Source: Bradyrhizobium sp. WSM1417 (GTDB lineage: Bacteria > Pseudomonadota > Alphaproteobacteria > Rhizobiales > Xanthobacteraceae). Taken from it: DNA of 64,000 nucleotides. This document shows, piece by piece, positions 1 to 64,000 of the stretch. Each line of letters starts with the position of its first letter. Within the stretch, counting starts at the first letter, position 1. The notes beneath the pieces are model-generated. The model did no database searches. It saw only the letters and a list, made by a program, of their open reading frames with translations, and was not told where the DNA came from. Position numbers and translations under genes: made by a program. The stretch lies in contig NZ_KI911783.1 of the NCBI RefSeq assembly GCF_000515415.1, positions 3,152,392-3,216,391 of the forward strand. Direction: 5' to 3'.

Positions 1-1116
1 ATGCGCGCTCGACAGCACGATCAGCATCGCGCCGAACAGATAGGCACCGAGCGAGCCCGACGAGACCGGCTCGATCTCGCCGTCCTCAATCGTCGGGCCG
101 AACATGAAGCCGCAGACCACGAGAAGAGCGGCAAGAACGAAGCCTGCGATCACATGGAAAGCGTGCGGCGCGACCTGCAAGTCGCTGGTATCGAGACCCG
201 GGAAGATCCAGAGCACGGCGAAGGCGATCGTGGTGACTGCAAGCCAGCGCCACAGCCGGATACGGGCGAGGCCGAAGCTCGCGGCGGTGACGATCGCGAG
301 ATAGATGTAGAGCGCCCAATAGTCCGGCTTGCCGCTGGAGACGAGGATCGGCGTCACGAACGCGCCGACCACGCCGAGGCCCGCAAGTGCGGGCCCGTGC
401 AGAAGCGCCGCGGCCAGCGTGCCGAGCGCGACGAGGCCGAGCAGCACGAAGGCGGTCGCGGGGACCAGGAAGCCGTAGAGTGCGTAAGCCGCGTAGATGG
501 TCGCAAATGCCACCGCCGTGCCGGCCGCGGTGAGGATCGCGGGAATGTTGGCGATCGGCAGCGCGGCGATGTTGGAGATGCTCTCCTTGCGCCGCGACCA
601 CTCGCCGGCGCCCAGCAGCGCCAGCGCGAATACGCCGCCAAGGAACACGCGCACGCCGGGGCCGACGAGGCCGGCCTCGATCGAATAGCGCACCATGAAG
701 AAGCCGCCGAGCGCGAGCGCAAGGCCGCCGATCCACACCACCCAGCGGGTGCCGAGCCGTTCCTCGAAGCCGGGCGCGAGCGCGGGAGCGGCCCGCGGCG
801 GCGGCGCGTCGGCCTCGGTGTTCGCTGCGAGCGGTGGCGGTGAAACATCCTCGGTGACGAGCGGGGGCGGCGTCCCGGCTTCCGCTTCGGCTTGGGGCAC
901 AAGCGGCGGCGGCGCAGCGGAAGGCGTCGCGGACGCTTCAGCCCACACATCTGCCGGGATCCGCGGCGGCTGTACGGGCCGTTGCGCGTGGAACATCTCT
1001 TCGAGCGAGCTTAGCCGTCGTCGCAGCTCGGCCGCCTGGCTGGAGGCCTTGATCGCGATGATGAAAGCGATGACCGCAATGATCAGCGCGAAGACGTCAA
1101 ACGGGCCGTCAGACAT
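1..1116 (-). CDS. DUF2339 family polytopic membrane protein (C-terminus outside window)
   Basis: Reading the minus strand from an ATG at 1116 gives an open frame of 372 codons that runs off the left edge. A GGAGG Shine-Dalgarno lies four bases before the start. The product opens with a hydrophobic segment (MSDGPFDVFALIIAVIAF), then a short charged coiled stretch and a Pro/Ala-rich linker around residues 45-105. A block of GTRWVVWIGGLALALGGFF type and many closely packed transmembrane segments follow. This architecture is typical of DUF2339 proteins, which are usually 800-900 residues, so less than half is present. Function is unknown. It lies 49 bp downstream of the Nudix regulator gene and may share its transcript. 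Confidence 0.75.
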   Translation of the reverse strand, partial: MSDGPFDVFALIIAVIAFIIAIKASSQAAELRRRLSSLEEMFHAQRPVQPPRIPADVWAEASATPSAAPPPLVPQAEAEAGTPPPLVTEDVSPPPLAANTEADAPPPRAAPALAPGFEERLGTRWVVWIGGLALALGGFFMVRYSIEAGLVGPGVRVFLGGVFALALLGAGEWSRRKESISNIAALPIANIPAILTAAGTAVAFATIYAAYALYGFLVPATAFVLLGLVALGTLAAALLHGPALAGLGVVGAFVTPILVSSGKPDYWALYIYLAIVTAASFGLARIRLWRWLAVTTIAFAVLWIFPGLDTSDLQVAPHAFHVIAGFVLAALLVVCGFMFGPTIEDGEIEPVSSGSLGAYLFGAMLIVLSSAH

Positions 1117-1165
1117 AAAGCCTCCAGGCAATCGGCGGGCAGGGGCCGATCACACATATATCGGG

Positions 1166-2134
1166 TTAGCGCCGGGAGCGTACGCGCAAGCCCGGCGCGG
1201 GCCGCTCCTGGAGCACGTCGCGGCGGAAGCGGTAGAGCGCCGCCGGACGTCCGCCCGTCTGTGTCGACATCACCCCGGTCGGTTCGACCAGGGCTTCCAT
1301 TTCGACCAGGCGGCGGAAATTTTGTTTGTGCAGGTGTCGGCCGGAGATCGCCTCCACCGTATACTGCAAGTCGGTAAGTGTGAACTCGGCGGGCAAAAGT
1401 TCAAAGACCACAGGACGATACTTCAATTTTGCACGCAGCCGCGCGACCGCTGTCGCAAGAATCCGGCGGTGGTCGAAGCGCATGGATGTGCCGAGCGCGG
1501 GCAGTGCCTTGCGCGCTAATGCCGCAGGACGGCCGTCGCGCCGCGCTTCCTCGACCAGCCCAGCCTCGTACAGGAGCTCGTAGCGGTCGAGCACGCGCTC
1601 CTCATCCCAGGACGCGCCGTCGAGCCCGAAATAGAACCGCACGCGATCCTTGCGCGGCAATGCGCGCGTCGTCTCCGGCGTCTCCTCTTCGGCCCACTCG
1701 GTCAATGCCGGGATGATGTCGTCCGCGATGATCGGGGGCGGCCCCTCGCGCCGGTCCTCCCAGGGCAGGAAGCGATACCATGGCGCGAAGCTCGCACTCG
1801 TGGCTGCGAGTTCGCCGCCGATGGCGCGCGTCAGTGCGAGATAGCCGATCGACACCATGTGCGCGCCGGTATCGCCGGCCTCGGCATGCCGGCCGCGATC
1901 GCCAAATGTGTAGAGCTGTTCGACATAGCCGAGCCGCAGCCCCGTCTGTTCCTCGACCCAGGCCCGCAGGCCGATCTCGAAGGTGCGATGGCTCGGCGCA
2001 TCGAACGGGCCGAACGGCAGGCCGGCCAGTCCGTCACTGTCGCGCGCGGCGAGGATCAGCGGCTCATGATTCTCGATCGCAACGATCGCGGCAGTCAGGC
2101 CGATCTCGATCGGCGTCAGCAGCTTTTCGCTCAT
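1166..2134 (-). CDS. NrtR/NadQ-type regulator: Nudix domain plus winged helix
   Basis: The 322-residue product has an N-terminal Nudix-like domain (about residues 1-150) whose Nudix box is degenerate, suggesting ligand sensing rather than hydrolysis. The C-terminal part (about residues 210-310) carries the NrtR-type winged-helix signature, including FTLTDLQYTVEAI, NFRRLVEMEALV and GRPAALYRF. NrtR and the alphaproteobacterial NadQ group are known regulators of NAD biosynthesis that sense ADP-ribose-like ligands. No NAD biosynthesis gene lies in this window, so the target is inferred from family only. The gene starts 19 bp after the tyrosine phosphatase stop codon, in the same direction. Confidence 0.65.
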   Translation of the reverse strand: MSEKLLTPIEIGLTAAIVAIENHEPLILAARDSDGLAGLPFGPFDAPSHRTFEIGLRAWVEEQTGLRLGYVEQLYTFGDRGRHAEAGDTGAHMVSIGYLALTRAIGGELAATSASFAPWYRFLPWEDRREGPPPIIADDIIPALTEWAEEETPETTRALPRKDRVRFYFGLDGASWDEERVLDRYELLYEAGLVEEARRDGRPAALARKALPALGTSMRFDHRRILATAVARLRAKLKYRPVVFELLPAEFTLTDLQYTVEAISGRHLHKQNFRRLVEMEALVEPTGVMSTQTGGRPAALYRFRRDVLQERPAPGLRVRSRR

Positions 2135-2153
2135 GCGACGGCGATCGCAGGTG

Positions 2154-2660
2154 TCATTCGAGCTCGATCACGAAGGGGCGGCCCTCGACCATCATTGCGC
2201 CTGGGCCCATCTCGTCGAGCGCGCGCAGCATGCGGCCGTTGCGCCCCAGCGCACGGTCGGCAAGGCCGACGATGCGGCGGTTCGGCGAGGCGATCGGGGA
2301 AGCCGCCCGGATTTTCTTCGCGATCTCGGTTTCGTCGCGATCCGGATTGAGCGCGCACACGGCGGCAAAGGCGCTCGCGGTGGAGCGGCTGATGCCGGCA
2401 TAGCAATGCACCACCAGCGGCGCGTCGCGGTCCCAGCCGCGTACGAAGTTCAGCACCTGCTCGATATGCGCTTCCGATGGCGCGACGAAGCCGTCCATCT
2501 CCTCGGTGATGTCGTCCATCGACACCTTGAGATGGTTGGCCGGCAGCACCGATACCGGCCGGGCCACCTGCTCGACATTGGCCATCACGGTCAGCACGTG
2601 GCTGGCCTTGGTGAGGCGGACGGTCTCGGGAAGGGCGGCGAGAGAACAGACGTGGATCAT
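2154..2660 (-). CDS. Tyrosine/dual-specificity phosphatase family protein
   Basis: This 168-residue cytoplasmic protein carries the Cys-based phosphatase signature HCYAGISRS, with nucleophile C86 and phosphate-binding R92 (HCX5R). A possible general acid lies in the acidic segment near residues 49-55 (DDITEEMDG). The ATG at 2660 was preferred over an upstream in-frame ATG at 2738 because homologues begin near MIHVCSLAAL and a purine-rich AAAAAGG lies just before it. The substrate is unknown. It sits between an HD hydrolase and a Nudix regulator on the same strand. Confidence 0.75.
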   Translation of the reverse strand: MIHVCSLAALPETVRLTKASHVLTVMANVEQVARPVSVLPANHLKVSMDDITEEMDGFVAPSEAHIEQVLNFVRGWDRDAPLVVHCYAGISRSTASAFAAVCALNPDRDETEIAKKIRAASPIASPNRRIVGLADRALGRNGRMLRALDEMGPGAMMVEGRPFVIELE

Positions 2661-2790
2661 GGCGGACCTTTTTCCGCAGATTATAGCGAGCGTTGGCGGG
2701 GTGGGCAAAGCGAAGCGGACCCACCACTTTCGTCTCATTGCGCAAAATCAATGGGGCGGCGCAAGGGCCCCTTTGCCCGCCCTGCAGGAC
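2661..2790. repeat. Intergenic palindromic sequence
   Basis: This short gap between the HD hydrolase and phosphatase genes holds an imperfect inverted repeat at about 2699-2733. Its GGTGGGCAAAGCGAAGCG half faces GGACCCACC. A second GC-rich palindrome lies at about 2755-2790 around GGGCCC. The wording of the first repeat resembles a dispersed intergenic element familiar from Bradyrhizobium genomes; that is recollection, not a search result. Confidence 0.45.
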
Positions 2791-3405
2791 CTACGCAAAC
2801 ACGGCGCCAAACCGCTCCAGAAACTGCTTCTCGGCCCGGGCAGCCGTCCAGGGGGTGAGATAGTCGCGCCGGACGCTGTCGGAGAGGCCGGGATCCTTGC
2901 CGAACAGGCGCTTGGCCTCGCTCTCGCTGAAGCCGGCAAGCGTCGTTGCCTCCAGATAGGCCGCGCCGCGATCGGCAGCCTTGAGCTCAAAGGTGATCTC
3001 CTCCGGCAGCGCCGGCGGCAAGCCAAAGCGGATGTGGATGGCGCCGAGCAGGCGTTTCTCGACCGCCTTGTAATGGCCGTCCAGAACCGCCTTGAACGGC
3101 GATATCATATCGCCGATCACATATTCGGGCGCATCGTGCAGCAGCGCGGCGAGCCGCACGCGGCGATCGACCCGCGGCCATTCGTGCCGCAGCACGGTCT
3201 CAACCAGAAGCGTGTGCTGTGCGACCGAAAAGATGTGCGCGCCGGTGGTCTGGCCGTTCCAGCGTGCCACCCGCGCCAGTCCGTGCGCGATGTCGGCGAT
3301 CTCGATATCAAGCGGGGAGGGATCGAGCAGGTCCAGTCGCCGGCCCGACAGCATGCGTTGCCAGGCGCGGGATGCCACGCCGCGTTCGGTCTTCTTTGCG
3401 CTCAT
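2791..3405 (-). CDS. HD-domain phosphohydrolase (YfbR-like)
   Basis: The 204-residue product contains an HD metal-dependent phosphohydrolase fold. H57 and H64 (HIFSVAQH) are followed by the HD pair H90-D91 in LLHDAPEYVIGD and a distal Asp in the C-terminal helices. The nearest characterised type is YfbR, a 5'-deoxynucleotidase, so a nucleotide-salvage role is plausible but not shown. The start ATG overlaps the stop of tag as ATGA, which suggests translational coupling. That is why 3405 was chosen over the much longer upstream open frame. Confidence 0.7.
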   Translation of the reverse strand: MSAKKTERGVASRAWQRMLSGRRLDLLDPSPLDIEIADIAHGLARVARWNGQTTGAHIFSVAQHTLLVETVLRHEWPRVDRRVRLAALLHDAPEYVIGDMISPFKAVLDGHYKAVEKRLLGAIHIRFGLPPALPEEITFELKAADRGAAYLEATTLAGFSESEAKRLFGKDPGLSDSVRRDYLTPWTAARAEKQFLERFGAVFA

Positions 3406-4028
3406 TTGGCCTTGAGGCGCGGCTTGCGCTGCGTCTTGCCGCAGCTCGCGTGACAATGGCAGTCGACGAGATGATCGTTGACCATGCCGGTCGCTTCCAT
3501 GAAGGCATAGACGATGGTCGGGCCGACGAACTTGAAGCCGCGCGAGGACAGCTCCTTGGAGATCTGCATGGAGAGCGGCGTCGAGGCCGGTACGCTCGCG
3601 GTGGTCTTGAAATGATTGACCTTGGGCCTTCCGTCCATGAAGTCCCACAGGAATTTTGAGAAGCCGGGGCCCTTCTCCATGATGTCGAGATAGGATTTCG
3701 CGCTTGATATCGCGCCGTCGATCTTGGCCTTGTTGCGCACGATGCCGGCATCGTTCATCAGCGCCTGAACTTTCTTCTCGTTGTAGCGCGCGATCTTTTC
3801 CGGCTGGAAATCGTCGAAGGCTTTCCGAAAATTGTCGCGCTTGCGCAGGATCGTGATCCAGGACAGGCCGGCCTGGAAACCGTCGAGGATCAGCTTCTCA
3901 TAGAGCGCGCGGTCGTCATATTCCGGCACGCCCCATTCAGTGTCGTGATAGGCGACGTAAAGCGGATCTTCGCCGGGCCAGGGGCAACGGGTCTTTCCGT
4001 CGGGATGCAGGCGGGGAGCACGGCTCAT
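3402..4028 (-). CDS. tag: DNA-3-methyladenine glycosylase I
   Basis: This 208-residue enzyme removes 3-methyladenine from alkylated DNA in base excision repair. It aligns along its length with Tag. The N-terminal RCPWPGEDPLYVAYHDTEWG supplies Cys15 and His28. The C-terminal NDHLVDCHCH supplies the partner His and Cys of the structural zinc snap. The helical core includes GFQAGLSW, and a C-terminal Lys/Arg tail follows. Its start overlaps the stop of the upstream YgfZ-like gene (ATGA), and its own stop overlaps the next gene, so the three genes form a tightly coupled unit. Confidence 0.9.
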   Translation of the reverse strand: MSRAPRLHPDGKTRCPWPGEDPLYVAYHDTEWGVPEYDDRALYEKLILDGFQAGLSWITILRKRDNFRKAFDDFQPEKIARYNEKKVQALMNDAGIVRNKAKIDGAISSAKSYLDIMEKGPGFSKFLWDFMDGRPKVNHFKTTASVPASTPLSMQISKELSSRGFKFVGPTIVYAFMEATGMVNDHLVDCHCHASCGKTQRKPRLKAK

Positions 4029-4906
4029 GCGATGGGTTGCTTCGTTGGAATGCGCACGACGTCTGGTTCCGCAAGTGTCAATGCCAGGCCGCCGGCGGTG
4101 AGCGGTTGGCCGGCATCGAGCGCGTCGGCAACGCGGTCGATGCGCACCAACGCGATGCCCTTTCCTTTCGCCGACGAGCCCATCGTGCCGACGGGCTTGT
4201 CGCCGGCCATGAGGCTGACGCCGGGCTCCGGCGAGGAGTCCTCGAGCAGCACCTTGACGCTGCGGGTGCGCGCGGTGCCGCGATGCTGCATGCGCGAGAC
4301 GACCTCCTGGCCGACATAGCAGCCCTTGTCGAAATCGACGCCGGAAAGGCGGTCCATGTTGGTCTCGTGCGGGAACGCATCGCTGTACGTGAAATCGAGC
4401 CCGCCGCGCGGCACGCCGAGCGCGATGCGGTGGGCCTCGTAGGCGGCGGCGTCGACCATCTCGGCGCCGATCAGATCGGACAGCTTCTGTTTGAGATCTT
4501 CGGGGATCAGGATGCGGGTGCCGAGGTCCTCATTGCGCGGATCGGCGAAGGCGAGGTCGGGCTGGGCCGCAGGCTTGCCGTCCCAGGCCGCGAGCACGCC
4601 GAGATCCTCGGACAGGTTTTCCACCGTGACCTTGGCGCGCAGCTTGTAGAATTTCAGCTTGGCGGCGAGGCCCTCGGCAAGCGGCTTCGGGCAATCGATC
4701 AGGAACCCGCCGCCATGGCCGGCAGGTGCTTCCGTGATCAGGAAATCCACGATGATCTTGCCCTGCGGCGTTAGCAGCGCGCCGAATCGGCCCAGGCCCG
4801 GCTTGAGCTTCTCGACGTCGGTCGTGACGAGGCCATTGAGGAAGTTGCGCGCATCCTCGCCCGCGACCTTGATCACGCCCCGGTCCGGAAGAAACGCTGA
4901 TTTCAT
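4025..4906 (-). CDS. ygfZ: YgfZ/COG0354 (CAF17-like) folate-binding protein
   Basis: The 293-residue product carries the family signature KGCYVGQEVVSRMQHRG near residue 200 and the aminomethyltransferase-like fold seen in GcvT relatives. YgfZ proteins bind tetrahydrofolate and help assemble or repair certain Fe-S enzymes, such as MiaB. The ATG at 4906 (MKSAFLPDRG) was chosen because the 15 extra residues available from 4951 are not family-like. It is the first gene of the minus-strand operon and is divergent from the dihydroorotase-family gene, with about 100 bp between starts. Confidence 0.85.
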   Translation of the reverse strand: MKSAFLPDRGVIKVAGEDARNFLNGLVTTDVEKLKPGLGRFGALLTPQGKIIVDFLITEAPAGHGGGFLIDCPKPLAEGLAAKLKFYKLRAKVTVENLSEDLGVLAAWDGKPAAQPDLAFADPRNEDLGTRILIPEDLKQKLSDLIGAEMVDAAAYEAHRIALGVPRGGLDFTYSDAFPHETNMDRLSGVDFDKGCYVGQEVVSRMQHRGTARTRSVKVLLEDSSPEPGVSLMAGDKPVGTMGSSAKGKGIALVRIDRVADALDAGQPLTAGGLALTLAEPDVVRIPTKQPIA

Positions 4907-5007
4907 ACGAAAATCTCTTGCGACATGTTGCTCCGGAACGTAAGCCCGCAAGGCAAAAACGACAAGACCTCAAGCCCTGCGCTTGGGGACGAGAGAGGCC
5001 TTCAGCC

Positions 5008-6342
5008 ATGACCCAGCGTTTCGACGTGATCCTCAAGGGCGGCACTGTCGTCAACCAGGACGGCGAAGGAGCCCGCGATATCGGCGTCGTCAACGGCCGC
5101 ATTGCCGAGATCGGCGCGCTGTCGCAGGCTTCCGCCGCGGAGGTGATCGACTGCAAGGGCCTGCACATCCTGCCCGGCGTGATGGACACGCAGGTGCATT
5201 TCCGCGAGCCCGGGCTGGAGCAGAAGGAAGACCTCGAGACCGGCTCGCGCAGCGCCGTGATGGGCGGCGTCACCGCCGTGTTCGAGATGCCGAACACCTC
5301 GCCATTGACCGTGACCGAGGCCACCTTCACCGACAAGGTGAAGCGCGCCCATCACCGCATGCATTGCGACTTCGCCTTCTTCATCGGCGGCACCCGCGAG
5401 AATGTGCAGGATCTGCCGGTGCTGGAGCGTGCGCCCGGTTGCGCCGGCGTCAAAGTGTTCATCGGCTCCTCGACCGGCGCGCTCCTGGTGGAAGACGACG
5501 AGAGCCTGCGCCGCATCTTCCAGGTGATCCGCCGCCGCGCCGCGTTCCACGCCGAGGACGAATACCATCTTAATGAACGCAAGCCGCTGCGCATCGAGGG
5601 CGACACGCGCTCGCACCCGGTGTGGCGCGACGAGACCGCGGCGCTGATGGCGACGCAGCGGCTGGTGAAGCTCGCGCACGAGACGGGCAAGCGCATCCAT
5701 GTGCTGCACATCTCGACCAAGGAAGAGATCGAATTTTTGCGCGACCACAAGGATGTCGCCTCCTGCGAGGCGACGCCGCATCATCTCACGCTAGTCGCGC
5801 CCGAATGCTACGAGCGGCTCGGCACGCTGGCGCAGATGAATCCGCCAGTGCGCGGCGCCGATCATCGCGCCGGAATCTGGCGCGGCATCGAGCAGGGCAT
5901 CATCGACGTGCTCGGCTCTGACCACGCCCCGCATACGCTTGAAGAGAAACAGAAGACCTATCCGGCCTCGCCCTCCGGCATGACCGGCGTGCAGACGCTG
6001 GTGCCGCTCATGCTCGACCACGTCAATGCCGGCCGCCTGTCGCTGGCACGTTTCGTCGATCTCACCAGCGCCGGCCCCGCGCGCCTCTACAACATGGCCT
6101 GCAAGGGCCGCATCGCGGCTGGTTATGACGCCGACTTCACTGTCGTCGATCTCAAGCGCAGCGAGACCATCACCAACAAATGGGTCGCGTCCAAGGCCGG
6201 CTGGACCCCCTATGACGGCGTCCGCGTCACCGGCTGGCCCGTCGGCACCTTCATCCGCGGCCGCCGCGTGATGTGGCAGGGCGAACTCGTGACGGCCTCG
6301 CAAGGTGAGCCGGTGCGGTTTCTGGAGACATTGAAGGCGTAG
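5008..6342 (+). CDS. Dihydroorotase (amidohydrolase superfamily)
   Basis: This 444-residue cyclic amidohydrolase is of the dihydroorotase/allantoinase type. Metal-site motifs appear in order: MDTQVHFREPG, the GVKVFIGSSTGALL strand carrying the bridging lysine, AEDE, HVLHISTKEE, and SDHAPHTLEEK. Dihydroorotase makes dihydroorotate from carbamoyl-aspartate in pyrimidine synthesis. No pyrB lies next to it and close paralogues exist in the superfamily, so a hydantoinase- or allantoinase-like substrate cannot be excluded. The ATG at 5008 follows AGAGAGGCC. The gene is monocistronic and ends before a large palindrome. Confidence 0.8.
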   Translation: MTQRFDVILKGGTVVNQDGEGARDIGVVNGRIAEIGALSQASAAEVIDCKGLHILPGVMDTQVHFREPGLEQKEDLETGSRSAVMGGVTAVFEMPNTSPLTVTEATFTDKVKRAHHRMHCDFAFFIGGTRENVQDLPVLERAPGCAGVKVFIGSSTGALLVEDDESLRRIFQVIRRRAAFHAEDEYHLNERKPLRIEGDTRSHPVWRDETAALMATQRLVKLAHETGKRIHVLHISTKEEIEFLRDHKDVASCEATPHHLTLVAPECYERLGTLAQMNPPVRGADHRAGIWRGIEQGIIDVLGSDHAPHTLEEKQKTYPASPSGMTGVQTLVPLMLDHVNAGRLSLARFVDLTSAGPARLYNMACKGRIAAGYDADFTVVDLKRSETITNKWVASKAGWTPYDGVRVTGWPVGTFIRGRRVMWQGELVTASQGEPVRFLETLKA

Positions 6343-6375
6343 GCGATGTGCGGGGACGTACGGTGCTTCCCCAGC

Positions 6376-6454
6376 CGTCATTGCGAGCGCAGCGAAGCAA
6401 TCCAGAACCTTCCGCGGTGGCAGCCTGGATTGCTTCGCTGCGCTCGCAATGACG
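6376..6454. repeat. Perfect 30-bp inverted repeat (intergenic palindromic element, copy 1)
   Basis: Two perfect 30-base arms at 6376-6405 and 6425-6454 start with CGTCATTGCGAGCGCAGCG and flank a 19-base loop. The element lies between the dihydroorotase and sulfurtransferase genes. A second copy with the same left arm lies at 23972-24077, showing it is a dispersed family. It could act as a transcription stop or mRNA-stabilising hairpin for the upstream gene. Confidence 0.85.
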
Positions 6455-6497
6455 CGTTGAGAGGTCTACACTTCCTCGCGAACGGGAGAGCGGTCCG

Positions 6498-7367
6498 ATG
6501 CTTCAGCCAACAGCCCTGATATCGACCGAGCAACTCGCCGCCATTCTCGGCGATCCCAACCTGCGCCTCTACGACTGCACGACCTACAACGAGCCGGTGC
6601 CGCCAGGCAGCGACGTGCCCTATCGCGCGGTGCCCGGCGACAAGACGTTCGAGGCGGGCCACATCCCGGGCGCCGATTTTCTCGACCTGCAAGGCGAATT
6701 TTCCGACGCCTCCGCGCAGCAATTCTTCATGATGCCTGATGTGGCCCAGCTGGAGGCCGCCTTCGGCCGCCACGGCCTCGATGCATCGAAGTCCGTCGTC
6801 CTCTACAGCATCGGCACCATGATGTGGTCGACGCGGTTCTGGTGGATGCTGCGCTCGCTCGGCGTCGACGCGCGGGTGCTCGACGGTGGCCTCGACAAAT
6901 GGAAGCAAGAGGGACGGCCGGTCGTATCAGGAGGACCGAAGGGTTATCCCGCCACGACCTTCAAGGCGGCGCCGCGTGCGGGCTTCTTCGTCGACAAGAA
7001 TGCAGTGAAGGCGCGGCTCGGCGATCCCGCGACCGTTATCGTCAACGCGCTCGGCCCGCAATTTCATCGCGGCCTCGAGCCGAGCCGCTACGGCCGGCCC
7101 GGCCGCGTTCCCGGCAGCGTCAATGTTCCCGCGGCAACCCTCACCAATGCCGACAAGACGCTGACGACGCTCGCCGATGCCGAAGCCAAATTCGCCGCGG
7201 CAGGCGTCACCCGCGACAAGAATGTGATCCTATATTGTGGCGGCGGCATCTCGGCGACGATCGACCTGCTGCTGCTGACGCAACTCGGCTACGACAAGCT
7301 GACGCTCTACGACGCCTCGATGGGCGAGTGGGCGAGGGATCCGGCGCTGCCGATCGAGACGGATTAG
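6498..7367 (+). CDS. sseA: 3-mercaptopyruvate/thiosulfate sulfurtransferase (tandem rhodanese)
   Basis: This 289-residue protein has two rhodanese domains. The N-terminal domain (about 8-135) has no catalytic Cys in its active loop (LYSIGTMMW). The C-terminal domain (about 160-285) has the nucleophile C247 in CGGGISA. Such tandem proteins move sulfur from 3-mercaptopyruvate or thiosulfate to cyanide or thiol acceptors. The loop is closer to the MST CG(S/G)G type than to the TST CRKG type, favouring mercaptopyruvate. It begins 43 bp after a palindromic repeat and precedes the sigma-factor locus. Confidence 0.82.
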   Translation: MLQPTALISTEQLAAILGDPNLRLYDCTTYNEPVPPGSDVPYRAVPGDKTFEAGHIPGADFLDLQGEFSDASAQQFFMMPDVAQLEAAFGRHGLDASKSVVLYSIGTMMWSTRFWWMLRSLGVDARVLDGGLDKWKQEGRPVVSGGPKGYPATTFKAAPRAGFFVDKNAVKARLGDPATVIVNALGPQFHRGLEPSRYGRPGRVPGSVNVPAATLTNADKTLTTLADAEAKFAAAGVTRDKNVILYCGGGISATIDLLLLTQLGYDKLTLYDASMGEWARDPALPIETD

Positions 7368-7391
7368 GCCTCCGGGGGAGGCGAAAAAGTT

Positions 7392-7420
7392 GGGAACCTT
7401 TCCCTTGGGGCGGCATCCAA
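7392..7420 (+). promoter_or_regulatory. Candidate ECF promoter of the sigma-factor gene
   Basis: GGGAAC at 7392-7397 and CATCCAA at 7414-7420 are separated by exactly 16 bases. The same two hexamer/heptamer blocks with the same spacing occur before the DUF4142 gene at 8168-8196. The site lies 34 bp before the sigma start. It therefore looks like an autoregulated ECF -35/-10 pair. Confidence 0.65.
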
Positions 7421-7454
7421 TGTCCGGACGAAGCCAAACGAGCAGGTGACCGCC

Positions 7455-8159
7455 ATGCCACGGACCGCAGCCGGCCTATCCGCCGGCGCCAAAACATCGG
7501 AAATCCGGATCTTGGAAGCCGAACTGGTCGAGCGGGCGCGGGGCCGTGATGAGGCCGCGCTACGCGAGATCATGCAGGCCAATAACCGCAGGCTCTATCG
7601 TCTGGCGCGCGGAATCCTGCGCAGCGACAGCGAAGCCGAGGATGTCGTTCAGGAAACCTATATCCGCGCCTTCACCCATCTCGACGGTTTTCGCGGCGAG
7701 TCCGGTCTGTCGACGTGGCTGTCCCGCATCGCCATCAACGAGGCGCTTGGCCGGGCGCGAAGCGCCAGGCCGCATATCGAACTCGGCTCGGTGCCCGAAG
7801 CGACGCTCGAGGCACAGATCATCAAATTTCCCGCTTCCTCCGCAGGCGATCCGGAAAGGACCATGGCCCAACGTGAAATCCAGCGCGTCGTCGAGCGCGC
7901 CATCGATGAATTGCCGGACGTCTTCCGCATGGTCTTCGTCGCACGCGTCATGGAAGGCATGAACATCGAGGAGACCGCGGAGCTGCTCGGCGTCAAGCCC
8001 GAGACCGTGAAGACGCGGCTGCACCGTGCGCGGACCATGCTGCGCGAGAACGTCGAGAAGGAGATCGGTCCCCTAGTGATGGATGCGTTCCCGTTCGCCG
8101 GGTGGCGCTGCGAGCGGCTGACCGTGTCAGTGCTGAAGCGGCTCGGCATCGGCGGCTGA
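7455..8159 (+). CDS. ECF-type RNA polymerase sigma factor
   Basis: The 234-residue product has sigma region 2 (RLARGILRSDSEAEDVVQ and TWLSRIAINEALGRAR, about residues 45-105). Region 4 follows with its helix-turn-helix (EETAELLGVKPETVKTRLHRAR, about 170-205). A linker of about 45 residues separates them and a short C-terminal tail is present. There is no adjacent anti-sigma gene. The ATG at 7455 was chosen because AGCAGG lies eight bases upstream; a GTG at 7446 is possible but lacks a site. The following DUF4142 and cupredoxin genes share its promoter motif and are likely targets. Confidence 0.88.
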   Translation: MPRTAAGLSAGAKTSEIRILEAELVERARGRDEAALREIMQANNRRLYRLARGILRSDSEAEDVVQETYIRAFTHLDGFRGESGLSTWLSRIAINEALGRARSARPHIELGSVPEATLEAQIIKFPASSAGDPERTMAQREIQRVVERAIDELPDVFRMVFVARVMEGMNIEETAELLGVKPETVKTRLHRARTMLRENVEKEIGPLVMDAFPFAGWRCERLTVSVLKRLGIGG

Positions 8160-8167
8160 AGTTTTTC

Positions 8168-8196
8168 GGGAACGTTCGCGCGAGAATCCCATCCAA
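8168..8196 (+). promoter_or_regulatory. Candidate ECF promoter of the DUF4142-cupredoxin operon
   Basis: GGGAAC (8168-8173), 16 bases, then CATCCAA (8190-8196). Both blocks and the spacing repeat those at 7392-7420. The site begins just after the sigma stop codon and ends 54 bp before the DUF4142 start. Confidence 0.65.
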
Positions 8197-8250
8197 CGCC
8201 TGTGAAGCAACGCGCCGGCAAAACGTCCGGCACCACAGGAGTGTCAAACC

Positions 8251-8784
8251 ATGTTCGTTCGTTGGACCACGGCGATCGCCGCTGCAATTTTGTTGTCGAG
8301 CCCCGCGCTGCTGCAAGGCGCCAGAGCAGCCGACAAGCTGACCGATCCGCAGATCGCCCACATCGCCTATACCGCGGGCGTGATCGACATCAACGCAGCC
8401 AAGCAGGCGCAGAAGAAAGCCAAGAACAAGGACGTGAAGGCGTTTGCCGACGACATGCTGCGCGACCACGAGGCCGTCAACAAGCAGGCGCTCGCGCTGG
8501 TCAAGAAGCTGAACGTCACGCCTGAAGACAACGACACCAGCAAGGCGCTGTCAAAGCAGGCGAGCGAGAAGCTCGCCGAACTGGACAAGCTGAGCGGTGC
8601 GGCCTTCGACAAGGCCTACGTCGCGAACGAGGTCGCCTACCACAAAACCGTCAATGGCGCGCTGGAAACCGAGCTCATTCCGTCCGCCAGCAATGCCGAA
8701 CTGAAGAGCCTGCTGCAGACCGGCCTGAAAATCTTTCAGGGCCATCAGCAGCACGCCGAGCACGTCGCGGCGGAGCTGAAATAG
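8251..8784 (+). CDS. Exported DUF4142 protein
   Basis: The 177-residue product starts with a signal peptide (hydrophobic stretch AAAILLSSPALLQ, likely cleavage after residues 25-27, GARAA). A helical DUF4142 domain follows, with paired His residues in DDMLRDHEAVNKQ and a C-terminal FQGHQQHAEHVA. DUF4142 is a ferritin-like four-helix domain found in secreted stress-linked proteins; its biochemical role is not established. AGGAG precedes the start. It is followed after 10 bp by the cupredoxin, so the two are probably co-transcribed under the upstream sigma factor. Confidence 0.85.
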   Translation: MFVRWTTAIAAAILLSSPALLQGARAADKLTDPQIAHIAYTAGVIDINAAKQAQKKAKNKDVKAFADDMLRDHEAVNKQALALVKKLNVTPEDNDTSKALSKQASEKLAELDKLSGAAFDKAYVANEVAYHKTVNGALETELIPSASNAELKSLLQTGLKIFQGHQQHAEHVAAELK

Positions 8785-8794
8785 GGAGGCGACG

Positions 8795-9112
8795 ATGCCG
8801 GGACGATTGTCTGCGATCGCGTCAGCGGTCCTGCTCGTGGCGTTGGCCGTCCCGGCGCACGCTGCGACCATAGAGATCACGATGGAGAATCTCGAAGTGT
8901 CGCCGAAAGACGCTTCGGCCAAGGTCGGCGACACCATTGAATGGATCAACAAGGACGTCTTCGCCCACACCGCGACGGCCAGGAACGGCGATTTCGACGT
9001 CAACCTGCCTGCCAAAAAATCAGGGACGTTAGTTCTCAAGAAGGCAGGCACGGTCGATTATTACTGCCGCTATCATCCCAACATGAAAGCGACGCTCAAG
9101 ATCGAGCCGTAA
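8795..9112 (+). CDS. Periplasmic cupredoxin (plastocyanin/amicyanin-like)
   Basis: This 105-residue protein has a signal peptide ending near AHAA (residue 24) and one small blue-copper domain. Expected copper ligands are H58 (VFAHTA) and C91, H94 and M97 in YYCRYHPNMKATLKI, matching the type 1 pattern. Such proteins carry single electrons in the periplasm; the partner is unknown. It lies 10 bp after the DUF4142 gene, with GGAGGCGACG as a strong ribosome site, and probably belongs to the ECF-controlled operon. Confidence 0.87.
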   Translation: MPGRLSAIASAVLLVALAVPAHAATIEITMENLEVSPKDASAKVGDTIEWINKDVFAHTATARNGDFDVNLPAKKSGTLVLKKAGTVDYYCRYHPNMKATLKIEP

Positions 9113-9185
9113 CGGGGTGGGGAGCGTATTCCCGACGGCAGCGGAAGCTGGCCCCGCCGGCGTGGCGGGGGCCATTTTCGGCAGG

Positions 9186-9240
9186 GCTTACTGCCTGGAG
9201 GAAGGCTTACTGCCTGGAGGAAGACTTACTGTCTGGAAAT
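9186..9240. repeat. 19-bp tandem repeat, 2.8 copies
   Basis: The unit GCTTACTGCCTGGAGGAAG occupies 9186-9204 and 9205-9223, with a third diverged partial copy to 9240. The third copy contains the stop codon of the minus-strand gene at 9226-9492, so the first two copies lie just beyond its end. Confidence 0.85.
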
Positions 9241-9492
9241 GTCGACCGAGAATTCGCCGTTGCGGATGCGGCCGGGAAAGCCTTCGACGAACTTCGCCAC
9301 GGCGTCCTCGCCATAGGTGCCGACGAGCTCGGCAAGCGCCGCGAACAGGCTCGCCTGCGCCAGGCAGTCGCCATCGACGCCGTCATGGCGCGCTTCGGCC
9401 CAGGCCTCGTTGAGATAGCTCAGTGCGGCCTGTTTCTGCTCGTGATCGGGCAGCGGCGCGCGTGCGGGGGCGTAGGACACTGGATGGCTCAT
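9226..9492 (-). CDS. Small conserved hypothetical protein
   Basis: This 88-residue, mostly helical, acidic cytoplasmic protein (MSHPVSYAPARAPLPDHEQK) has no recognised catalytic motif. It is convergent with the cupredoxin gene. Its final residues fall inside a 19-bp tandem repeat, so its C-terminus may vary between strains. Function is not known. Confidence 0.55.
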   Translation of the reverse strand: MSHPVSYAPARAPLPDHEQKQAALSYLNEAWAEARHDGVDGDCLAQASLFAALAELVGTYGEDAVAKFVEGFPGRIRNGEFSVDISRQ

Positions 9493-9777
9493 GAAACTCG
9501 ATCAGGGCTGGGGCGCAATCCACGGCGATGCGCTGTGCGAGAGGTGTAGCATGCGCGTTAACGCCCGCTAGGCCACATCTTTAGGAACGGTTAACGGCTG
9601 TGTACAAAGTCGATGACAGGGTTCCCCGATGCCCAACCTTATAGTGAGGAGCGCGTTCTTCGCGCACGTCTCGAACCATGCAGGCCCCGCTAGAGCAGGG
9701 CCTTTCATCCTTCGAGACGCGCGTTCCGCGCTCCTCAGGATGAGGAATTTACAAGTCTGGATGTGATTGGCGGTGGA
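9493..9777. repeat. Intergenic region with dispersed palindromic repeat
   Basis: The gap holds an imperfect inverted repeat. The left part at about 9643-9687 (GAGGAGCGCG and CGTCTCGAA) is matched by the right part at about 9697-9743 (TTCGAGACGCGC and GCGCTCCTC). This resembles the CTCATCCTGAGGAGCGCG class of repeats familiar from Bradyrhizobium; that resemblance is from memory. No coding signal is seen. Confidence 0.6.
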
Positions 9778-10155
9778 TCAGTTCGCGTAACGCGCCGTGA
9801 GATCGCGCGAGATCTTCGCGCCTTCCTCGATGTAGCGGCGGATCGCCACCGTCGCGGCCGGCGTGCAGCTCCGGTAGGTCTGCTGAAAGCCGTTATAACC
9901 GCGGTTGAAGCCGGCGATCATACGGGTGCGGCGTTCGCCCGCGGGGGTTTCGGCATCGATCAGCGCCTGCATCTCGCTGCGCCATTTGTTGCCCTCGTTG
10001 GACCCGCAGATGCCGCGCAGATAGTGCAGCCCACCGAGGATCTCCGCCAGCCGCTGCAAATCGCCGTCAAACGGCGCTGCCCCGTCCTGAGCCCTCGTGG
10101 GCACCGAGGCACAGGCGAGAATCAGGGCAAAAATGGCCAGAAATCGCGTCGACAT
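9778..10155 (-). CDS. Secreted TIGR02301 family protein
   Basis: The 125-residue product has a clear signal peptide (FLAIFALILACASVPTRAQ) and a helical domain with two cysteines (GICGSNEGNKWR and TYRSCTP) likely to form a disulfide. The length, the signal and the RLAEILGGLHYLRGICG motif match the Rhizobiales family TIGR02301, whose function is unknown. It is the last gene of a three-gene minus-strand run with a Nudix hydrolase and a hypothetical protein. Confidence 0.7.
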   Translation of the reverse strand: MSTRFLAIFALILACASVPTRAQDGAAPFDGDLQRLAEILGGLHYLRGICGSNEGNKWRSEMQALIDAETPAGERRTRMIAGFNRGYNGFQQTYRSCTPAATVAIRRYIEEGAKISRDLTARYAN

Positions 10156-10204
10156 CGGCCGGGTGTATGCCTCCTCGGGGCGGTGGACGCAAGGCGGGGG
10201 GCAG

Positions 10205-10639
10205 TCAGGGGCCGATCAGCCGGTGGGCGGACTGGATGACCTCTTCCAGCCCGCCGGTCAGCTTGAGGTCGCCAAGGCCCGCCAAGGCCTCCGGGGCGAT
10301 CCAGCGGTAGTCGTCGAGCTCGTCGTTGAGAACCGGCTCCCGGGCCACCCAGCGGGCGGCAAAGGACATGATCAGGTAGTGGCCGGCGCCGGCCGCGGCC
10401 GGGAGCACTTCGCGCCAGCCCGCGAGGCCGATGACGTCGATATCGAGCCCGGTCTCCTCGTCGATCTCGCGCGCCAGCGCCTGGTGCAGCGATTCGCCGA
10501 ACTCGACCCGGCCGCCTGGCAGCGAATAGAACCCCTTTGCCGGCGAGCGCGCGCGACGGGTCAGAAGCACCTTGCCGTCACGAAAAATCGCGGCACTGAC
10601 CGCGATCTGGGGACGGGTGGGCTGAACGATCGCAGCCAT
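10205..10639 (-). CDS. Nudix hydrolase
   Basis: This 144-residue single-domain enzyme has a complete Nudix box, GRVEFGESLHQALAREIDEE followed by TGL, which supplies the metal-binding glutamates. Nudix enzymes hydrolyse nucleoside diphosphates linked to other groups. The LPGG motif and small size resemble MutT- or NudG-like ADP-ribose/NADH-type hydrolases, but the substrate cannot be read from sequence. It lies 18 bp downstream of the hypothetical gene at 10658-11158 and 49 bp upstream of the TIGR02301 gene. Confidence 0.85.
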   Translation of the reverse strand: MAAIVQPTRPQIAVSAAIFRDGKVLLTRRARSPAKGFYSLPGGRVEFGESLHQALAREIDEETGLDIDVIGLAGWREVLPAAAGAGHYLIMSFAARWVAREPVLNDELDDYRWIAPEALAGLGDLKLTGGLEEVIQSAHRLIGP

Positions 10640-10657
10640 GACTTCACCTGCTCGGGC

Positions 10658-11158
10658 CTAGTTCGCCATGATGTTGTCGACGTCGGCTTCCGCGCCGCCA
10701 TTGATGATGCCGCCGCAGGCCGCGATCAGCGGCTTGACCCAGTGGGCGGCCTGCTCGGCGAGGCGAACGCGGGTCGTGTCCTTCTCGACCTCGCGCATGG
10801 CCGAGCCGACCGCCGTCAGGATCGAGGTCATGGTGTCGGTGAGGTGGTCGAACTGGGCGCGCACGTTCGGGTCGGCTTTTTCATAGGCCTCGATCGCCAG
10901 ATCCCGGGCTTTGAAATTCGAGGCCGTGAAATGCTCGGCATAGGACAGCGGCGACCAGGTCAGAAAATCTTCCGCGCATTCCGGCATGTCCGGGACCATT
11001 TCCAGCAGCATCACGGCTTCATTGAAATGGTTGAGATAGTCGGTGGCAAGCCCGGTCCGCGGGTTGATGTTGGCCACGCGCAGCCGCTCGGCCCAGGCCG
11101 CGGCCTCGGGCGCCGTCTGTCCATGCATTCGCGCCGGCTGGGAGACCGTTGAGCTCAT
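10658..11158 (-). CDS. Conserved hypothetical protein
   Basis: This 166-residue soluble protein has no signal peptide and a high helix content. Notable segments are NPRTGLATDYLNHFNEAVMLL and ECAEDFLTWSPLSYAEHF, conserved-looking stretches without a known catalytic pattern. It starts the three-gene minus-strand unit and is divergent from the SRAP peptidase gene, with 63 bp between starts. The linkage to a Nudix hydrolase gives no firm clue to function. Confidence 0.6.
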   Translation of the reverse strand: MSSTVSQPARMHGQTAPEAAAWAERLRVANINPRTGLATDYLNHFNEAVMLLEMVPDMPECAEDFLTWSPLSYAEHFTASNFKARDLAIEAYEKADPNVRAQFDHLTDTMTSILTAVGSAMREVEKDTTRVRLAEQAAHWVKPLIAACGGIINGGAEADVDNIMAN

Positions 11159-11221
11159 CTGCCGCAGTGTTAACGTTCGGGGTTAAAAGGACCTGAACGG
11201 ACCCTATATAGGCCCTCGAGG

Positions 11222-11977
11222 ATGTGTGGACGCTTCGTCATAACTTCGGCCCCCGCGGCTTTGCGGCAACTGTTCGGCTACATTGAGCAGCCGAATTTCC
11301 CGCCCCGGTTCAACGTGGCCCCGACACAACCGATTCCGGTCGTGCTGGCCGAGAATGGCGCGCGCCATTTTCGGCTGATGCGCTGGGGACTGCTGCCGGG
11401 CTGGGTCAAGGATCCCCGCGGGTTTACGCTCCTGATCAATGCCCGTTCCGAGACGGTGCTGGAGAAGCCGGCCTTCAAACGCGCGATTCGCCGGCGGCGC
11501 GGCCTGATTCCGGCTGACGGCTATTACGAATGGAAGACGAAGGATGGCCGCAAGCAGCCCTTCTTCATCCATCGCGCCGACGGCGCGCCGCTCGGCTTTG
11601 CTGCGTTGTTCGAGACCTGGGTAGGGCCAAACGGCGAGGAGCTCGACACGGTCGCGATCGTCACGGCGGCCGCAGGCGAGGATCTCGCCACGCTGCATGA
11701 CCGCGTGCCCGTCACCATCAGCCCGCGCGATTTCGAGCGCTGGCTCGACAGCCGCAGCGATGACGTCGATGCCGTGTTGCCGCTGATGACCGCCCCGCGC
11801 ATCGGCGAATTCGCCTGGCACCCGGTCTCCACCCGGGTCAACCGCGTCGCCAATGACGACGACCAGTTGCTCCTTCCGATCAGCGCGGAGGAGATGGAGG
11901 CGGAGGCGCCGAGGAAGAAGGTGGCGCGGAAAGCGGCGGCCGGGTCGGCGGATGACGGGCAGGGATCGTTGTTCTAG
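11222..11977 (+). CDS. SRAP peptidase / abasic-site DNA-protein crosslinker (YedK/HMCES family)
   Basis: This 251-residue SRAP protein starts MCGRF, so Cys2 becomes the N-terminal nucleophile after Met removal and forms a thiazolidine link with abasic DNA. Other family motifs follow in order: RFNVAPTQ, MRWGLLPGW, LINARSE, GYYEWK and LHDRVPV. A basic, low-complexity tail of about 30 residues ends in QGSLF. That resembles a beta sliding-clamp binding peptide (QxxLF) and would parallel the PCNA-binding box of human HMCES. GAGG directly abuts the ATG, so a very short leader is possible. Confidence 0.9.
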   Translation: MCGRFVITSAPAALRQLFGYIEQPNFPPRFNVAPTQPIPVVLAENGARHFRLMRWGLLPGWVKDPRGFTLLINARSETVLEKPAFKRAIRRRRGLIPADGYYEWKTKDGRKQPFFIHRADGAPLGFAALFETWVGPNGEELDTVAIVTAAAGEDLATLHDRVPVTISPRDFERWLDSRSDDVDAVLPLMTAPRIGEFAWHPVSTRVNRVANDDDQLLLPISAEEMEAEAPRKKVARKAAAGSADDGQGSLF

Positions 11978-11989
11978 GCGGCTTCGCCC

Positions 11990-13183
11990 TTAAACAATCT
12001 CCCTCGCCCTCAACGCCGCGATCTCGGCCGCGTCAAATCCCAGATCGCCCAGCACCGCGTCCGTATCCGCACCGAGCTCCGGCGCCATCCGGTCGAGCCT
12101 GCCGCCGCCATGCGCGAGCTTGAATCCGCTGCCGGCGAAACGAAGCCGCCCATAGGGCGTATCGAGCTCCTGGATCGCGCCGCGCGCCTTGATCTGCGGA
12201 TGGTCGATCACTTCCTCGACTTTCCAGATGCTGGCGCAGGGCGCGCCGGCATCTTCCAGAATGGTCTCCCATTCGCGCGCAGGCCTGGCCGCGAGCGCCT
12301 CTTCGATGATGGCGCGCAGCGCCGGCTCGTTCTCGTTGCGCGCGAACCAGTCGGCAAAGCGCGGGTCGCCGAGCGTATCCTCGCGGCCGAGCGCAGACAT
12401 CAGCGCGCGATATTGCTTCTCGTTGTTGACAGCGAGCAGGATGTGACCGTCGCCGCATCTGAACAAATTCGCCGTGGTCCTGCGGCTGACGGCCTGATTG
12501 CCCGACAGCTGCTGGCGATGGCCGGCGACCGACCAGTCCGCGATCTGCCCCGACAGAAACGCCATCGTCGCCTCCAGCATGGAGACGTCAATGAGCTGGC
12601 CCTTGCCGGTGCGATCGCGCTGGTACAGCGCGCTCGACACGCCGAACGCAGCGGTCGCGCCCGACAGCACGTCGCACACTGCAAAGCCCGCACGCGTCGG
12701 GCCGGTTTCGGGATGACCCGTGATCGCCATGATGCCGGACAGCGCCTGCATCTTGCCGTCATAGCCGGGGCGCAGCCGGTCCGGACCGGTCTGGCCGAAG
12801 CCTGATACCGCGCAGTAGATCAGCTTCGGATTGATCGCCGACAGCGCCTCATAGCCGATGCCGAGCTTGTCCATCACGCCGGGGCGGAAATTCTCCATGA
12901 CCACGTCGACCTGCGCGGCGAGCTTCTTCACGATCGCGATCGCGTCGGGCTTTTGCAGATCGAGCGTCAGGCTGCGCTTGTTGCCGTTGATGGCCTGGAA
13001 CGCCGGCGCGAGACCGCGGTCGGCCCATTCGCGCGACAGTGGCGTGCGGCGCATGTCCTCGCCCTCGCGCCGCTCGACCTTGATGACGTCGGCGCCCAGG
13101 AGCGCGAGCTGGTAGCTCGCATAGGGGCCGGCCAGCACTTGCGTGAAGTCCAGAATCTTCACGCCCTCGAACGGTCGCGTCAC
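11990..13183 (-). CDS. CaiB/BaiF (class III) CoA-transferase
   Basis: The 397-residue product is a full-length family III CoA-transferase. The catalytic Asp is D171 in AVCDVLSGATAAFG. Nucleotide- and CoA-binding segments are LDFTQVLAGPYASYQLALLGADVIKVE and ENFRPGVMDKLGIGYE. These enzymes transfer CoA between carboxylic acids; the substrate is not evident. It lies 36 bp downstream of a GrdB-like gene at the end of a long minus-strand gene run and converges with the SRAP gene. Confidence 0.85.
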   Translation of the reverse strand: MTRPFEGVKILDFTQVLAGPYASYQLALLGADVIKVERREGEDMRRTPLSREWADRGLAPAFQAINGNKRSLTLDLQKPDAIAIVKKLAAQVDVVMENFRPGVMDKLGIGYEALSAINPKLIYCAVSGFGQTGPDRLRPGYDGKMQALSGIMAITGHPETGPTRAGFAVCDVLSGATAAFGVSSALYQRDRTGKGQLIDVSMLEATMAFLSGQIADWSVAGHRQQLSGNQAVSRRTTANLFRCGDGHILLAVNNEKQYRALMSALGREDTLGDPRFADWFARNENEPALRAIIEEALAARPAREWETILEDAGAPCASIWKVEEVIDHPQIKARGAIQELDTPYGRLRFAGSGFKLAHGGGRLDRMAPELGADTDAVLGDLGFDAAEIAALRAREIV

Positions 13184-13219
13184 GTCGCTCTCCCTTTTTG
13201 TTGTGGTTGTCGGAGGACG

Positions 13220-14149
13220 TCAGGCGGCGCGATTGCCGCGCGCGATCTCCTTCTGCTTGTCGAATTCCGCGCGGCGGCGCGCCAGCTCTTCAGGCGAGAG
13301 CTGCGCGACGTTGTTGTAGTCGAGCTTCCAGGAGGCGTCCTCGCTCCAGCGCAGCGGCGACTGCATCGTGGTCTGCGGGCCGCTCGCGGTCTCCAGCAGC
13401 CTGAGGGCCAGCTCGAGCGTCTGTGCCTGCGAGGTGAGGTCGTGCGGCTTGCCGGCGGAATTGCCGAGCGGGAAATCCGAGAACAGGAAGCGCGGCACGG
13501 CGGCGTGCTCGATGATGTCCTTGGCGCAGCCCATGATCACGGTCGGAATGCCGTTCGCCTCGAGATGCCGCGCCACCAGGGCCGTGGTCTGGTGGCAGAC
13601 CGGGCAGTTCGGCACCAGCACGGCGACATCGACCTTGTCGGCAACGCAGCGCGCTAGAATCTCCGGCGCGTCGGTGTCGAGCGTGACGCGATGGCTGCGG
13701 TTGGTCGGCGCGCCGAAGAAGCGCGGGGCCACCTCGCCGATGCGCTCCGCAGCGCTCGCCTTCAAGAGTTGCGGCAGCGGAAACCAGGTGCCGTTGTCGG
13801 TGGCCGTGGTGTGCTTGCGGTCGTAGCCGATATGCGAGATGCGAAGGTCGTGCTGGTTCGCCGTGTCGCCGTCATAGACCTGGTAGAATTTTGCGCCGCC
13901 ATTATATGCCGCACCCGGTCCCTGATCGCCCTTGGTGGGGTCGTATGGCGCGGCCGTCGTGATGATGGTGACGCGTGATTGCGACAGCGGCTTCTTCAGC
14001 GGCTGGAACGGCGCCTCGGTGTAATGGGCCCAGCGATACGCGGTGGTGTAGCCGATCGCGGCGTAATAGTCCCGCGTGCGCTGCATATAGGGGACGGGAG
14101 CGTCGTAGTCGGGCGCAAAGCCGAATTCGTCGTCGCGCGAAGCGGACAT
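13220..14149 (-). CDS. Glycine/sarcosine/betaine reductase component B-like protein (Cys form)
   Basis: This 309-residue protein resembles the GrdB/PrdB family of component B subunits of glycine-type reductases. A central segment VLVPNCPVCHQTTALVARHL (about residues 178-197) places C182 and C185 where the selenoprotein members have selenocysteine and cysteine; the codon here is an ordinary Cys codon. The N-terminal half carries DLRISHIGYDR. Reductase activity is not proven. Bradyrhizobium is not a Stickland fermenter, so the real substrate is probably different. It is paired with a CoA-transferase. Confidence 0.6.
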   Translation of the reverse strand: MSASRDDEFGFAPDYDAPVPYMQRTRDYYAAIGYTTAYRWAHYTEAPFQPLKKPLSQSRVTIITTAAPYDPTKGDQGPGAAYNGGAKFYQVYDGDTANQHDLRISHIGYDRKHTTATDNGTWFPLPQLLKASAAERIGEVAPRFFGAPTNRSHRVTLDTDAPEILARCVADKVDVAVLVPNCPVCHQTTALVARHLEANGIPTVIMGCAKDIIEHAAVPRFLFSDFPLGNSAGKPHDLTSQAQTLELALRLLETASGPQTTMQSPLRWSEDASWKLDYNNVAQLSPEELARRRAEFDKQKEIARGNRAA

Positions 14150-14219
14150 GGGCGCGTCTCCTGGTTCTTGTTGGCGACAGACTAGAGATAGTCGGGGGTG
14201 AGCTCAAGAGTAAGCAAGT

Positions 14220-14801
14220 TCACCGAAACACATGCAGCGCCACGTGCTGCAGCAGCATGATCGCCTTGGCGTCGATGATGCGGCCGTCCGCGATCATCGC
14301 CAGCGCTTTGTCGATGCCGAGCTCCAGCACCTCGATGTCCTCGCCTTCGTGCTCGAGGCCGCCGCCGTCGCTGACCTGCATCTCCGGCTCGTACTCGGCG
14401 ATGAAGAAATGCAGCTTCTCGGTGATGGCGCCGGGGCTCATGAACGCCTCGAACACCTTGTGAACGTGGTGCAGGCGATAGCCGGTTTCTTCCTCCGCTT
14501 CGGCGCGGATGCGTATTTCGGGCGAGGCGTCGTCCAGCACGCCGGCGGCCGCCTCGATCAGGAGATCGTCGTAACCGCGGATGAAGGCCGGCAGGCGGAA
14601 TTGCTTCACCAGGATCACCGTACGGCGCGCCAGATTATACGGCAGCACGGCGGCGGCGTTGTCGCGCTCATAGGTCTCGCGATGCTGCGTCTGCCATTGG
14701 CCATTGGCGCGCCGGTACTCGAACGTCGTAGTCTTCAGGGGAGTCCAGCCGTCCGAGAGCACGCGGACGTCCTTGATGCGGACGCGGTCGGAAATCGTCA
14801 T
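14220..14801 (-). CDS. nudK: NudK-type Nudix pyrophosphatase (GDP-mannose / ADP-sugar)
   Basis: The 193-residue product has the ADP-sugar type Nudix core LIEAAAGVLDD followed by AEAEEETGYRL. The usual Arg of the Nudix box is replaced, as is also the case in E. coli NudK. The LVKQFRLPAFIRGYDD segment and a GDP-mannose pyrophosphatase-like N-terminus support NudK over a generic ADP-ribose hydrolase. It lies 9 bp after the GNAT acetyltransferase stop in the tsaC-led gene run. Confidence 0.75.
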   Translation of the reverse strand: MTISDRVRIKDVRVLSDGWTPLKTTTFEYRRANGQWQTQHRETYERDNAAAVLPYNLARRTVILVKQFRLPAFIRGYDDLLIEAAAGVLDDASPEIRIRAEAEEETGYRLHHVHKVFEAFMSPGAITEKLHFFIAEYEPEMQVSDGGGLEHEGEDIEVLELGIDKALAMIADGRIIDAKAIMLLQHVALHVFR

Positions 14802-14810
14802 GCTTCGATC

Positions 14811-15254
14811 TCAATTGCTTGGCGTTGTGGTGCGGCCGTCGAGCCATTTCTGGAACATCACCGAGGTCGATTCCTCGAAACCCAGCGACTGGTAGAACGC
14901 ATTGGCCTGCTCATTCCCGCGCCGGACCAGCAGCTGGAGCTTCAAAATTCCAGCCTGGCGCAGCCAGTTTTCGGCCGCGGCCATGATGACGCGGCCGTAG
15001 CCGCGCTTCTGGCTATTCGGATCGACCGCGACGTAATAGACCCAACCGCGATGGCCGTCATGGCCGACCATCACGGTGGCGACGATGGCGCCGCCGTCGC
15101 GGCCGAGCAAGATGGTGGAATTATCGCGCCGCCGCGCCAGCGCGATGTCGGCATGCGGATCGTTCCACGGCCGCGTCAGCCCGCAGCGCTGCCACAGCGC
15201 CACCACGGACTCGACATCGGACTCGGTGATCGCGTCGATCCTGAGTGCACTCAC
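14811..15254 (-). CDS. ypeA: GNAT acetyltransferase, YpeA-like
   Basis: The 147-residue single GNAT domain is very like E. coli YpeA. Shared segments include LWQRCGLTRPWNDPHADI, TVMVGHDGHRGWVYYVAV and the acetyl-CoA binding loop QKRGYGRVIM. The acceptor substrate of YpeA is unknown. Its start overlaps the stop codon of the upstream FAD oxidase (ATGA), suggesting coupled translation. Confidence 0.82.
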   Translation of the reverse strand: MSALRIDAITESDVESVVALWQRCGLTRPWNDPHADIALARRRDNSTILLGRDGGAIVATVMVGHDGHRGWVYYVAVDPNSQKRGYGRVIMAAAENWLRQAGILKLQLLVRRGNEQANAFYQSLGFEESTSVMFQKWLDGRTTTPSN

Positions 15255-16678
15255 AGCACTTTTCCCGGGTTCATGATTCCAAGCGGATCGAGCATCGCCT
15301 TGAGCTGTCGCATCAGCTCGATTGCGGTCTTGTCCTTCACGTCGGGCAGCTCGTCGCGCTTGAGCACGCCGATGCCGTGCTCGGCCGAGATCGAGCCGCC
15401 CATGCGCAACACGATGGCGAACACCACCGCGTTCATCTCGTGCCAGCGCGCCAGATAGTCCGCGGTGTTGGCGCCGATCGGCTGGCTGACATTGTAGTGC
15501 AGATTGCCGTCGCCGAGATGGCCGAACGGCACCGGCCGCGCGCCGGGGATCAGCTTCACCACGGCTTCATTGGCCTCGGCGATGAAGGCGGGCACGGTGG
15601 CGACCGGCACGGAGATGTCGTGCTTGATCGAGCCGCCCTCCGGCTTCTGCGCCGACGACATTTCGTCGCGCAGCTTCCAGAAGCCGGCGCGCTGGGTCAG
15701 ATTGGCCGCGATCACCGCGTCGTCGACGATCTCGTCCTCCATGGCGCGGCCGAGGATTGTCTCCAGCGGCGTGCGGGCGTCGTCGCCTGGCGACGACAAT
15801 TCCATCAGCACGTACCAGGCATGCTTTTGCGCGAGCGGATCGCGCACGTCGATGCCGTGGCGGATCGAGAAATCGACCGCCATCTGCGACAGCAGCTCGA
15901 AGCTCGTCAGCGCATTGGCGGCCTCGCTTTGCGCGATCGCCAGCAGTTTCAGCGCGGCGTCCGGCGACTTCAGCCCGACGAAGGCGGTCTCGATCGAGCG
16001 CGGCTTCGGAAACAGCTTCAGCGTCGCCGCGGTGATGATGCCGAGCGTACCTTCCGCGCCGATGAAGAGGTTGTGCAGATTGTAGCCGGTGTTGTCCTTC
16101 TTCAGCTTCGACAGCACGTTGAGCACGCGCCCGTCGGCCAGCACCACTTCCAGCCCCAGCGCCATCTCGCGCGCGACGCCATAGGCGAGCGCGGCCGTGC
16201 CGCCGGCATTGGTGGAGAGATTGCCGCCGATCGTGCAGCTCCCTTCCGCGCCCAGCGAAAGCGGAAACAGCCGGTCCACTTCGGCGGCCTTCTGCTGCGC
16301 GATCTGCAGCACCACGCCGGCCTCGCAGGTCATGGTGTTCGACGCAGTATCGACCTCGCGGATCTTGTCGAGCCGCCGCAGCGACACTACCACCTCGCCA
16401 TTGTGCGGGGTCTGGCCGCCGACCAGCCCGGTGTTGCCGCCCTGTGGCACCAGCGCGATCTTGTGCTCCGAAGCGAGCTTGCAGATCGCGGCGACTTCGG
16501 CGGTCGAGCCGGGGCGCAGCACCAGCGGCGAGCGGCCGTGGAACAGATTGCGCTCCTCGGTGACATAGGCCTCGATGTCGGCCGCATCGGTAATGGCGTG
16601 CCTCTCGCCGACGATCTTCCGGAATTGGTCGATCAGCTCGGGCGCAAGCGGAGGGGTGGCGGAATGATTGACGTTCAT
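15251..16678 (-). CDS. FAD-binding D-2-hydroxyacid dehydrogenase (D-2-hydroxyglutarate / glycolate oxidase type)
   Basis: This 475-residue enzyme has an N-terminal FAD_binding_4 domain (PQGGNTGLVGG, GGNLSTNAGGTAALAYG, GAEGTLGIIT) and a C-terminal FAD-oxidase domain with FGHLGDGNLHYN and SAEHGIGVLKR. It matches the D-2-hydroxyglutarate dehydrogenase group better than GlcD, but D-lactate or glycolate remain possible substrates. It lies 22 bp after tsaC and overlaps the acetyltransferase start. Confidence 0.8.
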   Translation of the reverse strand: MNVNHSATPPLAPELIDQFRKIVGERHAITDAADIEAYVTEERNLFHGRSPLVLRPGSTAEVAAICKLASEHKIALVPQGGNTGLVGGQTPHNGEVVVSLRRLDKIREVDTASNTMTCEAGVVLQIAQQKAAEVDRLFPLSLGAEGSCTIGGNLSTNAGGTAALAYGVAREMALGLEVVLADGRVLNVLSKLKKDNTGYNLHNLFIGAEGTLGIITAATLKLFPKPRSIETAFVGLKSPDAALKLLAIAQSEAANALTSFELLSQMAVDFSIRHGIDVRDPLAQKHAWYVLMELSSPGDDARTPLETILGRAMEDEIVDDAVIAANLTQRAGFWKLRDEMSSAQKPEGGSIKHDISVPVATVPAFIAEANEAVVKLIPGARPVPFGHLGDGNLHYNVSQPIGANTADYLARWHEMNAVVFAIVLRMGGSISAEHGIGVLKRDELPDVKDKTAIELMRQLKAMLDPLGIMNPGKVL

Positions 16679-16700
16679 TGTCGTGTCTCTTGCTTCGCTC

Positions 16701-17690
16701 TTATCGCGCGACCGCCGCCCGGCGCAGCCGGTCGTTGATCGCTTCGCCCAGATCCTGTTCGGGGATCGCCATCACCGCGATCGCCCGCGGGCTCCCGGCA
16801 TCGAGGGCGCGAAGATAGCCGAACAGATTGGCGGCGGCTTCATCGAGATCGCCGCTGGGCGACAAATTCATGACCGCGGTGGCGGCCTCCAGTCCGGGCA
16901 GGCGCGCGGGGCCGAACGCCAGCAGCGCTTCGCCGGGCGCGATATCCTGCGCATTGAGCCGCACATTGGCGCGCGGCGCGTAATGCGAGGCCAGCATGCC
17001 CGGCGCCAGCGGCTGGCTGTCGTCGATGTCGGTCTCTGCGGGCAGACGCGCCAGCGGTGCACCGAGTACGGCCTCGATCCGCTCGCGTGACAGCCCGCCG
17101 GGCCGCAGCAGCATCGGCGCCGCAAAGCAGCCGACGATGGTCGATTCGACGCCGACCGTAACCGGCCCGCCATCGACGATCAGGTCGATCCGCCCCGCAA
17201 GGTCGCCCTCGACATGGGCGGCCAGCGTCGGAGAGACGTGGCCGGAGAGGTTGGCGGACGGCGCCACCACAGCCCCGCCAAAGGCGCGCAGGATCGCCTG
17301 CGCCACCGGATGGGCCGGAATGCGGATCGCGACCGTGTCGAGGCCCGCGGTCGCAAGCTCGGCCACCGGGCAGTTTTCCGTCTTCGGCACCACCAGCGTC
17401 AGCGGCCCCGGCCAGAACGCCTCCGCGAGGCGCAAGGCGCAGGCGTCGAATCGCCCGATCCGCCGCGCGGCCGCGAGGTCGGCGACATGCGCGATCAGCG
17501 GATTGAACGACGGTCGCCCCTTGGCGGCGTAAAGATGGGCGATCGCGCTGGCATTTCCGGCATCCGCCCCGAGCCCATAGACCGTCTCGGTCGGGAACGC
17601 GACCAGCCCGCCGGCGGCCAATGTCCGGGCGGCGGCTTCCGCGCCGGCCTCGCCGGCCGGTAAAATCAGCGTTTCAAGACCCGTTTTCAC
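16701..17690 (-). CDS. tsaC: Threonylcarbamoyl-AMP synthase, Sua5/TsaC type
   Basis: The 329-residue product makes threonylcarbamoyl-AMP from threonine, bicarbonate and ATP for the universal tRNA t6A37 modification. The YrdC domain shows PTETVYGLGADA, KGRPSFNPLIAHV and APSANLSGHVSPT. The C-terminal Sua5 domain begins at LAPGMLASHYAPRANVRL. The GTG at 17690 was chosen because GAGGAA lies about nine bases upstream. The longer open frame from 17786 would run through the tRNA-Pro gene and is not credible. It leads a long minus-strand operon. Confidence 0.88.
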   Translation of the reverse strand: MKTGLETLILPAGEAGAEAAARTLAAGGLVAFPTETVYGLGADAGNASAIAHLYAAKGRPSFNPLIAHVADLAAARRIGRFDACALRLAEAFWPGPLTLVVPKTENCPVAELATAGLDTVAIRIPAHPVAQAILRAFGGAVVAPSANLSGHVSPTLAAHVEGDLAGRIDLIVDGGPVTVGVESTIVGCFAAPMLLRPGGLSRERIEAVLGAPLARLPAETDIDDSQPLAPGMLASHYAPRANVRLNAQDIAPGEALLAFGPARLPGLEAATAVMNLSPSGDLDEAAANLFGYLRALDAGSPRAIAVMAIPEQDLGEAINDRLRRAAVAR

Positions 17691-17758
17691 AGGGATAAGA
17701 TTCCTCAGCTCGGCCGCTTGCGGTGCGCCAAACCCGACGCTATAAGCCGGCCTCTTGT

Positions 17759-17835
17759 CGGAGTGTGGCTCAGCCCGGTAGAGCACTGCGTTCGGGACGC
17801 AGGGGTCGCAGGTTCGAATCCTGCCACTCCGACCA
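17759..17835 (+). tRNA. tRNA-Pro (anticodon CGG)
   Basis: The 77-base cloverleaf begins CGGAGTG (17759-17765) and pairs with CACTCCG (17825-17831); A73 and an encoded CCA follow to 17835. The anticodon arm is CTGCG, loop TTCGGGA, CGCAG, giving anticodon CGG for CCG proline codons. The T arm contains GGTTCGAATCC. It is divergent from tsaC, 68 bp from its start. Confidence 0.96.
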
Positions 17836-18167
17836 TTCTTCCAAAAGTCGACGTTTTTCTAGAGGCTCGGCGGACCGGCCGCCGGGGCCTCGGAAGCGCC
17901 TTATTGCAACGAATTAGGGCGCAGGTCCACGGCCGATTTGGGTCGGCAGGCGGCCTGCCGCAGCGGCACGGCTTCTGATTTGCCGGCATCGATGGTCCGG
18001 CGTTCTGCTGTAGGTCAGCCCCCGGCGAGCCGATCAAAGTGCCAAGCAAGGATCGACACGAGGCTTTCGAACGATGCCCGGCGAATGCCGCGTTCATGCA
18101 ATTCGATGGAACTCTCGTGCATATCCGTTATGTCTGCGCGTGCCGTTAAATTCCAGAAGAATGCTCC
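17836..18167. other. Gene-free region after tRNA-Pro
   Basis: No coding frame is convincing here. A T-rich stretch (CGTTTTTC) 18 bp after the tRNA may end its transcript. A short hairpin CGGCAGG/CCTGCCG lies at 17944-17960. The DNA becomes more AT-rich towards the orphan gene that follows. No repeat of the tRNA 3' end was found that would mark an integrated element. Confidence 0.5.
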
Positions 18168-19010
18168 ATGGCTGGTCGCGAACTCATCGATCGCTCAGTT
18201 GTTCTCGCCGAGTACACTGCTGTGCAGGTGGATGTAGACGAATGGGCGGACATTCACCGCCCCGCTGTTTACAGAGGTACGTTTGGTTCTTCGGAAGTGG
18301 AGCACTTTCTGTATCTCGGATCGGATATCAACCGTCACACATACTTGCTTGGAAAGTTCGGCTTTCGGGCGCCTGTCGCAGAGAGCTTTTCGTTGGCAGC
18401 ACTGTCGAAATACGGACATCCTAATTTTCGAGTTTGGCTGGCATCCCAAAATAACCATATCGGATGCATGATGAATTTTAGCTTGGAACGCGTGAATATT
18501 GCGACCAAGCAACTTAATTCACGCGTCCCTGTTTCCGCTGATATCGGAAGACGAACCGAATACATCGCGAATCAACTGTCCGATTTGCTACCGGCCATTC
18601 GGGAGATCACGACACTTCCAAGATTTCTTGAGGTCTTAGCTGCCGATACTGAGCCTTGGCCTTGGTTCGCCGCAAATCCTATCATTCGGGCTGCTCAAAT
18701 TGTTGCTGTCGGATCCCATTTGAAGATTTCGCCAGAAGCCCTCCGCGAGATGCTCATGACCTACCGTCCGCTCATCTGTAAGAACCTGCAAGTTCCGGAT
18801 CTAGATTCTTTTTTGTTCGGGCTGATCACTGACTTGCACGAGATGATCGCTATGACGGCCCTGACCCGGGCTGATCTCTTCCAGGCGGCACTGGACACCG
18901 CCTGCCAAGCAAAAACCTTCGACTACAGCTCTCGGATTTTAGTGCTGCGCTCCGTCGATCCCTGCGCGGAGATAACCCGTTGTCAGCCCGCCATTCCAGC
19001 GGCTAGATGA
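18168..19010 (+). CDS. Orphan hypothetical protein of unusual composition
   Basis: This 280-residue product matches no family I recognise. It lacks a signal peptide or membrane segment and has a helical C-terminal half (SPEALREMLMTYRPLICKNL, SFLFGLITDLHEMIAMTALT). Codon use includes many A/T-ending codons (for example TTA, ATA, AAT) that neighbours avoid, and the DNA is visibly less GC-rich. Together with its place just beyond a tRNA gene this suggests acquisition by transfer. The start at 18168 is the first ATG of the open frame; the ribosome site is weak (AGAAG). Confidence 0.5.
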   Translation: MAGRELIDRSVVLAEYTAVQVDVDEWADIHRPAVYRGTFGSSEVEHFLYLGSDINRHTYLLGKFGFRAPVAESFSLAALSKYGHPNFRVWLASQNNHIGCMMNFSLERVNIATKQLNSRVPVSADIGRRTEYIANQLSDLLPAIREITTLPRFLEVLAADTEPWPWFAANPIIRAAQIVAVGSHLKISPEALREMLMTYRPLICKNLQVPDLDSFLFGLITDLHEMIAMTALTRADLFQAALDTACQAKTFDYSSRILVLRSVDPCAEITRCQPAIPAAR

Positions 19011-19075
19011 GTGCATAGTCGGTTGCGCACGCGATCCGCGCAATCGGCCAATAACAAAAAACAGGGCAGGAAATC

Positions 19076-20050
19076 ATGAACGAGAAAATCATCGCGCTCG
19101 TTGCAGCTTTTGGCTTCACTGCTTGCGGATCGGCATGGGCCGCGTGGCCGGAGGACAAGCCAATCGAAGTCGTCGTCGGCTTTGCGCCCGGCGGCGGTAC
19201 CGATGTCATGGCTCGCAAGCTTCTTCCCTTCGTCGAGCGCGCGCTGGGCGGCAAGGCGAAGTTTGTCGTCCTGAACAAGCCTGGGGCCGGTGGAGAGATC
19301 GCGTTTGCCTCGATCGCGCGCGCGGCGCCCGACGCCTATTCGATCGGCGTCGTCAACGTCCCGGGCTACAACTTTCTGCCGATGACGCGCAAAACCCAAT
19401 ACACCACGGACGAAATTCGGCTGGTCGCGCGGCTGGTCGAGGATCCGAACGTAGTCGTAGTGCCCGCGGACAGCAGGTTCAACAATCTGCCGGACGTCAT
19501 TGCCGCACTACGCGGCAAGCCGGGCTCGGTGACGTTTGGACACAATGGTGCTGGCACGAACGGTCATCTGGCCATTCGCATGCTCGCCGCAGCCGCGAAG
19601 GTGGAGCCCAACGAAATCTCCTACAGGGGAACGGCCGCACAGAGGACCGATCTGCTCGGCGGGCATCTGGAAGTCGGGATGGTCAGTCTCAGCGAGATTC
19701 CCGAATTACATGGCAGCAACAAGGGCCCGCTGCGCGTCATCGCGATCCTGTCGAAGAAGCGCTTTGCATCGCTGCCCGATGTGCCGACCGCAGAGGAGGT
19801 GGGCTTTCCGGTCACGTCGACGGCAGAGCGCGGTTTCGCGGTCCCGAAGGGCGTGCCGGATGACATCGTCAAGAAGCTGGAAGCCGGGATTGCCGCAGGC
19901 CTGCGTAATCCAGAGTACCTGACAGGCTCGCCCGGCGACGAGCCGGTGATCTCCTTCATGCCTGGGAATGCGTGGCAAAAACGCCTCGACGACATGTCCG
20001 AGGCGTTGCGTCCTTACGCCGAGGCCATGCGCGAGAACGAGCAGAAGTAA
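19076..20050 (+). CDS. TctC/Bug-family periplasmic substrate-binding protein
   Basis: The 324-residue product has a signal peptide (IIALVAAFGFTACGSAWAA) and the Bug/TctC fold markers WPEDKPIEVVVGFAPGGGTDVMAR, VLNKPGAGGEIA and GHNGAGTNGHLAIRML. Such proteins bind organic acids for tripartite tricarboxylate transporters. No tctA or tctB membrane genes lie nearby, so this is one of the many orphan Bug proteins and its ligand is unknown. CAGGAAATC precedes the ATG. Confidence 0.85.
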   Translation: MNEKIIALVAAFGFTACGSAWAAWPEDKPIEVVVGFAPGGGTDVMARKLLPFVERALGGKAKFVVLNKPGAGGEIAFASIARAAPDAYSIGVVNVPGYNFLPMTRKTQYTTDEIRLVARLVEDPNVVVVPADSRFNNLPDVIAALRGKPGSVTFGHNGAGTNGHLAIRMLAAAAKVEPNEISYRGTAAQRTDLLGGHLEVGMVSLSEIPELHGSNKGPLRVIAILSKKRFASLPDVPTAEEVGFPVTSTAERGFAVPKGVPDDIVKKLEAGIAAGLRNPEYLTGSPGDEPVISFMPGNAWQKRLDDMSEALRPYAEAMRENEQK

Positions 20051-20082
20051 TTAGCTGCTATCGCCGGCCGTTGTCGGGCGAT

Positions 20083-20409
20083 CTACCGCCGCGCCACCAG
20101 CACGCCGATCATGAACGCAATCATCAGCGCGGGCAGCGGCGCCTCACGCACCATGCCGCGTACGACGTGGGACCAATGTTGCTCCGGGACGAGTTTCGGA
20201 GACCTGATCTCGGGCGCTGGCTTGATGCCCCATTCCGAGGCGAGTTCGGCGATCTCGCTTGAGGCGAGCCGCACGCCGTCGCGGACGCGGAAGATGGCGG
20301 CGTCCGCGCGCTCGCGCGGTGCCAGCAACATCATCGTCGTGACGGCCGTACGCAGGGTCATCTCGCCGTAGCCTTGCAGCCTGACCGATTCCTCGGGGTC
20401 GGATGTCAT
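20083..20409 (-). CDS. Small C-terminally anchored hypothetical protein
   Basis: This 108-residue protein has a soluble N-terminal part and one hydrophobic C-terminal segment (APLPALMIAFMIGVLVARR) consistent with a tail anchor. No catalytic motif was seen. It lies 27 bp downstream of a 37-codon membrane micro-gene on the same strand, and the two may be co-transcribed. Confidence 0.55.
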   Translation of the reverse strand: MTSDPEESVRLQGYGEMTLRTAVTTMMLLAPRERADAAIFRVRDGVRLASSEIAELASEWGIKPAPEIRSPKLVPEQHWSHVVRGMVREAPLPALMIAFMIGVLVARR

Positions 20410-20436
20410 CGCAAATACCTCACAGCGCCAAATGCC

Positions 20437-20550
20437 TTACCACGCGAAGTGGCGCGCGATGGTGAACGCCATCGTCGCGCACAGGACCAGCGTGGATACC
20501 GCGCCGGCCACGCCGCGCGCGAGATCGGTCCGCGTCAGGTGCCTGGTCAT
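20437..20550 (-). CDS. Possible 37-residue membrane micro-protein
   Basis: ATG at 20550 is preceded by GGAG seven bases upstream and opens a 37-codon frame ending TAA at 20437. The product has a charged N-terminus (MTRHLTRTDLARG) and one transmembrane-like stretch (AVSTLVLCATMAFTIA). It lies directly upstream of the tail-anchored protein gene. The call rests on the ribosome site, topology and position only. Confidence 0.4.
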   Translation of the reverse strand: MTRHLTRTDLARGVAGAVSTLVLCATMAFTIARHFAW

Positions 20551-20623
20551 GATTCTGCTCCATGCTCGGCATGGCAATGGCGGGGAGGCGACGTTGGTTC
20601 CTGCCGCGACGGGCGAACGCCGG

Positions 20624-20848
20624 CTATTTCCGCAGCAGCTCGCTCAGCGCCGCCGTCGCCTCGGCGCAGCGGATGTCGTCGATCTCGCGCGACAGGCTGA
20701 GTGCGCTCGATCTGAGCTCTTCGACTTTCCAGCTCTCGGGGTGCTGGGTCTCGAGTTGAGCAAGCCGCTTGTTCAGATCGTCCAATCTGGTTTGCAATTG
20801 TTCGACGCTGGCGGCCCCATTCACCACCCAGACTCTTTGCGCACGCAT
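20624..20848 (-). CDS. Small coiled-coil hypothetical protein
   Basis: A 74-residue product begins at the ATG at 20848 (MRAQRVWVVNGAASVEQL), with GGGGAACGACG before it. Residues 14-45 show a heptad-like pattern (LQTRLDDLNKRLAQLETQ) predicted to form a coiled coil. No known domain was recognised; longer upstream starts were rejected because the extra sequence is Arg-rich and not protein-like. Confidence 0.5.
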   Translation of the reverse strand: MRAQRVWVVNGAASVEQLQTRLDDLNKRLAQLETQHPESWKVEELRSSALSLSREIDDIRCAEATAALSELLRK

Positions 20849-20990
20849 CGTCGTTCCCCTGCTCGTCTCACGGCGTTGTGAGAGGGGTTCGTGGCCGCAA
20901 TGGGAGTTTCTTTTGTCCGGCTTCAGACGGACGGGAACCGTTGCAGATCGGCAACGCGAGTTCCTTCGCGCTGACCGGCCATCGCGCGTA

Positions 20991-21251
20991 TCAGGCCGCG
21001 CGCGGCCACTCGGTCGATTGCTTTTCAAGCCGGCTTTCGAGAATGGCGATGCTCACCCGAATATTGTCGCGCCGGGCCCGCAGGTTCTGCGCGAGCATGG
21101 GGTAGGCGACGTTCTGGGGATCGGAGATTCCGGCTTTCCGTTCTTCCTCCAGAATGTCGGCGTCGATCATTCGCATGCGCCAGCGCAGATCGGAGATCAA
21201 TGCGTGGAGCTGGGTTGGCATGGTCGCTTCGAAACGGGACGTCGGGTGCAT
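20991..21251 (-). CDS. Small conserved hypothetical protein (DNA/RNA unknown)
   Basis: This 86-residue, charged, helical product starts at the ATG at 21251 (MHPTSRFEATMPTQLHAL) with GTGAGGCGATC before it. It contains SDLRWRMRMIDADILEEERK and a C-terminal basic helix. It is divergent from the membrane-anchored gene at 21426. No function can be assigned. Confidence 0.5.
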   Translation of the reverse strand: MHPTSRFEATMPTQLHALISDLRWRMRMIDADILEEERKAGISDPQNVAYPMLAQNLRARRDNIRVSIAILESRLEKQSTEWPRAA

Positions 21252-21362
21252 GATCGCCTCACGATGAAACAGACCCACTGCGGGTCTGAGGGATTTGACT
21301 GCCGTCCAGCAAGCAGAATGCCAGTGACCGGCTGATCTCCCGCAATTGCGCGACGGCGCACC

Positions 21363-21387
21363 GGAACGATTGCCACTCTTTCCCGTT
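21363..21387 (+). promoter_or_regulatory. EcfG-like promoter motif (GGAAC-N16-CGTT)
   Basis: GGAAC at 21363-21367, 16 bases, CGTT at 21384-21387, which is a full match to the alphaproteobacterial general-stress sigma consensus. It ends 38 bp before the start of the gene at 21426. Confidence 0.65.
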
Positions 21388-21425
21388 GCTGCAGGGGCCT
21401 CGACAACGAGGCGATCGAGGGACCC

Positions 21426-21884
21426 ATGCCGCTCATCCGCTATTTCGTCTTCACCGGCGGCGCTCTGCTCGCCGTCCTGTACCTTGCTGATTACTACATG
21501 GCTGGTCCCGTGAGCGCCGCTGCCGAAACCGGGCCGGACCTCTCGATCGTCCGAATTCATTCTGCGCAGACATGGCCGGAGAAGATCGTCTTCGACACCA
21601 ACGTGCGACAGATTCCGTTGACCAAAACTGTGGCGTCATCGACACCGGACGCGGCGGCGCCGGCCGCGCCGGAAGGTGCGCGCCAGGCATTTGCGATGGC
21701 GGCGCAGCCCGCCGCGGAGAAGGCTTCGGACTCCAAGGCTTTGGAGTCCAAGGCCGCGGAGCCCAGGCAGGCCAAGGCGGCCGCTCCGAACAAGCGCGTT
21801 GCGGAGCGGCATCGTCGCCGCCAGCCGTCGCGCATGGCGGAACGCGGTCAGTTCTTCAACGAGCCCGTCGCCGCAGAATGGTGA
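21426..21884 (+). CDS. Membrane-anchored Ala/Lys-rich hypothetical protein
   Basis: The 152-residue product has one N-terminal transmembrane segment (YFVFTGGALLAVLYLADYYM). A short folded part with VRIHSAQTWPEKIVFDTN follows, then a low-complexity Ala/Lys/Glu stretch (residues 75-125, including a repeated SKALESKAAE theme) and a basic end (RVAERHRRRQPSRMAERG). It probably sits in the inner membrane with a flexible periplasmic tail. The upstream GGAAC-N16-CGTT suggests general-stress control. GAGGGACCC lies before the ATG. Confidence 0.6.
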   Translation: MPLIRYFVFTGGALLAVLYLADYYMAGPVSAAAETGPDLSIVRIHSAQTWPEKIVFDTNVRQIPLTKTVASSTPDAAAPAAPEGARQAFAMAAQPAAEKASDSKALESKAAEPRQAKAAAPNKRVAERHRRRQPSRMAERGQFFNEPVAAEW

Positions 21885-22076
21885 GCGGCGCTCCGTGAGG
21901 GTGTTTTCGCGCGACCTGGATGCGGTCAATCGCAATTCATCCTCGGCGCTTCCCACGTGACGATCGGGCTGCCTCTCGGTTGGGCACCCGTGCCGGACAG
22001 CGAGGCTGTGCGCGCGACGCATCGCACGATAGTCTCTGCCGCGACCTGACCCGGGAAGCAGAAGAGGGAAAGATTC

Positions 22077-23036
22077 GTGGCGAGATTTGTGACGATCGCG
22101 GCTGGCCAGCTTGGCCCTGTCGCGCGGACCGAGGCGAGAACCGCCGTCGTGGCGCGCCTGATGGCCTTGATGCGCCAGGCGCACGCCAACGGCTGTGACC
22201 TGATCGTCTACCCCGAGCTGGCGCTGACCACGTTCTTTCCGCGCTGGTATTTCGAGGACCAGGCGGAGATCGACAGCTTCTTCGAGCGCGAGATGCCGGG
22301 GCCGGAGACGAGAGGCCTGTTCGATCTCGCGCGCGAGATCGGCATCGGATTTTACCTTGGCTATGCCGAGCTGACGGTCGAGGCCGGAATTGTCCGGCGC
22401 TACAACACCTCCATCCTGATCGAGAAGAGCGGCGCCATCGTCGCCAGATATCGCAAGGTTCATCTGCCGGGGCATGCCGAGCACGAGCCCTGGCGCGAAT
22501 TCCAGCATCTGGAAAAGCGCTATTTCGAGCCCGGCGATGGCTTTGGCGTGACCGAGGCCTTTGGCGGCGTGATGGGGATGGCGATCTGCAATGATCGCCG
22601 CTGGAGCGAGACCTACCGGGTGATGGGCCTGCAGGGCGTCGAGATGGTGATGATCGGCTACAACACGCCGGTGCACAATCCGCCCGCACCCGAGCATGAC
22701 GATCTCTCGCTGTTCCACAATCATCTGGTGATGCAGGCCGGCGCCTACCAGAACGGCACGTTCGTCGTCGGCGTCGCCAAGGCGGGTGTGGAGGAGGGCG
22801 TCGACCACATCGGCGGAAGCTGCATCATCGCGACCTCGGGCGAGATCATCGCGCGATGTACGACCAAGGGCGACGAGATCGCGCTCGCTCGCTGCGATCT
22901 CGATCTCTGCAACTCCTACAAGCGCACCACGTTCAATTTCGACGTTCACCGTCAGCCGCAGGCCTACGGCATGATTGTCGAACGGAAGGGCGTGACACTC
23001 ATGGCGGACGGAACGCCGGTGCCGCCGAAGCGGTGA
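22077..23036 (+). CDS. Nitrilase-superfamily N-carbamoyl-D-amino acid hydrolase
   Basis: The 319-residue enzyme has the catalytic Glu-Lys-Cys triad of the nitrilase superfamily: E47 (VYPELAL), K127 (YRKVHLPG) and C171 (MAICNDRRW). Its length and these positions nearly match Agrobacterium D-carbamoylase (E47, K127, C172), which hydrolyses N-carbamoyl-D-amino acids; NTPVHNPPAPEHD is also of that type. GTG at 22077 is preceded by GAGGGA. It is monocistronic and followed by a perfect 44-base palindrome. Confidence 0.82.
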   Translation: MARFVTIAAGQLGPVARTEARTAVVARLMALMRQAHANGCDLIVYPELALTTFFPRWYFEDQAEIDSFFEREMPGPETRGLFDLAREIGIGFYLGYAELTVEAGIVRRYNTSILIEKSGAIVARYRKVHLPGHAEHEPWREFQHLEKRYFEPGDGFGVTEAFGGVMGMAICNDRRWSETYRVMGLQGVEMVMIGYNTPVHNPPAPEHDDLSLFHNHLVMQAGAYQNGTFVVGVAKAGVEEGVDHIGGSCIIATSGEIIARCTTKGDEIALARCDLDLCNSYKRTTFNFDVHRQPQAYGMIVERKGVTLMADGTPVPPKR

Positions 23037-23067
23037 TGCTTCTTTCTCTGTCGGCACACCCACCGCT

Positions 23068-23111
23068 GTCGTCCCGGCCTGGTGCGCAATTGCGCACCAG
23101 GCCGGGACGAC
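23068..23111. terminator. Perfect 44-base palindrome after the carbamoylase gene
   Basis: Two perfect 22-base arms meet with no loop around GCGCAATTGCGC. Placed 31 bp after the stop codon at 23036, the sequence could form a strong hairpin that ends or protects the transcript, although no T-run follows. It may also be a dispersed intergenic repeat. Confidence 0.6.
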
Positions 23112-23830
23112 GGTCGAGCTTGTGACTTGATGCCGAGCGCCTCACTGCCCGACGGGCAAAACACCTGCAGGGCTGTCAATCCGTCTGCGCGAATATATTC
23201 CACTTTACCGAAATTCGGAATTGGCGTATGTGTCGCCCATCCCGGCTCATCCTTGAGGGGCGATCTTGTGGTCGTCACGTTCGCGAGCCGGGCTTGCGGT
23301 GGACGCGGCAGCGTTCGGGTGCGAGAGGCCAAGGGCAGGGCGGATTGCTCTCCGTGAGCCCAAAACTTCGTGCCGACGAGCGGCGCTGCTAGGCTTCGTC
23401 TCGTCTGTAGGTTTCCGGCTCCGTCGACAGGGCTGGAAAAACTGCGGCGAAATGGCGGGCCGTGCGTACGGCAAAATCGTGTGGTCCTGGCCGTCGTTGC
23501 TACGGTCAAGCTCTTGCGGATGCGGCATCTGCGTCAACCGGCGCAGTGTCGGCGACTTCTGTGAGAGTGAGGGAGGCCAAAAGGAACTCGGCTCCCGGGA
23601 GAGCACGGCATAAGCCGTCCAACCATCGCGCAGGGAAGGCCGAGTGATTGGCTACACCTGTATGCTGCTGTGCGGTTTCCTTGCGCTACATCTTCGCGCA
23701 GCGGACCGCGGGTGCCAGCCGGCACCCGGCTTTCCCTGCGCCCTCTTGGAATAGAGGGTGGAGTGAACGAAGCAAAGCTCGGGCGAAACGCGCCGCGAGG
23801 ATGCGAAGCTGTGTCTGCGGCTACACACTC
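23112..23830. repeat. Degenerate dispersed intergenic element with a long stem-loop
   Basis: About 0.7 kb without a credible gene. It contains a 15-base stem at 23628-23642 (GCGCAGGGAAGGCCG) pairing with 23727-23741 (CGGCTTTCCCTGCGC) with one G-U pair. An inner hairpin CGGGTGCC/GGCACCCG lies at 23709-23728. The surrounding wording resembles a large element I recall as recurring in Bradyrhizobium intergenic DNA and often mis-called as small ORFs. It may be a decayed mobile or structured-RNA element. Confidence 0.5.
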
Positions 23831-23936
23831 CCTGTCATCGCCCGGCTTGACCGGGCGAACCAGTATTCCGAGACAGTTATGATTGAACCGAGAAGCCGCG
23901 GCGTACTGGATTCCCCGCTTTCGCGGGGAATGACAG
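23830..23936. repeat. Palindromic intergenic repeat cluster
   Basis: CTGTCAT near 23832 and ATGACAG at 23930-23936 bracket a repeat. It contains two internal hairpins, CGCCCGG/CCGGGCG near 23839-23857 and CCCCGC/GCGGGG near 23923-23938. The sequence is non-coding and resembles other dispersed repeats of this genus. Confidence 0.55.
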
Positions 23937-23971
23937 TGGTGCTGGGAGGACGAAGCCGTCACCTCATACTC

Positions 23972-24077
23972 CGTCATTGCGAGCGCAGCGAAGCAATCCA
24001 GTCTGCCGCCGCGGAGGGATTCTTGCTTCCGCCTTCGCTAAAGCTTCGGCGGACAAGTCGCTGCGCTCGCAATGACG
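23972..24077. repeat. Palindromic element, copy 2 of the 6376-6454 family
   Basis: The left 30 bases (23972-24001) are identical to the left arm at 6376-6405. The right arm is shortened to 19 bases (24059-24077), and the loop is replaced by about 57 bases holding a TCCGCC/GGCGGA stem. A further small hairpin GTCCTGG/CCAGGAC follows at 24120-24139, before the tetR promoter. Confidence 0.8.
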
Positions 24078-24200
24078 ATCTAGAGAGAATGTCCGCCAAA
24101 CTCCTCCCTGGGGTCATGGGTCCTGGCCTTCGCCAGGACGACGCCGGAGTTGGTGGCCATCAGTCTGACCCACCGCCCCAATCACAACCAAGTGTCTTTA

Positions 24201-24222
24201 TTCGGAAACAATCATTCCCTAT
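24201..24222. promoter_or_regulatory. Putative TetR operator before the regulator gene
   Basis: The 22-base site reads TTCGGAAACAATC then ATTCCCTAT. It matches the site at 24866-24887 in 17 of 22 positions and is an imperfect dyad. It ends nine bases before the TetR start, fitting autorepression. Confidence 0.6.
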
Positions 24223-24231
24223 TATCCCGCA

Positions 24232-24852
24232 ATGCAAAAAGCCGCCCGCAAATCCCAACCCCTTGCCCGTCCGCCCGGCCGTCCCCGCGAGTTCGACATG
24301 GACATTGCCCTCGACAGGGCCGTGCGCGTGTTTTCCGAGCGCGGTTATCATGCGACCTCGATCGGCGATCTCACCGCGGCGATGCGGCTGGCGACCGGCA
24401 GCGTCTACAAGGCGTTCCGCGACAAGCATGCGGTGTTTCTCGCCGCCTTCGAGCGCTACGTCGCTCTGCGCCAGGAGCAGACGCGTAGCGCCGCGGCGAA
24501 AGGCGCCAATGGCCGCGAGCGGCTGCGCAACCTGCTGCTGTCCTACGTAGAGCATTCCCAGGGCAGCGAGGGGCGGCGCGGCTGTCTCGTGGTCGGCAGC
24601 GCAGTCGAGTTGTGCGCGGTCGATCCGGTGGTGGCCGCCCTCGTCAGCGCGCGGCTCGAGACCAACGAAGGCTTCATCGCTGGCCTCATTCGCGAGGGGC
24701 AGGCCGACGGCTCTATACCCCGCCATGTGGCCGCCGACGACACCGCGCGGCTGATGATCTGCATCACGCAGGGTCTGCGCGTCGTCGGCAAGGCGCGCCT
24801 TTCGCTCGACGCCAAGCGCCTGGTCGCCGTCGCGATGAAGCTGCTCGCCTGA
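24232..24852 (+). CDS. TetR/AcrR-family transcriptional regulator
   Basis: This 206-residue repressor-type protein has an N-terminal helix-turn-helix domain (SIGDLTAAMRLATGSVYKAF, about residues 43-62) after a basic PPGRPREF lead. Its C-terminal ligand domain resembles the TetR_C group with GCLVVGSAVEL. It is followed after 52 bp by an MFS transporter. A matching dyad sits before both genes, so it very likely controls itself and the pump. The inducing compound is unknown. Confidence 0.87.
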   Translation: MQKAARKSQPLARPPGRPREFDMDIALDRAVRVFSERGYHATSIGDLTAAMRLATGSVYKAFRDKHAVFLAAFERYVALRQEQTRSAAAKGANGRERLRNLLLSYVEHSQGSEGRRGCLVVGSAVELCAVDPVVAALVSARLETNEGFIAGLIREGQADGSIPRHVAADDTARLMICITQGLRVVGKARLSLDAKRLVAVAMKLLA

Positions 24853-24865
24853 ATTTTTTGTCATA

Positions 24866-24887
24866 TTAGGAAGCAAGCGTTTCCTAT
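24866..24887. promoter_or_regulatory. Putative TetR operator before the MFS gene
   Basis: The site reads TTAGGAAGCAAGC then GTTTCCTAT, an imperfect palindrome with arms TAGGAAGC/GTTTCCTA. It shares TTnGGAAnCAAnC and TTnCCTAT with the site at 24201-24222. It lies 17 bp before the MFS start. Confidence 0.65.
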
Positions 24888-24904
24888 ATCTGGAGACTAT
24901 GTGA

Positions 24905-26098
24905 ATGACGATGAATGCCACGATCGAGACAGCCCCCGAGCCGGATGCGGTGTCGCAGCGCCTGACCTTCGTGCTTGCCGCGGCCTGTGGCATGGTCGCC
25001 GCCAACATCTATTACGCTCAGCCGCTGATCGCCCCGATCAGCGCCGCGCTCGGCCTGTCGCATGAAGCGGCGGGACTGATCGTCACCATGACGCAGATCG
25101 GCTACGGCGTGGGGCTTCTCTTTATCGTGCCGCTCGGCGACCTGGTCGAGAACCGCACCCTCATCTGCTCCGTCATCACGCTCGGCGCGGCAGCCCTGCT
25201 TGCCGCGGGGGCAGCGTCCCACGCGCTGCCGTTCCTGATCGCCGCGCTGTTCATCGGGCTCGGCTCGGTCGCGGTGCAGATCATCATTCCCTATGCGGCG
25301 CACCTTGCGCCGGCAGCCATTCGCGGCCGTGTCGTCGGCAACGTCTCGACCGGCTTGATGCTCGGCATCATGCTGGCGCGGCCGGTGTCGAGCTTCGTCA
25401 CGGCGATGCTGTCGTGGCACGCGGTGTTCTTCTGCTCGGCCGCGCTGATGATCGTGCTCGCAGCCGTGCTCTGGATGACGCTGCCGAAGCGCAAGCCGGT
25501 CGCGCGGATGCATTACGGCGAGTTGCTACTGTCGATGCCGCATCTGGTGCGGACCACGCCGCTGCTGCGCCGCCGCGCGCTGTACCAGGCCAGCCTGTTC
25601 GGCGCCTTCAGCCTGTTCTGGACCGTGACGCCGCTGCTGCTCGCGAGCGAGTTCGGCTTCAGCCAGCGCGGCATCGCGCTGTTCGCGCTTGCCGGTGTCG
25701 CCGGCGTGTTCGCGGCGCCGATCGCGGGGCGGCTTGCCGATCGCGGCCACAGCCGCATGGCAACCCTGGTCGCGCTGCTGCTCGCGGCCGTAGGCTTCCT
25801 GATCACGCATGTCGGCGCGCCCGGATCGGTGCTGAACCTCGCCTGCCTGGTCGTCGCCGCGATCGCGATCGACATCGGCGTGCAGGGCAACGTCGTGCTC
25901 GGCTTCCGCGCGATCTTCGCGTTGGGGCATGAGCACCGCAGCCGCCTCAACGGCCTCTACATGGCGACGTTCTTCACCGCGGGCGCGGCGGGCTCGGCGG
26001 TCGGCGCCTGGGCATTTGCGCAAGGCGGCTGGACGCTCGCATCGGCCATTGGCCTCGCGCTACCCGTCGCAGGCCTGGTCTATGCGGCCACCGAGTAG
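24905..26098 (+). CDS. MFS transporter (DHA1-like drug/metabolite efflux)
   Basis: This 397-residue inner-membrane protein has about 12 transmembrane segments. The loop 2-3 motif GDLVENRTLI corresponds to MFS motif A, and the first helix reads MVAANIYYAQPLIAPIS, as in many DHA1-type exporters. Its expression is probably repressed by the adjacent TetR protein. The substrate is unknown. The start ATG at 24905 follows GGAG; a second ATG at 24911 is nearly as good. Confidence 0.85.
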   Translation: MTMNATIETAPEPDAVSQRLTFVLAAACGMVAANIYYAQPLIAPISAALGLSHEAAGLIVTMTQIGYGVGLLFIVPLGDLVENRTLICSVITLGAAALLAAGAASHALPFLIAALFIGLGSVAVQIIIPYAAHLAPAAIRGRVVGNVSTGLMLGIMLARPVSSFVTAMLSWHAVFFCSAALMIVLAAVLWMTLPKRKPVARMHYGELLLSMPHLVRTTPLLRRRALYQASLFGAFSLFWTVTPLLLASEFGFSQRGIALFALAGVAGVFAAPIAGRLADRGHSRMATLVALLLAAVGFLITHVGAPGSVLNLACLVVAAIAIDIGVQGNVVLGFRAIFALGHEHRSRLNGLYMATFFTAGAAGSAVGAWAFAQGGWTLASAIGLALPVAGLVYAATE

Positions 26099-26237
26099 GG
26101 GCCGCGGTGGTCCAGATTGTGCGGTTCGGCCCGTTTACCAAGGCCGTCCGGCCGGCAATTTCCACCTCGCAGTTTCCCTGCCGCTGTAGTACTTTGGTCG
26201 CAAGCGAGCCTGGTTAACGGGCGGCAGGGGGAGGCTG

Positions 26238-26657
26238 ATGAGGCGTGCGGGGCTGGTTGGCGTACCGCGGGTACGACCGTGGTCGTGGCAGGCGTTTCTG
26301 CTTGGATTCGTCATTGTCGTAATGTCGGCTGCGCTCCAGGGCGCCTGTGTCGCACTCGGCGCAAAACTCTATTTCGCGGCGTTCCTGCCCAGCCTGTTCG
26401 TGCTCGGTCTCGTCGCGGGCGCACCGGCGGCGGCGTTCGCCGCGGTGCTCACCATTCCGCTGGTGTGGTGGGCGTTCATGCCGCCCTTCTTCGAGTTCAA
26501 TTCGCTGACCAGCGCGCATGCCGATTCCATCAAGCTGTTCTGCCTGCTCGCCGTGCTGGTGATCGGCCTTGCCGATCTCTGCCGCGCGACGATGGCGATC
26601 ATCAGCCGCGGCGGGTTGCAGCGAGGAAGCGAGAGCGCGGCAACGAATTCGCAATAG
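26238..26657 (+). CDS. Small polytopic membrane protein (DUF4118-like)
   Basis: The 139-residue product has about four hydrophobic segments between residues 18 and 115. The LYFAAFLPSLFVLGLVAGAPA block and the short PPFFEF loop resemble the DUF4118 membrane module of KdpD-type sensors. No kinase or sensor part is attached. Its role is unknown. AGGGGGAGGCTG precedes the start. Confidence 0.55.
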   Translation: MRRAGLVGVPRVRPWSWQAFLLGFVIVVMSAALQGACVALGAKLYFAAFLPSLFVLGLVAGAPAAAFAAVLTIPLVWWAFMPPFFEFNSLTSAHADSIKLFCLLAVLVIGLADLCRATMAIISRGGLQRGSESAATNSQ

Positions 26658-26795
26658 ATCGGCCTTGTACGGCCGCGCACGTTGCGCGCGGGCAACAGTC
26701 CGGAAACCATTCGCGCGCTTGCCGCGCGGCGCTAACTTTTCAAAAAAGATTTGGCCGCAATTTCTCCCCCGGGAATGACGAGGGAGTTTTCGGAC

Positions 26796-27017
26796 ATGAA
26801 CGGCCAAATAACCGGTCAAGTCACCGGTCACGCCATCTTGGAGAACGTGCGCCGCTACCGCGGAATCGCATCGCTCTATCGCCAGACCGCTGCATTCCGC
26901 CCGGGCCAGAGCTGGTCGCTGCTCGAGCAGGCGAGAGATTGGGAAGCGCGGGCGCTGCTGGAGCTGGAATCCTATTTCGCCGCGCGGATGGATTACGCTG
27001 CTACCCGTCCGGCCTGA
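26796..27017 (+). CDS. Small hypothetical protein, paralogue of the product of 37332-37544
   Basis: The 73-residue product contains ENVRRYRGIASLYRQTAA, then RPGQSWSLLEQARDWEARA. The same pattern occurs in the 70-residue protein at 37332 (DNVRRYRALASLCRQQAA, RPLQSWELLGQAEHFEYLA). The two genes flank the cbb region at about 10 kb distance. The fold is likely two helices with a conserved R-P-x-Q-S-W turn. Function is unknown. Confidence 0.6.
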   Translation: MNGQITGQVTGHAILENVRRYRGIASLYRQTAAFRPGQSWSLLEQARDWEARALLELESYFAARMDYAATRPA

Positions 27018-27170
27018 TCGTTAACCATCGGCGCGGCCTTGCGCAGGCCCGCCGAAGGGGCGGTCATCGGGTCGTGTACGGAGACCACGGGGCGATTACG
27101 GAGTTCTCTCGACGCCCGCCTGTGCTAGCAACGTCCCGACCGAGACATCCCAATTCGGCGGGGGCAAGCG

Positions 27171-27263
27171 ATGACCACCTTCAACCGCATCTTCACGACC
27201 GAGCGCCTGCTCCAGATCATCGTCATTCTCGCGGCCACGGTCGCGATGAAGCTGATGGGCTGA
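27171..27263 (+). CDS. Possible 30-residue membrane micro-protein
   Basis: A 30-codon frame (MTTFNRIFTTERLLQIIVIL to AMKLMG) follows a GGCGGGGGC ribosome-site-like run. Most of it is one hydrophobic helix. It lies just downstream of cbbR's convergent end. The evidence is limited to the start context and the membrane helix. Confidence 0.4.
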   Translation: MTTFNRIFTTERLLQIIVILAATVAMKLMG

Positions 27264-27274
27264 ATTTCGGCGGA

Positions 27275-28240
27275 CTATCGCGCGCCGAATTCGGGCAATT
27301 CGGGCAGATAGTTCGATCCCTCCGATCCCAAGAAATCGAACATCGCCTGCGCCGGCGGCAACAGCACCTTGTCGCTGCGGCGGATCACGTACCATTGCCG
27401 CACGATCGGCAGCCCCGCGACGTCGAGCACGATGAGCCGGCCCTCGGTGAGCTCGTGCGCCACGGTGTGGGCCGAGATGAAGGCGATGCCGAGCCCGGCG
27501 ATGACAGCCTGCTTGATGGTCTCGTTGCTGCTCATCTCCATGCCGATGATCGGCTCGAGATCCGACCTCTGGAACATGCCTTCCATCAGTGTCCGCGTGC
27601 CCGAGCCGGGCTCGCGAGTGAGGAAGGTCTCATGCACGAGGTCGGTGAGGTTGAGGCCGGAATCCTTCTCCAGCCAGTGCCCCTTCCGCGCGACGATGAT
27701 GTGCGGATTGCGCCCGAGCTGCCGGACGTCGACGCTGACGTCGGCCGGTGGCCGACCCATCACTGCGAAGTCGAGGTCGTAGCCGTGCATGGCCTCGCGG
27801 ATCTCCTCGCGATTGCCGACCGTGAGCTTGAGCTCGATCTTCGGATACCGCTTCGAGAATGCCGCGATCGCGTGCGGCACGAAATATTTTGCGGTCGAGA
27901 CCGCGCCGAGATGCACCGTGCCGCCGGTTCGCCCCGCAAGCAGGTCGAGCGCGCCCTGGCAGTCGGCGATCGCAGCTTCGACGCGCTCGGCCAGGGTCAG
28001 CACCTCCTTGCCCGCCTCCGTCAGCAGCATGCCCTCGCCGGTCCGCTGCAGCAGCGGCAGGCCGGCGAGATCCTGAAGCTGGCGCAGTTGCTGGGTCACG
28101 GCCGGCTGCGTCAGGCCGAGCTGGGTCGAGGCTGCCGTGACGCTGCCCTTGGCCGCGAGCGCCGCGAGCGAGCGGAGCTGCCGGATCGTCAGATGCCGGA
28201 GCTGGGCCGAGGCATTATAAGATAATTCTTTGGCGCTCAT
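27275..28240 (-). CDS. cbbR: LysR-type regulator of the Calvin-cycle operon
   Basis: The 321-residue product has an N-terminal LysR helix-turn-helix (TIRQLRSLAALAAKGSVTAA, then STQLGLTQPAVTQQLRQLQ). A periplasmic-binding-like effector domain follows. Sequence and divergent placement opposite cbbF identify it as CbbR, which activates cbb operons in response to Calvin-cycle metabolites such as RuBP or PEP. The intergenic space to cbbF is 122 bp. Confidence 0.92.
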   Translation of the reverse strand: MSAKELSYNASAQLRHLTIRQLRSLAALAAKGSVTAASTQLGLTQPAVTQQLRQLQDLAGLPLLQRTGEGMLLTEAGKEVLTLAERVEAAIADCQGALDLLAGRTGGTVHLGAVSTAKYFVPHAIAAFSKRYPKIELKLTVGNREEIREAMHGYDLDFAVMGRPPADVSVDVRQLGRNPHIIVARKGHWLEKDSGLNLTDLVHETFLTREPGSGTRTLMEGMFQRSDLEPIIGMEMSSNETIKQAVIAGLGIAFISAHTVAHELTEGRLIVLDVAGLPIVRQWYVIRRSDKVLLPPAQAMFDFLGSEGSNYLPELPEFGAR

Positions 28241-28362
28241 TATGAATAGAAATTTTCCTTATTAAGCCGCCCCTGTCAATCTCGTCGTTGTTGGCACTGA
28301 CCGCACCGGACCTCCAGCGAGGAGGGAACTGGATACGGCACCAGCAAAGGGGATGGACGCAG
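28241..28362. promoter_or_regulatory. cbbR-cbbF divergent control region
   Basis: The AT-rich half beside cbbR (about 28240-28265) holds a loose dyad from TTATGAATAGAAA to TTTTCCTTATTAA with T-N11-A spacing typical of LysR-type binding sites. GGAGGGAACTGG and AAGGGGATGG lie closer to cbbF, the latter serving as its ribosome site. CbbR binding is expected by analogy and has not been shown. Confidence 0.55.
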
Positions 28363-29400
28363 ATGACCGGGCAACTCAGGCTGGACGACCACCTTCAGCG
28401 GTATTCGGAGACGGCGCCGCATGCTCTGGCCGTAGCGGCCGCGGTCGATGCCATCGCGGCGGCCGCGATCGAGATCGCCAATCTCATCGCCACGGGAGAC
28501 CTTGCGGACGCCTCCGGCCTGACCACCGGGCGCAACAGCGACGGTGACGTCCAGCGCGATCTCGACGTGCAGGCGGATGCGATCCTGCGCCGCTGTCTCG
28601 GCAAGCTCCCGATCGCGGCACTGGCGTCGGAGGAGATGCGCGAACCGCAGATCGGCGACCGCAAGGCCAAGATCTGCGTCGCGATCGATCCGCTCGACGG
28701 CTCCTCCAACATCGACATCAACATGACAGTGGGCACGATCTTCTCGATCCTGCCCGCGCCCGACGATCTCGCGCTCGCCTTCCATCAGCGCGGCTCGGCG
28801 CAGCTCGCGGCGGGGTTCGTCACCTACGGTCCGCAAACCTCGCTGGTGCTGACGCTCGGCGAGGGCGTCGATATCTTCACGCTGGACCGCAAGTCCGGTT
28901 GCTTCCGTCTCGCGCGCAGCGCCGTGCAGATCTCCGAGACCTGCGAGGAGTTCGCGATCAACGCCTCGAACCGCCGGCATTGGGAACAGCCGGTGCGCGC
29001 CTTCGTCGACGAATGCCTCGCCGGTGTGGAAGGGCAGGCCAACCACAATTTCAACATGCGCTGGGTCGGCTCGCTGGTTGCCGAGGCCTATCGCATCCTC
29101 ACCCGCGGTGGCGTGTTCCTCTATCCCTCCGATGCACGGCCCGGTTATGGCGACGGCCGCCTGCGCCTCGTCTACGAGGCGCATCCGATGGCGTACATCG
29201 TCGAGCAGGCTGGCGGCTCGGCTTCGACCGGGCGCGAGCGCATCCTCGAGCTCTCGGCGCAGAGCCTGCATCAGCGCGTGCCGCTGATCATGGGCTCGAG
29301 CAACGAGGTGCAGCGCGTCGAGGAACTGCATTGCGATCCCTTGCTGGTCGCCAGCGTCTCCGCACCGCTGTTCGCGCGGCGCGGCTTCTTCCGGCTGTGA
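28363..29400 (+). CDS. cbbF: Class I fructose-1,6-bisphosphatase
   Basis: The 345-residue enzyme hydrolyses fructose-1,6-bisphosphate (and often sedoheptulose-1,7-bisphosphate) in the Calvin cycle. The metal and phosphate site motifs are ALASEE, then [16 protein letters not shown]. Later [20 protein letters not shown] and [14 protein letters not shown] are typical of class I. The ATG at 28363 ([14 protein letters not shown]) is preferred over the in-frame ATG at 28288 because AAGGGG lies upstream at proper spacing. It is the first gene of the operon. Confidence 0.93.
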
Positions 29401-29412
29401 GAGAGGCGCCCG

Positions 29413-30288
29413 ATGTCCAGGAAGCATCCGATCATCTCCATCACCGGCTCCTCCGGCGCCGGCACCACGTCGGTCAAGAAGACTTTCGAACAGATATTCT
29501 TCCGCGAGAAGGTCAACGCCGCCTACATCGAAGGCGACGCCTTCCATCGTTACGATCGCGTGGAAATGCGCACGCAGATGGCGAAGGAGGCCGATCGCGG
29601 CAACAGGCATTTTAGCCATTTCAGCCCCGAGACCAATCTGTTCGAGGAGCTGGAGCGGGCGTTCCGCGACTATGGCGAGACCGGTACGGCGACGACGCGG
29701 CACTACGTCCACGATGCCGAGGAATCCGCGCTGCATGGTGCCGCACCCGGCACCTTCACCGAATGGAAACGGCTGCCGGAGAGCTCCGACCTGCTGTTTT
29801 ACGAGGGCCTGCACGGCGCGGTCGTCACCGACAAGGTCAACGTCGCGCGCTATGCCGACCTCAAGATCGGCGTCGTGCCCGTCATCAATCTCGAATGGAT
29901 CCAGAAGCTGCACCGCGACCGCAGTGCGCGAGGCTATTCGACCGAGGCCGTCACCGACACAGTTCTGCGGCGGATGCCCGACTACATCCACTACATCTGC
30001 CCGCAATTTTCCGAGACCGACATCAACTTCCAGCGCGTGCCGACGGTGGACACCTCCAATCCGTTTATCGCGCGCTGGATCCCGACGCCGGACGAATCGA
30101 TGGTCGTGATCCGCTTCAAGAACCCGCGCGGCATCGACTTCCCCTACCTGCTCTCGATGCTGCCGCAAAGCTGGATGTCGCGTGCCAATTCGATCGTGTG
30201 CCCCGGCGCGAAACTCGATCTTGCCATGCAGCTGATCCTGACGCCGCTGATCATGCAGCTCATCGAGCGCAAGCGAAACCTGAAGTGA
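29413..30288 (+). CDS. cbbP: Phosphoribulokinase (bacterial octameric type)
   Basis: This 291-residue kinase converts ribulose-5-phosphate and ATP to ribulose-1,5-bisphosphate. The P-loop is GSSGAGTTS at residues 12-20. FYEGLHGAVVTDKVNVARYAD and NLEWIQKLHRDR match the proteobacterial class I enzyme of about 290 residues, which is commonly regulated by NADH and AMP. It starts 12 bp after cbbF. Confidence 0.93.
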   Translation: MSRKHPIISITGSSGAGTTSVKKTFEQIFFREKVNAAYIEGDAFHRYDRVEMRTQMAKEADRGNRHFSHFSPETNLFEELERAFRDYGETGTATTRHYVHDAEESALHGAAPGTFTEWKRLPESSDLLFYEGLHGAVVTDKVNVARYADLKIGVVPVINLEWIQKLHRDRSARGYSTEAVTDTVLRRMPDYIHYICPQFSETDINFQRVPTVDTSNPFIARWIPTPDESMVVIRFKNPRGIDFPYLLSMLPQSWMSRANSIVCPGAKLDLAMQLILTPLIMQLIERKRNLK

Positions 30289-30304
30289 ATAAGGGGAGGA
30301 TCCG

Positions 30305-32326
30305 ATGAACATCTCCGTCCACGCCGACGCCGACCTCACGCCGGTCTCGCCCAGCGATCTCGCCAACGCCGTCCGCTTCCTCGCGGTCGACGCCATCGAG
30401 ACTTCGCAGTCCGGCCACCCCGGACTCCCCATGGGCATGGCCGATGTCGCCACCGTGCTGTTCTCGCGCTTCCTGAAATTCGACTCGGCCCATCCCCATT
30501 GGCCGGACCGTGATCGCTTCGTGCTGTCGGCGGGCCACGGCTCGATGCTGCTCTATGCACTGCTCCATCTCACCGGCGGCGACGTCAGCCTCGACGACAT
30601 CAAGGCCTTCAGGCAATGGGGCTCGAAGACGCCGGGGCATCCGGAATACGGCCACACGCCAGGCGTCGAGACCACGACCGGCCCGCTGGGGCAGGGGATT
30701 GCGACCGCGGTGGGCATGGCCCTCGCCGAGCGCATGGCCAATGCCCGGCATGGCGACGAACTCGTCGATCATTTCACGTACGTCATTGCCGGCGACGGCT
30801 GCCTGATGGAAGGCATCAGCCAGGAAGCGATTTCGCTCGCCGGCCATCTCGGGCTCGGCCGCCTGATCGTGCTGTTCGACGACAACGGCATCTCCATCGA
30901 TGGCCCGACGTCGCTTGCGACCTCCGACGACCAGCTCGCGCGCTTCGCTGCCTCCGGCTGGTCGGTGCGCCGTGTCGACGGGCACGATCCCGAAGCAGTT
31001 GCGCAGGCGATTGCGGAGGAGCGCGAGAGCGCAAGACCGTCGTTGATCGCCTGCCGCACCATCATCGGTTACGGCGCGCCGGATCGTCAGGGCACCGAGA
31101 AGGCACATGGCGCGCCGCTCGGCACCGAGCAGACGGCCGCGGCGCGGCGAGCGCTCGGCTGGGACTATCAGCCCTTCGTGGTGCCTGTCACGATCCAGAA
31201 AGCATGGCGGATGATCGGGCAACGCGGGCAGGTCGCGCGTCTCGCCTGGCTCGATCGCTACGAACGCGCGACGCCCGAGCAGCGCGACCTGTTTATCGAG
31301 GGCAAGGCGGTTGCCCTGCCGAACGCCTATGCCCAGGCCTCGGCGAAATTACGCGAACGCTTTGCCACCGAGCGTCCGAAGCTCGCGACGCGGCAGGCGT
31401 CGCAACAGGTGCTCGACGGCATCGCAGGGACGATTCCCGGATTTGTCGGTGGCTCGGCGGACCTGACGCATTCGAACCTGACGCATGCCAAGGCGCAGAC
31501 CCCGGTCAAGCGCGACGCGTTCGCCGGCGATTACATCCATTACGGCATCCGCGAGCATGGCATGGCGGCCGCGATGAACGGCCTCGCGCTGCACGGGGGC
31601 TTCATTCCCTATGGCGGCACCTTCCTCGCGTTCTCCGATTACAGCCGGCCGGCGATCCGCCTTGCGGCCTTGATGCGGATCCGCGTCATTCATGTGATGA
31701 CCCATGACTCCATTGGTCTCGGTGAGGACGGCCCCACGCACCAACCGGTTGAGCATCTCGCAGCGCTTCGCGTCATTCCGAACCTGCTTGTGTTCCGGCC
31801 GGCGGACGCAGTCGAGACGCTGGAAGCATGGGACTGCGCGCTCCAAGCTGAAAATCGTCCCTCCGTGCTGTGCCTGTCCCGTCATGCCCTACCGACCTTC
31901 CGCAGCGATGTGCGCGGCAGAAACCGCGTCGCACGCGGCGCCTACCTCATCGTTTCGCCGGACGGCGGCCGCGACGTGACGCTCATCGCAACGGGTTCGG
32001 AAGTCTCGATTGCGCTGGAAGCGGCCCGCCTGCTTGCCACCGAGCACGTCCGCGCGGCCGTGGTCTCCGCACCCTGCTTCGCGTTCTTCGAGGAGCAGCC
32101 GGAGGACTACCGCGCTGCCGTGCTCGGCACTGTGCCACGGATCGGCATCGAGGCGGCAGTCGCCGGCGATTGGCATCGCTGGATCGGCACCGAGGGCGAA
32201 TTCGTCGGCATGCGCGGCTTCGGTGCTTCGGCGCCGGCCCCGGTGCTCTACCGCGAATTCGGCATCACGCCGCAAAGCGTTGCGGAAGCCGCCCGGCGGG
32301 CGATGGCCCGCACAGGCAAGCAATAA
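30305..32326 (+). CDS. cbbT: Transketolase
   Basis: This 673-residue TPP enzyme moves two-carbon units between sugar phosphates in RuBP regeneration. The N-terminal half has [32 protein letters not shown] and the TPP-binding [13 protein letters not shown]...FDDN. The middle has [14 protein letters not shown] and [19 protein letters not shown]. The C-terminal domain ends KQ. It follows cbbP by 16 bp with AGGGGAGGA as ribosome site. Confidence 0.93.
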
Positions 32327-32340
32327 CAGGAGGAATTGTC

Positions 32341-34918
<2,578 letters not shown>

Positions 34919-34929
34919 GGAGATTTGAC

Positions 34930-35337
34930 ATGAAGCTGACCCAAGGCTGCTTCTCGTTCCTGCCCGATCTGACCGACGACCAGATCACCAAGCAGGTGCA
35001 GTATTGCCTGACCAACGGTTGGGCGGTGAACATCGAGTTCACCGACGATCCGCATCCCCGCAACACCTATTGGGAGATGTGGGGCCTGCCGATGTTCGAT
35101 CTCCAGGACGCCGCCGGCGTGATGATGGAGCTCGCCGAATGCCGCAGAGTGTATGGCGACCGCTACATCCGTCTCAGCGGCTTCGACTCCAGCCATGGCT
35201 GGGAATCGGTGCGGATCTCGTTCATCGTCAACCGCCCGCCGCAGGAGGCCGAGTTCGAGTTGGTGCGGCAGGAGGTGGGCGGACGCGCGATTCGCTACAC
35301 CACCGTGCGCCGGCAGCCCGCGCACGCGCCAACCTAA
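34930..35337 (+). CDS. cbbS: RuBisCO small subunit, red type
   Basis: This 135-residue subunit caps the large-subunit octamer. It begins [19 protein letters not shown], has [13 protein letters not shown], and ends with the C-terminal hairpin extension ([16 protein letters not shown] onwards) typical of red-type small subunits. It starts 11 bp after cbbL with GAGGAG as ribosome site. Confidence 0.95.
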
Positions 35338-35353
35338 TTCATTCTCCTCCGCG

Positions 35354-35415
35354 CGGAGCACTCCCTGCTCCGTTTCCTTGGCGGACCACTGCTTCGCCGC
35401 TTTCCGCGGCGAAGC
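35354..35415 (+). promoter_or_regulatory. Two hairpins between cbbS and cbbX
   Basis: The 97-bp gap holds a hairpin CGGAGCA/TGCTCCG at 35354-35372 followed by TTTCC. A stronger perfect one, GCTTCGCCGC/GCGGCGAAGC with loop TTTCC, lies at 35391-35415. This is the largest gap in the operon. The hairpins could protect the cbbLS end of the mRNA or attenuate transcription into cbbX. Confidence 0.6.
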
Positions 35416-35434
35416 CCTTTTCTTCGAGGTGCCA

Positions 35435-36370
35435 ATGCTGGATGTTCCCCACGCAATGACCACTGAGCCCGGCGAGACCAGTTTCGATCTCCGCAAGGAG
35501 GCCGAAGAGGCTGGAATCACCGGCACGCTGCAGCAGCTCGAGCAGGAGCTGATCGGATTGAAGCCGGTGAAGAACCGCGTGCGCCAGATCGCGTCGCTCT
35601 TGCTGATCGAACGTATCCGGCAGCGTGCGGGACTGGCTTCGTCGCCGCCGACGCTGCACATGTCGTTCACCGGCAATCCCGGCACCGGCAAGACGACCGT
35701 CGCGCTGCGCATGGCAAAGATCCTGCACGGCCTCGGCTTCGTGCGGCGCGGGCAGGTGATCTCGGTGACGCGCGACGATCTCGTCGGCCAGTATATCGGC
35801 CACACCGCGCCGAAGACCAAGGAGATCCTGAAGAAGGCGATGGGCGGCGTGCTGTTCATCGACGAAGCCTATTATCTGCACCGTCCTGACAACGAGCGCG
35901 ACTACGGCCAGGAGGCGATCGAGATTTTGCTCCAGGTGATGGAAAACCAGCGCGAGGACCTCGTCGTGATCCTTGCCGGCTACGGCGAGCGGATGACCAG
36001 CTTCTTTGCGTCAAACCCCGGCTTCCGCTCGCGCATCGCGCATCACATCGACTTTCCCGACTATGCGGAAGCCGAGCTGCTCGTCATTGCCGAGCTGATG
36101 CTGAAGGAACGGGGTTATCGCCTGTCGGCGACGGCGCGTGAGGCTTTCGAGAAATATATTGCGCTGCGCCGGACCCAGCCGTTCTTCTCCAATGCGCGCT
36201 CGATCCGCAACGCCGTCGACCGCATCCGCCTGCGGCAGGCCGATCGGCTGGTATCCGATCTCGATCGCATGCTCGAGATCGCCGATCTCGAAACGATCGA
36301 TCCCATGGACGTCCTGGCGAGCCGTGTCTTCAGCGGCGGTGCGGACGTGCAGGGGAGTGCGAAACCATGA
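35435..36370 (+). CDS. cbbX: Red-type RuBisCO activase, AAA+ protein
   Basis: This 311-residue AAA+ ATPase remodels inhibited red-type RuBisCO by pulling on the CbbL C-terminus. Walker A is GNPGTGKTT (residues 80-88) and Walker B is VLFIDEA (about 139-145). The pore loop region contains [14 protein letters not shown], and sensor/Arg-finger elements lie in [20 protein letters not shown]. The ATG at 35435 follows GAGGTG; an in-frame ATG at 35456 is possible. Its stop overlaps the epimerase start. Confidence 0.94.
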
Positions 36371-37104
36371 CGAGAGAAATCCTCATCGCGCCATCGATCC
36401 TGGCTGCGGATTTCGCACGCCTCGGCGAGGAGATCGTGGCGATCGACGCTGCGGGCGCCGACTGGATTCATTGCGATGTCATGGACGGGCATTTCGTTCC
36501 GAACATCAGTTATGGCGCGGACTTCATCAAGGCGATCCGGCCGCTGACGAAGAAAATATTCGACGTGCATCTCATGATCGCGCCGGCCGATCCCTATCTC
36601 GAGGCGTTCGCGAAGGCCGGCGCGGATGTCATCACGGTGCATGCCGAAGCCGGTCCGCACCTTGATCGCTCGCTCCAGGCTATCCGTGCGCTCGGCAAGA
36701 AAGCCGGCGTCAGCCTGTGTCCCGCCACTCCCGAAAGCGCGATCGAGTATGTGCTCGATCGTCTCGATCTCGTCCTGGTGATGACGGTCAATCCGGGTTT
36801 TGGCGGCCAGTCCTTCCTCGAGTCCCAGCTCGAGAAGATCGGGCGTATTCGAAGCATGATCGGCGACCGGCCCATCCGGCTCGAGGTTGACGGCGGCATC
36901 ACGCGCGACAATGCCGCGGCCGTGGCCGCCGCGGGCGCCGATACGCTGGTGGCGGGTTCCGCCGTGTTTCGCGGCAGGAGCAGCGCGGACTACGCCGGCA
37001 ACATTGCGGCCATCCGCACTGCCGCGGAAGCCGGCAGGGTTCCGAAGCTGCAACATAGTTCGGCGCAGGCGATGCGAGCCGGCGGGCCCGCGTTCATCCG
37101 GTAG
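36367..37104 (+). CDS. cbbE: Ribulose-phosphate 3-epimerase
   Basis: The 245-residue TIM-barrel enzyme interconverts ribulose- and xylulose-5-phosphate. Motifs are [52 protein letters not shown] and [11 protein letters not shown]. The ATG overlaps the cbbX stop (ATGA). It completes the pathway set of the operon; a typical Rpe is 220-230 residues, so the C-terminal 20 residues ([19 protein letters not shown]) are an extension. Confidence 0.92.
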
Positions 37105-37331
37105 GCTACGCAAGACAGGCAAACGAGCCAGTACCGGAATGGCTGTGCCAGGGCCTGCCCCTTTCCACCGGACATATTGAAGCCGCGCCGATTGGAACTT
37201 TCGCCCGAACACGCGTTTGCCTAGAAACAAGCGCGTCAAACGCGCGGCGGGCGCAGCAAATCTTTTGCATAGCCGCCATCGCCCTGACGCAAATAAGGGC
37301 AATAAGCTCTGTGAATGCGAGGGAGGGTCTG
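37105..37331. other. Gene-free gap after the cbb operon
   Basis: No terminator-like hairpin with a T-run is obvious. A GGAAC at 37194-37198 is followed after 15 bases by CGTT, one base short of the EcfG spacing, before the small gene at 37332. Nothing else was recognised. Confidence 0.4.
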
Positions 37332-37544
37332 ATGGATAACGTACGTCGCTACCGCGCGCTAGCGTCCCTCTGTCGTCAGCAGGCCGCCTACCGGCCGCTC
37401 CAGAGCTGGGAACTGCTCGGCCAGGCCGAACATTTCGAATATCTCGCCGAAGTCGAGCTCAAGGCGCATTTCGACGCGTGCAATGCGCAACAAGACGAGG
37501 ACGGCGTCGAGGTCACGGCGTGGGAGAGACCCGCTGCGGCGTGA
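37332..37544 (+). CDS. Small hypothetical protein, paralogue of the product of 26796-27017
   Basis: The 70-residue product begins MDNVRRYRALASLCRQQAAY and has RPLQSWELLGQAEHFEYLAE and an acidic end. It shares its layout with the 73-residue protein at 26796. The ATG at 37332 was chosen over a GTG at 37311 because GGGAGGG lies at the right distance. Function is unknown. Confidence 0.6.
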   Translation: MDNVRRYRALASLCRQQAAYRPLQSWELLGQAEHFEYLAEVELKAHFDACNAQQDEDGVEVTAWERPAAA

Positions 37545-37659
37545 CGGTCGAACTCGTTCGAAGATGACCTGAACTTGCCGGTTCCGGCACCGCTCAAGGA
37601 CGCGGTTGTCAGCCCGAACGACAAGGCTTGTGACCGGCCCGACCTGGATCGTCCCTCGA

Positions 37660-38495
37660 TTAATGCGACATCAGCGTCGGGACGGTCATGGCTTCCAGCA
37701 TGGCGCGGGTGACGCCGCCGAGGAACCGTTCCTGCAATCGCGAATGGCCGTAGCCGCCCATGACCAGAAGATCGAGGCTCTCATCGGCTGCCAACGACAG
37801 CATGGTCGGCTGAATGTCAGAGCGCGCCGCCGACAGGTTGACCGTGCGGGTCAACAGTCCGCGCCGGCCGAGATGCCTTGCCAGATTGCGGGTCGAGACC
37901 TCGTCGGGAACCGTATCTGTTTCGTTGATCGCGATGATCACGATCTCCTCGGCGCGGGCCAGGAACGGTGCAGCGTCGCGCATCGCGCGCGCGGCGAGGC
38001 GGCTGCCATCCCAGCAGATGCGATTCGTTTCGCCTTGAATGCTCCATGGAAGGTGTAGGGCAGGAAAAGCACCGGCCCACCCGCCTGGAACAGGATCTCA
38101 CGGGGCACATCGTTGTCGAGTGAGCCTTGCGCCGGATCCGGCTGGAGCACGATGCTGAGATCGTGCAGCCGCGCCATCTCGCCGAGCAAGCCGACCGCCT
38201 CCCCCGGCATCGTTCCGAGCGGGTGGCATGTGTAGGAAATGCCGGCGTTCATCGCTTCGCTCTTGAACACCGCGAGCGCCGCCTCGGCCCGCTCCACTGC
38301 GCTTTCGCGCTCCATCTCGAACACCGCCGCCACCGCAGCGCCGCCCTCCATGACGTAGGCCGCGCTGGTTGCCACATATCCAACCGCGACTGCATCGAGA
38401 TGGGCGTTGAGGCCCGCTGCGAGTGAGATCGAGCCATCGATCACCGGGCGCATCGGGCGCTCGGTGGGGATGTGGACGAGAATGTCTTTGTACAT
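37660..38495 (-). pseudogene. Universal stress protein (two UspA domains), frameshifted
   Basis: Translation from ATG 38495 (GGAGGCGCGTC upstream) gives MYKDILVHIPTERPMRPVID and a first Usp domain, reaching PVLFLPYTFHGAFKAKRI. The expected continuation, ICWDGSRLAARAMRDAAPFL and a second Usp domain ending VMGGYGHSRLQERFLGGVTR, is in another frame. The switch falls at about 38019-38022, where one base appears missing. Either the gene is inactivated or there is a sequence error. Intact relatives are about 275-residue stress proteins. A FixK-type box lies 62 bp upstream. Confidence 0.75.
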
Positions 38496-38556
38496 GACGC
38501 GCCTCCGATGGACATCATCCGGTGACCGCAGTCTTTCACGGTGCGCAGGGCCCGCG

Positions 38557-38570
38557 TTGAGCTGCATCAA
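38557..38570. promoter_or_regulatory. FixK/FNR-type box
   Basis: TTGAGCTGCATCAA fits the rhizobial FixK consensus TTGA-N6-TCAA exactly. Its centre lies about 68 bp before the universal stress protein start, consistent with a class II site at -41.5 and a leader of about 27 bases. It also lies 134 bp before degP. Confidence 0.6.
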
Positions 38571-38661
38571 ACGTGCAGCCTCGAGTTTTGGACCTTCGCC
38601 GGCCCGGCTACTTTGCCAAGATTTAACCGCGCGGACGGGACGCTGTAAGGTGGCGACCACC

Positions 38662-38691
38662 ATGTTGGGTGCAAGGCGACTTACCCAACAT
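38662..38691. promoter_or_regulatory. Inverted repeat before degP
   Basis: ATGTTGGGT at 38662-38670 is matched by ACCCAACAT at 38683-38691 around a 12-base loop, perfect over 9 bp. It ends 12 bp before the degP start. It could be a leader hairpin near the ribosome site or a regulator-binding dyad. If translation began at the ATG at 38662 it would be coding instead. Confidence 0.5.
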
Positions 38692-38703
38692 GGACATATC
38701 GAC

Positions 38704-40239
38704 ATGAGCGATCGCGTCAATTCCGACACCACAACGCCCCGCAAGATCCTGAGACCGCGCCGGCTCGCGCTGCTCGGCACCGTGGCCGCGCTTGGGCTGG
38801 CCGTGCTGGCGACTGCCCCCGGCTCTTCGCCGTTCAGCGCGAACTCCTTCATTGCGCCCGCCCAGGCCGCGGAGACCGCTGCGACACCGCCGGGCTTCGG
38901 CGACCTCGTCAGCAAGGTCAAACCTGCCGTGATCTCGGTGCGGGTCAGGATCGACCAGGACAACGATAAGAGCGCGATGCTGCAACAGAACCGGATGGAT
39001 TCGGACGAGGCATCGCCGTTCGACCAGTTCTCGCGGCAATTCGGCTTCCGCGGCCCTGGCATGGAAGGCATGCCGCGCCAGCACCGCCAGATGATCACGG
39101 GTGAGGGCTCCGGCTTCTTCATCTCCGCCGACGGCTACGCCGTGACCAACAACCACGTCGTCGATCACGCCGAGTCCGTGCAAGTGACGATGGACGACGG
39201 CACGATCTACAGCGCGAAAGTGGTCGGCACCGATCCGAAAACGGATCTCGCGCTGATCAAGGTCGAAGGCAAGAAGGATTTTCCGTTCGTCAAATTCTCC
39301 GACCAGAAGCCGCGCATCGGCGACTGGGTGGTCGCGGTCGGCAATCCCTTCGGCCTCGGCGGCACCGTGACCGCCGGCATCGTCTCGGCCAGCGGCCGCG
39401 ACATCGGCAACGGTCCCTATGATGACTTCATCCAGATCGACGCGCCGATCAACAAGGGCAATTCCGGCGGCCCGGCCTTCGACATGAACGGCAACGTGAT
39501 CGGCGTGAACACTGCGATCTTCTCGCCCTCCGGCGGCTCGGTCGGCATCGGCTTCGACATTCCGGCCTCGACCGCAAAGCTCGTCGTCGCACAGTTGAAG
39601 GACAAGGGCGCGGTCACTCGCGGCTGGCTCGGCGTGCAGGTGCAGCCGGTGACATCGGATATCGCCGACAGCCTCGGCCTCAAGGAGGCGCGCGGCGCGA
39701 TCGTCGACAATCCGCAGGATGGCAGCCCGGCGGCGAAGGCGGGCATCGAGGCGGGCGACGTCATCACCGCCGTCAACGGCACTGCGATCAAGGATTCCCG
39801 CGATCTCGCCCGCACCATCGCCACCCTGGCGCCAGGCACGTCCGTGAAGCTCGACGTCGTCCACAAGGGCGACAGCAAGACGGTGACATTGGCGCTCGGC
39901 GAGTTGCCGAACGAGCGGCAGGCAAGAGCCGACGAGGGCAAGTCGCAGCCAGATGCCGGCATGCCGCCGCGTCTCGGACTCAGCCTGGCTCCGGCCGGGG
40001 ACATCCAGGGCGCCGGCCAGAAGGGCGTCGTCGTCACTGAAGTCGATCCGCAAGGGCCGGCCGCGCAACGCGGCATCCAGACCGGCGACGTCATCCTCAA
40101 TGTCGGCGGCAAGGCCGTCGCCAATATCGGCGATGTCCGTTCGGAGCTGGCGCAGGCGAAATCGTCCGGCAAGCGCAGCGTGCTGCTGCAGGTCAGAAGC
40201 GCACAGGCGACCCGGTTCGTCGCGGTGCCGCTCGCATAA
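38704..40239 (+). CDS. degP: DegP/HtrA-family (Do) periplasmic serine endoprotease
   Basis: This 511-residue protease has an N-terminal signal anchor (LALLGTVAALGLAVLATAPG) and a trypsin-like domain with catalytic H151 (TNNHVVDHAE), D181 (PKTDLALIKV) and S254 (NKGNSGGPAFD). Two PDZ domains follow (about 285-375 and 415-500). It degrades or refolds damaged envelope proteins. A Met/Gln-rich loop near residues 92-130 resembles the LA loop. The ATG at 38704 is used; an in-frame ATG at 38662 has a better AAGGTGG site but would add 14 residues that include the inverted repeat. Confidence 0.88.
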   Translation: MSDRVNSDTTTPRKILRPRRLALLGTVAALGLAVLATAPGSSPFSANSFIAPAQAAETAATPPGFGDLVSKVKPAVISVRVRIDQDNDKSAMLQQNRMDSDEASPFDQFSRQFGFRGPGMEGMPRQHRQMITGEGSGFFISADGYAVTNNHVVDHAESVQVTMDDGTIYSAKVVGTDPKTDLALIKVEGKKDFPFVKFSDQKPRIGDWVVAVGNPFGLGGTVTAGIVSASGRDIGNGPYDDFIQIDAPINKGNSGGPAFDMNGNVIGVNTAIFSPSGGSVGIGFDIPASTAKLVVAQLKDKGAVTRGWLGVQVQPVTSDIADSLGLKEARGAIVDNPQDGSPAAKAGIEAGDVITAVNGTAIKDSRDLARTIATLAPGTSVKLDVVHKGDSKTVTLALGELPNERQARADEGKSQPDAGMPPRLGLSLAPAGDIQGAGQKGVVVTEVDPQGPAAQRGIQTGDVILNVGGKAVANIGDVRSELAQAKSSGKRSVLLQVRSAQATRFVAVPLA

Positions 40240-40266
40240 GTCGAACGTCGATCGGCGCAAGTCCAA

Positions 40267-40290
40267 AAAGGCGGCCCAAGGGCCGCCTTT
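40267..40290 (+). terminator. Rho-independent terminator of degP
   Basis: AAAGGCGGCCC and GGGCCGCCTTT form a perfect 11-bp stem with an AA loop, 27 bp after the degP stop codon. The stem's A/T ends give a short T-run on either strand. Confidence 0.85.
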
Positions 40291-40504
40291 CCTGTTCGCC
40301 TTCCGGATTCCGGATGCCCGCCGATAACATTCTCGTTAACGGCAGGGAGGATGACCCGGTTCGTCCGAAAAAGCCGTGTTCGCTCATCACAATTGCGGAT
40401 CTCGTATGGACTCGGCGGCAATGAAGCCGCCGACGATTGCAAGCGTGGAACTTCGAACTTGTCGCCGCTGAGCCGGCCGGCAATTCGTATTGATCGGTGC
40501 CGAC

Positions 40505-40867
40505 ATGGATCGATTGAAGCTCTCGCTAAGGACTGCGCTGCTCGTGGCGCCATTCGTGCTGTGGGGTGGAAACGCTCTCGGGCGTGACGATGGCCGCTAC
40601 GCGGACTCTCCCCTCAAGCCATGGTTCGATGGCCTGCGCAGCCATCTCGGTCCGTGCTGCTCGGATGCAGATGGGTTTGCCGTCGCCGATCCCGATTGGG
40701 ACTCGCACAATGGACATTATCGCGTGCGGCTCGACGGCGAGTGGGTCGAGGTGCCGGACGAAGCCGTGATCACCGAGCCGAACCGGGCCGGCCGCACCAT
40801 GGTGTGGCCGGTGAAGACCGCGTTCGGCGTTTCGATTCGCTGCTTCATGCCGGGCAGCATGATCTGA
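40505..40867 (+). CDS. Secreted conserved hypothetical protein
   Basis: The 120-residue product has a signal peptide (LRTALLVAPFVLWGGNALG) and a small domain with three cysteines (GPCCSDADG and SIRCFMPGSMI) and a Trp/Gly pattern around DPDWDSHNGHYRVRLDGEWV. The ATG at 40505 is preferred to a TTG at 40490. Proteins of this kind are common in Bradyrhizobium, but the function is unknown. Confidence 0.65.
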   Translation: MDRLKLSLRTALLVAPFVLWGGNALGRDDGRYADSPLKPWFDGLRSHLGPCCSDADGFAVADPDWDSHNGHYRVRLDGEWVEVPDEAVITEPNRAGRTMVWPVKTAFGVSIRCFMPGSMI

Positions 40868-40873
40868 CGGAGG

Positions 40874-41191
40874 TCAGCGCGACCGTTTGGAGGATTTGCG
40901 CTTCGACCTTTTCTTCGAACTCTTCTTCGAAGTCTTCTTGGATGTTTTCCGAGATGTCTTCTTTGAGGTCTTCTTGGACGTCTTCCGCTTTGCGGCTTTC
41001 TTCGGGACCTTCTTGCCCTTCTTGCGCGCTTTCGACAGGCCGATCGCGATTGCCTGCTTGCGGCTCTTCACGCGTCCGCCTCGACCGCCCGGTCCGCTTT
41101 TGGCGGTACCCTTCTTGTAGCGCTTCATCTCACTTTCGACATCGCTGCCGGAGCTGCGCGAGTAGCGGCGCTTCTTTGCCTTGCGTGCCAT
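40874..41191 (-). CDS. Lys-rich DUF6496-type protein with KTSKK repeats
   Basis: The 105-residue product is extremely basic. The first 55 residues carry the DUF6496 block (EMKRYKKGTAKSG, VKSRKQAIAIGLSKARKKG). The last 45 are near-perfect K-T/S-S-K-K repeats resembling eukaryotic H1 tails and AlgP-like proteins. DNA or RNA binding is likely from charge alone. The upstream GGAAC-N16-TGTT site suggests stress induction. It is convergent with the secreted protein gene, with 6 bp between stops. Confidence 0.75.
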   Translation of the reverse strand: MARKAKKRRYSRSSGSDVESEMKRYKKGTAKSGPGGRGGRVKSRKQAIAIGLSKARKKGKKVPKKAAKRKTSKKTSKKTSRKTSKKTSKKSSKKRSKRKSSKRSR

Positions 41192-41215
41192 GCATGTTCT
41201 CCCTTGGCCTGGGAA

Positions 41216-41240
41216 AACAATCCGAGACAGGCATGGTTCC
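41216..41240 (-). promoter_or_regulatory. EcfG-like promoter motif (GGAAC-N16-TGTT)
   Basis: On the minus strand GGAAC (41240-41236), 16 bases, then TGTT (41219-41216), 24 bp before the Lys-rich protein start. Confidence 0.55.
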
Positions 41241-41277
41241 GAAAGCGCGCATGCACGTCCCGGATACGCGGCTTAGT

Positions 41278-41490
41278 CTAGAACGAATCCGCCAGCTCGA
41301 TCTCGGCTTCCAGCACCTGAATGCGCCGCGCTGCCTCGCTGGAGGACAGATCCCGCGCATATTGCGCGGGTTGATACGCCTCTTCGCTCAGCCGTTTCAG
41401 CCGGAGGCCCTGCGCCCGCGTCATCTGCTCGGTGAGGAAAGTCTTGGCGGTGAGGAAAGTCTTGGCGTCGTATTTACGCTGAACCTGCAT
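41278..41490 (-). CDS. DUF3072-like small protein
   Basis: The 70-residue product resembles DUF3072: MTRAQGLRLKRLSEEAYQP and LSSSEAARRIQVLEAEIEL. Near the N-terminus an 18-bp in-frame duplication gives AKTFLTAKTFLT. The start at 41490 is preceded by AGAAGGGAG. It is divergent from the small gene at 41552, with a LexA-type box between them. Confidence 0.6.
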   Translation of the reverse strand: MQVQRKYDAKTFLTAKTFLTEQMTRAQGLRLKRLSEEAYQPAQYARDLSSSEAARRIQVLEAEIELADSF

Positions 41491-41527
41491 GTCGCTTCTC
41501 CCTTCTGAAATTGTGACTTGACTATAT

Positions 41528-41542
41528 GTTCTTATTTTGTTC
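41528..41542. promoter_or_regulatory. Candidate LexA box (GTTC-N7-GTTC)
   Basis: GTTC at 41528-41531, seven bases, GTTC at 41539-41542 is the alphaproteobacterial LexA consensus. It lies in an AT-rich divergent promoter, 10 bp from the start at 41552 and 38 bp from the start at 41490. Confidence 0.45.
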
Positions 41543-41551
41543 TAACAAGTC

Positions 41552-41827
41552 ATGGACAACAGAATTAATGAAATTCGACGTAAAATCAGCGCCTTGAGGC
41601 TGGAAATGGCCGATATCGAGGTGTCCGTCCGCGAACTCGTCGACCGCGAGCACGATTGCACAGAGAAGGCGCTGGCGCAGATGGATCTGCGCCGGAAAAT
41701 CAATCTGCTGATCGGCGAATGGAAAGCTGCGGGTGGCGGCGATGTCCTGCCGAATGTCCGCGACAGGATGCGTCTTCGCTCAGCGAAGACATCAGGTAGT
41801 CCTCTGCGCGTGATCGCGCGCCCCTGA
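41552..41827 (+). CDS. Small coiled-coil hypothetical protein
   Basis: The 91-residue product starts MDNRINEIRRKISALRLEMA with a heptad-like helix to about residue 55 (LVDREHDCTEKALAQMDLRR), then a short basic tail. No known domain was recognised. The LexA-type box overlaps its promoter. It is followed by another small helical protein after 16 bp. Confidence 0.5.
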   Translation: MDNRINEIRRKISALRLEMADIEVSVRELVDREHDCTEKALAQMDLRRKINLLIGEWKAAGGGDVLPNVRDRMRLRSAKTSGSPLRVIARP

Positions 41828-41843
41828 GAGCTGGGAGCGCACG

Positions 41844-42053
41844 GTGGAGGAAGACCCGGATGCATACCGGATTCTAAAGCTGCGCGCCGAGATTCTCGAA
41901 CTGGGCTCTGCGATCCGGCAGTTGCAACGCGAGGGGCTCGACGACGCCGCGGCCCAGCTCTTGATCGCGCGCAAGCGCGCACGACTCGATCATCTGGTGA
42001 GAGCTGATCCCACCGGCGTTCATCCTGACATCCTGGGCAGCCATCGTAGCTGA
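41844..42053 (+). CDS. Small helical hypothetical protein
   Basis: This 69-residue product starts with GTG (GGGAGC about nine bases upstream). It has a helical core ILKLRAEILELGSAIRQLQR and a basic middle (IARKRARLDHL). It resembles its neighbour in layout and may be co-transcribed with it. No function can be given. Confidence 0.45.
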   Translation: MEEDPDAYRILKLRAEILELGSAIRQLQREGLDDAAAQLLIARKRARLDHLVRADPTGVHPDILGSHRS

Positions 42054-42107
42054 AGCGTGCGCGCAACGCGACCCGAGAAAAAGTTCGTTCGAACACCATA
42101 AGCAAAA

Positions 42108-42129
42108 AGGCCCCGCGATCGCGGGGCCT
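42108..42129. terminator. Bidirectional terminator
   Basis: AGGCCCCGCGA/TCGCGGGGCCT is a perfect 22-base palindrome between convergent genes. A-run AAAAA precedes it, giving a T-run for the minus-strand gene at 42152. Confidence 0.8.
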
Positions 42130-42151
42130 CTATGAGTTGGACGAACAAAAC

Positions 42152-42400
42152 CTACTTGGTGTTGCTCATGCCGCTCTTGTTGTTCGTCATGGTGCCGCCT
42201 TGGTCGGAGCCGGGGCCGGAGCCGCCCTGACCGGAGGGATCAGCACCCTTGGAGGGCTTGGTGTTGGCGCCCGTGGTGGTCTGCGACGACGACATCGAGG
42301 ATCCGTGTTTTGCCTTGTGCGACTTGGCCTGCACGGCGAACGGTGCGGCGGCGAGGCCGGTGGCCAACATCACGGCAAGAGCGAGCTTTGTGGTCTTCAT
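42152..42400 (-). CDS. Small secreted Gly/Ser-rich protein
   Basis: The 82-residue product has a signal peptide (LALAVMLATGLAAAPFAVQA) and a low-complexity, probably unfolded mature part rich in Gly, Ser, Thr and Asn (DPSGQGGSGPGSDQGG). It resembles the protein at 51183 in plan. The ATG at 42400 follows GGGAGTT. An upstream GGAAC-N16-AGTT suggests stress control. Confidence 0.6.
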   Translation of the reverse strand: MKTTKLALAVMLATGLAAAPFAVQAKSHKAKHGSSMSSSQTTTGANTKPSKGADPSGQGGSGPGSDQGGTMTNNKSGMSNTK

Positions 42401-42438
42401 GTGCGGGAACTCCCTGAGTTGAATTGACGCAGGCAGCC

Positions 42439-42463
42439 AACTGCCATTCGTCGCAGGAGTTCC
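42439..42463 (-). promoter_or_regulatory. EcfG-like promoter motif (GGAAC-N16-AGTT)
   Basis: GGAAC (42463-42459), 16 bases, AGTT (42442-42439) on the minus strand, 38 bp before the secreted protein start. Confidence 0.5.
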
Positions 42464-42496
42464 GAACAAAGGAAGTTCCGGTAAAGGACGCATCCT

Positions 42497-42754
42497 TCAA
42501 GATTGCTTGTCCTCTGCGAGGATGAATACGACGCCGGTCAATGTCGCGCCGATCGCGAACGTCGTCACGAATGTGAGAGCGAAAACGACTACGGCCTGGC
42601 TTCCGCCGTGACTTAGCAAATTGGCGACGCCTGGATTGGACAGCACGAGCACGAGGCTGAAAGCGAGCCCGAGGGCTGCGCCCATCATGGCGTGCGTCAT
42701 CAGCTTGATGAGCCCGCTGGGAGAGATCAGGTCCGACGACTTCTTCGCGCGCAT
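42497..42754 (-). CDS. Small two-helix membrane protein
   Basis: The 85-residue product has two transmembrane segments (AMMGAALGLAFSLVLVLS and VVVFALTFVTTFAIGATLTG) joined by a short loop. No domain was recognised. The exact GGAAC-N16-CGTT motif 25 bp upstream makes it one of the best general-stress candidates in the window. Confidence 0.6.
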   Translation of the reverse strand: MRAKKSSDLISPSGLIKLMTHAMMGAALGLAFSLVLVLSNPGVANLLSHGGSQAVVVFALTFVTTFAIGATLTGVVFILAEDKQS

Positions 42755-42779
42755 GGAACTCTATCCCAATCTCGCATGC

Positions 42780-42804
42780 AACGCCTGCGTCACGCGCCGG
42801 TTCC
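42780..42804 (-). promoter_or_regulatory. EcfG-like promoter motif (GGAAC-N16-CGTT)
   Basis: GGAAC (42804-42800), 16 bases, CGTT (42783-42780) on the minus strand, a full consensus match, before the two-helix membrane protein gene. Confidence 0.65.
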
Positions 42805-42892
42805 ACCCGCATGAAGGAATTGTCATCCTGCGCTTCATCCGACGTTCATGCCGGGTGGGCAAGAATGACCACGCAACACGGGAACATTCGAT

Positions 42893-43114
42893 ATGGGTAA
42901 GGTGGTCTTTCTCTATCGCTCTCTGGCTTATCGTAACGCCGCTGCGGACATCCTCCGCAAGGCCCGCAAGCTGCCCCGCGGCGCGGAGCGAAGCGCGGCG
43001 TGCCGCTATGCCAAGGCTCTGCGCGATCTCGCCCAAACGGAAGCCTGGCTTGAAGGACGGGTCGCGCGCGAGCTGCAAACGACGCAGCCCAGGAAGAGTG
43101 CGGCCTCCGGTTAA
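42893..43114 (+). CDS. Small hypothetical protein
   Basis: This 73-residue basic helical product contains AADILRKARKLPRGAERSA and KALRDLAQTEAWLEGRVARE. The A-W-L-x-G end resembles the small protein at 52083 (ANEQDWLDGEV). It overlaps the convergent HWE kinase stop by 4 bp. The ribosome site is weak, so the call is tentative. Confidence 0.45.
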   Translation: MGKVVFLYRSLAYRNAAADILRKARKLPRGAERSAACRYAKALRDLAQTEAWLEGRVARELQTTQPRKSAASG

Positions 43115-44601
43115 CCGGACGCGCGCTGCAATTCGGCGGAGCTGGCGGCTTCGAAGTTGCCGGGCGCGGTCGTCGCGGCAGTCTTGCGGACCAACGGCAC
43201 CTCGAGCCGGCACAACAGACCCTCGGCGCGCCAATCGAAACGCGCCTGCCCGCCGAGCTGGGACTCGACGCTCGCAAGCAGGCTCCGCGTACCAAACCCG
43301 CGGGATTTCGGCGTCATGACGAGCGGGCCGCCGGACTCCTCCCAAGTCAGCGTGAGCAGCTCGTCCTCGACCTGCCAGCCGATCGCGAGCCGTCCCGTCC
43401 GCGTCGAGAGCGCGCCATACTTCGCCGAGTTGGTGAAAAGCTCATGCAGCGCCAGCGCCAGCGTCTGGGCGGTTGCCGGCAGCAACTGAACTTCGGATCC
43501 CGCCAATTTGATCTGGCCGCCGAGGGAATAGGGCGCAAGCTCCTCGTCGATCAGCTTCGAGAGTTCGGCGCCCTGCCAGCTCGATAGCGACAGGATCGTG
43601 TGCACGCGCGCCAGTGCATTGATGCGCCCCTCGACGGCGCTGACATAGGCTTTCACCTCGTCGGCGCGGGTGAGGCGCACGATCGATTGCGCCAGCGCCA
43701 GCGCATTCTTGGCGCGATGATCGACTTCCCGCGCCAGGAGAGTCTGCCGTTCCTCGGCGCGCTTGCGTTCGGTGATGTCCACCGTCACGCCGCTGACGCG
43801 CATGACCCGACCGCTATCGTCAACCGTGGCGGCGGCCGTGCCGACACACCAGCGCACATCGCCGTCGGGCCGCACGATGCGGAACTCCGTTTCATAGGAG
43901 CGTGTGCCCTTGTTGAATTCGGCGATCGCCTTGCGCAACTGATCGACGTCATCCGGATGCAACAGCGCCTGAACGTTGGCCGGATTCACCTCGAAGCTGT
44001 CCGGGCCAACACCAAAGATGCGGTATTGCCCCTCGTCCCACATCCAGTCGCCGGTGACCCAGTCCCAGTCCCACGAACCCATCTTGCCGGCGGCGATCGC
44101 CATGCTGCGCCGCTCTTCGCTCTCGCGGAGCTTTGCGGTGGAATTCTCCAGCTCGGCCGTGCGTGCACGCACGCGGTCCTCGAGATCCTGGTTCAGCCGC
44201 TCGAGTTCGCGCGTCTTGCGATAGAGTTCTGCAAACACCTTGACCTTGGCGCGCAGCACCTCCGGCACGACCGGCACGGGGACGTAGTCGACGGCGCCCA
44301 TCTCGTAGCCGCGCAGGCGGTCGATGTCGCTGACTTGAATGGCCGAGATGAAGATCATCGCGGTCTTCTGGAAGCGCGGGTGCTCGCGGATCATCGCGGC
44401 GAGCTCGAAGCCGTCGAGCTCGGGCATGCAGACGTCGACCAGGATCACCGCGATCTCGGTCTTGAGCAGCACCTCCAGACCCTCCCGACCGGACGAGGCG
44501 ATCACGAGGTTCTGGCCGAGATCCTTCAGGATCACCTCATAGGCGAGCAGCTTGGCCGGCTGGTCGTCGACGAGGAGGATGTTGACCTTTTCGTGGTCCA
44601 T
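43111..44601 (-). CDS. Response regulator-PAS-HWE histidine kinase
   Basis: This 496-residue soluble protein has an N-terminal receiver domain with phospho-acceptor D56 (VILVDVCMPELDGF), a coiled linker (about 125-160), a PAS domain (about 165-280) and an HWE kinase core. The core has H295 (LAREVDHRAKNALALAQSIV) and the N-box HELFTNSAKYGAL. HWE kinases in alphaproteobacteria often feed PhyR and the EcfG stress response. It starts 13 bp after the giant hybrid kinase, so its receiver may be a phosphotransfer partner. Confidence 0.87.
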   Translation of the reverse strand: MDHEKVNILLVDDQPAKLLAYEVILKDLGQNLVIASSGREGLEVLLKTEIAVILVDVCMPELDGFELAAMIREHPRFQKTAMIFISAIQVSDIDRLRGYEMGAVDYVPVPVVPEVLRAKVKVFAELYRKTRELERLNQDLEDRVRARTAELENSTAKLRESEERRSMAIAAGKMGSWDWDWVTGDWMWDEGQYRIFGVGPDSFEVNPANVQALLHPDDVDQLRKAIAEFNKGTRSYETEFRIVRPDGDVRWCVGTAAATVDDSGRVMRVSGVTVDITERKRAEERQTLLAREVDHRAKNALALAQSIVRLTRADEVKAYVSAVEGRINALARVHTILSLSSWQGAELSKLIDEELAPYSLGGQIKLAGSEVQLLPATAQTLALALHELFTNSAKYGALSTRTGRLAIGWQVEDELLTLTWEESGGPLVMTPKSRGFGTRSLLASVESQLGGQARFDWRAEGLLCRLEVPLVRKTAATTAPGNFEAASSAELQRASG

Positions 44602-44614
44602 ACGGGCATCCAAC

Positions 44615-50902
<6,288 letters not shown>

Positions 50903-51131
50903 ACTGATTCCCCCGCAGGCGTCGGCCGATTCCCAGGCGAGACGCGGTTTATCAAAATAGAGCGTCAGCCAAATTCGAAATCAAGCGCCAACGTCACGGC
51001 GCCCGGAAGTGGAACCTGCTTTGCTCAGCCCGATTAACATAAGTGCCATCCCTCGGAATGGTTCCATCCGGTTCCAGTCTTTCCGGGCCGGCAGATCGGT
51101 TTGTTTTCAGCGACTTGGTCATCTGCCTTCC
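50903..51131. other. Gene-free upstream region of the giant kinase
   Basis: On the minus strand there is a GGAAC-N17-CTTA (about 51063-51039) that fits the stress promoter poorly, and an AT-rich stretch TTGATAAACC near 50960. No confident promoter was found. The region separates divergent transcripts. Confidence 0.4.
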
Positions 51132-51156
51132 GGAACGGAGCGCCGGGCCTGCCGTT
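51132..51156 (+). promoter_or_regulatory. EcfG-like promoter motif (GGAAC-N16-CGTT)
   Basis: GGAAC at 51132-51136, 16 bases, CGTT at 51153-51156, a full consensus match 26 bp before the secreted protein start at 51183. Confidence 0.68.
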
Positions 51157-51182
51157 AGCCCGCAGATGCAGGGAGAGCGCAC

Positions 51183-51464
51183 ATGAAAGCAGGATTTGTC
51201 GTCATCGGGACCGTGATGTTGTTGGCCGGATCGGCGTTCGCACAGGGCGGCGCGCCCAGCGGCCGCGGGGCCGTCACCGGCGATCCCGCCGCAAGCTCTG
51301 CCACCCCACGCGCGGACACACCAACCACGGGTACGTCCACCCGGTCTAATCCCAGCGGTAGCGGCACGTCGAGTTCGGGCGGCAAGGATGACAATGGGGA
51401 TGCCGGCCGCGACAAAATGCTGGAGGGCAGCCGCAGCGCGCAGCCGGAGAGCCGGCAAAAGTAA
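51183..51464 (+). CDS. Small secreted Gly/Ser/Thr-rich protein
   Basis: The 93-residue product has a signal peptide (VVIGTVMLLAGSAFAQ) and a low-complexity mature region (GRGAVTGDPAASSATPR, SGSGTSSSGGKDDNGD) without a fold I recognise. GGGAGAGCGC precedes the ATG. It matches the protein at 42152 in plan and has its own exact stress-type promoter. Confidence 0.65.
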   Translation: MKAGFVVIGTVMLLAGSAFAQGGAPSGRGAVTGDPAASSATPRADTPTTGTSTRSNPSGSGTSSSGGKDDNGDAGRDKMLEGSRSAQPESRQK

Positions 51465-51479
51465 GGGTGCTTGGCAGCC

Positions 51480-51998
51480 CTACTTGTCCGCCATGGTGCG
51501 CTCGGCGTCCTTGACCTGCGAGCGCAACATCGGGAGCTGCTCGCGCGCGAACGCTGCAAGCGCGGCATTGTCGGGTGCCTTCAGATAACGCTCGAGCAGG
51601 TCGATCACCGATTCATATTCGGGAATCTGCGCGGCATAGAAGCTTCTGACGAAAGTCGGTCCGTCCGAAGTTTCGGGTTCGACCATGCTCGCGCTCGCCG
51701 GGGTCGTCTTGGCGACGCGCGGTTCGGTGCCGATCGCCTCTTGAATTTGCTTCAGAGCCTTGTCGCGCCGGGCCGCTTCCTCGGCGCGCAGGGCGGCGAG
51801 GTTCTTGACCTCGGCATTGCCCTTCAGGTCGGTGCTCTCCAGCAGGCCCTGCTGGAAGCGGCTGAAGGTGTAGAGGTCGCTGATGGTCTCGGTTGCGGTC
51901 GGCGTGCGGCCGGCGGGCCTTCGCTCCCCGGTGCTGTCGGCAAGCGCTGCCGTGCTGATAAATGCCAAAACTATCGCGAGAAAAATCCGCATGGACAT
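51480..51998 (-). CDS. Exported DUF4142-like helical protein
   Basis: The 172-residue product has a signal peptide (MRIFLAIVLAFISTAALA) and a helical region with LYTFSRFQQGLLESTDLKGN and SFYAAQIPEYESVIDLLERY. This resembles the DUF4142/DUF305 type of four-helix exported proteins, but without the paired histidines, so the family call is weak. ATG 51998 or 51992 could be the start; neither has a strong ribosome site. It is convergent with the gene at 51183. Confidence 0.5.
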   Translation of the reverse strand: MSMRIFLAIVLAFISTAALADSTGERRPAGRTPTATETISDLYTFSRFQQGLLESTDLKGNAEVKNLAALRAEEAARRDKALKQIQEAIGTEPRVAKTTPASASMVEPETSDGPTFVRSFYAAQIPEYESVIDLLERYLKAPDNAALAAFAREQLPMLRSQVKDAERTMADK

Positions 51999-52082
51999 CC
52001 AATGGCGGATGGCGGTCGAAAGTTCCGCAGATGTTACGATCCGGTAAGGGCGGTTGCGACGCGACGGTTCCGTCCCCAATTC

Positions 52083-52283
52083 ATGTTGATGAAACAGTCC
52101 GAGATCTTCAGGGATAACGCCGACAACTGCCTCCAGCTCGCTGAGCGCGCTGAAGGACAGCCGTCACATAATCGTTTTCTGCGCATGGCGAATGCGTGGA
52201 CGGCACTCGCCAACGAGCAGGATTGGCTCGACGGCGAGGTGCCGCCCGTTCCAGCCCGCATCCGTCAAAAGCAGGATGCGTAA
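52083..52283 (+). CDS. Small hypothetical protein (Bradyrhizobium-type, ends WLDGE)
   Basis: The 66-residue product (MLMKQSEIFRDNADNCLQLA, then RFLRMANAWTALANEQDWLD) follows a pattern I recall as common in Bradyrhizobium small proteins: a Tyr/Phe-x-x-Ala lead, a Cys, then M-A-x-x-W-x-x-L-A. ATG 52083 or 52089 may be used. No function is known. Confidence 0.55.
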   Translation: MLMKQSEIFRDNADNCLQLAERAEGQPSHNRFLRMANAWTALANEQDWLDGEVPPVPARIRQKQDA

Positions 52284-52387
52284 CCCTCTCGTTTCGTGGA
52301 TCTGCGTGTGAGACTGCTCACGGACGGCAAGCAGGATCATTCGTAACAGTCGGTCGCGTTGATTTCCTATTCCGGGAGGTTTTTGCA

Positions 52388-52519
52388 ATGGCTCCACGTC
52401 TGGCTCTTCTTTCGCTCATTTTTGCCTTTGGCGTGTCGGTCGCGTTCGCCACAGTGACGACGGTGCGGCAGGTGCATCATGAAAATGCATCGGCCCCGGT
52501 GCACTCAGCGCACAGTTAG
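52388..52519 (+). CDS. Very small exported or membrane protein
   Basis: A 43-codon frame begins at 52388 after GGGAGG. It encodes one hydrophobic N-terminal segment (LALLSLIFAFGVSVAFATV), possibly a signal peptide, and a short His-rich end. No known family was recognised. Confidence 0.45.
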   Translation: MAPRLALLSLIFAFGVSVAFATVTTVRQVHHENASAPVHSAHS

Positions 52520-52538
52520 CGGTCTGATCTCGCGGGTC

Positions 52539-52563
52539 GGAACCTTCGACGCTTCGGCGCGTA
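52539..52563 (+). promoter_or_regulatory. EcfG-like promoter motif (GGAAC-N16-CGTA)
   Basis: GGAAC at 52539-52543, 16 bases, CGTA at 52560-52563, one base off consensus, 34 bp before the gene at 52598. Confidence 0.45.
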
Positions 52564-52597
52564 AGCGCTTCGACACAGCAAAGAGGCGAGAGCTATC

Positions 52598-52804
52598 ATG
52601 GCCCATTCCGACCAAGGCATTATCAGAGATCAGCGCGGTGAACAGCAGCCGCGGGACAAGCAGCGTGCGCAGACCGTGCACAAGTCGGAGCCAACGGGCT
52701 CGCCCTCTCGTGAGGCCACGCGCGATCCCAAGCTGAATGACAACAGCAAGACGCCCGGCTCCGGTATGGCGCCGGATGATTCCGGCGACGCGCCGAGCGG
52801 CTAA
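52598..52804 (+). CDS. Small hydrophilic, probably disordered protein
   Basis: The 68-residue product (MAHSDQGIIRDQRGEQQPRD, then PSREATRDPKLNDNSKTPGS) is highly charged with no hydrophobic core. This composition is typical of small stress-associated hydrophilins. GAGAGCTATC precedes the ATG. Confidence 0.55.
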   Translation: MAHSDQGIIRDQRGEQQPRDKQRAQTVHKSEPTGSPSREATRDPKLNDNSKTPGSGMAPDDSGDAPSG

Positions 52805-52857
52805 TTCATCAGGAACGAATTTGCACGCCTAATTCCATCAGGAACGAATTCGCACGC
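52802..52857. repeat. 27/28-bp tandem direct repeat
   Basis: TAATTCATCAGGAACGAATT plus TGCACGC at 52802-52828 is repeated with one insertion and one substitution at 52830-52857. It begins at the stop codon of the gene at 52598. Each unit carries a GGAAC, but no downstream GTT at the right spacing. Confidence 0.8.
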
Positions 52858-52869
52858 AAAGAGTCGAGG

Positions 52870-52946
52870 GATTGCTTCCGGTTGTCATGCCCCCGGTGAT
52901 CCGGAAGCAATCTCCAAGGACGGCCCCGGCACCCGTGCCGGGGCCG
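52870..52946 (+). terminator. Inverted repeat and strong rho-independent terminator
   Basis: GATTGCTTCCGG/CCGGAAGCAATC arms lie at 52870-52881 and 52901-52912. They are followed by a perfect 12-bp stem CGGCCCCGGCAC/GTGCCGGGGCCG at 52921-52946 and TTTTC. The second structure is a classical terminator for the plus strand. Confidence 0.82.
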
Positions 52947-52968
52947 TTTTCTTGAGCATCAGGCTGGA

Positions 52969-53217
52969 CTAATCCTCGGCGTCGCGCTGCGGATGCGGTT
53001 GCGTATGGCCGTCCGGGCCGCGCCCGAAAACCCCGAACCTGCTCGATTTGACATTCGCCCCTGCATCGACCGCTGCGGTGGCGAGTCCGAGCTTCAGGAG
53101 CTCGCGCACGGCTGCGGCTCGCGTCGGCATGCGATGTTTGAACCGGAAGTCGTCAACCGCGGCCAGTTCTTCCGGTGACAGCATGACCTGGAGCCGCTCG
53201 GCGCGAAGGTCGTTCAT
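52969..53217 (-). CDS. Ribbon-helix-helix type small protein
   Basis: The 82-residue product starts MNDLRAERLQVMLSPEELAA, giving a short beta strand then two helices (VDDFRFKHRMPTRAAAVREL) as in ribbon-helix-helix DNA-binding proteins or antitoxins. A Gly/His/Pro-rich tail follows. No partner toxin gene is adjacent. The ATG at 53217 is preceded by GGATG. Confidence 0.65.
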   Translation of the reverse strand: MNDLRAERLQVMLSPEELAAVDDFRFKHRMPTRAAAVRELLKLGLATAAVDAGANVKSSRFGVFGRGPDGHTQPHPQRDAED

Positions 53218-53393
53218 GATCAATCATCCAAAATGAGCAAGTTGAGTAGTTTACTCAACGAACTCATTCGGCCGCGGTTCCACAAGATGCGGCTACGGCG
53301 CCAAGTGAGTTAAAAAGATCAACAACTTCAATAAGTTATATGATGCAAAGGTCCTTGGGCAGGTGTATACTCCCGGCAAATGGGAGAGACGTC

Positions 53394-53561
53394 ATGACGA
53401 ACGAAGTCAGATTGCCCCGCAACCATGTCGAAGAGAGCGACGCACCCAAGCCGGTGCGCCCGAGCCACCAGAAGGTGATCGAGCAGGTCGAGCGCTGGGC
53501 CAACAGCCCGGGCCTTCAACCGCCGAGATTGCAGCCGTCGACGCAGGCCAAAGCGGGCTAG
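53394..53561 (+). CDS. Very small hydrophilic hypothetical protein
   Basis: A 55-codon frame starts at 53394 after GGGAGAGACG. The product (MTNEVRLPRNHVEESDAPKP) is Pro-rich and probably unstructured. Its TAG stop overlaps the convergent DUF3147 gene's TAG through the palindromic CTAG at 53558-53561. Confidence 0.5.
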   Translation: MTNEVRLPRNHVEESDAPKPVRPSHQKVIEQVERWANSPGLQPPRLQPSTQAKAG

Positions 53562-54046
53562 CGCTTCGCCAGGGGAGAGCCCTTTGCTGATAGCGAAGGA
53601 GCTGATCGGTGCGGTTTGCGGGAGACGATGCGCAGCTTGCGCCTGAGCCACCAAGCCAACACCGAAATGACGGCCCCGGCTATCAACGCGGCAGCGAAGG
53701 CGCCCGGAACGCTCGCAGCCACGGTGAAATGAAAGACGGCGGCGAATGCCAGGAGACCGATGCTTCCCCAGGCGGCGCCAGCCGCGTCGAGCGCGGCGGC
53801 CTCTTGCCCGCGGCGCGTGCCGCTGAGGCCGGCCTTCTCCTTGGTGCGGCGTTCATGGCTTTCGACCAGCGTGGCGCTCGCGCAGAAGATGGCGGGAAGC
53901 GCAAGGAAAAGTCCGCCCACGGACACACCGAAGCGCGCTCCCAGAACCCCCGCGAGCACGGTCGCCAAGCCACCGAGCAGGAAACGAATGCCGTATTCGT
54001 ACCAGCGTGTCTGCTTCAGCGCGGAGAGCGACAGCTTGACCGGCAT
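53558..54046 (-). CDS. DUF3147-like membrane protein 1
   Basis: The 162-residue product has about four transmembrane segments. The pattern RWYEYGIRFLLGGLATVLAG, then GGLFLALPAIFCASATLVES, matches DUF3147, with a charged cytoplasmic insert (HERRTKEKAGLSGTRRGQEA). A basic C-terminal tail follows. Its ATG overlaps the stop of the next DUF3147-like gene. The role is unknown. Confidence 0.65.
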   Translation of the reverse strand: MPVKLSLSALKQTRWYEYGIRFLLGGLATVLAGVLGARFGVSVGGLFLALPAIFCASATLVESHERRTKEKAGLSGTRRGQEAAALDAAGAAWGSIGLLAFAAVFHFTVAASVPGAFAAALIAGAVISVLAWWLRRKLRIVSRKPHRSAPSLSAKGSPLAKR

Positions 54047-54393
54047 CAGGCCGCACCTCCGAAGCCGGCGAGCAGGCCGAAGGCGACCACCAGCCACACG
54101 ATGACAGCCAGGACCGTCGCGGGCAGCGCGGATACACGGTATCTGATCAGCAGATGGCACACCACGACGCTGTAGCAGCCGAGCGCGACCGCGCCATAGA
54201 TCATCGTCCAGCTTTCGGCCGCGGCATATTGTGGGCCGTGCTGGACAACGGCGATGCCGAGCGTCGCGAGTGCGACTGACGGTGCTGCGCCGAGCAACCC
54301 CGCAAAACTTTTGGGCTTCAGCATATCGCCCAAGATCGCAAAAGCGGAGACGATGATGCCACCGGCGATGAAGCGCACGATATATTCGGTCAC
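54046..54393 (-). CDS. DUF3147-like membrane protein 2
   Basis: The 115-residue product has about four membrane segments: YIVRFIAGGIIVSAFAILGD, FAGLLGAAPSVALATLGIAV and later helices. It is a shorter relative of its downstream neighbour. GTG at 54393 is preferred because it overlaps the PAP2 stop codon as GTGA. An ATG at 54444 would overlap the PAP2 gene by 55 bases. Confidence 0.6.
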   Translation of the reverse strand: MTEYIVRFIAGGIIVSAFAILGDMLKPKSFAGLLGAAPSVALATLGIAVVQHGPQYAAAESWTMIYGAVALGCYSVVVCHLLIRYRVSALPATVLAVIVWLVVAFGLLAGFGGAA

Positions 54394-54974
54394 GGCTTTT
54401 CCCGCCGATTGACTTGCTTGCGGAACGATTGCGTCAATGTCCATGGCCGCAAGAGTCTCTCTACGGCAGCGCCAAGCGCAAAGCCTGCAACCACGTCGCT
54501 TGCCCAATGCGCGAGCACCGCGATCCGTGTCAGCGACAGCGCGATCGCGGCCGTGCGCAGCAATCGGCGCGGCGTCTTCGGCAGCAAGCCCGCCGCCGAG
54601 GCAAGTGCGCCCATATGGACCGCGTGACCGGAGGGGAAAGCGTCGCGCGCCTGTCCTGAGATGGGTACTCCATTTCGGTGTCCGCGTATGGTCAGCCGGT
54701 CTGGCCTGGTCTGATCGAATACGGATTTCAGGACATGCGGCAGGACGGCCGTCGCCAACGACACGGCCAGAATGTGATTTGCCACGGGCCGCTGTTGCGG
54801 CTGCCGAATGTGAGTATAGAGCCACCCTATTGCGGCCAGCGCGAGCAGCACGTGCTCGTCGGCGGCCCAGGTCAATGTCTGCGCGGTATGCTCGATGCCT
54901 GAATTGGTGTGATCAGCGATCTTATCCGCGATCGCGGTGTCGATCCGGCTGGGTTTGACCTCTACTAATGCCAT
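54390..54974 (-). CDS. PAP2-family membrane phosphatase
   Basis: The 194-residue product has the three PAP2 phosphatase motifs: KSVFDQTRPDR, PSGHAVHMG, and TRIAVLAHWASDVVAG with the catalytic His. About five transmembrane helices surround them. Such enzymes dephosphorylate lipid phosphates or undecaprenyl pyrophosphate. It is followed by two DUF3147-like genes with overlapping stops and starts, so the three proteins may work together in the membrane. Confidence 0.82.
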   Translation of the reverse strand: MALVEVKPSRIDTAIADKIADHTNSGIEHTAQTLTWAADEHVLLALAAIGWLYTHIRQPQQRPVANHILAVSLATAVLPHVLKSVFDQTRPDRLTIRGHRNGVPISGQARDAFPSGHAVHMGALASAAGLLPKTPRRLLRTAAIALSLTRIAVLAHWASDVVAGFALGAAVERLLRPWTLTQSFRKQVNRREKP

Positions 54975-55073
54975 CGGTCTGCAAGCGTGATGTCCTTCAT
55001 GACAGTTTTGTAAAGCCCGCAGACAAAGAAGGTTCCTGAGTTCGACCTCGGGGCAGCCGCCTGCAGGGCCGGG

Positions 55074-56090
55074 CTACGGCTGTCCCGATCCACCAGCGGA
55101 CCCATACACCTGGCCGGTCGCATAGCTCGCGTCGGCTGCGGCAAGCTGCACGTAAATGGAGGCCAGTTCGGCGGGCTGGCCGGGACGGCCGAGCGGCGTC
55201 ATGCCGCCGAATTTTTCGAGCTTTTCCATCGTGGCGCCGCCGGAGACCTGGAGCGGCGTCCAGATCGGTCCCGGGGCGACGCCATTGACGCGAATGCCCT
55301 TCGAGGCGAGCTGCTTCGCCAGCGACTTCACGTAGTTCATCGTCGCCGCCTTGGTCTGCGCATAGTCGTAGAGATCGGGTGAGGGGTCGTAAGCCTGCTC
55401 GGACGTCGTGCCGATGATGCACGAGCCTGGCTTCAAATGCGGCAGTGCCGCCTTGATGATCCAGAACGGCGCATAGATGTTGGTCTTCATCGTCGCATCG
55501 AAGTCTTCCGAGGAGACGTCGAGAATGGACGCACGTGTCTGCTGCCGCGCCGCGTTGCAGACGAGGACGTCGAGTCCACCGAGACCTTGGACGGCCTGCT
55601 CGACCAGCTTCTTGCAGAAAGCCTCATCCTTGAGGTCGCCTGGAATCGCGAGCCCGGTACGCCCTTCCTTCTTGATCAGCGCGATGACGTCCTGCGCATC
55701 CGGCTCTTCCGCCGCTAGATAGTTGATGGCGACGTCGGCGCCTTCGCGTGCGTAAGCTATCGCAGCGGCGCGGCCCATACCGGAATCCCCGCCGGTGATC
55801 AGCGCCTTGCGCCCGGCGAGCCGGCCGGAGCCCTTGTAGCTGGTCTCGCCGTGATCCGGGGGCGGCTCCATCTTGCCGGCGAGGCCAGGCCAGGGCTGCG
55901 ACTGTTTTTTGAACGGCGGCTTTGGAAAACGGGCGACTGGATCGACCAGTTTGTGCTCGGCCATTTTCTGCTCGGCCATGGACGTGTCTCCTTTCGCTGT
56001 GGAAGAGGCCAGCGAAACGGCAGCAAGCGTTGCGCTCGCCGCTTGGACGACGTGCCGGCGGGAAAGTGAAGTCTTGTCAGGTTTCGTCAT
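55074..56090 (-). CDS. SDR-family oxidoreductase (YghA-like) with an N-terminal Tat signal
   Basis: A classical short-chain dehydrogenase: GGDSGMGRAAAIAYAREGAD (cofactor site), NYLAAEEPD, a catalytic Tyr/Lys in YDYAQTKAATMNYV, and NGVAPGPIWTPL. The core resembles E. coli YghA. From ATG 56090 the protein is 338 residues and begins with a twin-arginine signal, SLSRRHVVQAASATLAAVSL. An internal ATG at 55979 has a near-perfect AAAGGAGA seven bases upstream and would give a cytoplasmic form of 301 residues. Confidence 0.78.
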   Translation of the reverse strand: MTKPDKTSLSRRHVVQAASATLAAVSLASSTAKGDTSMAEQKMAEHKLVDPVARFPKPPFKKQSQPWPGLAGKMEPPPDHGETSYKGSGRLAGRKALITGGDSGMGRAAAIAYAREGADVAINYLAAEEPDAQDVIALIKKEGRTGLAIPGDLKDEAFCKKLVEQAVQGLGGLDVLVCNAARQQTRASILDVSSEDFDATMKTNIYAPFWIIKAALPHLKPGSCIIGTTSEQAYDPSPDLYDYAQTKAATMNYVKSLAKQLASKGIRVNGVAPGPIWTPLQVSGGATMEKLEKFGGMTPLGRPGQPAELASIYVQLAAADASYATGQVYGSAGGSGQP

Positions 56091-56150
56091 GAGAGGCACC
56101 GCGCTTTTGCGAATGCCAATGCGCGGCGCGAGGCATCGTTGCTAGACGAA

Positions 56151-56175
56151 AGGACGCCGGAAGGTCCGGCGTCCT
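56151..56175 (-). terminator. Terminator hairpin after the DUF4142 gene
   Basis: AGGACGCCGGA/TCCGGCGTCCT is a perfect 11-bp stem with an AGG loop. On the minus strand it follows the stop at 56201 and is trailed by TTTCG. Confidence 0.75.
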
Positions 56176-56200
56176 CAAACAAAGTTTACTTGAACCATGT

Positions 56201-56752
56201 TTACTTGGTCTGGCCGACGCTCGGCGCCTTGCCGAGCTCCTTGGCCATGTCGAGATGGTGCTTGAGCGCCGGCAGCGTCTTGCCGGCCCAATCCTTCAGG
56301 TCGGAATTGTCGCCGCCCTTGGCGTAACGCTCGAACAGCGAGACCGCGTCCTCATGGGCACTGACCTGGTACGAATTGTAATCCGAGCTGAAGTCCTTGC
56401 CGTTCGCGCTCTTGAGCTTGTCGAGCTTGCTCTGATGCGAGCTGTCGAGTGCTGTCGGCAGGGTCGCCTGCACCTTGCCGCCGCTGACCAGGCCCTTCAG
56501 TTCGCTGCTGGTCTTGGTGTGGTCGGTCACCATCTGTTGCGCAAAAGTCTTCTCCTGCGCGTTGCCTTTCTGCTCGGCAAGTTTGCTCGATTCGATCTCG
56601 AACATGTCGCTGATGGCGACTTCCTTGACGAAGTCGGCGGTGGCAGGCGCGACGCCGAGCGCCGAGTTGACGCCGGTCTTCTCGCCGAGCGACTGGGCGA
56701 GCGCGGGCCCTGCGAGCAGCACGCAGGCAGCTGCGATGATTGTACGTTTCAT
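56201..56752 (-). CDS. Exported DUF4142 protein
   Basis: The 183-residue product has a signal peptide (MKRTIIAAACVLLAGPALAQ) and a DUF4142 domain with TADFVKEVAISDMFEIESSK, AQQMVTDHTKTSSELK and a C-terminal LKHHLDMAKEL. It is a paralogue of the protein at 8251. Here the promoter-like element is of the EcfG type rather than the local ECF type. Confidence 0.85.
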   Translation of the reverse strand: MKRTIIAAACVLLAGPALAQSLGEKTGVNSALGVAPATADFVKEVAISDMFEIESSKLAEQKGNAQEKTFAQQMVTDHTKTSSELKGLVSGGKVQATLPTALDSSHQSKLDKLKSANGKDFSSDYNSYQVSAHEDAVSLFERYAKGGDNSDLKDWAGKTLPALKHHLDMAKELGKAPSVGQTK

Positions 56753-56806
56753 GGTCCGATCCCTTCGAATGGGCGCAGCCTCTCGCCGCGCGACGTTGCG
56801 CCCACC

Positions 56807-56831
56807 AACACGCTGCAGCGGCCGGAGTTCC
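56807..56831 (-). promoter_or_regulatory. EcfG-like promoter motif (GGAAC-N16-TGTT)
   Basis: GGAAC (56831-56827), 16 bases, TGTT (56810-56807) on the minus strand, 54 bp before the DUF4142 start. Confidence 0.55.
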
Positions 56832-56837
56832 TAACGG

Positions 56838-57065
56838 CTAATCCGTCGGTCTCCGCCCGCTCCGTGGGTTGATGGGATCCGTCGGCTTGCGCCGAAGCCG
56901 TTCGGGCAGAAACGGCTCGGTCGGCGTCGCGGTGGCCTCGGCACGCACGTCTGCATGGCGTTGTGCTCGCTCGTGCGGCGTCCGGTTATCATTGATCTGC
57001 CGCTTCACGTCGAGGCCATCCACAGGATCGTTGACGCCGTGCTGGATATCGCGGAAATCGCTCAT
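56838..57065 (-). CDS. Small hydrophilic hypothetical protein
   Basis: The 75-residue product (MSDFRDIQHGVNDPVDGLDV, then RTPHERAQRHADVRAEATAT) is charged, with Pro/Arg-rich ends and no hydrophobic core. It is probably unstructured. It lies 8 bp after the thiamine-diphosphate enzyme gene, so it probably shares that gene's stress-type promoter. Confidence 0.6.
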   Translation of the reverse strand: MSDFRDIQHGVNDPVDGLDVKRQINDNRTPHERAQRHADVRAEATATPTEPFLPERLRRKPTDPINPRSGRRPTD

Positions 57066-57073
57066 GCTTTACC

Positions 57074-58861
57074 TCATTCATTTCCAGGCAGGATCTTTTC
57101 CAGCACCTGCCGCGCCGCCCCCTTGATCATTCCGCTCTCGTTGGGATCGCCCTTCAGCAGCGCAAGAGAGAAGTTCTTGGCCTGCTGCAAGGTGATATGC
57201 GGCGGCAGCGGCGGCACTTCGGGGTCGGTCTTCACCTCCAGCACCACGGGCATCTGGCTCGCCAGCGCCTGCTCCCAGGCCGAGCCCAGCATCTGCGGAC
57301 TGTCGACATAGATGCCGGAGAGGCCGATCAGCTCGGCAAACCGCGAATAGGAAACGTTTGGGATGCGCTGCGATGCCTCAAATTTCGGATCGCCGTTGAT
57401 GATACGCTGCTCCCAAGTCACCTGGTTGAGATCTTCGTTGTTGAAGACGCAGACGATGAAGCGCGGATCCGTCCAGTCGCGCCAATATTTCGCGGCGGTG
57501 ATCAGCTCGGCCATATTGTTCATCTGCATCGCGCCGTCGCCAACGAGGGCAATCACCGGGCGATCGGAATGGGCGTATTTGGCGGCGAGCGCATAGGGCA
57601 CTGCGGCACCCATCGAGGCGAGGCCGCCTGAGAGCGAGGCCGTCATGCCGCGGCGCATCTTGAGGTCGCGCGCGAACCAGTTGGCGCAGGAGCCGGAATC
57701 GCTGGTGATGATAGCGCGGTCGGGCAGGCGCGGCGACAGCTCCCAGGTGACGAGCTGCGGATTGACCGGTGCTGCGGGCTGATGTGCCCGATCATCGAGC
57801 GTCTTCCACCACTTTGCGACGCCCTCTTGGATTCCCTGGCGCCAGGCGCCGTCGGTCTTGGGTGCGAGCCGCGGCAGCAGGGCGCGCAGCGTCTCGGCGG
57901 CATCGCCGACCAGGCCGACCTCCATGGGAAAGCGGATCGACATCATGCTGGCGTCGAGATCGATCTGCACGCCGCGCGCCGCGCCTTCCTTCGGCAGGAA
58001 CTCGGAATACGGAAACCCGGAGCCGACCATCAGCAGCGTGTCGCATTCCATCATCATGTTGTAGCTGGGCTCGGTGCCGAGTAAGCCGATCGAGCCGGTG
58101 ACCCAGGGGAGATCGTCCGGGAGCGCCGCCTTCCCGAGCAGTGCCTTGGCGCAGCCGGCGGACAAGCGGTCGGCGACCGCGATCACCTCCTCGGTGGCGT
58201 GGAGCGCGCCGGCGCCGACGAGCATCGCGACCTTCTTGCCGGCGTTGAGCACCTCGGCGGCACGGTCGAGGTCAGCGTCACGAGGCTTGATGCTTGGCGC
58301 ACTATAGCCGATGCCGGAGTGCAGGGTGCCGTGAGCGCGCGGCGGATCCTCGTAGGGCTCCTCCTGGATATCGTTGGGCAGGATGATCACCGTTGGCGTC
58401 CGCCGAGCCAACGCGATCCGAATCGACCGATCGATCAGATGCCGGATCTGAGCCGGCGAGGATGCTTGCATGACATAGGCGCCAGCCACATCCTTGAACA
58501 TCGAGACGAGATCGAGTTCCTGCTGATAATGTCCGCCCAGCGCATTGCGTGCCTGCTGACCGACGATCGCGAGCACGGGCTGGTGATCCAGCAGGGCATC
58601 GTAGAGCCCGGTGATCAGATGCGAGGCGCCGGGGCCTGAAGTTGCGATACAGACCCCGAGTTGGCCAGAGAACTTCGCATAGGCGGTCGCCATGAAGGCG
58701 GCCATCTCCTCATGCCGCGCCTGGACAAAGCCGATCTTGCCCTCAGCGCGCTGGAGGGCGCCGAATACGCCGTTGATGCCATCGCCGGGATAGCCAAAGA
58801 GGTGGCGCACGCCCCATTGATGCAGACGTTGAACGATGAAGTCGGAGACGGTCTGGGACAT
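57074..58861 (-). CDS. Thiamine-diphosphate enzyme, pyruvate oxidase/acetolactate synthase-like
   Basis: This 595-residue protein has the three TPP-enzyme domains. The catalytic Glu is E51 (FVQARHEEMAAFMATAYAKF). The middle domain binds FAD or nucleotide (GKKVAMLVGAGALHATEEVI). TPP/Mg binds at VGDGAMQMNNMAELITA with the late Asn. The substrate could be pyruvate (PoxB-like, giving acetate) or another 2-oxo acid. PoxB is stress-induced in other bacteria. The gene is followed by a small hydrophilin and has a GGAAC-N16-GGTT motif upstream. Confidence 0.82.
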   Translation of the reverse strand: MSQTVSDFIVQRLHQWGVRHLFGYPGDGINGVFGALQRAEGKIGFVQARHEEMAAFMATAYAKFSGQLGVCIATSGPGASHLITGLYDALLDHQPVLAIVGQQARNALGGHYQQELDLVSMFKDVAGAYVMQASSPAQIRHLIDRSIRIALARRTPTVIILPNDIQEEPYEDPPRAHGTLHSGIGYSAPSIKPRDADLDRAAEVLNAGKKVAMLVGAGALHATEEVIAVADRLSAGCAKALLGKAALPDDLPWVTGSIGLLGTEPSYNMMMECDTLLMVGSGFPYSEFLPKEGAARGVQIDLDASMMSIRFPMEVGLVGDAAETLRALLPRLAPKTDGAWRQGIQEGVAKWWKTLDDRAHQPAAPVNPQLVTWELSPRLPDRAIITSDSGSCANWFARDLKMRRGMTASLSGGLASMGAAVPYALAAKYAHSDRPVIALVGDGAMQMNNMAELITAAKYWRDWTDPRFIVCVFNNEDLNQVTWEQRIINGDPKFEASQRIPNVSYSRFAELIGLSGIYVDSPQMLGSAWEQALASQMPVVLEVKTDPEVPPLPPHITLQQAKNFSLALLKGDPNESGMIKGAARQVLEKILPGNE

Positions 58862-58915
58862 CGAGGGCGACCCTTGGTTTTCCGGTATTTGGATTCCGGG
58901 ATTTGAACTTGAGAG

Positions 58916-58940
58916 AACCGCCCGTTTCCGGCGATGTTCC
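58916..58940 (-). promoter_or_regulatory. EcfG-like promoter motif (GGAAC-N16-GGTT), minus strand
   Basis: GGAAC (58940-58936), 16 bases, GGTT (58919-58916), 54 bp before the TPP-enzyme start. It is divergent from the plus-strand motif at 58962. Confidence 0.5.
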
Positions 58941-58961
58941 TCAAGTCTGACGGAACATGCC

Positions 58962-58987
58962 GGAACGATCGCGCACCTCTTCGGGTT
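58962..58987 (+). promoter_or_regulatory. EcfG-like promoter motif (GGAAC-N17-GGTT), plus strand
   Basis: GGAAC at 58962-58966, 17 bases, GGTT at 58984-58987, 30 bp before the PRC-barrel start. Confidence 0.5.
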
Positions 58988-59017
58988 GTCTCCACACTGG
59001 CTGAGTGGAGAATTGAG

Positions 59018-59392
59018 ATGTTGAATCAGGGTGAACTGGACCAAAACGAGATGGGTCGGTTGATCGGCAGCGATAAGGTCGAGGGAACATCGGTCTACGG
59101 CGCCGATCGCAACAAGATCGGCTCGATCGAACGCGTGATGATCGACAAGGTCAGCGGCAAGGTGTCCTACGCCGTGCTCGGCTTCGGCGGATTTCTGGGC
59201 CTCGGCAACGACCATTATCCGCTGCCGTGGCAGTCGCTGAAATACGACACGGAGCTTGGCGGCTATGTCACCGGCATCACCACGAAGGAGCTGGAAGGCG
59301 CGCCGAAATACGGCGAGCGGAGTGATTGGAACTGGGGTGATGACGCCGCGGTGCGCGGCATCAACTCCTATTACGGCGTCCCCTTCGCGTAA
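59018..59392 (+). CDS. PRC-barrel domain protein
   Basis: The 124-residue product has one PRC-barrel domain (LIGSDKVEGTSVYGADRNKI, VSGKVSYAVLGFGGFLGLGN, PLPWQSLKYD) and an acidic C-terminal tail (GERSDWNWGDDAAVRG). PRC-barrel proteins of this soluble type are frequent in rhizobial stress regulons; their molecular role is unclear. GTGGAG precedes the ATG. A micro-gene follows after 24 bp. Confidence 0.82.
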   Translation: MLNQGELDQNEMGRLIGSDKVEGTSVYGADRNKIGSIERVMIDKVSGKVSYAVLGFGGFLGLGNDHYPLPWQSLKYDTELGGYVTGITTKELEGAPKYGERSDWNWGDDAAVRGINSYYGVPFA

Positions 59393-59416
59393 GCGTTTCC
59401 ACCGAAAGGAAGCTCG

Positions 59417-59575
59417 ATGAGCAAGGAACGGCCTAATGACGATCCTCGGCAGCAGAGCGACTGGGGTTCGCACAAGCAGACGGACAAGCCCTGGAAGGGC
59501 ACTCCGGAAAAGGAGCAGGGATCGGACGAGGTGAAGCCCGATCTCGAGAAATGGCACGCGACGAAGACGCACTGA
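59417..59575 (+). CDS. 52-residue hydrophilic protein
   Basis: ATG 59417 has AAAGGAAG upstream and opens a 52-codon frame (MSKERPNDDPRQQSDWGSHK, ending HATKTH). The product is charged and lacks hydrophobic residues. It is probably co-transcribed with the PRC-barrel gene and ends before a terminator hairpin. Confidence 0.55.
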   Translation: MSKERPNDDPRQQSDWGSHKQTDKPWKGTPEKEQGSDEVKPDLEKWHATKTH

Positions 59576-59603
59576 CTCCACGTGCGTTTCAATGAGACAT
59601 CGA

Positions 59604-59637
59604 GGCGCGGCACCCAGCGTGCCGCGCCCGCTTTTTG
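59604..59637 (+). terminator. Rho-independent terminator
   Basis: GGCGCGGCAC/GTGCCGCGCC is a perfect 10-bp stem with a 5-base loop at 59604-59628, followed by CGCTTTTTG. Confidence 0.85.
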
Positions 59638-59675
59638 GGCAGGCGTTCACGAACGCGATGGTGCTCGCAATAAGC

Positions 59676-59700
59676 GGAACCATGATCACGAGGCGCAGTT
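59676..59700 (+). promoter_or_regulatory. EcfG-like promoter motif (GGAAC-N16-AGTT)
   Basis: GGAAC at 59676-59680, 16 bases, AGTT at 59697-59700, 69 bp before the efflux adaptor start. Confidence 0.45.
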
Positions 59701-59769
59701 GGGCTCGCGTCGCGTGAGCCGGCTTCGGCTGCTCTGCCGCCAGTTTGATTCCCGAGAAAGGTGTTCACC

Positions 59770-60924
59770 GTGGATGCTCAAACACGGGAGCGTGGACCGT
59801 CCGCGGAGCAGCCGCAGAGGGCGAAGGAAGCTCCGAAGACATCTCCTGATCAGGCTCCCGACGCCAAGGACTCGAAGCCGGCGCAGGCGCCGTCGCTGCG
59901 AGACCGGATTCGCGAGCATTGGCTGCTGGCAACCGTTGCCACGATCGTCTTGCTCGCGGCCCTGATCGGTGGATTGCTCTACTGGCTCCAGGTGCGCCAC
60001 TATGAATCCACCGACGATGCCTTCGTCGCCGCGCGAAGCTTTTCCGTGGCCTCCAAGGTCGGCGGCTACGTGACCGACATCCCGGTCACGGACAACCAGC
60101 ATGTCAACGCCGGGGACCTTCTCGCCAAGATCGACGAGCGCGACTATCGCATCGCCATCGATCAGGCCAATGCGCAGGTCGCGGTCGCCAGGGCGAACAT
60201 CGCCAATGTCGAGGCACAGATCGTTTCGCAGCAGGAGCAGATCAAGCAGGCGGAGGCGCAGCTCGAACAGGCCCAGGCCCAGCTTCAGTTCTCGCAGGAA
60301 GAATTCGCGCGCGCTCAGGATCTCGTCGAGAAGGGGGCCGGCACCGTGCAGCGCCAGCAGCAGACCCGCTCCGATCTTCAGGCGCAGCAGGCCAATACTG
60401 AACGCGCGAAGACCGCGGTGACAGCCGCGCAAGTCGGCATCAAGACGCTGCAGGCGCAGCTTGAGGGCGCCCGGGCGCAGCTCGAGCAGTCGCAGGCGCA
60501 GCTCGATCAGGCCAAGCTGAACCTGCAATACACCAGTGTCGTTGCGGCGCAGTCCGGGCGCGTCGTCAAACTCAGCGGCGCCAAGGGCACCTTCGTCAAC
60601 GCGGGCCAGAGCCTGATGATGTTCGTGCCCGACGAGGTCTGGATCGTCGCCAACTACAAGGAGACGCAGCTCAACGACATGCGGCCGGGCCAGCCGGTCG
60701 AAATCCGCATCGACGCCTATCCCGGGCGCAAGCTCACCGGGCACGTCGAGTCCGTGCAGCCGGGCTCCGGCACCGCGTTCAGCCTGCTGCCGGCAGAGAA
60801 CGCCACTGGCAATTACGTCAAGGTGGTGCAGCGCGTGCCGGTGAAGATCGTGGTCGACAGCTGGCCGGCCGATTTGCCCGTTGGTCCCGGCATGTCGGTC
60901 GTGCCCTGGACCAGGGTGCGATGA
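59770..60924 (+). CDS. emrA: HlyD/EmrA-family efflux membrane-fusion protein
   Basis: The 384-residue product has a disordered N-terminus, one transmembrane segment (about residues 51-73) and a biotinyl-lipoyl half (DAFVAARSFSVASKVGGYVT). A long Gln/Ala-rich coiled-coil hairpin (about 120-270) follows, then a beta-barrel end (VWIVANYKETQLNDMRPGQP). It links an inner-membrane DHA2 pump to an outer-membrane channel. GTG 59770 was chosen because AAAGG lies nine bases upstream. Its stop overlaps the pump start. Confidence 0.87.
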   Translation: MDAQTRERGPSAEQPQRAKEAPKTSPDQAPDAKDSKPAQAPSLRDRIREHWLLATVATIVLLAALIGGLLYWLQVRHYESTDDAFVAARSFSVASKVGGYVTDIPVTDNQHVNAGDLLAKIDERDYRIAIDQANAQVAVARANIANVEAQIVSQQEQIKQAEAQLEQAQAQLQFSQEEFARAQDLVEKGAGTVQRQQQTRSDLQAQQANTERAKTAVTAAQVGIKTLQAQLEGARAQLEQSQAQLDQAKLNLQYTSVVAAQSGRVVKLSGAKGTFVNAGQSLMMFVPDEVWIVANYKETQLNDMRPGQPVEIRIDAYPGRKLTGHVESVQPGSGTAFSLLPAENATGNYVKVVQRVPVKIVVDSWPADLPVGPGMSVVPWTRVR

Positions 60925-62540
60925 CCGACACGGCGCAGGGCGGCGCGTCCGCGGGCGGCTGGTCGCCCGAGCGCTCGGCGGCGGGCGGTCATAATCCCTA
61001 TCTTATCGCATTCGTCGTCTCGATCGCGACCTTCATGGAGGTGCTCGACACCACGATCGCCAACGTCGCCTTGCGCCACATCGCCGGTGGGCTTGCCGTC
61101 GGCATCGACGAGAGCACCTACGTCATCACCAGCTATCTCGTCGCCAACGCCATCGTGCTGTCGATCTCGGGCTGGCTATCGACCGTGATCGGCCGCAAGC
61201 GCTTCTACATGATCTGCGTTGCGATCTTCACGGTCTCCTCGCTCTTGTGCGGCTTTGCCTGGAATTTGCAGGCGCTGGTGCTGTTTCGAATCCTTCAGGG
61301 CCTTGGTGGCGGCGGCATGGCGACCAGCGAGCAGGCGATCCTCGCCGACTCCTTTCCGCCGCACAAGCGCGGCCAGGCCTTCGCAATCTACGGCGTCGCC
61401 GTCGTGGTCGCACCCGTAGTTGGACCGACGCTCGGCGGCTGGATCACCGACACTTATACCTGGCATTGGGTGTTCCTGATCAACGTCCCCATGGGCATGT
61501 TGTCGCTGTTCCTGGTCGGCACGCTGGTCAAGGAGCCGTCGGGCGCGGAGGAGGAGAGGGAGAAGCTGCTGAGCAAGGGCCTGCGGGTCGACTATGTCGG
61601 CTTCCTGCTGGTCGCGATCGGGCTCGGCTCGCTCGAATACGTGCTCGATGAAGGCCAGCGCAACGACTGGTTCGGCTCGAACGTGATCGTGTTCTTCGCG
61701 GTGCTTTCGGCCGTCTCCCTGCTTGCGCTGATCCCGTGGGAGCTGACGCGCGAGGATCCCATCGTCGATCTGCGCCTGCTCGGTCGTCGCCAGTTCGCCG
61801 CCTGCTTCCTGGTCATGCTGGCGACCGGCGCGGTGCTGATCTCGACGACGCAGCTCTTGCCGCAACTGCTCCAGAGCGATTTGAACTACACCGCCATGCT
61901 GGCGGGCCTTGCGCTGTCACCTGGCGGAATCGCGACCCTGGTGCTCATGCCGGTGGTGGGGCGTCTCGTCAGCAGCGTGCAGCCGAAATACCTCATCATG
62001 TTTGGTGCCACCATCGTCGCGTTCTCGATGTGGCATCTCACGGGCCTCACCGGCGACATCACCTATGGCTATGCCGCGATGTCGCGCATCTTTCTCGCCC
62101 TCGGTCTGCCTTTCCTGTTCCTGCCGGTCACGACCGCGTCGTATGACGGCGTGCCGCCCGACAAAACCAATCAAGCCTCGGCGCTGATCAACGTCGCACG
62201 CAATATCGGCGGCTCCATGGGCGTCGCACTGGCGCAGACAATTCTGGCGCAGCGCCAGCAATTCCACCAGAGCCGCCTGATCGAGCACGCCGCGCCATCG
62301 GACCTCGGCTACCAACAGACCATCGAGACGATGACCCGCTTCTTCCAGGCTCAGGGCTCAAGCGCGAGCGATGCGGCCTCGCAGGCGGTCGCCTGGGTCG
62401 GCCGCACCTTGCAGCACCAAGTCGATTTGCTCGCTTATATCGACGTGTTCTGGACGCTCGCGATCATCGCGGTGCTGATGATCCCGACCGCCGCGGTGCT
62501 GCGCCCGATCAAGCTGGGCGCTCCCGCGCGGGGGCATTGA
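60921..62540 (+). CDS. emrB: DHA2-family multidrug efflux permease (EmrB-like)
   Basis: This 539-residue MFS protein has about 14 transmembrane segments. Motifs are VSIATFMEVLDTTIANVALR (helix 1), ITSYLVANAIVLSISGWLS, GRKRFYMICV and the antiporter motif VVVAPVVGPTLGGWITD. It probably exports hydrophobic drugs by proton antiport together with the EmrA-like adaptor. The genes overlap as ATGA. Confidence 0.88.
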   Translation: MTDTAQGGASAGGWSPERSAAGGHNPYLIAFVVSIATFMEVLDTTIANVALRHIAGGLAVGIDESTYVITSYLVANAIVLSISGWLSTVIGRKRFYMICVAIFTVSSLLCGFAWNLQALVLFRILQGLGGGGMATSEQAILADSFPPHKRGQAFAIYGVAVVVAPVVGPTLGGWITDTYTWHWVFLINVPMGMLSLFLVGTLVKEPSGAEEEREKLLSKGLRVDYVGFLLVAIGLGSLEYVLDEGQRNDWFGSNVIVFFAVLSAVSLLALIPWELTREDPIVDLRLLGRRQFAACFLVMLATGAVLISTTQLLPQLLQSDLNYTAMLAGLALSPGGIATLVLMPVVGRLVSSVQPKYLIMFGATIVAFSMWHLTGLTGDITYGYAAMSRIFLALGLPFLFLPVTTASYDGVPPDKTNQASALINVARNIGGSMGVALAQTILAQRQQFHQSRLIEHAAPSDLGYQQTIETMTRFFQAQGSSASDAASQAVAWVGRTLQHQVDLLAYIDVFWTLAIIAVLMIPTAAVLRPIKLGAPARGH

Positions 62541-62650
62541 GCCAACAGCCTCTCGGCGAGAAATGGCGAGAGAGAGAAAGGGATGACCGCGGCGCAAAAG
62601 TCCGGCTAGACTGGTCCGAACGTCAAGCAAGAGCCCGGGAGGTAGTTTAA

Positions 62651-63652
62651 GTGAAGACCGCGATCACCGAACTGTTCGGCATCGAGCACCCCATCATCCA
62701 GGGCGGCATGCATTTCGTCGGCTTTGCCGAGCTGGCGGCTGCCGTCTCCAATGCCGGCGGGCTCGGCATCATCACCGGTCTCACGCAAAAGACGCCGGAG
62801 CTGCTGGCAAAGGAGATCGCACGTTGCCGCGACATGACCGACAAGCCGATCGGCGTGAACCTCACCTTCCTGCCGACCTTCGCCGCGCCGCCTTATCCGG
62901 AATACATCGCCGCCATCGTCGAAGGCGGCATCAAGTCCGTGGAGACCGCGGGCCGGAGCCCGGAAGCCTACATGCCGGCGCTGAAGGCTGCCGGGATCAA
63001 GGTCATCCACAAATGCACCTCGGTGCGCCACTCCTTGAAAGCCGAGCGCATCGGATGCGACGCCGTCAGCGTTGACGGCTTTGAGTGCGGCGGCCATCCC
63101 GGCGAGGACGACATTCCCAACATGATCCTGCTGCCGCGCGCGGCGGAGGAATTGAAGATCCCATTCGTCGCGTCCGGCGGCATGGCCGACGGGCGCAGCC
63201 TCGTCGCGGCGCTGTCGCTGGGGGCGGCCGGCATGAACATGGGCACGCGCTTCATCGCCACCAAGGAAGCGCCGGTGCATCAGAACGTCAAGAACGCGCT
63301 GGTCGCGGCGACCGAGCTCGACACCCGCCTGATCATGCGGAGCCTGCGCAACACCGAGCGCGTGCTGAAGAACGCCAATGTCGACCGCCTGCTCGAGATC
63401 GAACGCGAGAAGGGCGACAAGCTGAAGATCGACGACATCCATGACCAGGTCGCGGGCGTCTATCCCAGGATCATGCTGGACGGGCAGATGGACGCGGGCG
63501 CCTGGAGCTGCGGCATGGTCGCAGGCCTCATCCACGACATCCCCACCTGCAAGGAACTCGTCGACAGGATCATGGCTGAGGCGGAAACCATCATCCGTAC
63601 CCGTCTGATGGGGTTTCTTGAAGGGACGGGTGCACCGCGAAAGGTCGCCTGA
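62651..63652 (+). CDS. NAD(P)H-dependent flavin oxidoreductase / nitronate monooxygenase
   Basis: The 333-residue TIM-barrel flavoenzyme matches the nitronate monooxygenase/2-nitropropane dioxygenase family. Motifs are GIEHPIIQGGMHFVGFAELA, VNLTFLPTF, SVDGFECGGHPGED (FMN site) and VASGGMADGRSLVAALSLGA. The family also includes enoyl-ACP reductase-like and propionate-3-nitronate enzymes, so the substrate is unclear. GTG at 62651 follows GGGAGGTAG. Confidence 0.82.
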   Translation: MKTAITELFGIEHPIIQGGMHFVGFAELAAAVSNAGGLGIITGLTQKTPELLAKEIARCRDMTDKPIGVNLTFLPTFAAPPYPEYIAAIVEGGIKSVETAGRSPEAYMPALKAAGIKVIHKCTSVRHSLKAERIGCDAVSVDGFECGGHPGEDDIPNMILLPRAAEELKIPFVASGGMADGRSLVAALSLGAAGMNMGTRFIATKEAPVHQNVKNALVAATELDTRLIMRSLRNTERVLKNANVDRLLEIEREKGDKLKIDDIHDQVAGVYPRIMLDGQMDAGAWSCGMVAGLIHDIPTCKELVDRIMAEAETIIRTRLMGFLEGTGAPRKVA

Positions 63653-63703
63653 CACCGCCAAACTTCTTAACCACGGCGGCAGTTGACCGCTGGAATTGCG
63701 CGC

Positions 63704-63758
63704 GACGCCTCCTAAATAGAGGTAAATTACCTCTTAACAATCAATTTCAGGAGGCGTC
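63704..63758 (+). promoter_or_regulatory. Ribosome-site-sequestering nested hairpin
   Basis: GACGCCTCCT at 63704-63713 is the exact reverse complement of AGGAGGCGTC at 63749-63758, which contains the Shine-Dalgarno sequence of the GTG start at 63760. Inside lies a second perfect dyad, AGAGGTAA/TTACCTCT, at 63718-63734 around one A. If transcribed, the outer pairing would hide the ribosome site. Confidence 0.6.
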
Positions 63759-63759
63759 C

Positions 63760-64000
63760 GTGTTTCTGAAGAGCGCTCCTTTTGCAATGGCCGTTGCCCT
63801 CGTGCTCGCATGGGGCGGCGTCGCGCGCGCTGACGACTACAAGCCCGACGAATATCTGGGCCTCGATCTTTCGAAGGCGGTGTTGTCGCCGAAGCGGCTC
63901 GGGCCCGAAACCCAGTTCGCGCCGGTCGCGCTGGAGGCGCGCGGCGGCAACGAGGCGCAGGCGCGCGCAGAGCCGGTCGACGTGCCCAAGAAAGTTGCCG
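63760..64000 (+). CDS. Secreted hypothetical protein (3' end outside window)
   Basis: GTG at 63760 with AGGAGGCGTCC upstream opens a frame of 80 codons that runs off the right edge. The product has a signal peptide (LKSAPFAMAVALVLAWGGVA, cleavage after RA) and then DDYKPDEYLGLDLSKAVLSP, an acidic/aromatic segment of unknown family. Its ribosome site lies in a perfect inverted repeat. Confidence 0.65.
   Translation, partial: MFLKSAPFAMAVALVLAWGGVARADDYKPDEYLGLDLSKAVLSPKRLGPETQFAPVALEARGGNEAQARAEPVDVPKKVA

Follow-up and report, generated by a model that had tools for sequence, protein, structure and literature searches.

Results

An island of EcfG-type promoters around two kinases

Within the window, by which we mean the whole 64-kb stretch of Bradyrhizobium DNA analysed here, positions 40874 to 59700 form an island of EcfG-type promoters that surrounds a poly-HAMP hybrid kinase and a REC-PAS-HWE kinase. 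Its features, together with one similar promoter lying outside the island, are the following.

21363..21387, plus strand: EcfG-type promoter outside the island (CGTT), 38 nt before the gene at 21426
40874..41191, minus strand: Lys-rich DUF6496 protein, 105 aa (PF20106, E 4.9e-27)
41216..41240, minus strand: EcfG-type promoter (TGTT) of the DUF6496 gene
42152..42400, minus strand: small secreted protein, 82 aa, signal peptide by eye, no Pfam/NCBIfam family at the cut-offs used
42439..42463, minus strand: EcfG-type promoter (AGTT) of gene 42400-42152
42497..42754, minus strand: small membrane protein (by eye), 85 aa, no Pfam/NCBIfam family at the cut-offs used
42780..42804, minus strand: EcfG-type promoter (CGTT) of gene 42754-42497
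43111..44601, minus strand: REC-PAS-HWE histidine kinase (PF07536, E 8.7e-22)
44615..50902, minus strand: poly-HAMP hybrid histidine kinase, 2095 aa, with 11 repeats, GAF, HisKA, HATPase and 3 REC domains
51041..51065, minus strand: degenerate promoter position of the poly-HAMP kinase, GGAAC-N16-ACTT in the window
51132..51156, plus strand: EcfG-type promoter (CGTT) of the gene at 51183
51183..51464, plus strand: small secreted protein, Ser/Gly/Thr-rich (by eye), 93 aa
52539..52563, plus strand: EcfG-type promoter with -10 box CGTA, gene 52598..52804
52598..52804, plus strand: small hydrophilic protein, 68 aa
52969..53217, minus strand: 82-aa protein, ribbon-helix-helix-like by eye only, no family match
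53257..53281, minus strand: EcfG-type promoter (GGAAC-N16-CGTT), 39 nt before gene 53217-52969
56201..56752, minus strand: DUF4142 protein, 183 aa, secreted by eye (PF13628, E 4.3e-44)
56807..56831, minus strand: EcfG-type promoter (TGTT) of the DUF4142 gene
57074..58861, minus strand: thiamine-pyrophosphate (TPP)-requiring enzyme, 595 aa, ATG at 58861 (NF006129)
58916..58940, minus strand: EcfG-type promoter (GGTT) of the TPP enzyme gene
58962..58987, plus strand: EcfG-type promoter (GGTT, spacer 17) of the PRC-barrel gene
59018..59392, plus strand: PRC-barrel protein, ATG at 59018 (PF05239)
59676..59700, plus strand: EcfG-type promoter (AGTT) of the efflux pair
59761..60924, plus strand: HlyD/EmrA-like adaptor of the efflux pair (TIGR00998, 256.6 bits, under its cut-off of 390.8)
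60921..62540, plus strand: DHA2-family MFS permease of the efflux pair (TIGR00711, 438.9 bits, cut-off 230.2)

All ten island promoters have GGAAC as the -35 element. Nine carry an NGTT -10 box and one CGTA, and the spacer is N16 at nine of them and N17 at the other. A start codon follows in the right orientation 24-60 nt past the end of each motif, in keeping with the 20-70 bp claimed in the first-pass annotation. Every motif listed there, nine in the island plus the one at 21363, was found again in the sequence (minus-strand sites had been given by their lower coordinate), but the list lacked a strict site, the CGTT promoter at 53281 on the minus strand. Similarly, the gene types had been described correctly (small secreted, membrane, Lys-rich or hydrophilic proteins, a DUF4142 protein, a TPP enzyme, a PRC-barrel protein and an efflux pair), but the two kinase genes occupying the island's centre went unmentioned. 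The TPP enzyme, queried with two extra N-terminal residues, scores 1071.6 bits against NF006129 (cut-off 724), and five of the ten promoters' targets are small proteins that matched no family of Pfam or NCBIfam at the thresholds applied. A look-alike (by eye) of the 42152..42400 protein is encoded at about 4.71 Mb, downstream of a CGTT motif.

Motif density and the chance expectation

Genome-wide, GGAAC-N16/17-NGTT occurs 375 times in 8,048,963 bases and its reversed control 455 times; the corresponding counts for the CGTT form are 163 and 178. Since the NGTT motif does not outnumber its reversed form, sequence alone leaves the promoter status of a match unproven, and it is clustering, position and conservation that carry the case. 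The genome-wide count is what speaks for a reading of the motifs as chance matches in GC-rich DNA, as does the NGTT match at 45192 (plus strand), which sits within a kinase ORF and was rejected as a promoter and taken as chance. Against this reading stands a tenfold local excess: positions 40874-59700 hold ten NGTT matches, 45192 included and the CGTA site being extra to them, where 0.88 are expected (Poisson tail 3.4e-8). Over the whole window, 11 NGTT matches were seen against about 3.0 expected from the genome density, and five CGTT matches against 1.3, so that the earlier estimate of about one exact and four relaxed chance matches per window was about right. Nor does the density of the island equal the background. 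In 34 control stretches of 20 kb, regularly spaced in the same genome on a 220-kb grid from which the slots near 1.74 and 2.40 Mb were left out, there are 0-3 NGTT matches each (mean 0.97), whereas the stretch 40201-60200 has 10. Two stretches near 1.74 and 2.40 Mb that were picked for match clustering, and kept out of the controls, have 5 and 6.

Conservation of the promoters in relatives

Relatives were compared in two sets. In the first (promoters 41216, 42439, 42780, 51132 and 53257), an orthologue was usable if its match began at or before query residue 15 and 200 nt of upstream DNA were present; the usable share was, for example, 32/40 for gene 51183, 44/46 for gene 42152 and 61/80 for the poly-HAMP kinase, the 80-locus sample being the best 80 of 577 loci. 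The second set comprised the matches listed, at most 30 per search, from 60 genomes of the genus for the DUF4142, TPP, PRC-barrel, efflux, SDR and 56838 genes. Here, matches were dropped if they began beyond residue 12, had too short a flank or repeated the upstream string of another match; this left, own copy included, 28/30, 18/20, 22/33, 29/30, 14/18 and 18/18, respectively. The test that ranks upstream offsets by conservation required 62% identity in addition.

In the first set, the motif is present in 50/50 usable orthologues of the DUF6496 gene (conservation 0.99 in the elements and 0.58 in the spacer), 44/44 at 42439, 49/50 at 42780 (48 with CGTT), 27/32 at 51132 and 37/43 at 53257. Among the matches listed for the second, own copies included, it was found in 21/28 for the DUF4142 gene (elements 0.87), 16/18 for the TPP enzyme, 22/22 for the PRC-barrel gene and 23/29 for the efflux pair. 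The CGTA site at 52539 had at first been rejected as a chance match, with NGTT in 0/45 orthologues, but that verdict was overturned by the conservation of the columns and by a count that allowed for GTA: CGTA is retained in 46/46 (elements 1.00), which means that such a -10 box can become a fixed variant at one promoter. At nine of the ten island promoters the boxes are the best-conserved slot upstream (rank 1 of 175 offsets) and the spacers drift. The PRC-barrel promoter ranks only 12/174 in the alignment test; the spacer in the window's copy has one base more than that of most relatives. Outside the island, the motif of promoter 21363 occurs in 16/26 matches, own included, at -63 to -87 in 13 of these. 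Reversed, complemented or scrambled control motifs gave 0-2 occurrences per gene in relatives and wrong-spacing controls mostly 0-7, the exceptions being spacer 10-13 at 52969 (25/43) and spacer 19-22 at the poly-HAMP kinase (12/61).

As judged from these alignments, the ten promoter sites are under strong selection. The near-complete conservation of eight bases across drifting spacers already refutes the chance explanation, to which we attach practically no weight.

Several neighbours were considered and rejected as direct targets. Relatives' upstream regions are devoid of the motif for the SDR gene 55074 (0/14, own included, among the matches listed), gene 53340 (0/40) and gene 53558 (0/32). 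It precedes just 3/18 copies of 56838 among the matches listed and 1/42 of the 52067 frame; for the DUF4142-like gene 51480 it occurs in 8/43 and is absent from the window's copy.

The sigma factor likely to read the promoters

The genome encodes PhyR, EcfG and a single NepR gene, side by side. No NGTT site was found at the phyR-nepR-ecfG locus; a loosened scan yielded one GGAAC-N16-CATT site before nepR, which is suggestive only as a sign of autoregulation. Other ECF sigma factors share GGAAC as their -35 box, and the island promoters, although real, might be read mainly by one of these. Ten further EcfG matches exist in the genome at E 0.001 or better, the closest of them, 39% identical, at 3,240,215, about 4 kb from an HWE kinase at 3,245,093. 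This alternative is nonetheless improbable, given that the -10 box and the 16/17 spacer of the island promoters have the form published for EcfG (PMC3892343, PMC7083833, in the portions cited). The Sphingopyxis regulon, in the cited part of PMC7083833, has -10 boxes that include TGTT, GGTT and CATT and served as in vitro templates. Likewise, the EcfG-regulated genes named in the cited part of PMC6599016 for S. melonis include one for a PRC-barrel protein, which has GGTT, and one for a glycosyltransferase, which has a GTA box. As a positive control, otsA, which is under EcfG control in the congener B. diazoefficiens (PMC8092242, cited in part), carries in the present genome a GGAAC motif of the island form.

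We therefore return to EcfG, as proposed in the first-pass annotation, and predict with a probability of roughly 0.9 that it controls the ten island promoters. The observations behind this prediction are the sites, their density and their conservation, the gene order, the presence of the PhyR, NepR and EcfG genes, the published form of the motif and the otsA control. The predicted regulon would comprise small stress proteins, the DUF4142 protein, the TPP enzyme, the PRC-barrel protein and the EmrAB-like efflux pair.

The kinase pair

The poly-HAMP kinase has its 11 repeats at exact 92-aa steps, and no transmembrane region was noticed in it by eye. Its N-terminal 92-aa HAMP pairs, followed by HisKA, HATPase and receiver, are the domain order of a group III (Nik1-type) kinase. 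The repeats and these domains are shared with fungal Nik1 and Myxococcus AskA/AskB as they appear in the cited parts of PMC3848655 and PMC7643160; the window's kinase differs from them in having 11 repeats, a GAF domain, three receivers, an HWE kinase as neighbour and a general-stress island around it. The HWE kinase, presumably soluble, has a match in 59/60 genomes of the genus, own included. Its phospho-acceptor motif at residue 295, HRAKN, conforms to the HRxxN that published excerpts give for the HWE domain of the S. melonis Paks. Upstream of this gene the motif occurs in 0/80 relatives (the best 80 of 577 loci), and the gene is presumably co-transcribed with that of the poly-HAMP kinase.

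Discussion

EcfG regulons described in B. diazoefficiens, R. etli, S. melonis and Sphingopyxis granuli, in the portions available to us, share with the island the promoter form, the spacing and the sigma system, and have similar targets in a PRC-barrel protein and small secreted proteins. What sets the present locus apart from those descriptions is the grouping of ten conserved promoters in 19 kb round a kinase pair. Our literature search, which covered titles and abstract openings of the papers listed, gave no pointer to the island or the kinase pair.

What the kinases do there can be approached through the way in which EcfG is released in other alphaproteobacteria. By analogy, HWE-type kinases would drive phosphorylation of PhyR under stress, and PhyR-P would bind NepR, freeing EcfG for transcription of the island genes. 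One could envision phosphate being handed from the poly-HAMP kinase to the HWE kinase, at the REC domain of the latter, after which the HWE kinase might act on PhyR, directly or via a relay. HhkA to HhkK are eleven HWE/HisKA_2 kinases of the B. diazoefficiens general stress response, and the window's HWE kinase may, we presume, be one of them; compared with the Paks and Hhk kinases it is distinguished by an N-terminal REC domain and a fixed poly-HAMP partner.

There is an even chance, in our estimation, that the pair is a bystander, placed in the island by history and signalling to something other than PhyR. The promoter of the poly-HAMP kinase is degenerate in the window, ending in ACTT, and genome G026, with no HWE kinase match at 1e-100, retains the HlyD, PRC-barrel and DUF6496 genes with their motif, so that these genes do not require the HWE kinase close by. 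On the other hand, at the promoter position of the poly-HAMP kinase 59 of the 62 sequences aligned have GGAAC-N16 followed by NGTT (40) or NATT (19), and in a genome of another family (G148) a CGTT motif lies 60 nt before the homologous kinase ORF. Linkage argues in the same direction. Of the 25 other genomes of the genus that have an HlyD homologue of at least 71% identity, 20 have it no more than 25 kb from the HWE kinase (the full denominator for HlyD; the synteny count was run on 21 HlyD and 19 DUF4142 genomes), and in a rearranged clade (G010, G044 and G003) the motif-bearing efflux pair stands directly behind that kinase. A general linkage of HWE kinases with the motif was dropped: six of the genome's seven HWE domains lack a motif within 1.5 kb, the exception being the one in the window. 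Finally, the known inputs to PhyR in S. melonis are HWE/HisKA_2 kinases (PMC5898713, in the part cited).

That the pair provides, in some form, a stress-induced input to the EcfG response is a possibility that we rate at a little under even. In its specific version, which we put forward tentatively and consider rather doubtful, the island would be a self-reinforcing module in which a Nik1-type poly-HAMP osmosensor signals through the REC-PAS-HWE kinase to PhyR, and EcfG transcribes the pair together with the effectors.

The island yields ten well-supported candidate direct targets of EcfG. Efficient infection of soybean by B. diazoefficiens requires the general stress response (PMC8092242, in the part cited), and the conserved kinase pair is a candidate sensor of that response. 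If the module exists as proposed, a group III kinase of the type known from the fungal HOG pathway would sense general stress in alphaproteobacteria.

Results

Promoter motifs of the island

A regular-expression scan of the window recovered every GGAAC motif listed in the first-pass annotation and added a strict site, GGAAC-N16-CGTT at 53281(-), 39 nt before the gene 53217-52969, together with a second unlisted match, 45192(+), within the ORF of the 2095-aa kinase. The motifs had been described as lying close before starts and correctly oriented, and this holds at all ten island promoters, with 24-60 nt from motif end to start codon. The features concerned are:

40874..59700: island with ten predicted EcfG promoters, nine GGAAC-N16/17-NGTT and one with CGTA
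53217-52969, minus strand: gene behind the added site
44615..50902, minus strand: 2095-aa poly-HAMP hybrid kinase
43111..44601, minus strand: REC-PAS-HWE kinase

Outside the island, a promoter starting at 21363 lies ahead of a 152-aa protein gene (together 21363-21884); a near-identical promoter sequence is also present at ~161.2 kb of the same genome, and 13 of 26 homologues (own counted) carry the motif at a similar distance.

Local density

The window occupies positions 3,152,392-3,216,391 of the WSM1417 genome, a single contig of 8.05 Mb. Scanning of this whole genome gave 375 matches to GGAAC-N16/17-NGTT against 455 for the reversed control, and 163 against 178 for the CGTT form. As these counts fall below the control, the genome as a whole shows no enrichment of the motif, and a lone match means little. 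Region 40874-59700 contains ten NGTT matches, to which the CGTA site is additional, versus 0.88 expected at genome density (Poisson tail 3.4e-8). Region 40201-60200 holds 10 matches, as compared to 0-3 (mean 0.97) in 34 regularly spaced 20-kb stretches of the same genome, on a grid from which two slots, adjoining stretches chosen for motif clusters, were left out. Four stretches picked for clustered matches have 4, 5, 6 and 6 motifs. The island is denser than any of 40 own-genome stretches examined, yet it is not the sole motif cluster.

A second cluster (L194, own genome 1,745,001-1,765,000) has five CGTT motifs. Among the genes that follow them, one encodes a DUF883 protein, and others look by eye like genes for an L,D-transpeptidase-like protein, a 51-aa membrane protein and a transporter. 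A further HWE kinase domain, at 1,750,067, is a few kb distant. A third (L195, 4,705,001-4,725,000) has six motifs, all on the same strand, one before a secreted protein resembling, by eye, the island 42152 protein and one before a CsbD-like-looking protein.

Conservation

Motifs were sought up to 200 nt upstream of orthologues in 80 named loci around the HWE kinase for the left half of the island, and in genus genomes for the right half; usable orthologues are those with the query start near the N-terminus and enough upstream DNA.

Conservation of the island promoters (left half: usable orthologues, best 80 of 577 loci; right half: genus genomes, own copy included)
DUF6496: left half; motif in 50/50
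42152: left half; motif in 44/44
42497: left half; motif in 49/50
51183: left half; motif in 27/32
52969: left half; motif in 37/43
52598: CGTA kept in 46/46, NGTT in 0
DUF4142: right half; motif in 21/28
TPP enzyme: right half; motif in 16/18
PRC-barrel: right half; motif in 22/22
HlyD (efflux pair): right half; motif in 23/29

Right-half homologues without the motif are mostly, not all, the more distant ones. Per gene, 0-2 matches were obtained with reversed, complemented or scrambled motifs and 0-7 with wrong spacings, apart from 52969 (25/43 at spacer 10-13) and the poly-HAMP kinase (12/61 at spacer 19-22). When upstream regions are aligned, mean identity over the eight element bases is 0.87-1.00 at nine sites, versus 0.49-0.81 for the spacer, and the element slot is the top of 175 offsets at each of them. 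The PRC-barrel site ranks 12 of 174 (elements 0.80), its own spacer being one base longer than that of most relatives.

The kinase pair

The stretch from 42.8 to 51 kb encodes two kinases on the same strand. The upstream one is a poly-HAMP hybrid kinase, with 11 repeats spaced exactly 92 aa apart and GAF, HisKA, HATPase and three receiver domains; the downstream one is a REC-PAS-HWE kinase with an HRAKN motif. The latter has matches in 59 of the 60 genus genomes, own counted. At E 1e-60 or better, 11 of 150 genomes of the order have a match: four are Bradyrhizobium (own counted) and seven are not. Of these seven, two match at 61% and 49% and two at 37-38% over almost the full length, and three in part. 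Among the best 80 of 577 loci, nearly all named contigs with the kinase at 89-96% identity are labelled Bradyrhizobium. Loci labelled Frankia sp. (L070) and Gammaproteobacteria MAG (L085) carry it at 90% and 82% identity; because these versions are Bradyrhizobium-like, mislabelling or contamination of the assemblies is probable.

The poly-HAMP promoter position lies 163 nt before the start in the window and 156-169 nt in relatives with NGTT. Of 62 aligned sequences, 60 keep GGAAC; as -10 tetramer, 40 have NGTT, 19 NATT and 3 another, one of these being the window's own ACTT. In a genome of another family (G148), a CGTT motif precedes the homologous kinase ORF by 60 nt; in one of a third family (G145), the homologous kinase has just upstream of it a DUF4142-like gene (36% identity), itself preceded by a CGTT motif. 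Members of a more distant Bradyrhizobium group (L102, L105, L109, L291, L293) have a divergent kinase, with PAS, HisKA, HATPase and REC in L102, upstream of the poly-HAMP kinase; a CGTT motif starts 46-50 nt before the start of this divergent kinase in 5/5 usable cases.

Three genomes of a more distant Bradyrhizobium group have the efflux pair, along with its motif, immediately after the HWE kinase. HlyD (at least 71% identity, 25 other genus genomes) is within 25 kb of the kinase in 20; four have the two on separate contigs, and G026, which has no kinase match, keeps DUF6496, PRC-barrel and HlyD genes together, each motif-bearing. DUF4142 at 85% identity or more (18 genomes, a count that leaves out 18 with weaker matches) is within 25 kb in 16, on another contig in one and 1.28 Mb away in one; in G043 a partial copy lies 12 kb from the kinase.

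Discussion

The motif observation of the first-pass annotation is borne out and extended. Its EcfG reading is supported as well, and we place the probability that this is an EcfG regulon island at about 0.88. NepR has one match in the genome, flanked by genes for PhyR and an ECF sigma factor; after this sigma factor itself, its closest relative in the genome is 39% identical to it. The gene for this relative (3,240,215) lies 24 kb beyond the window and has, ~4 kb away, an HWE kinase domain at 3,245,093, with which it possibly forms a second sigma and kinase unit. An ECF-type sigma factor within the window (7446-8159) is weakly EcfG-like (31% identity over 132 residues, ~7614-8045).

In B. diazoefficiens, EcfG controls OtsA trehalose synthesis (PMC8092242). 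As a positive control, this genome has two otsA-family matches, and ahead of one of them stands GGAAC-N16-AGTT, with 85 nt between its end and the matched region. The EcfG motif is published as GGAAC-N16-CGTT (PMC3892343, PMC7083833). The Sphingopyxis regulon is listed with as many as 14 different -10 boxes; TGTT, GGTT and CATT promoters were used as templates in vitro, and departures from CGTT reduced transcription (PMC7083833). Among the top EcfG-regulated genes tabulated for S. melonis, a PRC-barrel gene has GGTT as its box, and a glycosyltransferase has a GTA box (PMC6599016).

As described for S. melonis, HRxxN HWE/HisKA_2 kinases act on PhyR, and PhyR-P releases EcfG from NepR (PMC5898713), the signal passing chiefly via an SdrG-PhyT relay (PMC6599016). 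Upon release of EcfG, the ten island promoters would fire. Two of eleven HRxxN kinases in B. diazoefficiens, HhkA and HhkE, reportedly activate the response under salt and osmotic stress. The island HWE kinase shares HRxxN (here HRAKN) with the S. melonis kinases. With much less confidence than we attach to promoter firing, we propose that the kinase pair may be one input to the stress response, since group III kinases, which carry 92-aa HAMP pairs, act ahead of the HOG pathway in fungi (PMC3848655), Myxococcus has bacterial relatives of them (PMC7643160), and the receiver at the N-terminus of the HWE kinase would naturally accept phosphate from the hybrid kinase next to it. The poly-HAMP kinase has 92-aa HAMP units in common with the fungal and Myxococcus proteins. 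The full kinase feedback model is a prediction that we consider less likely than not. This kind of regulon is already known; the locus is new.
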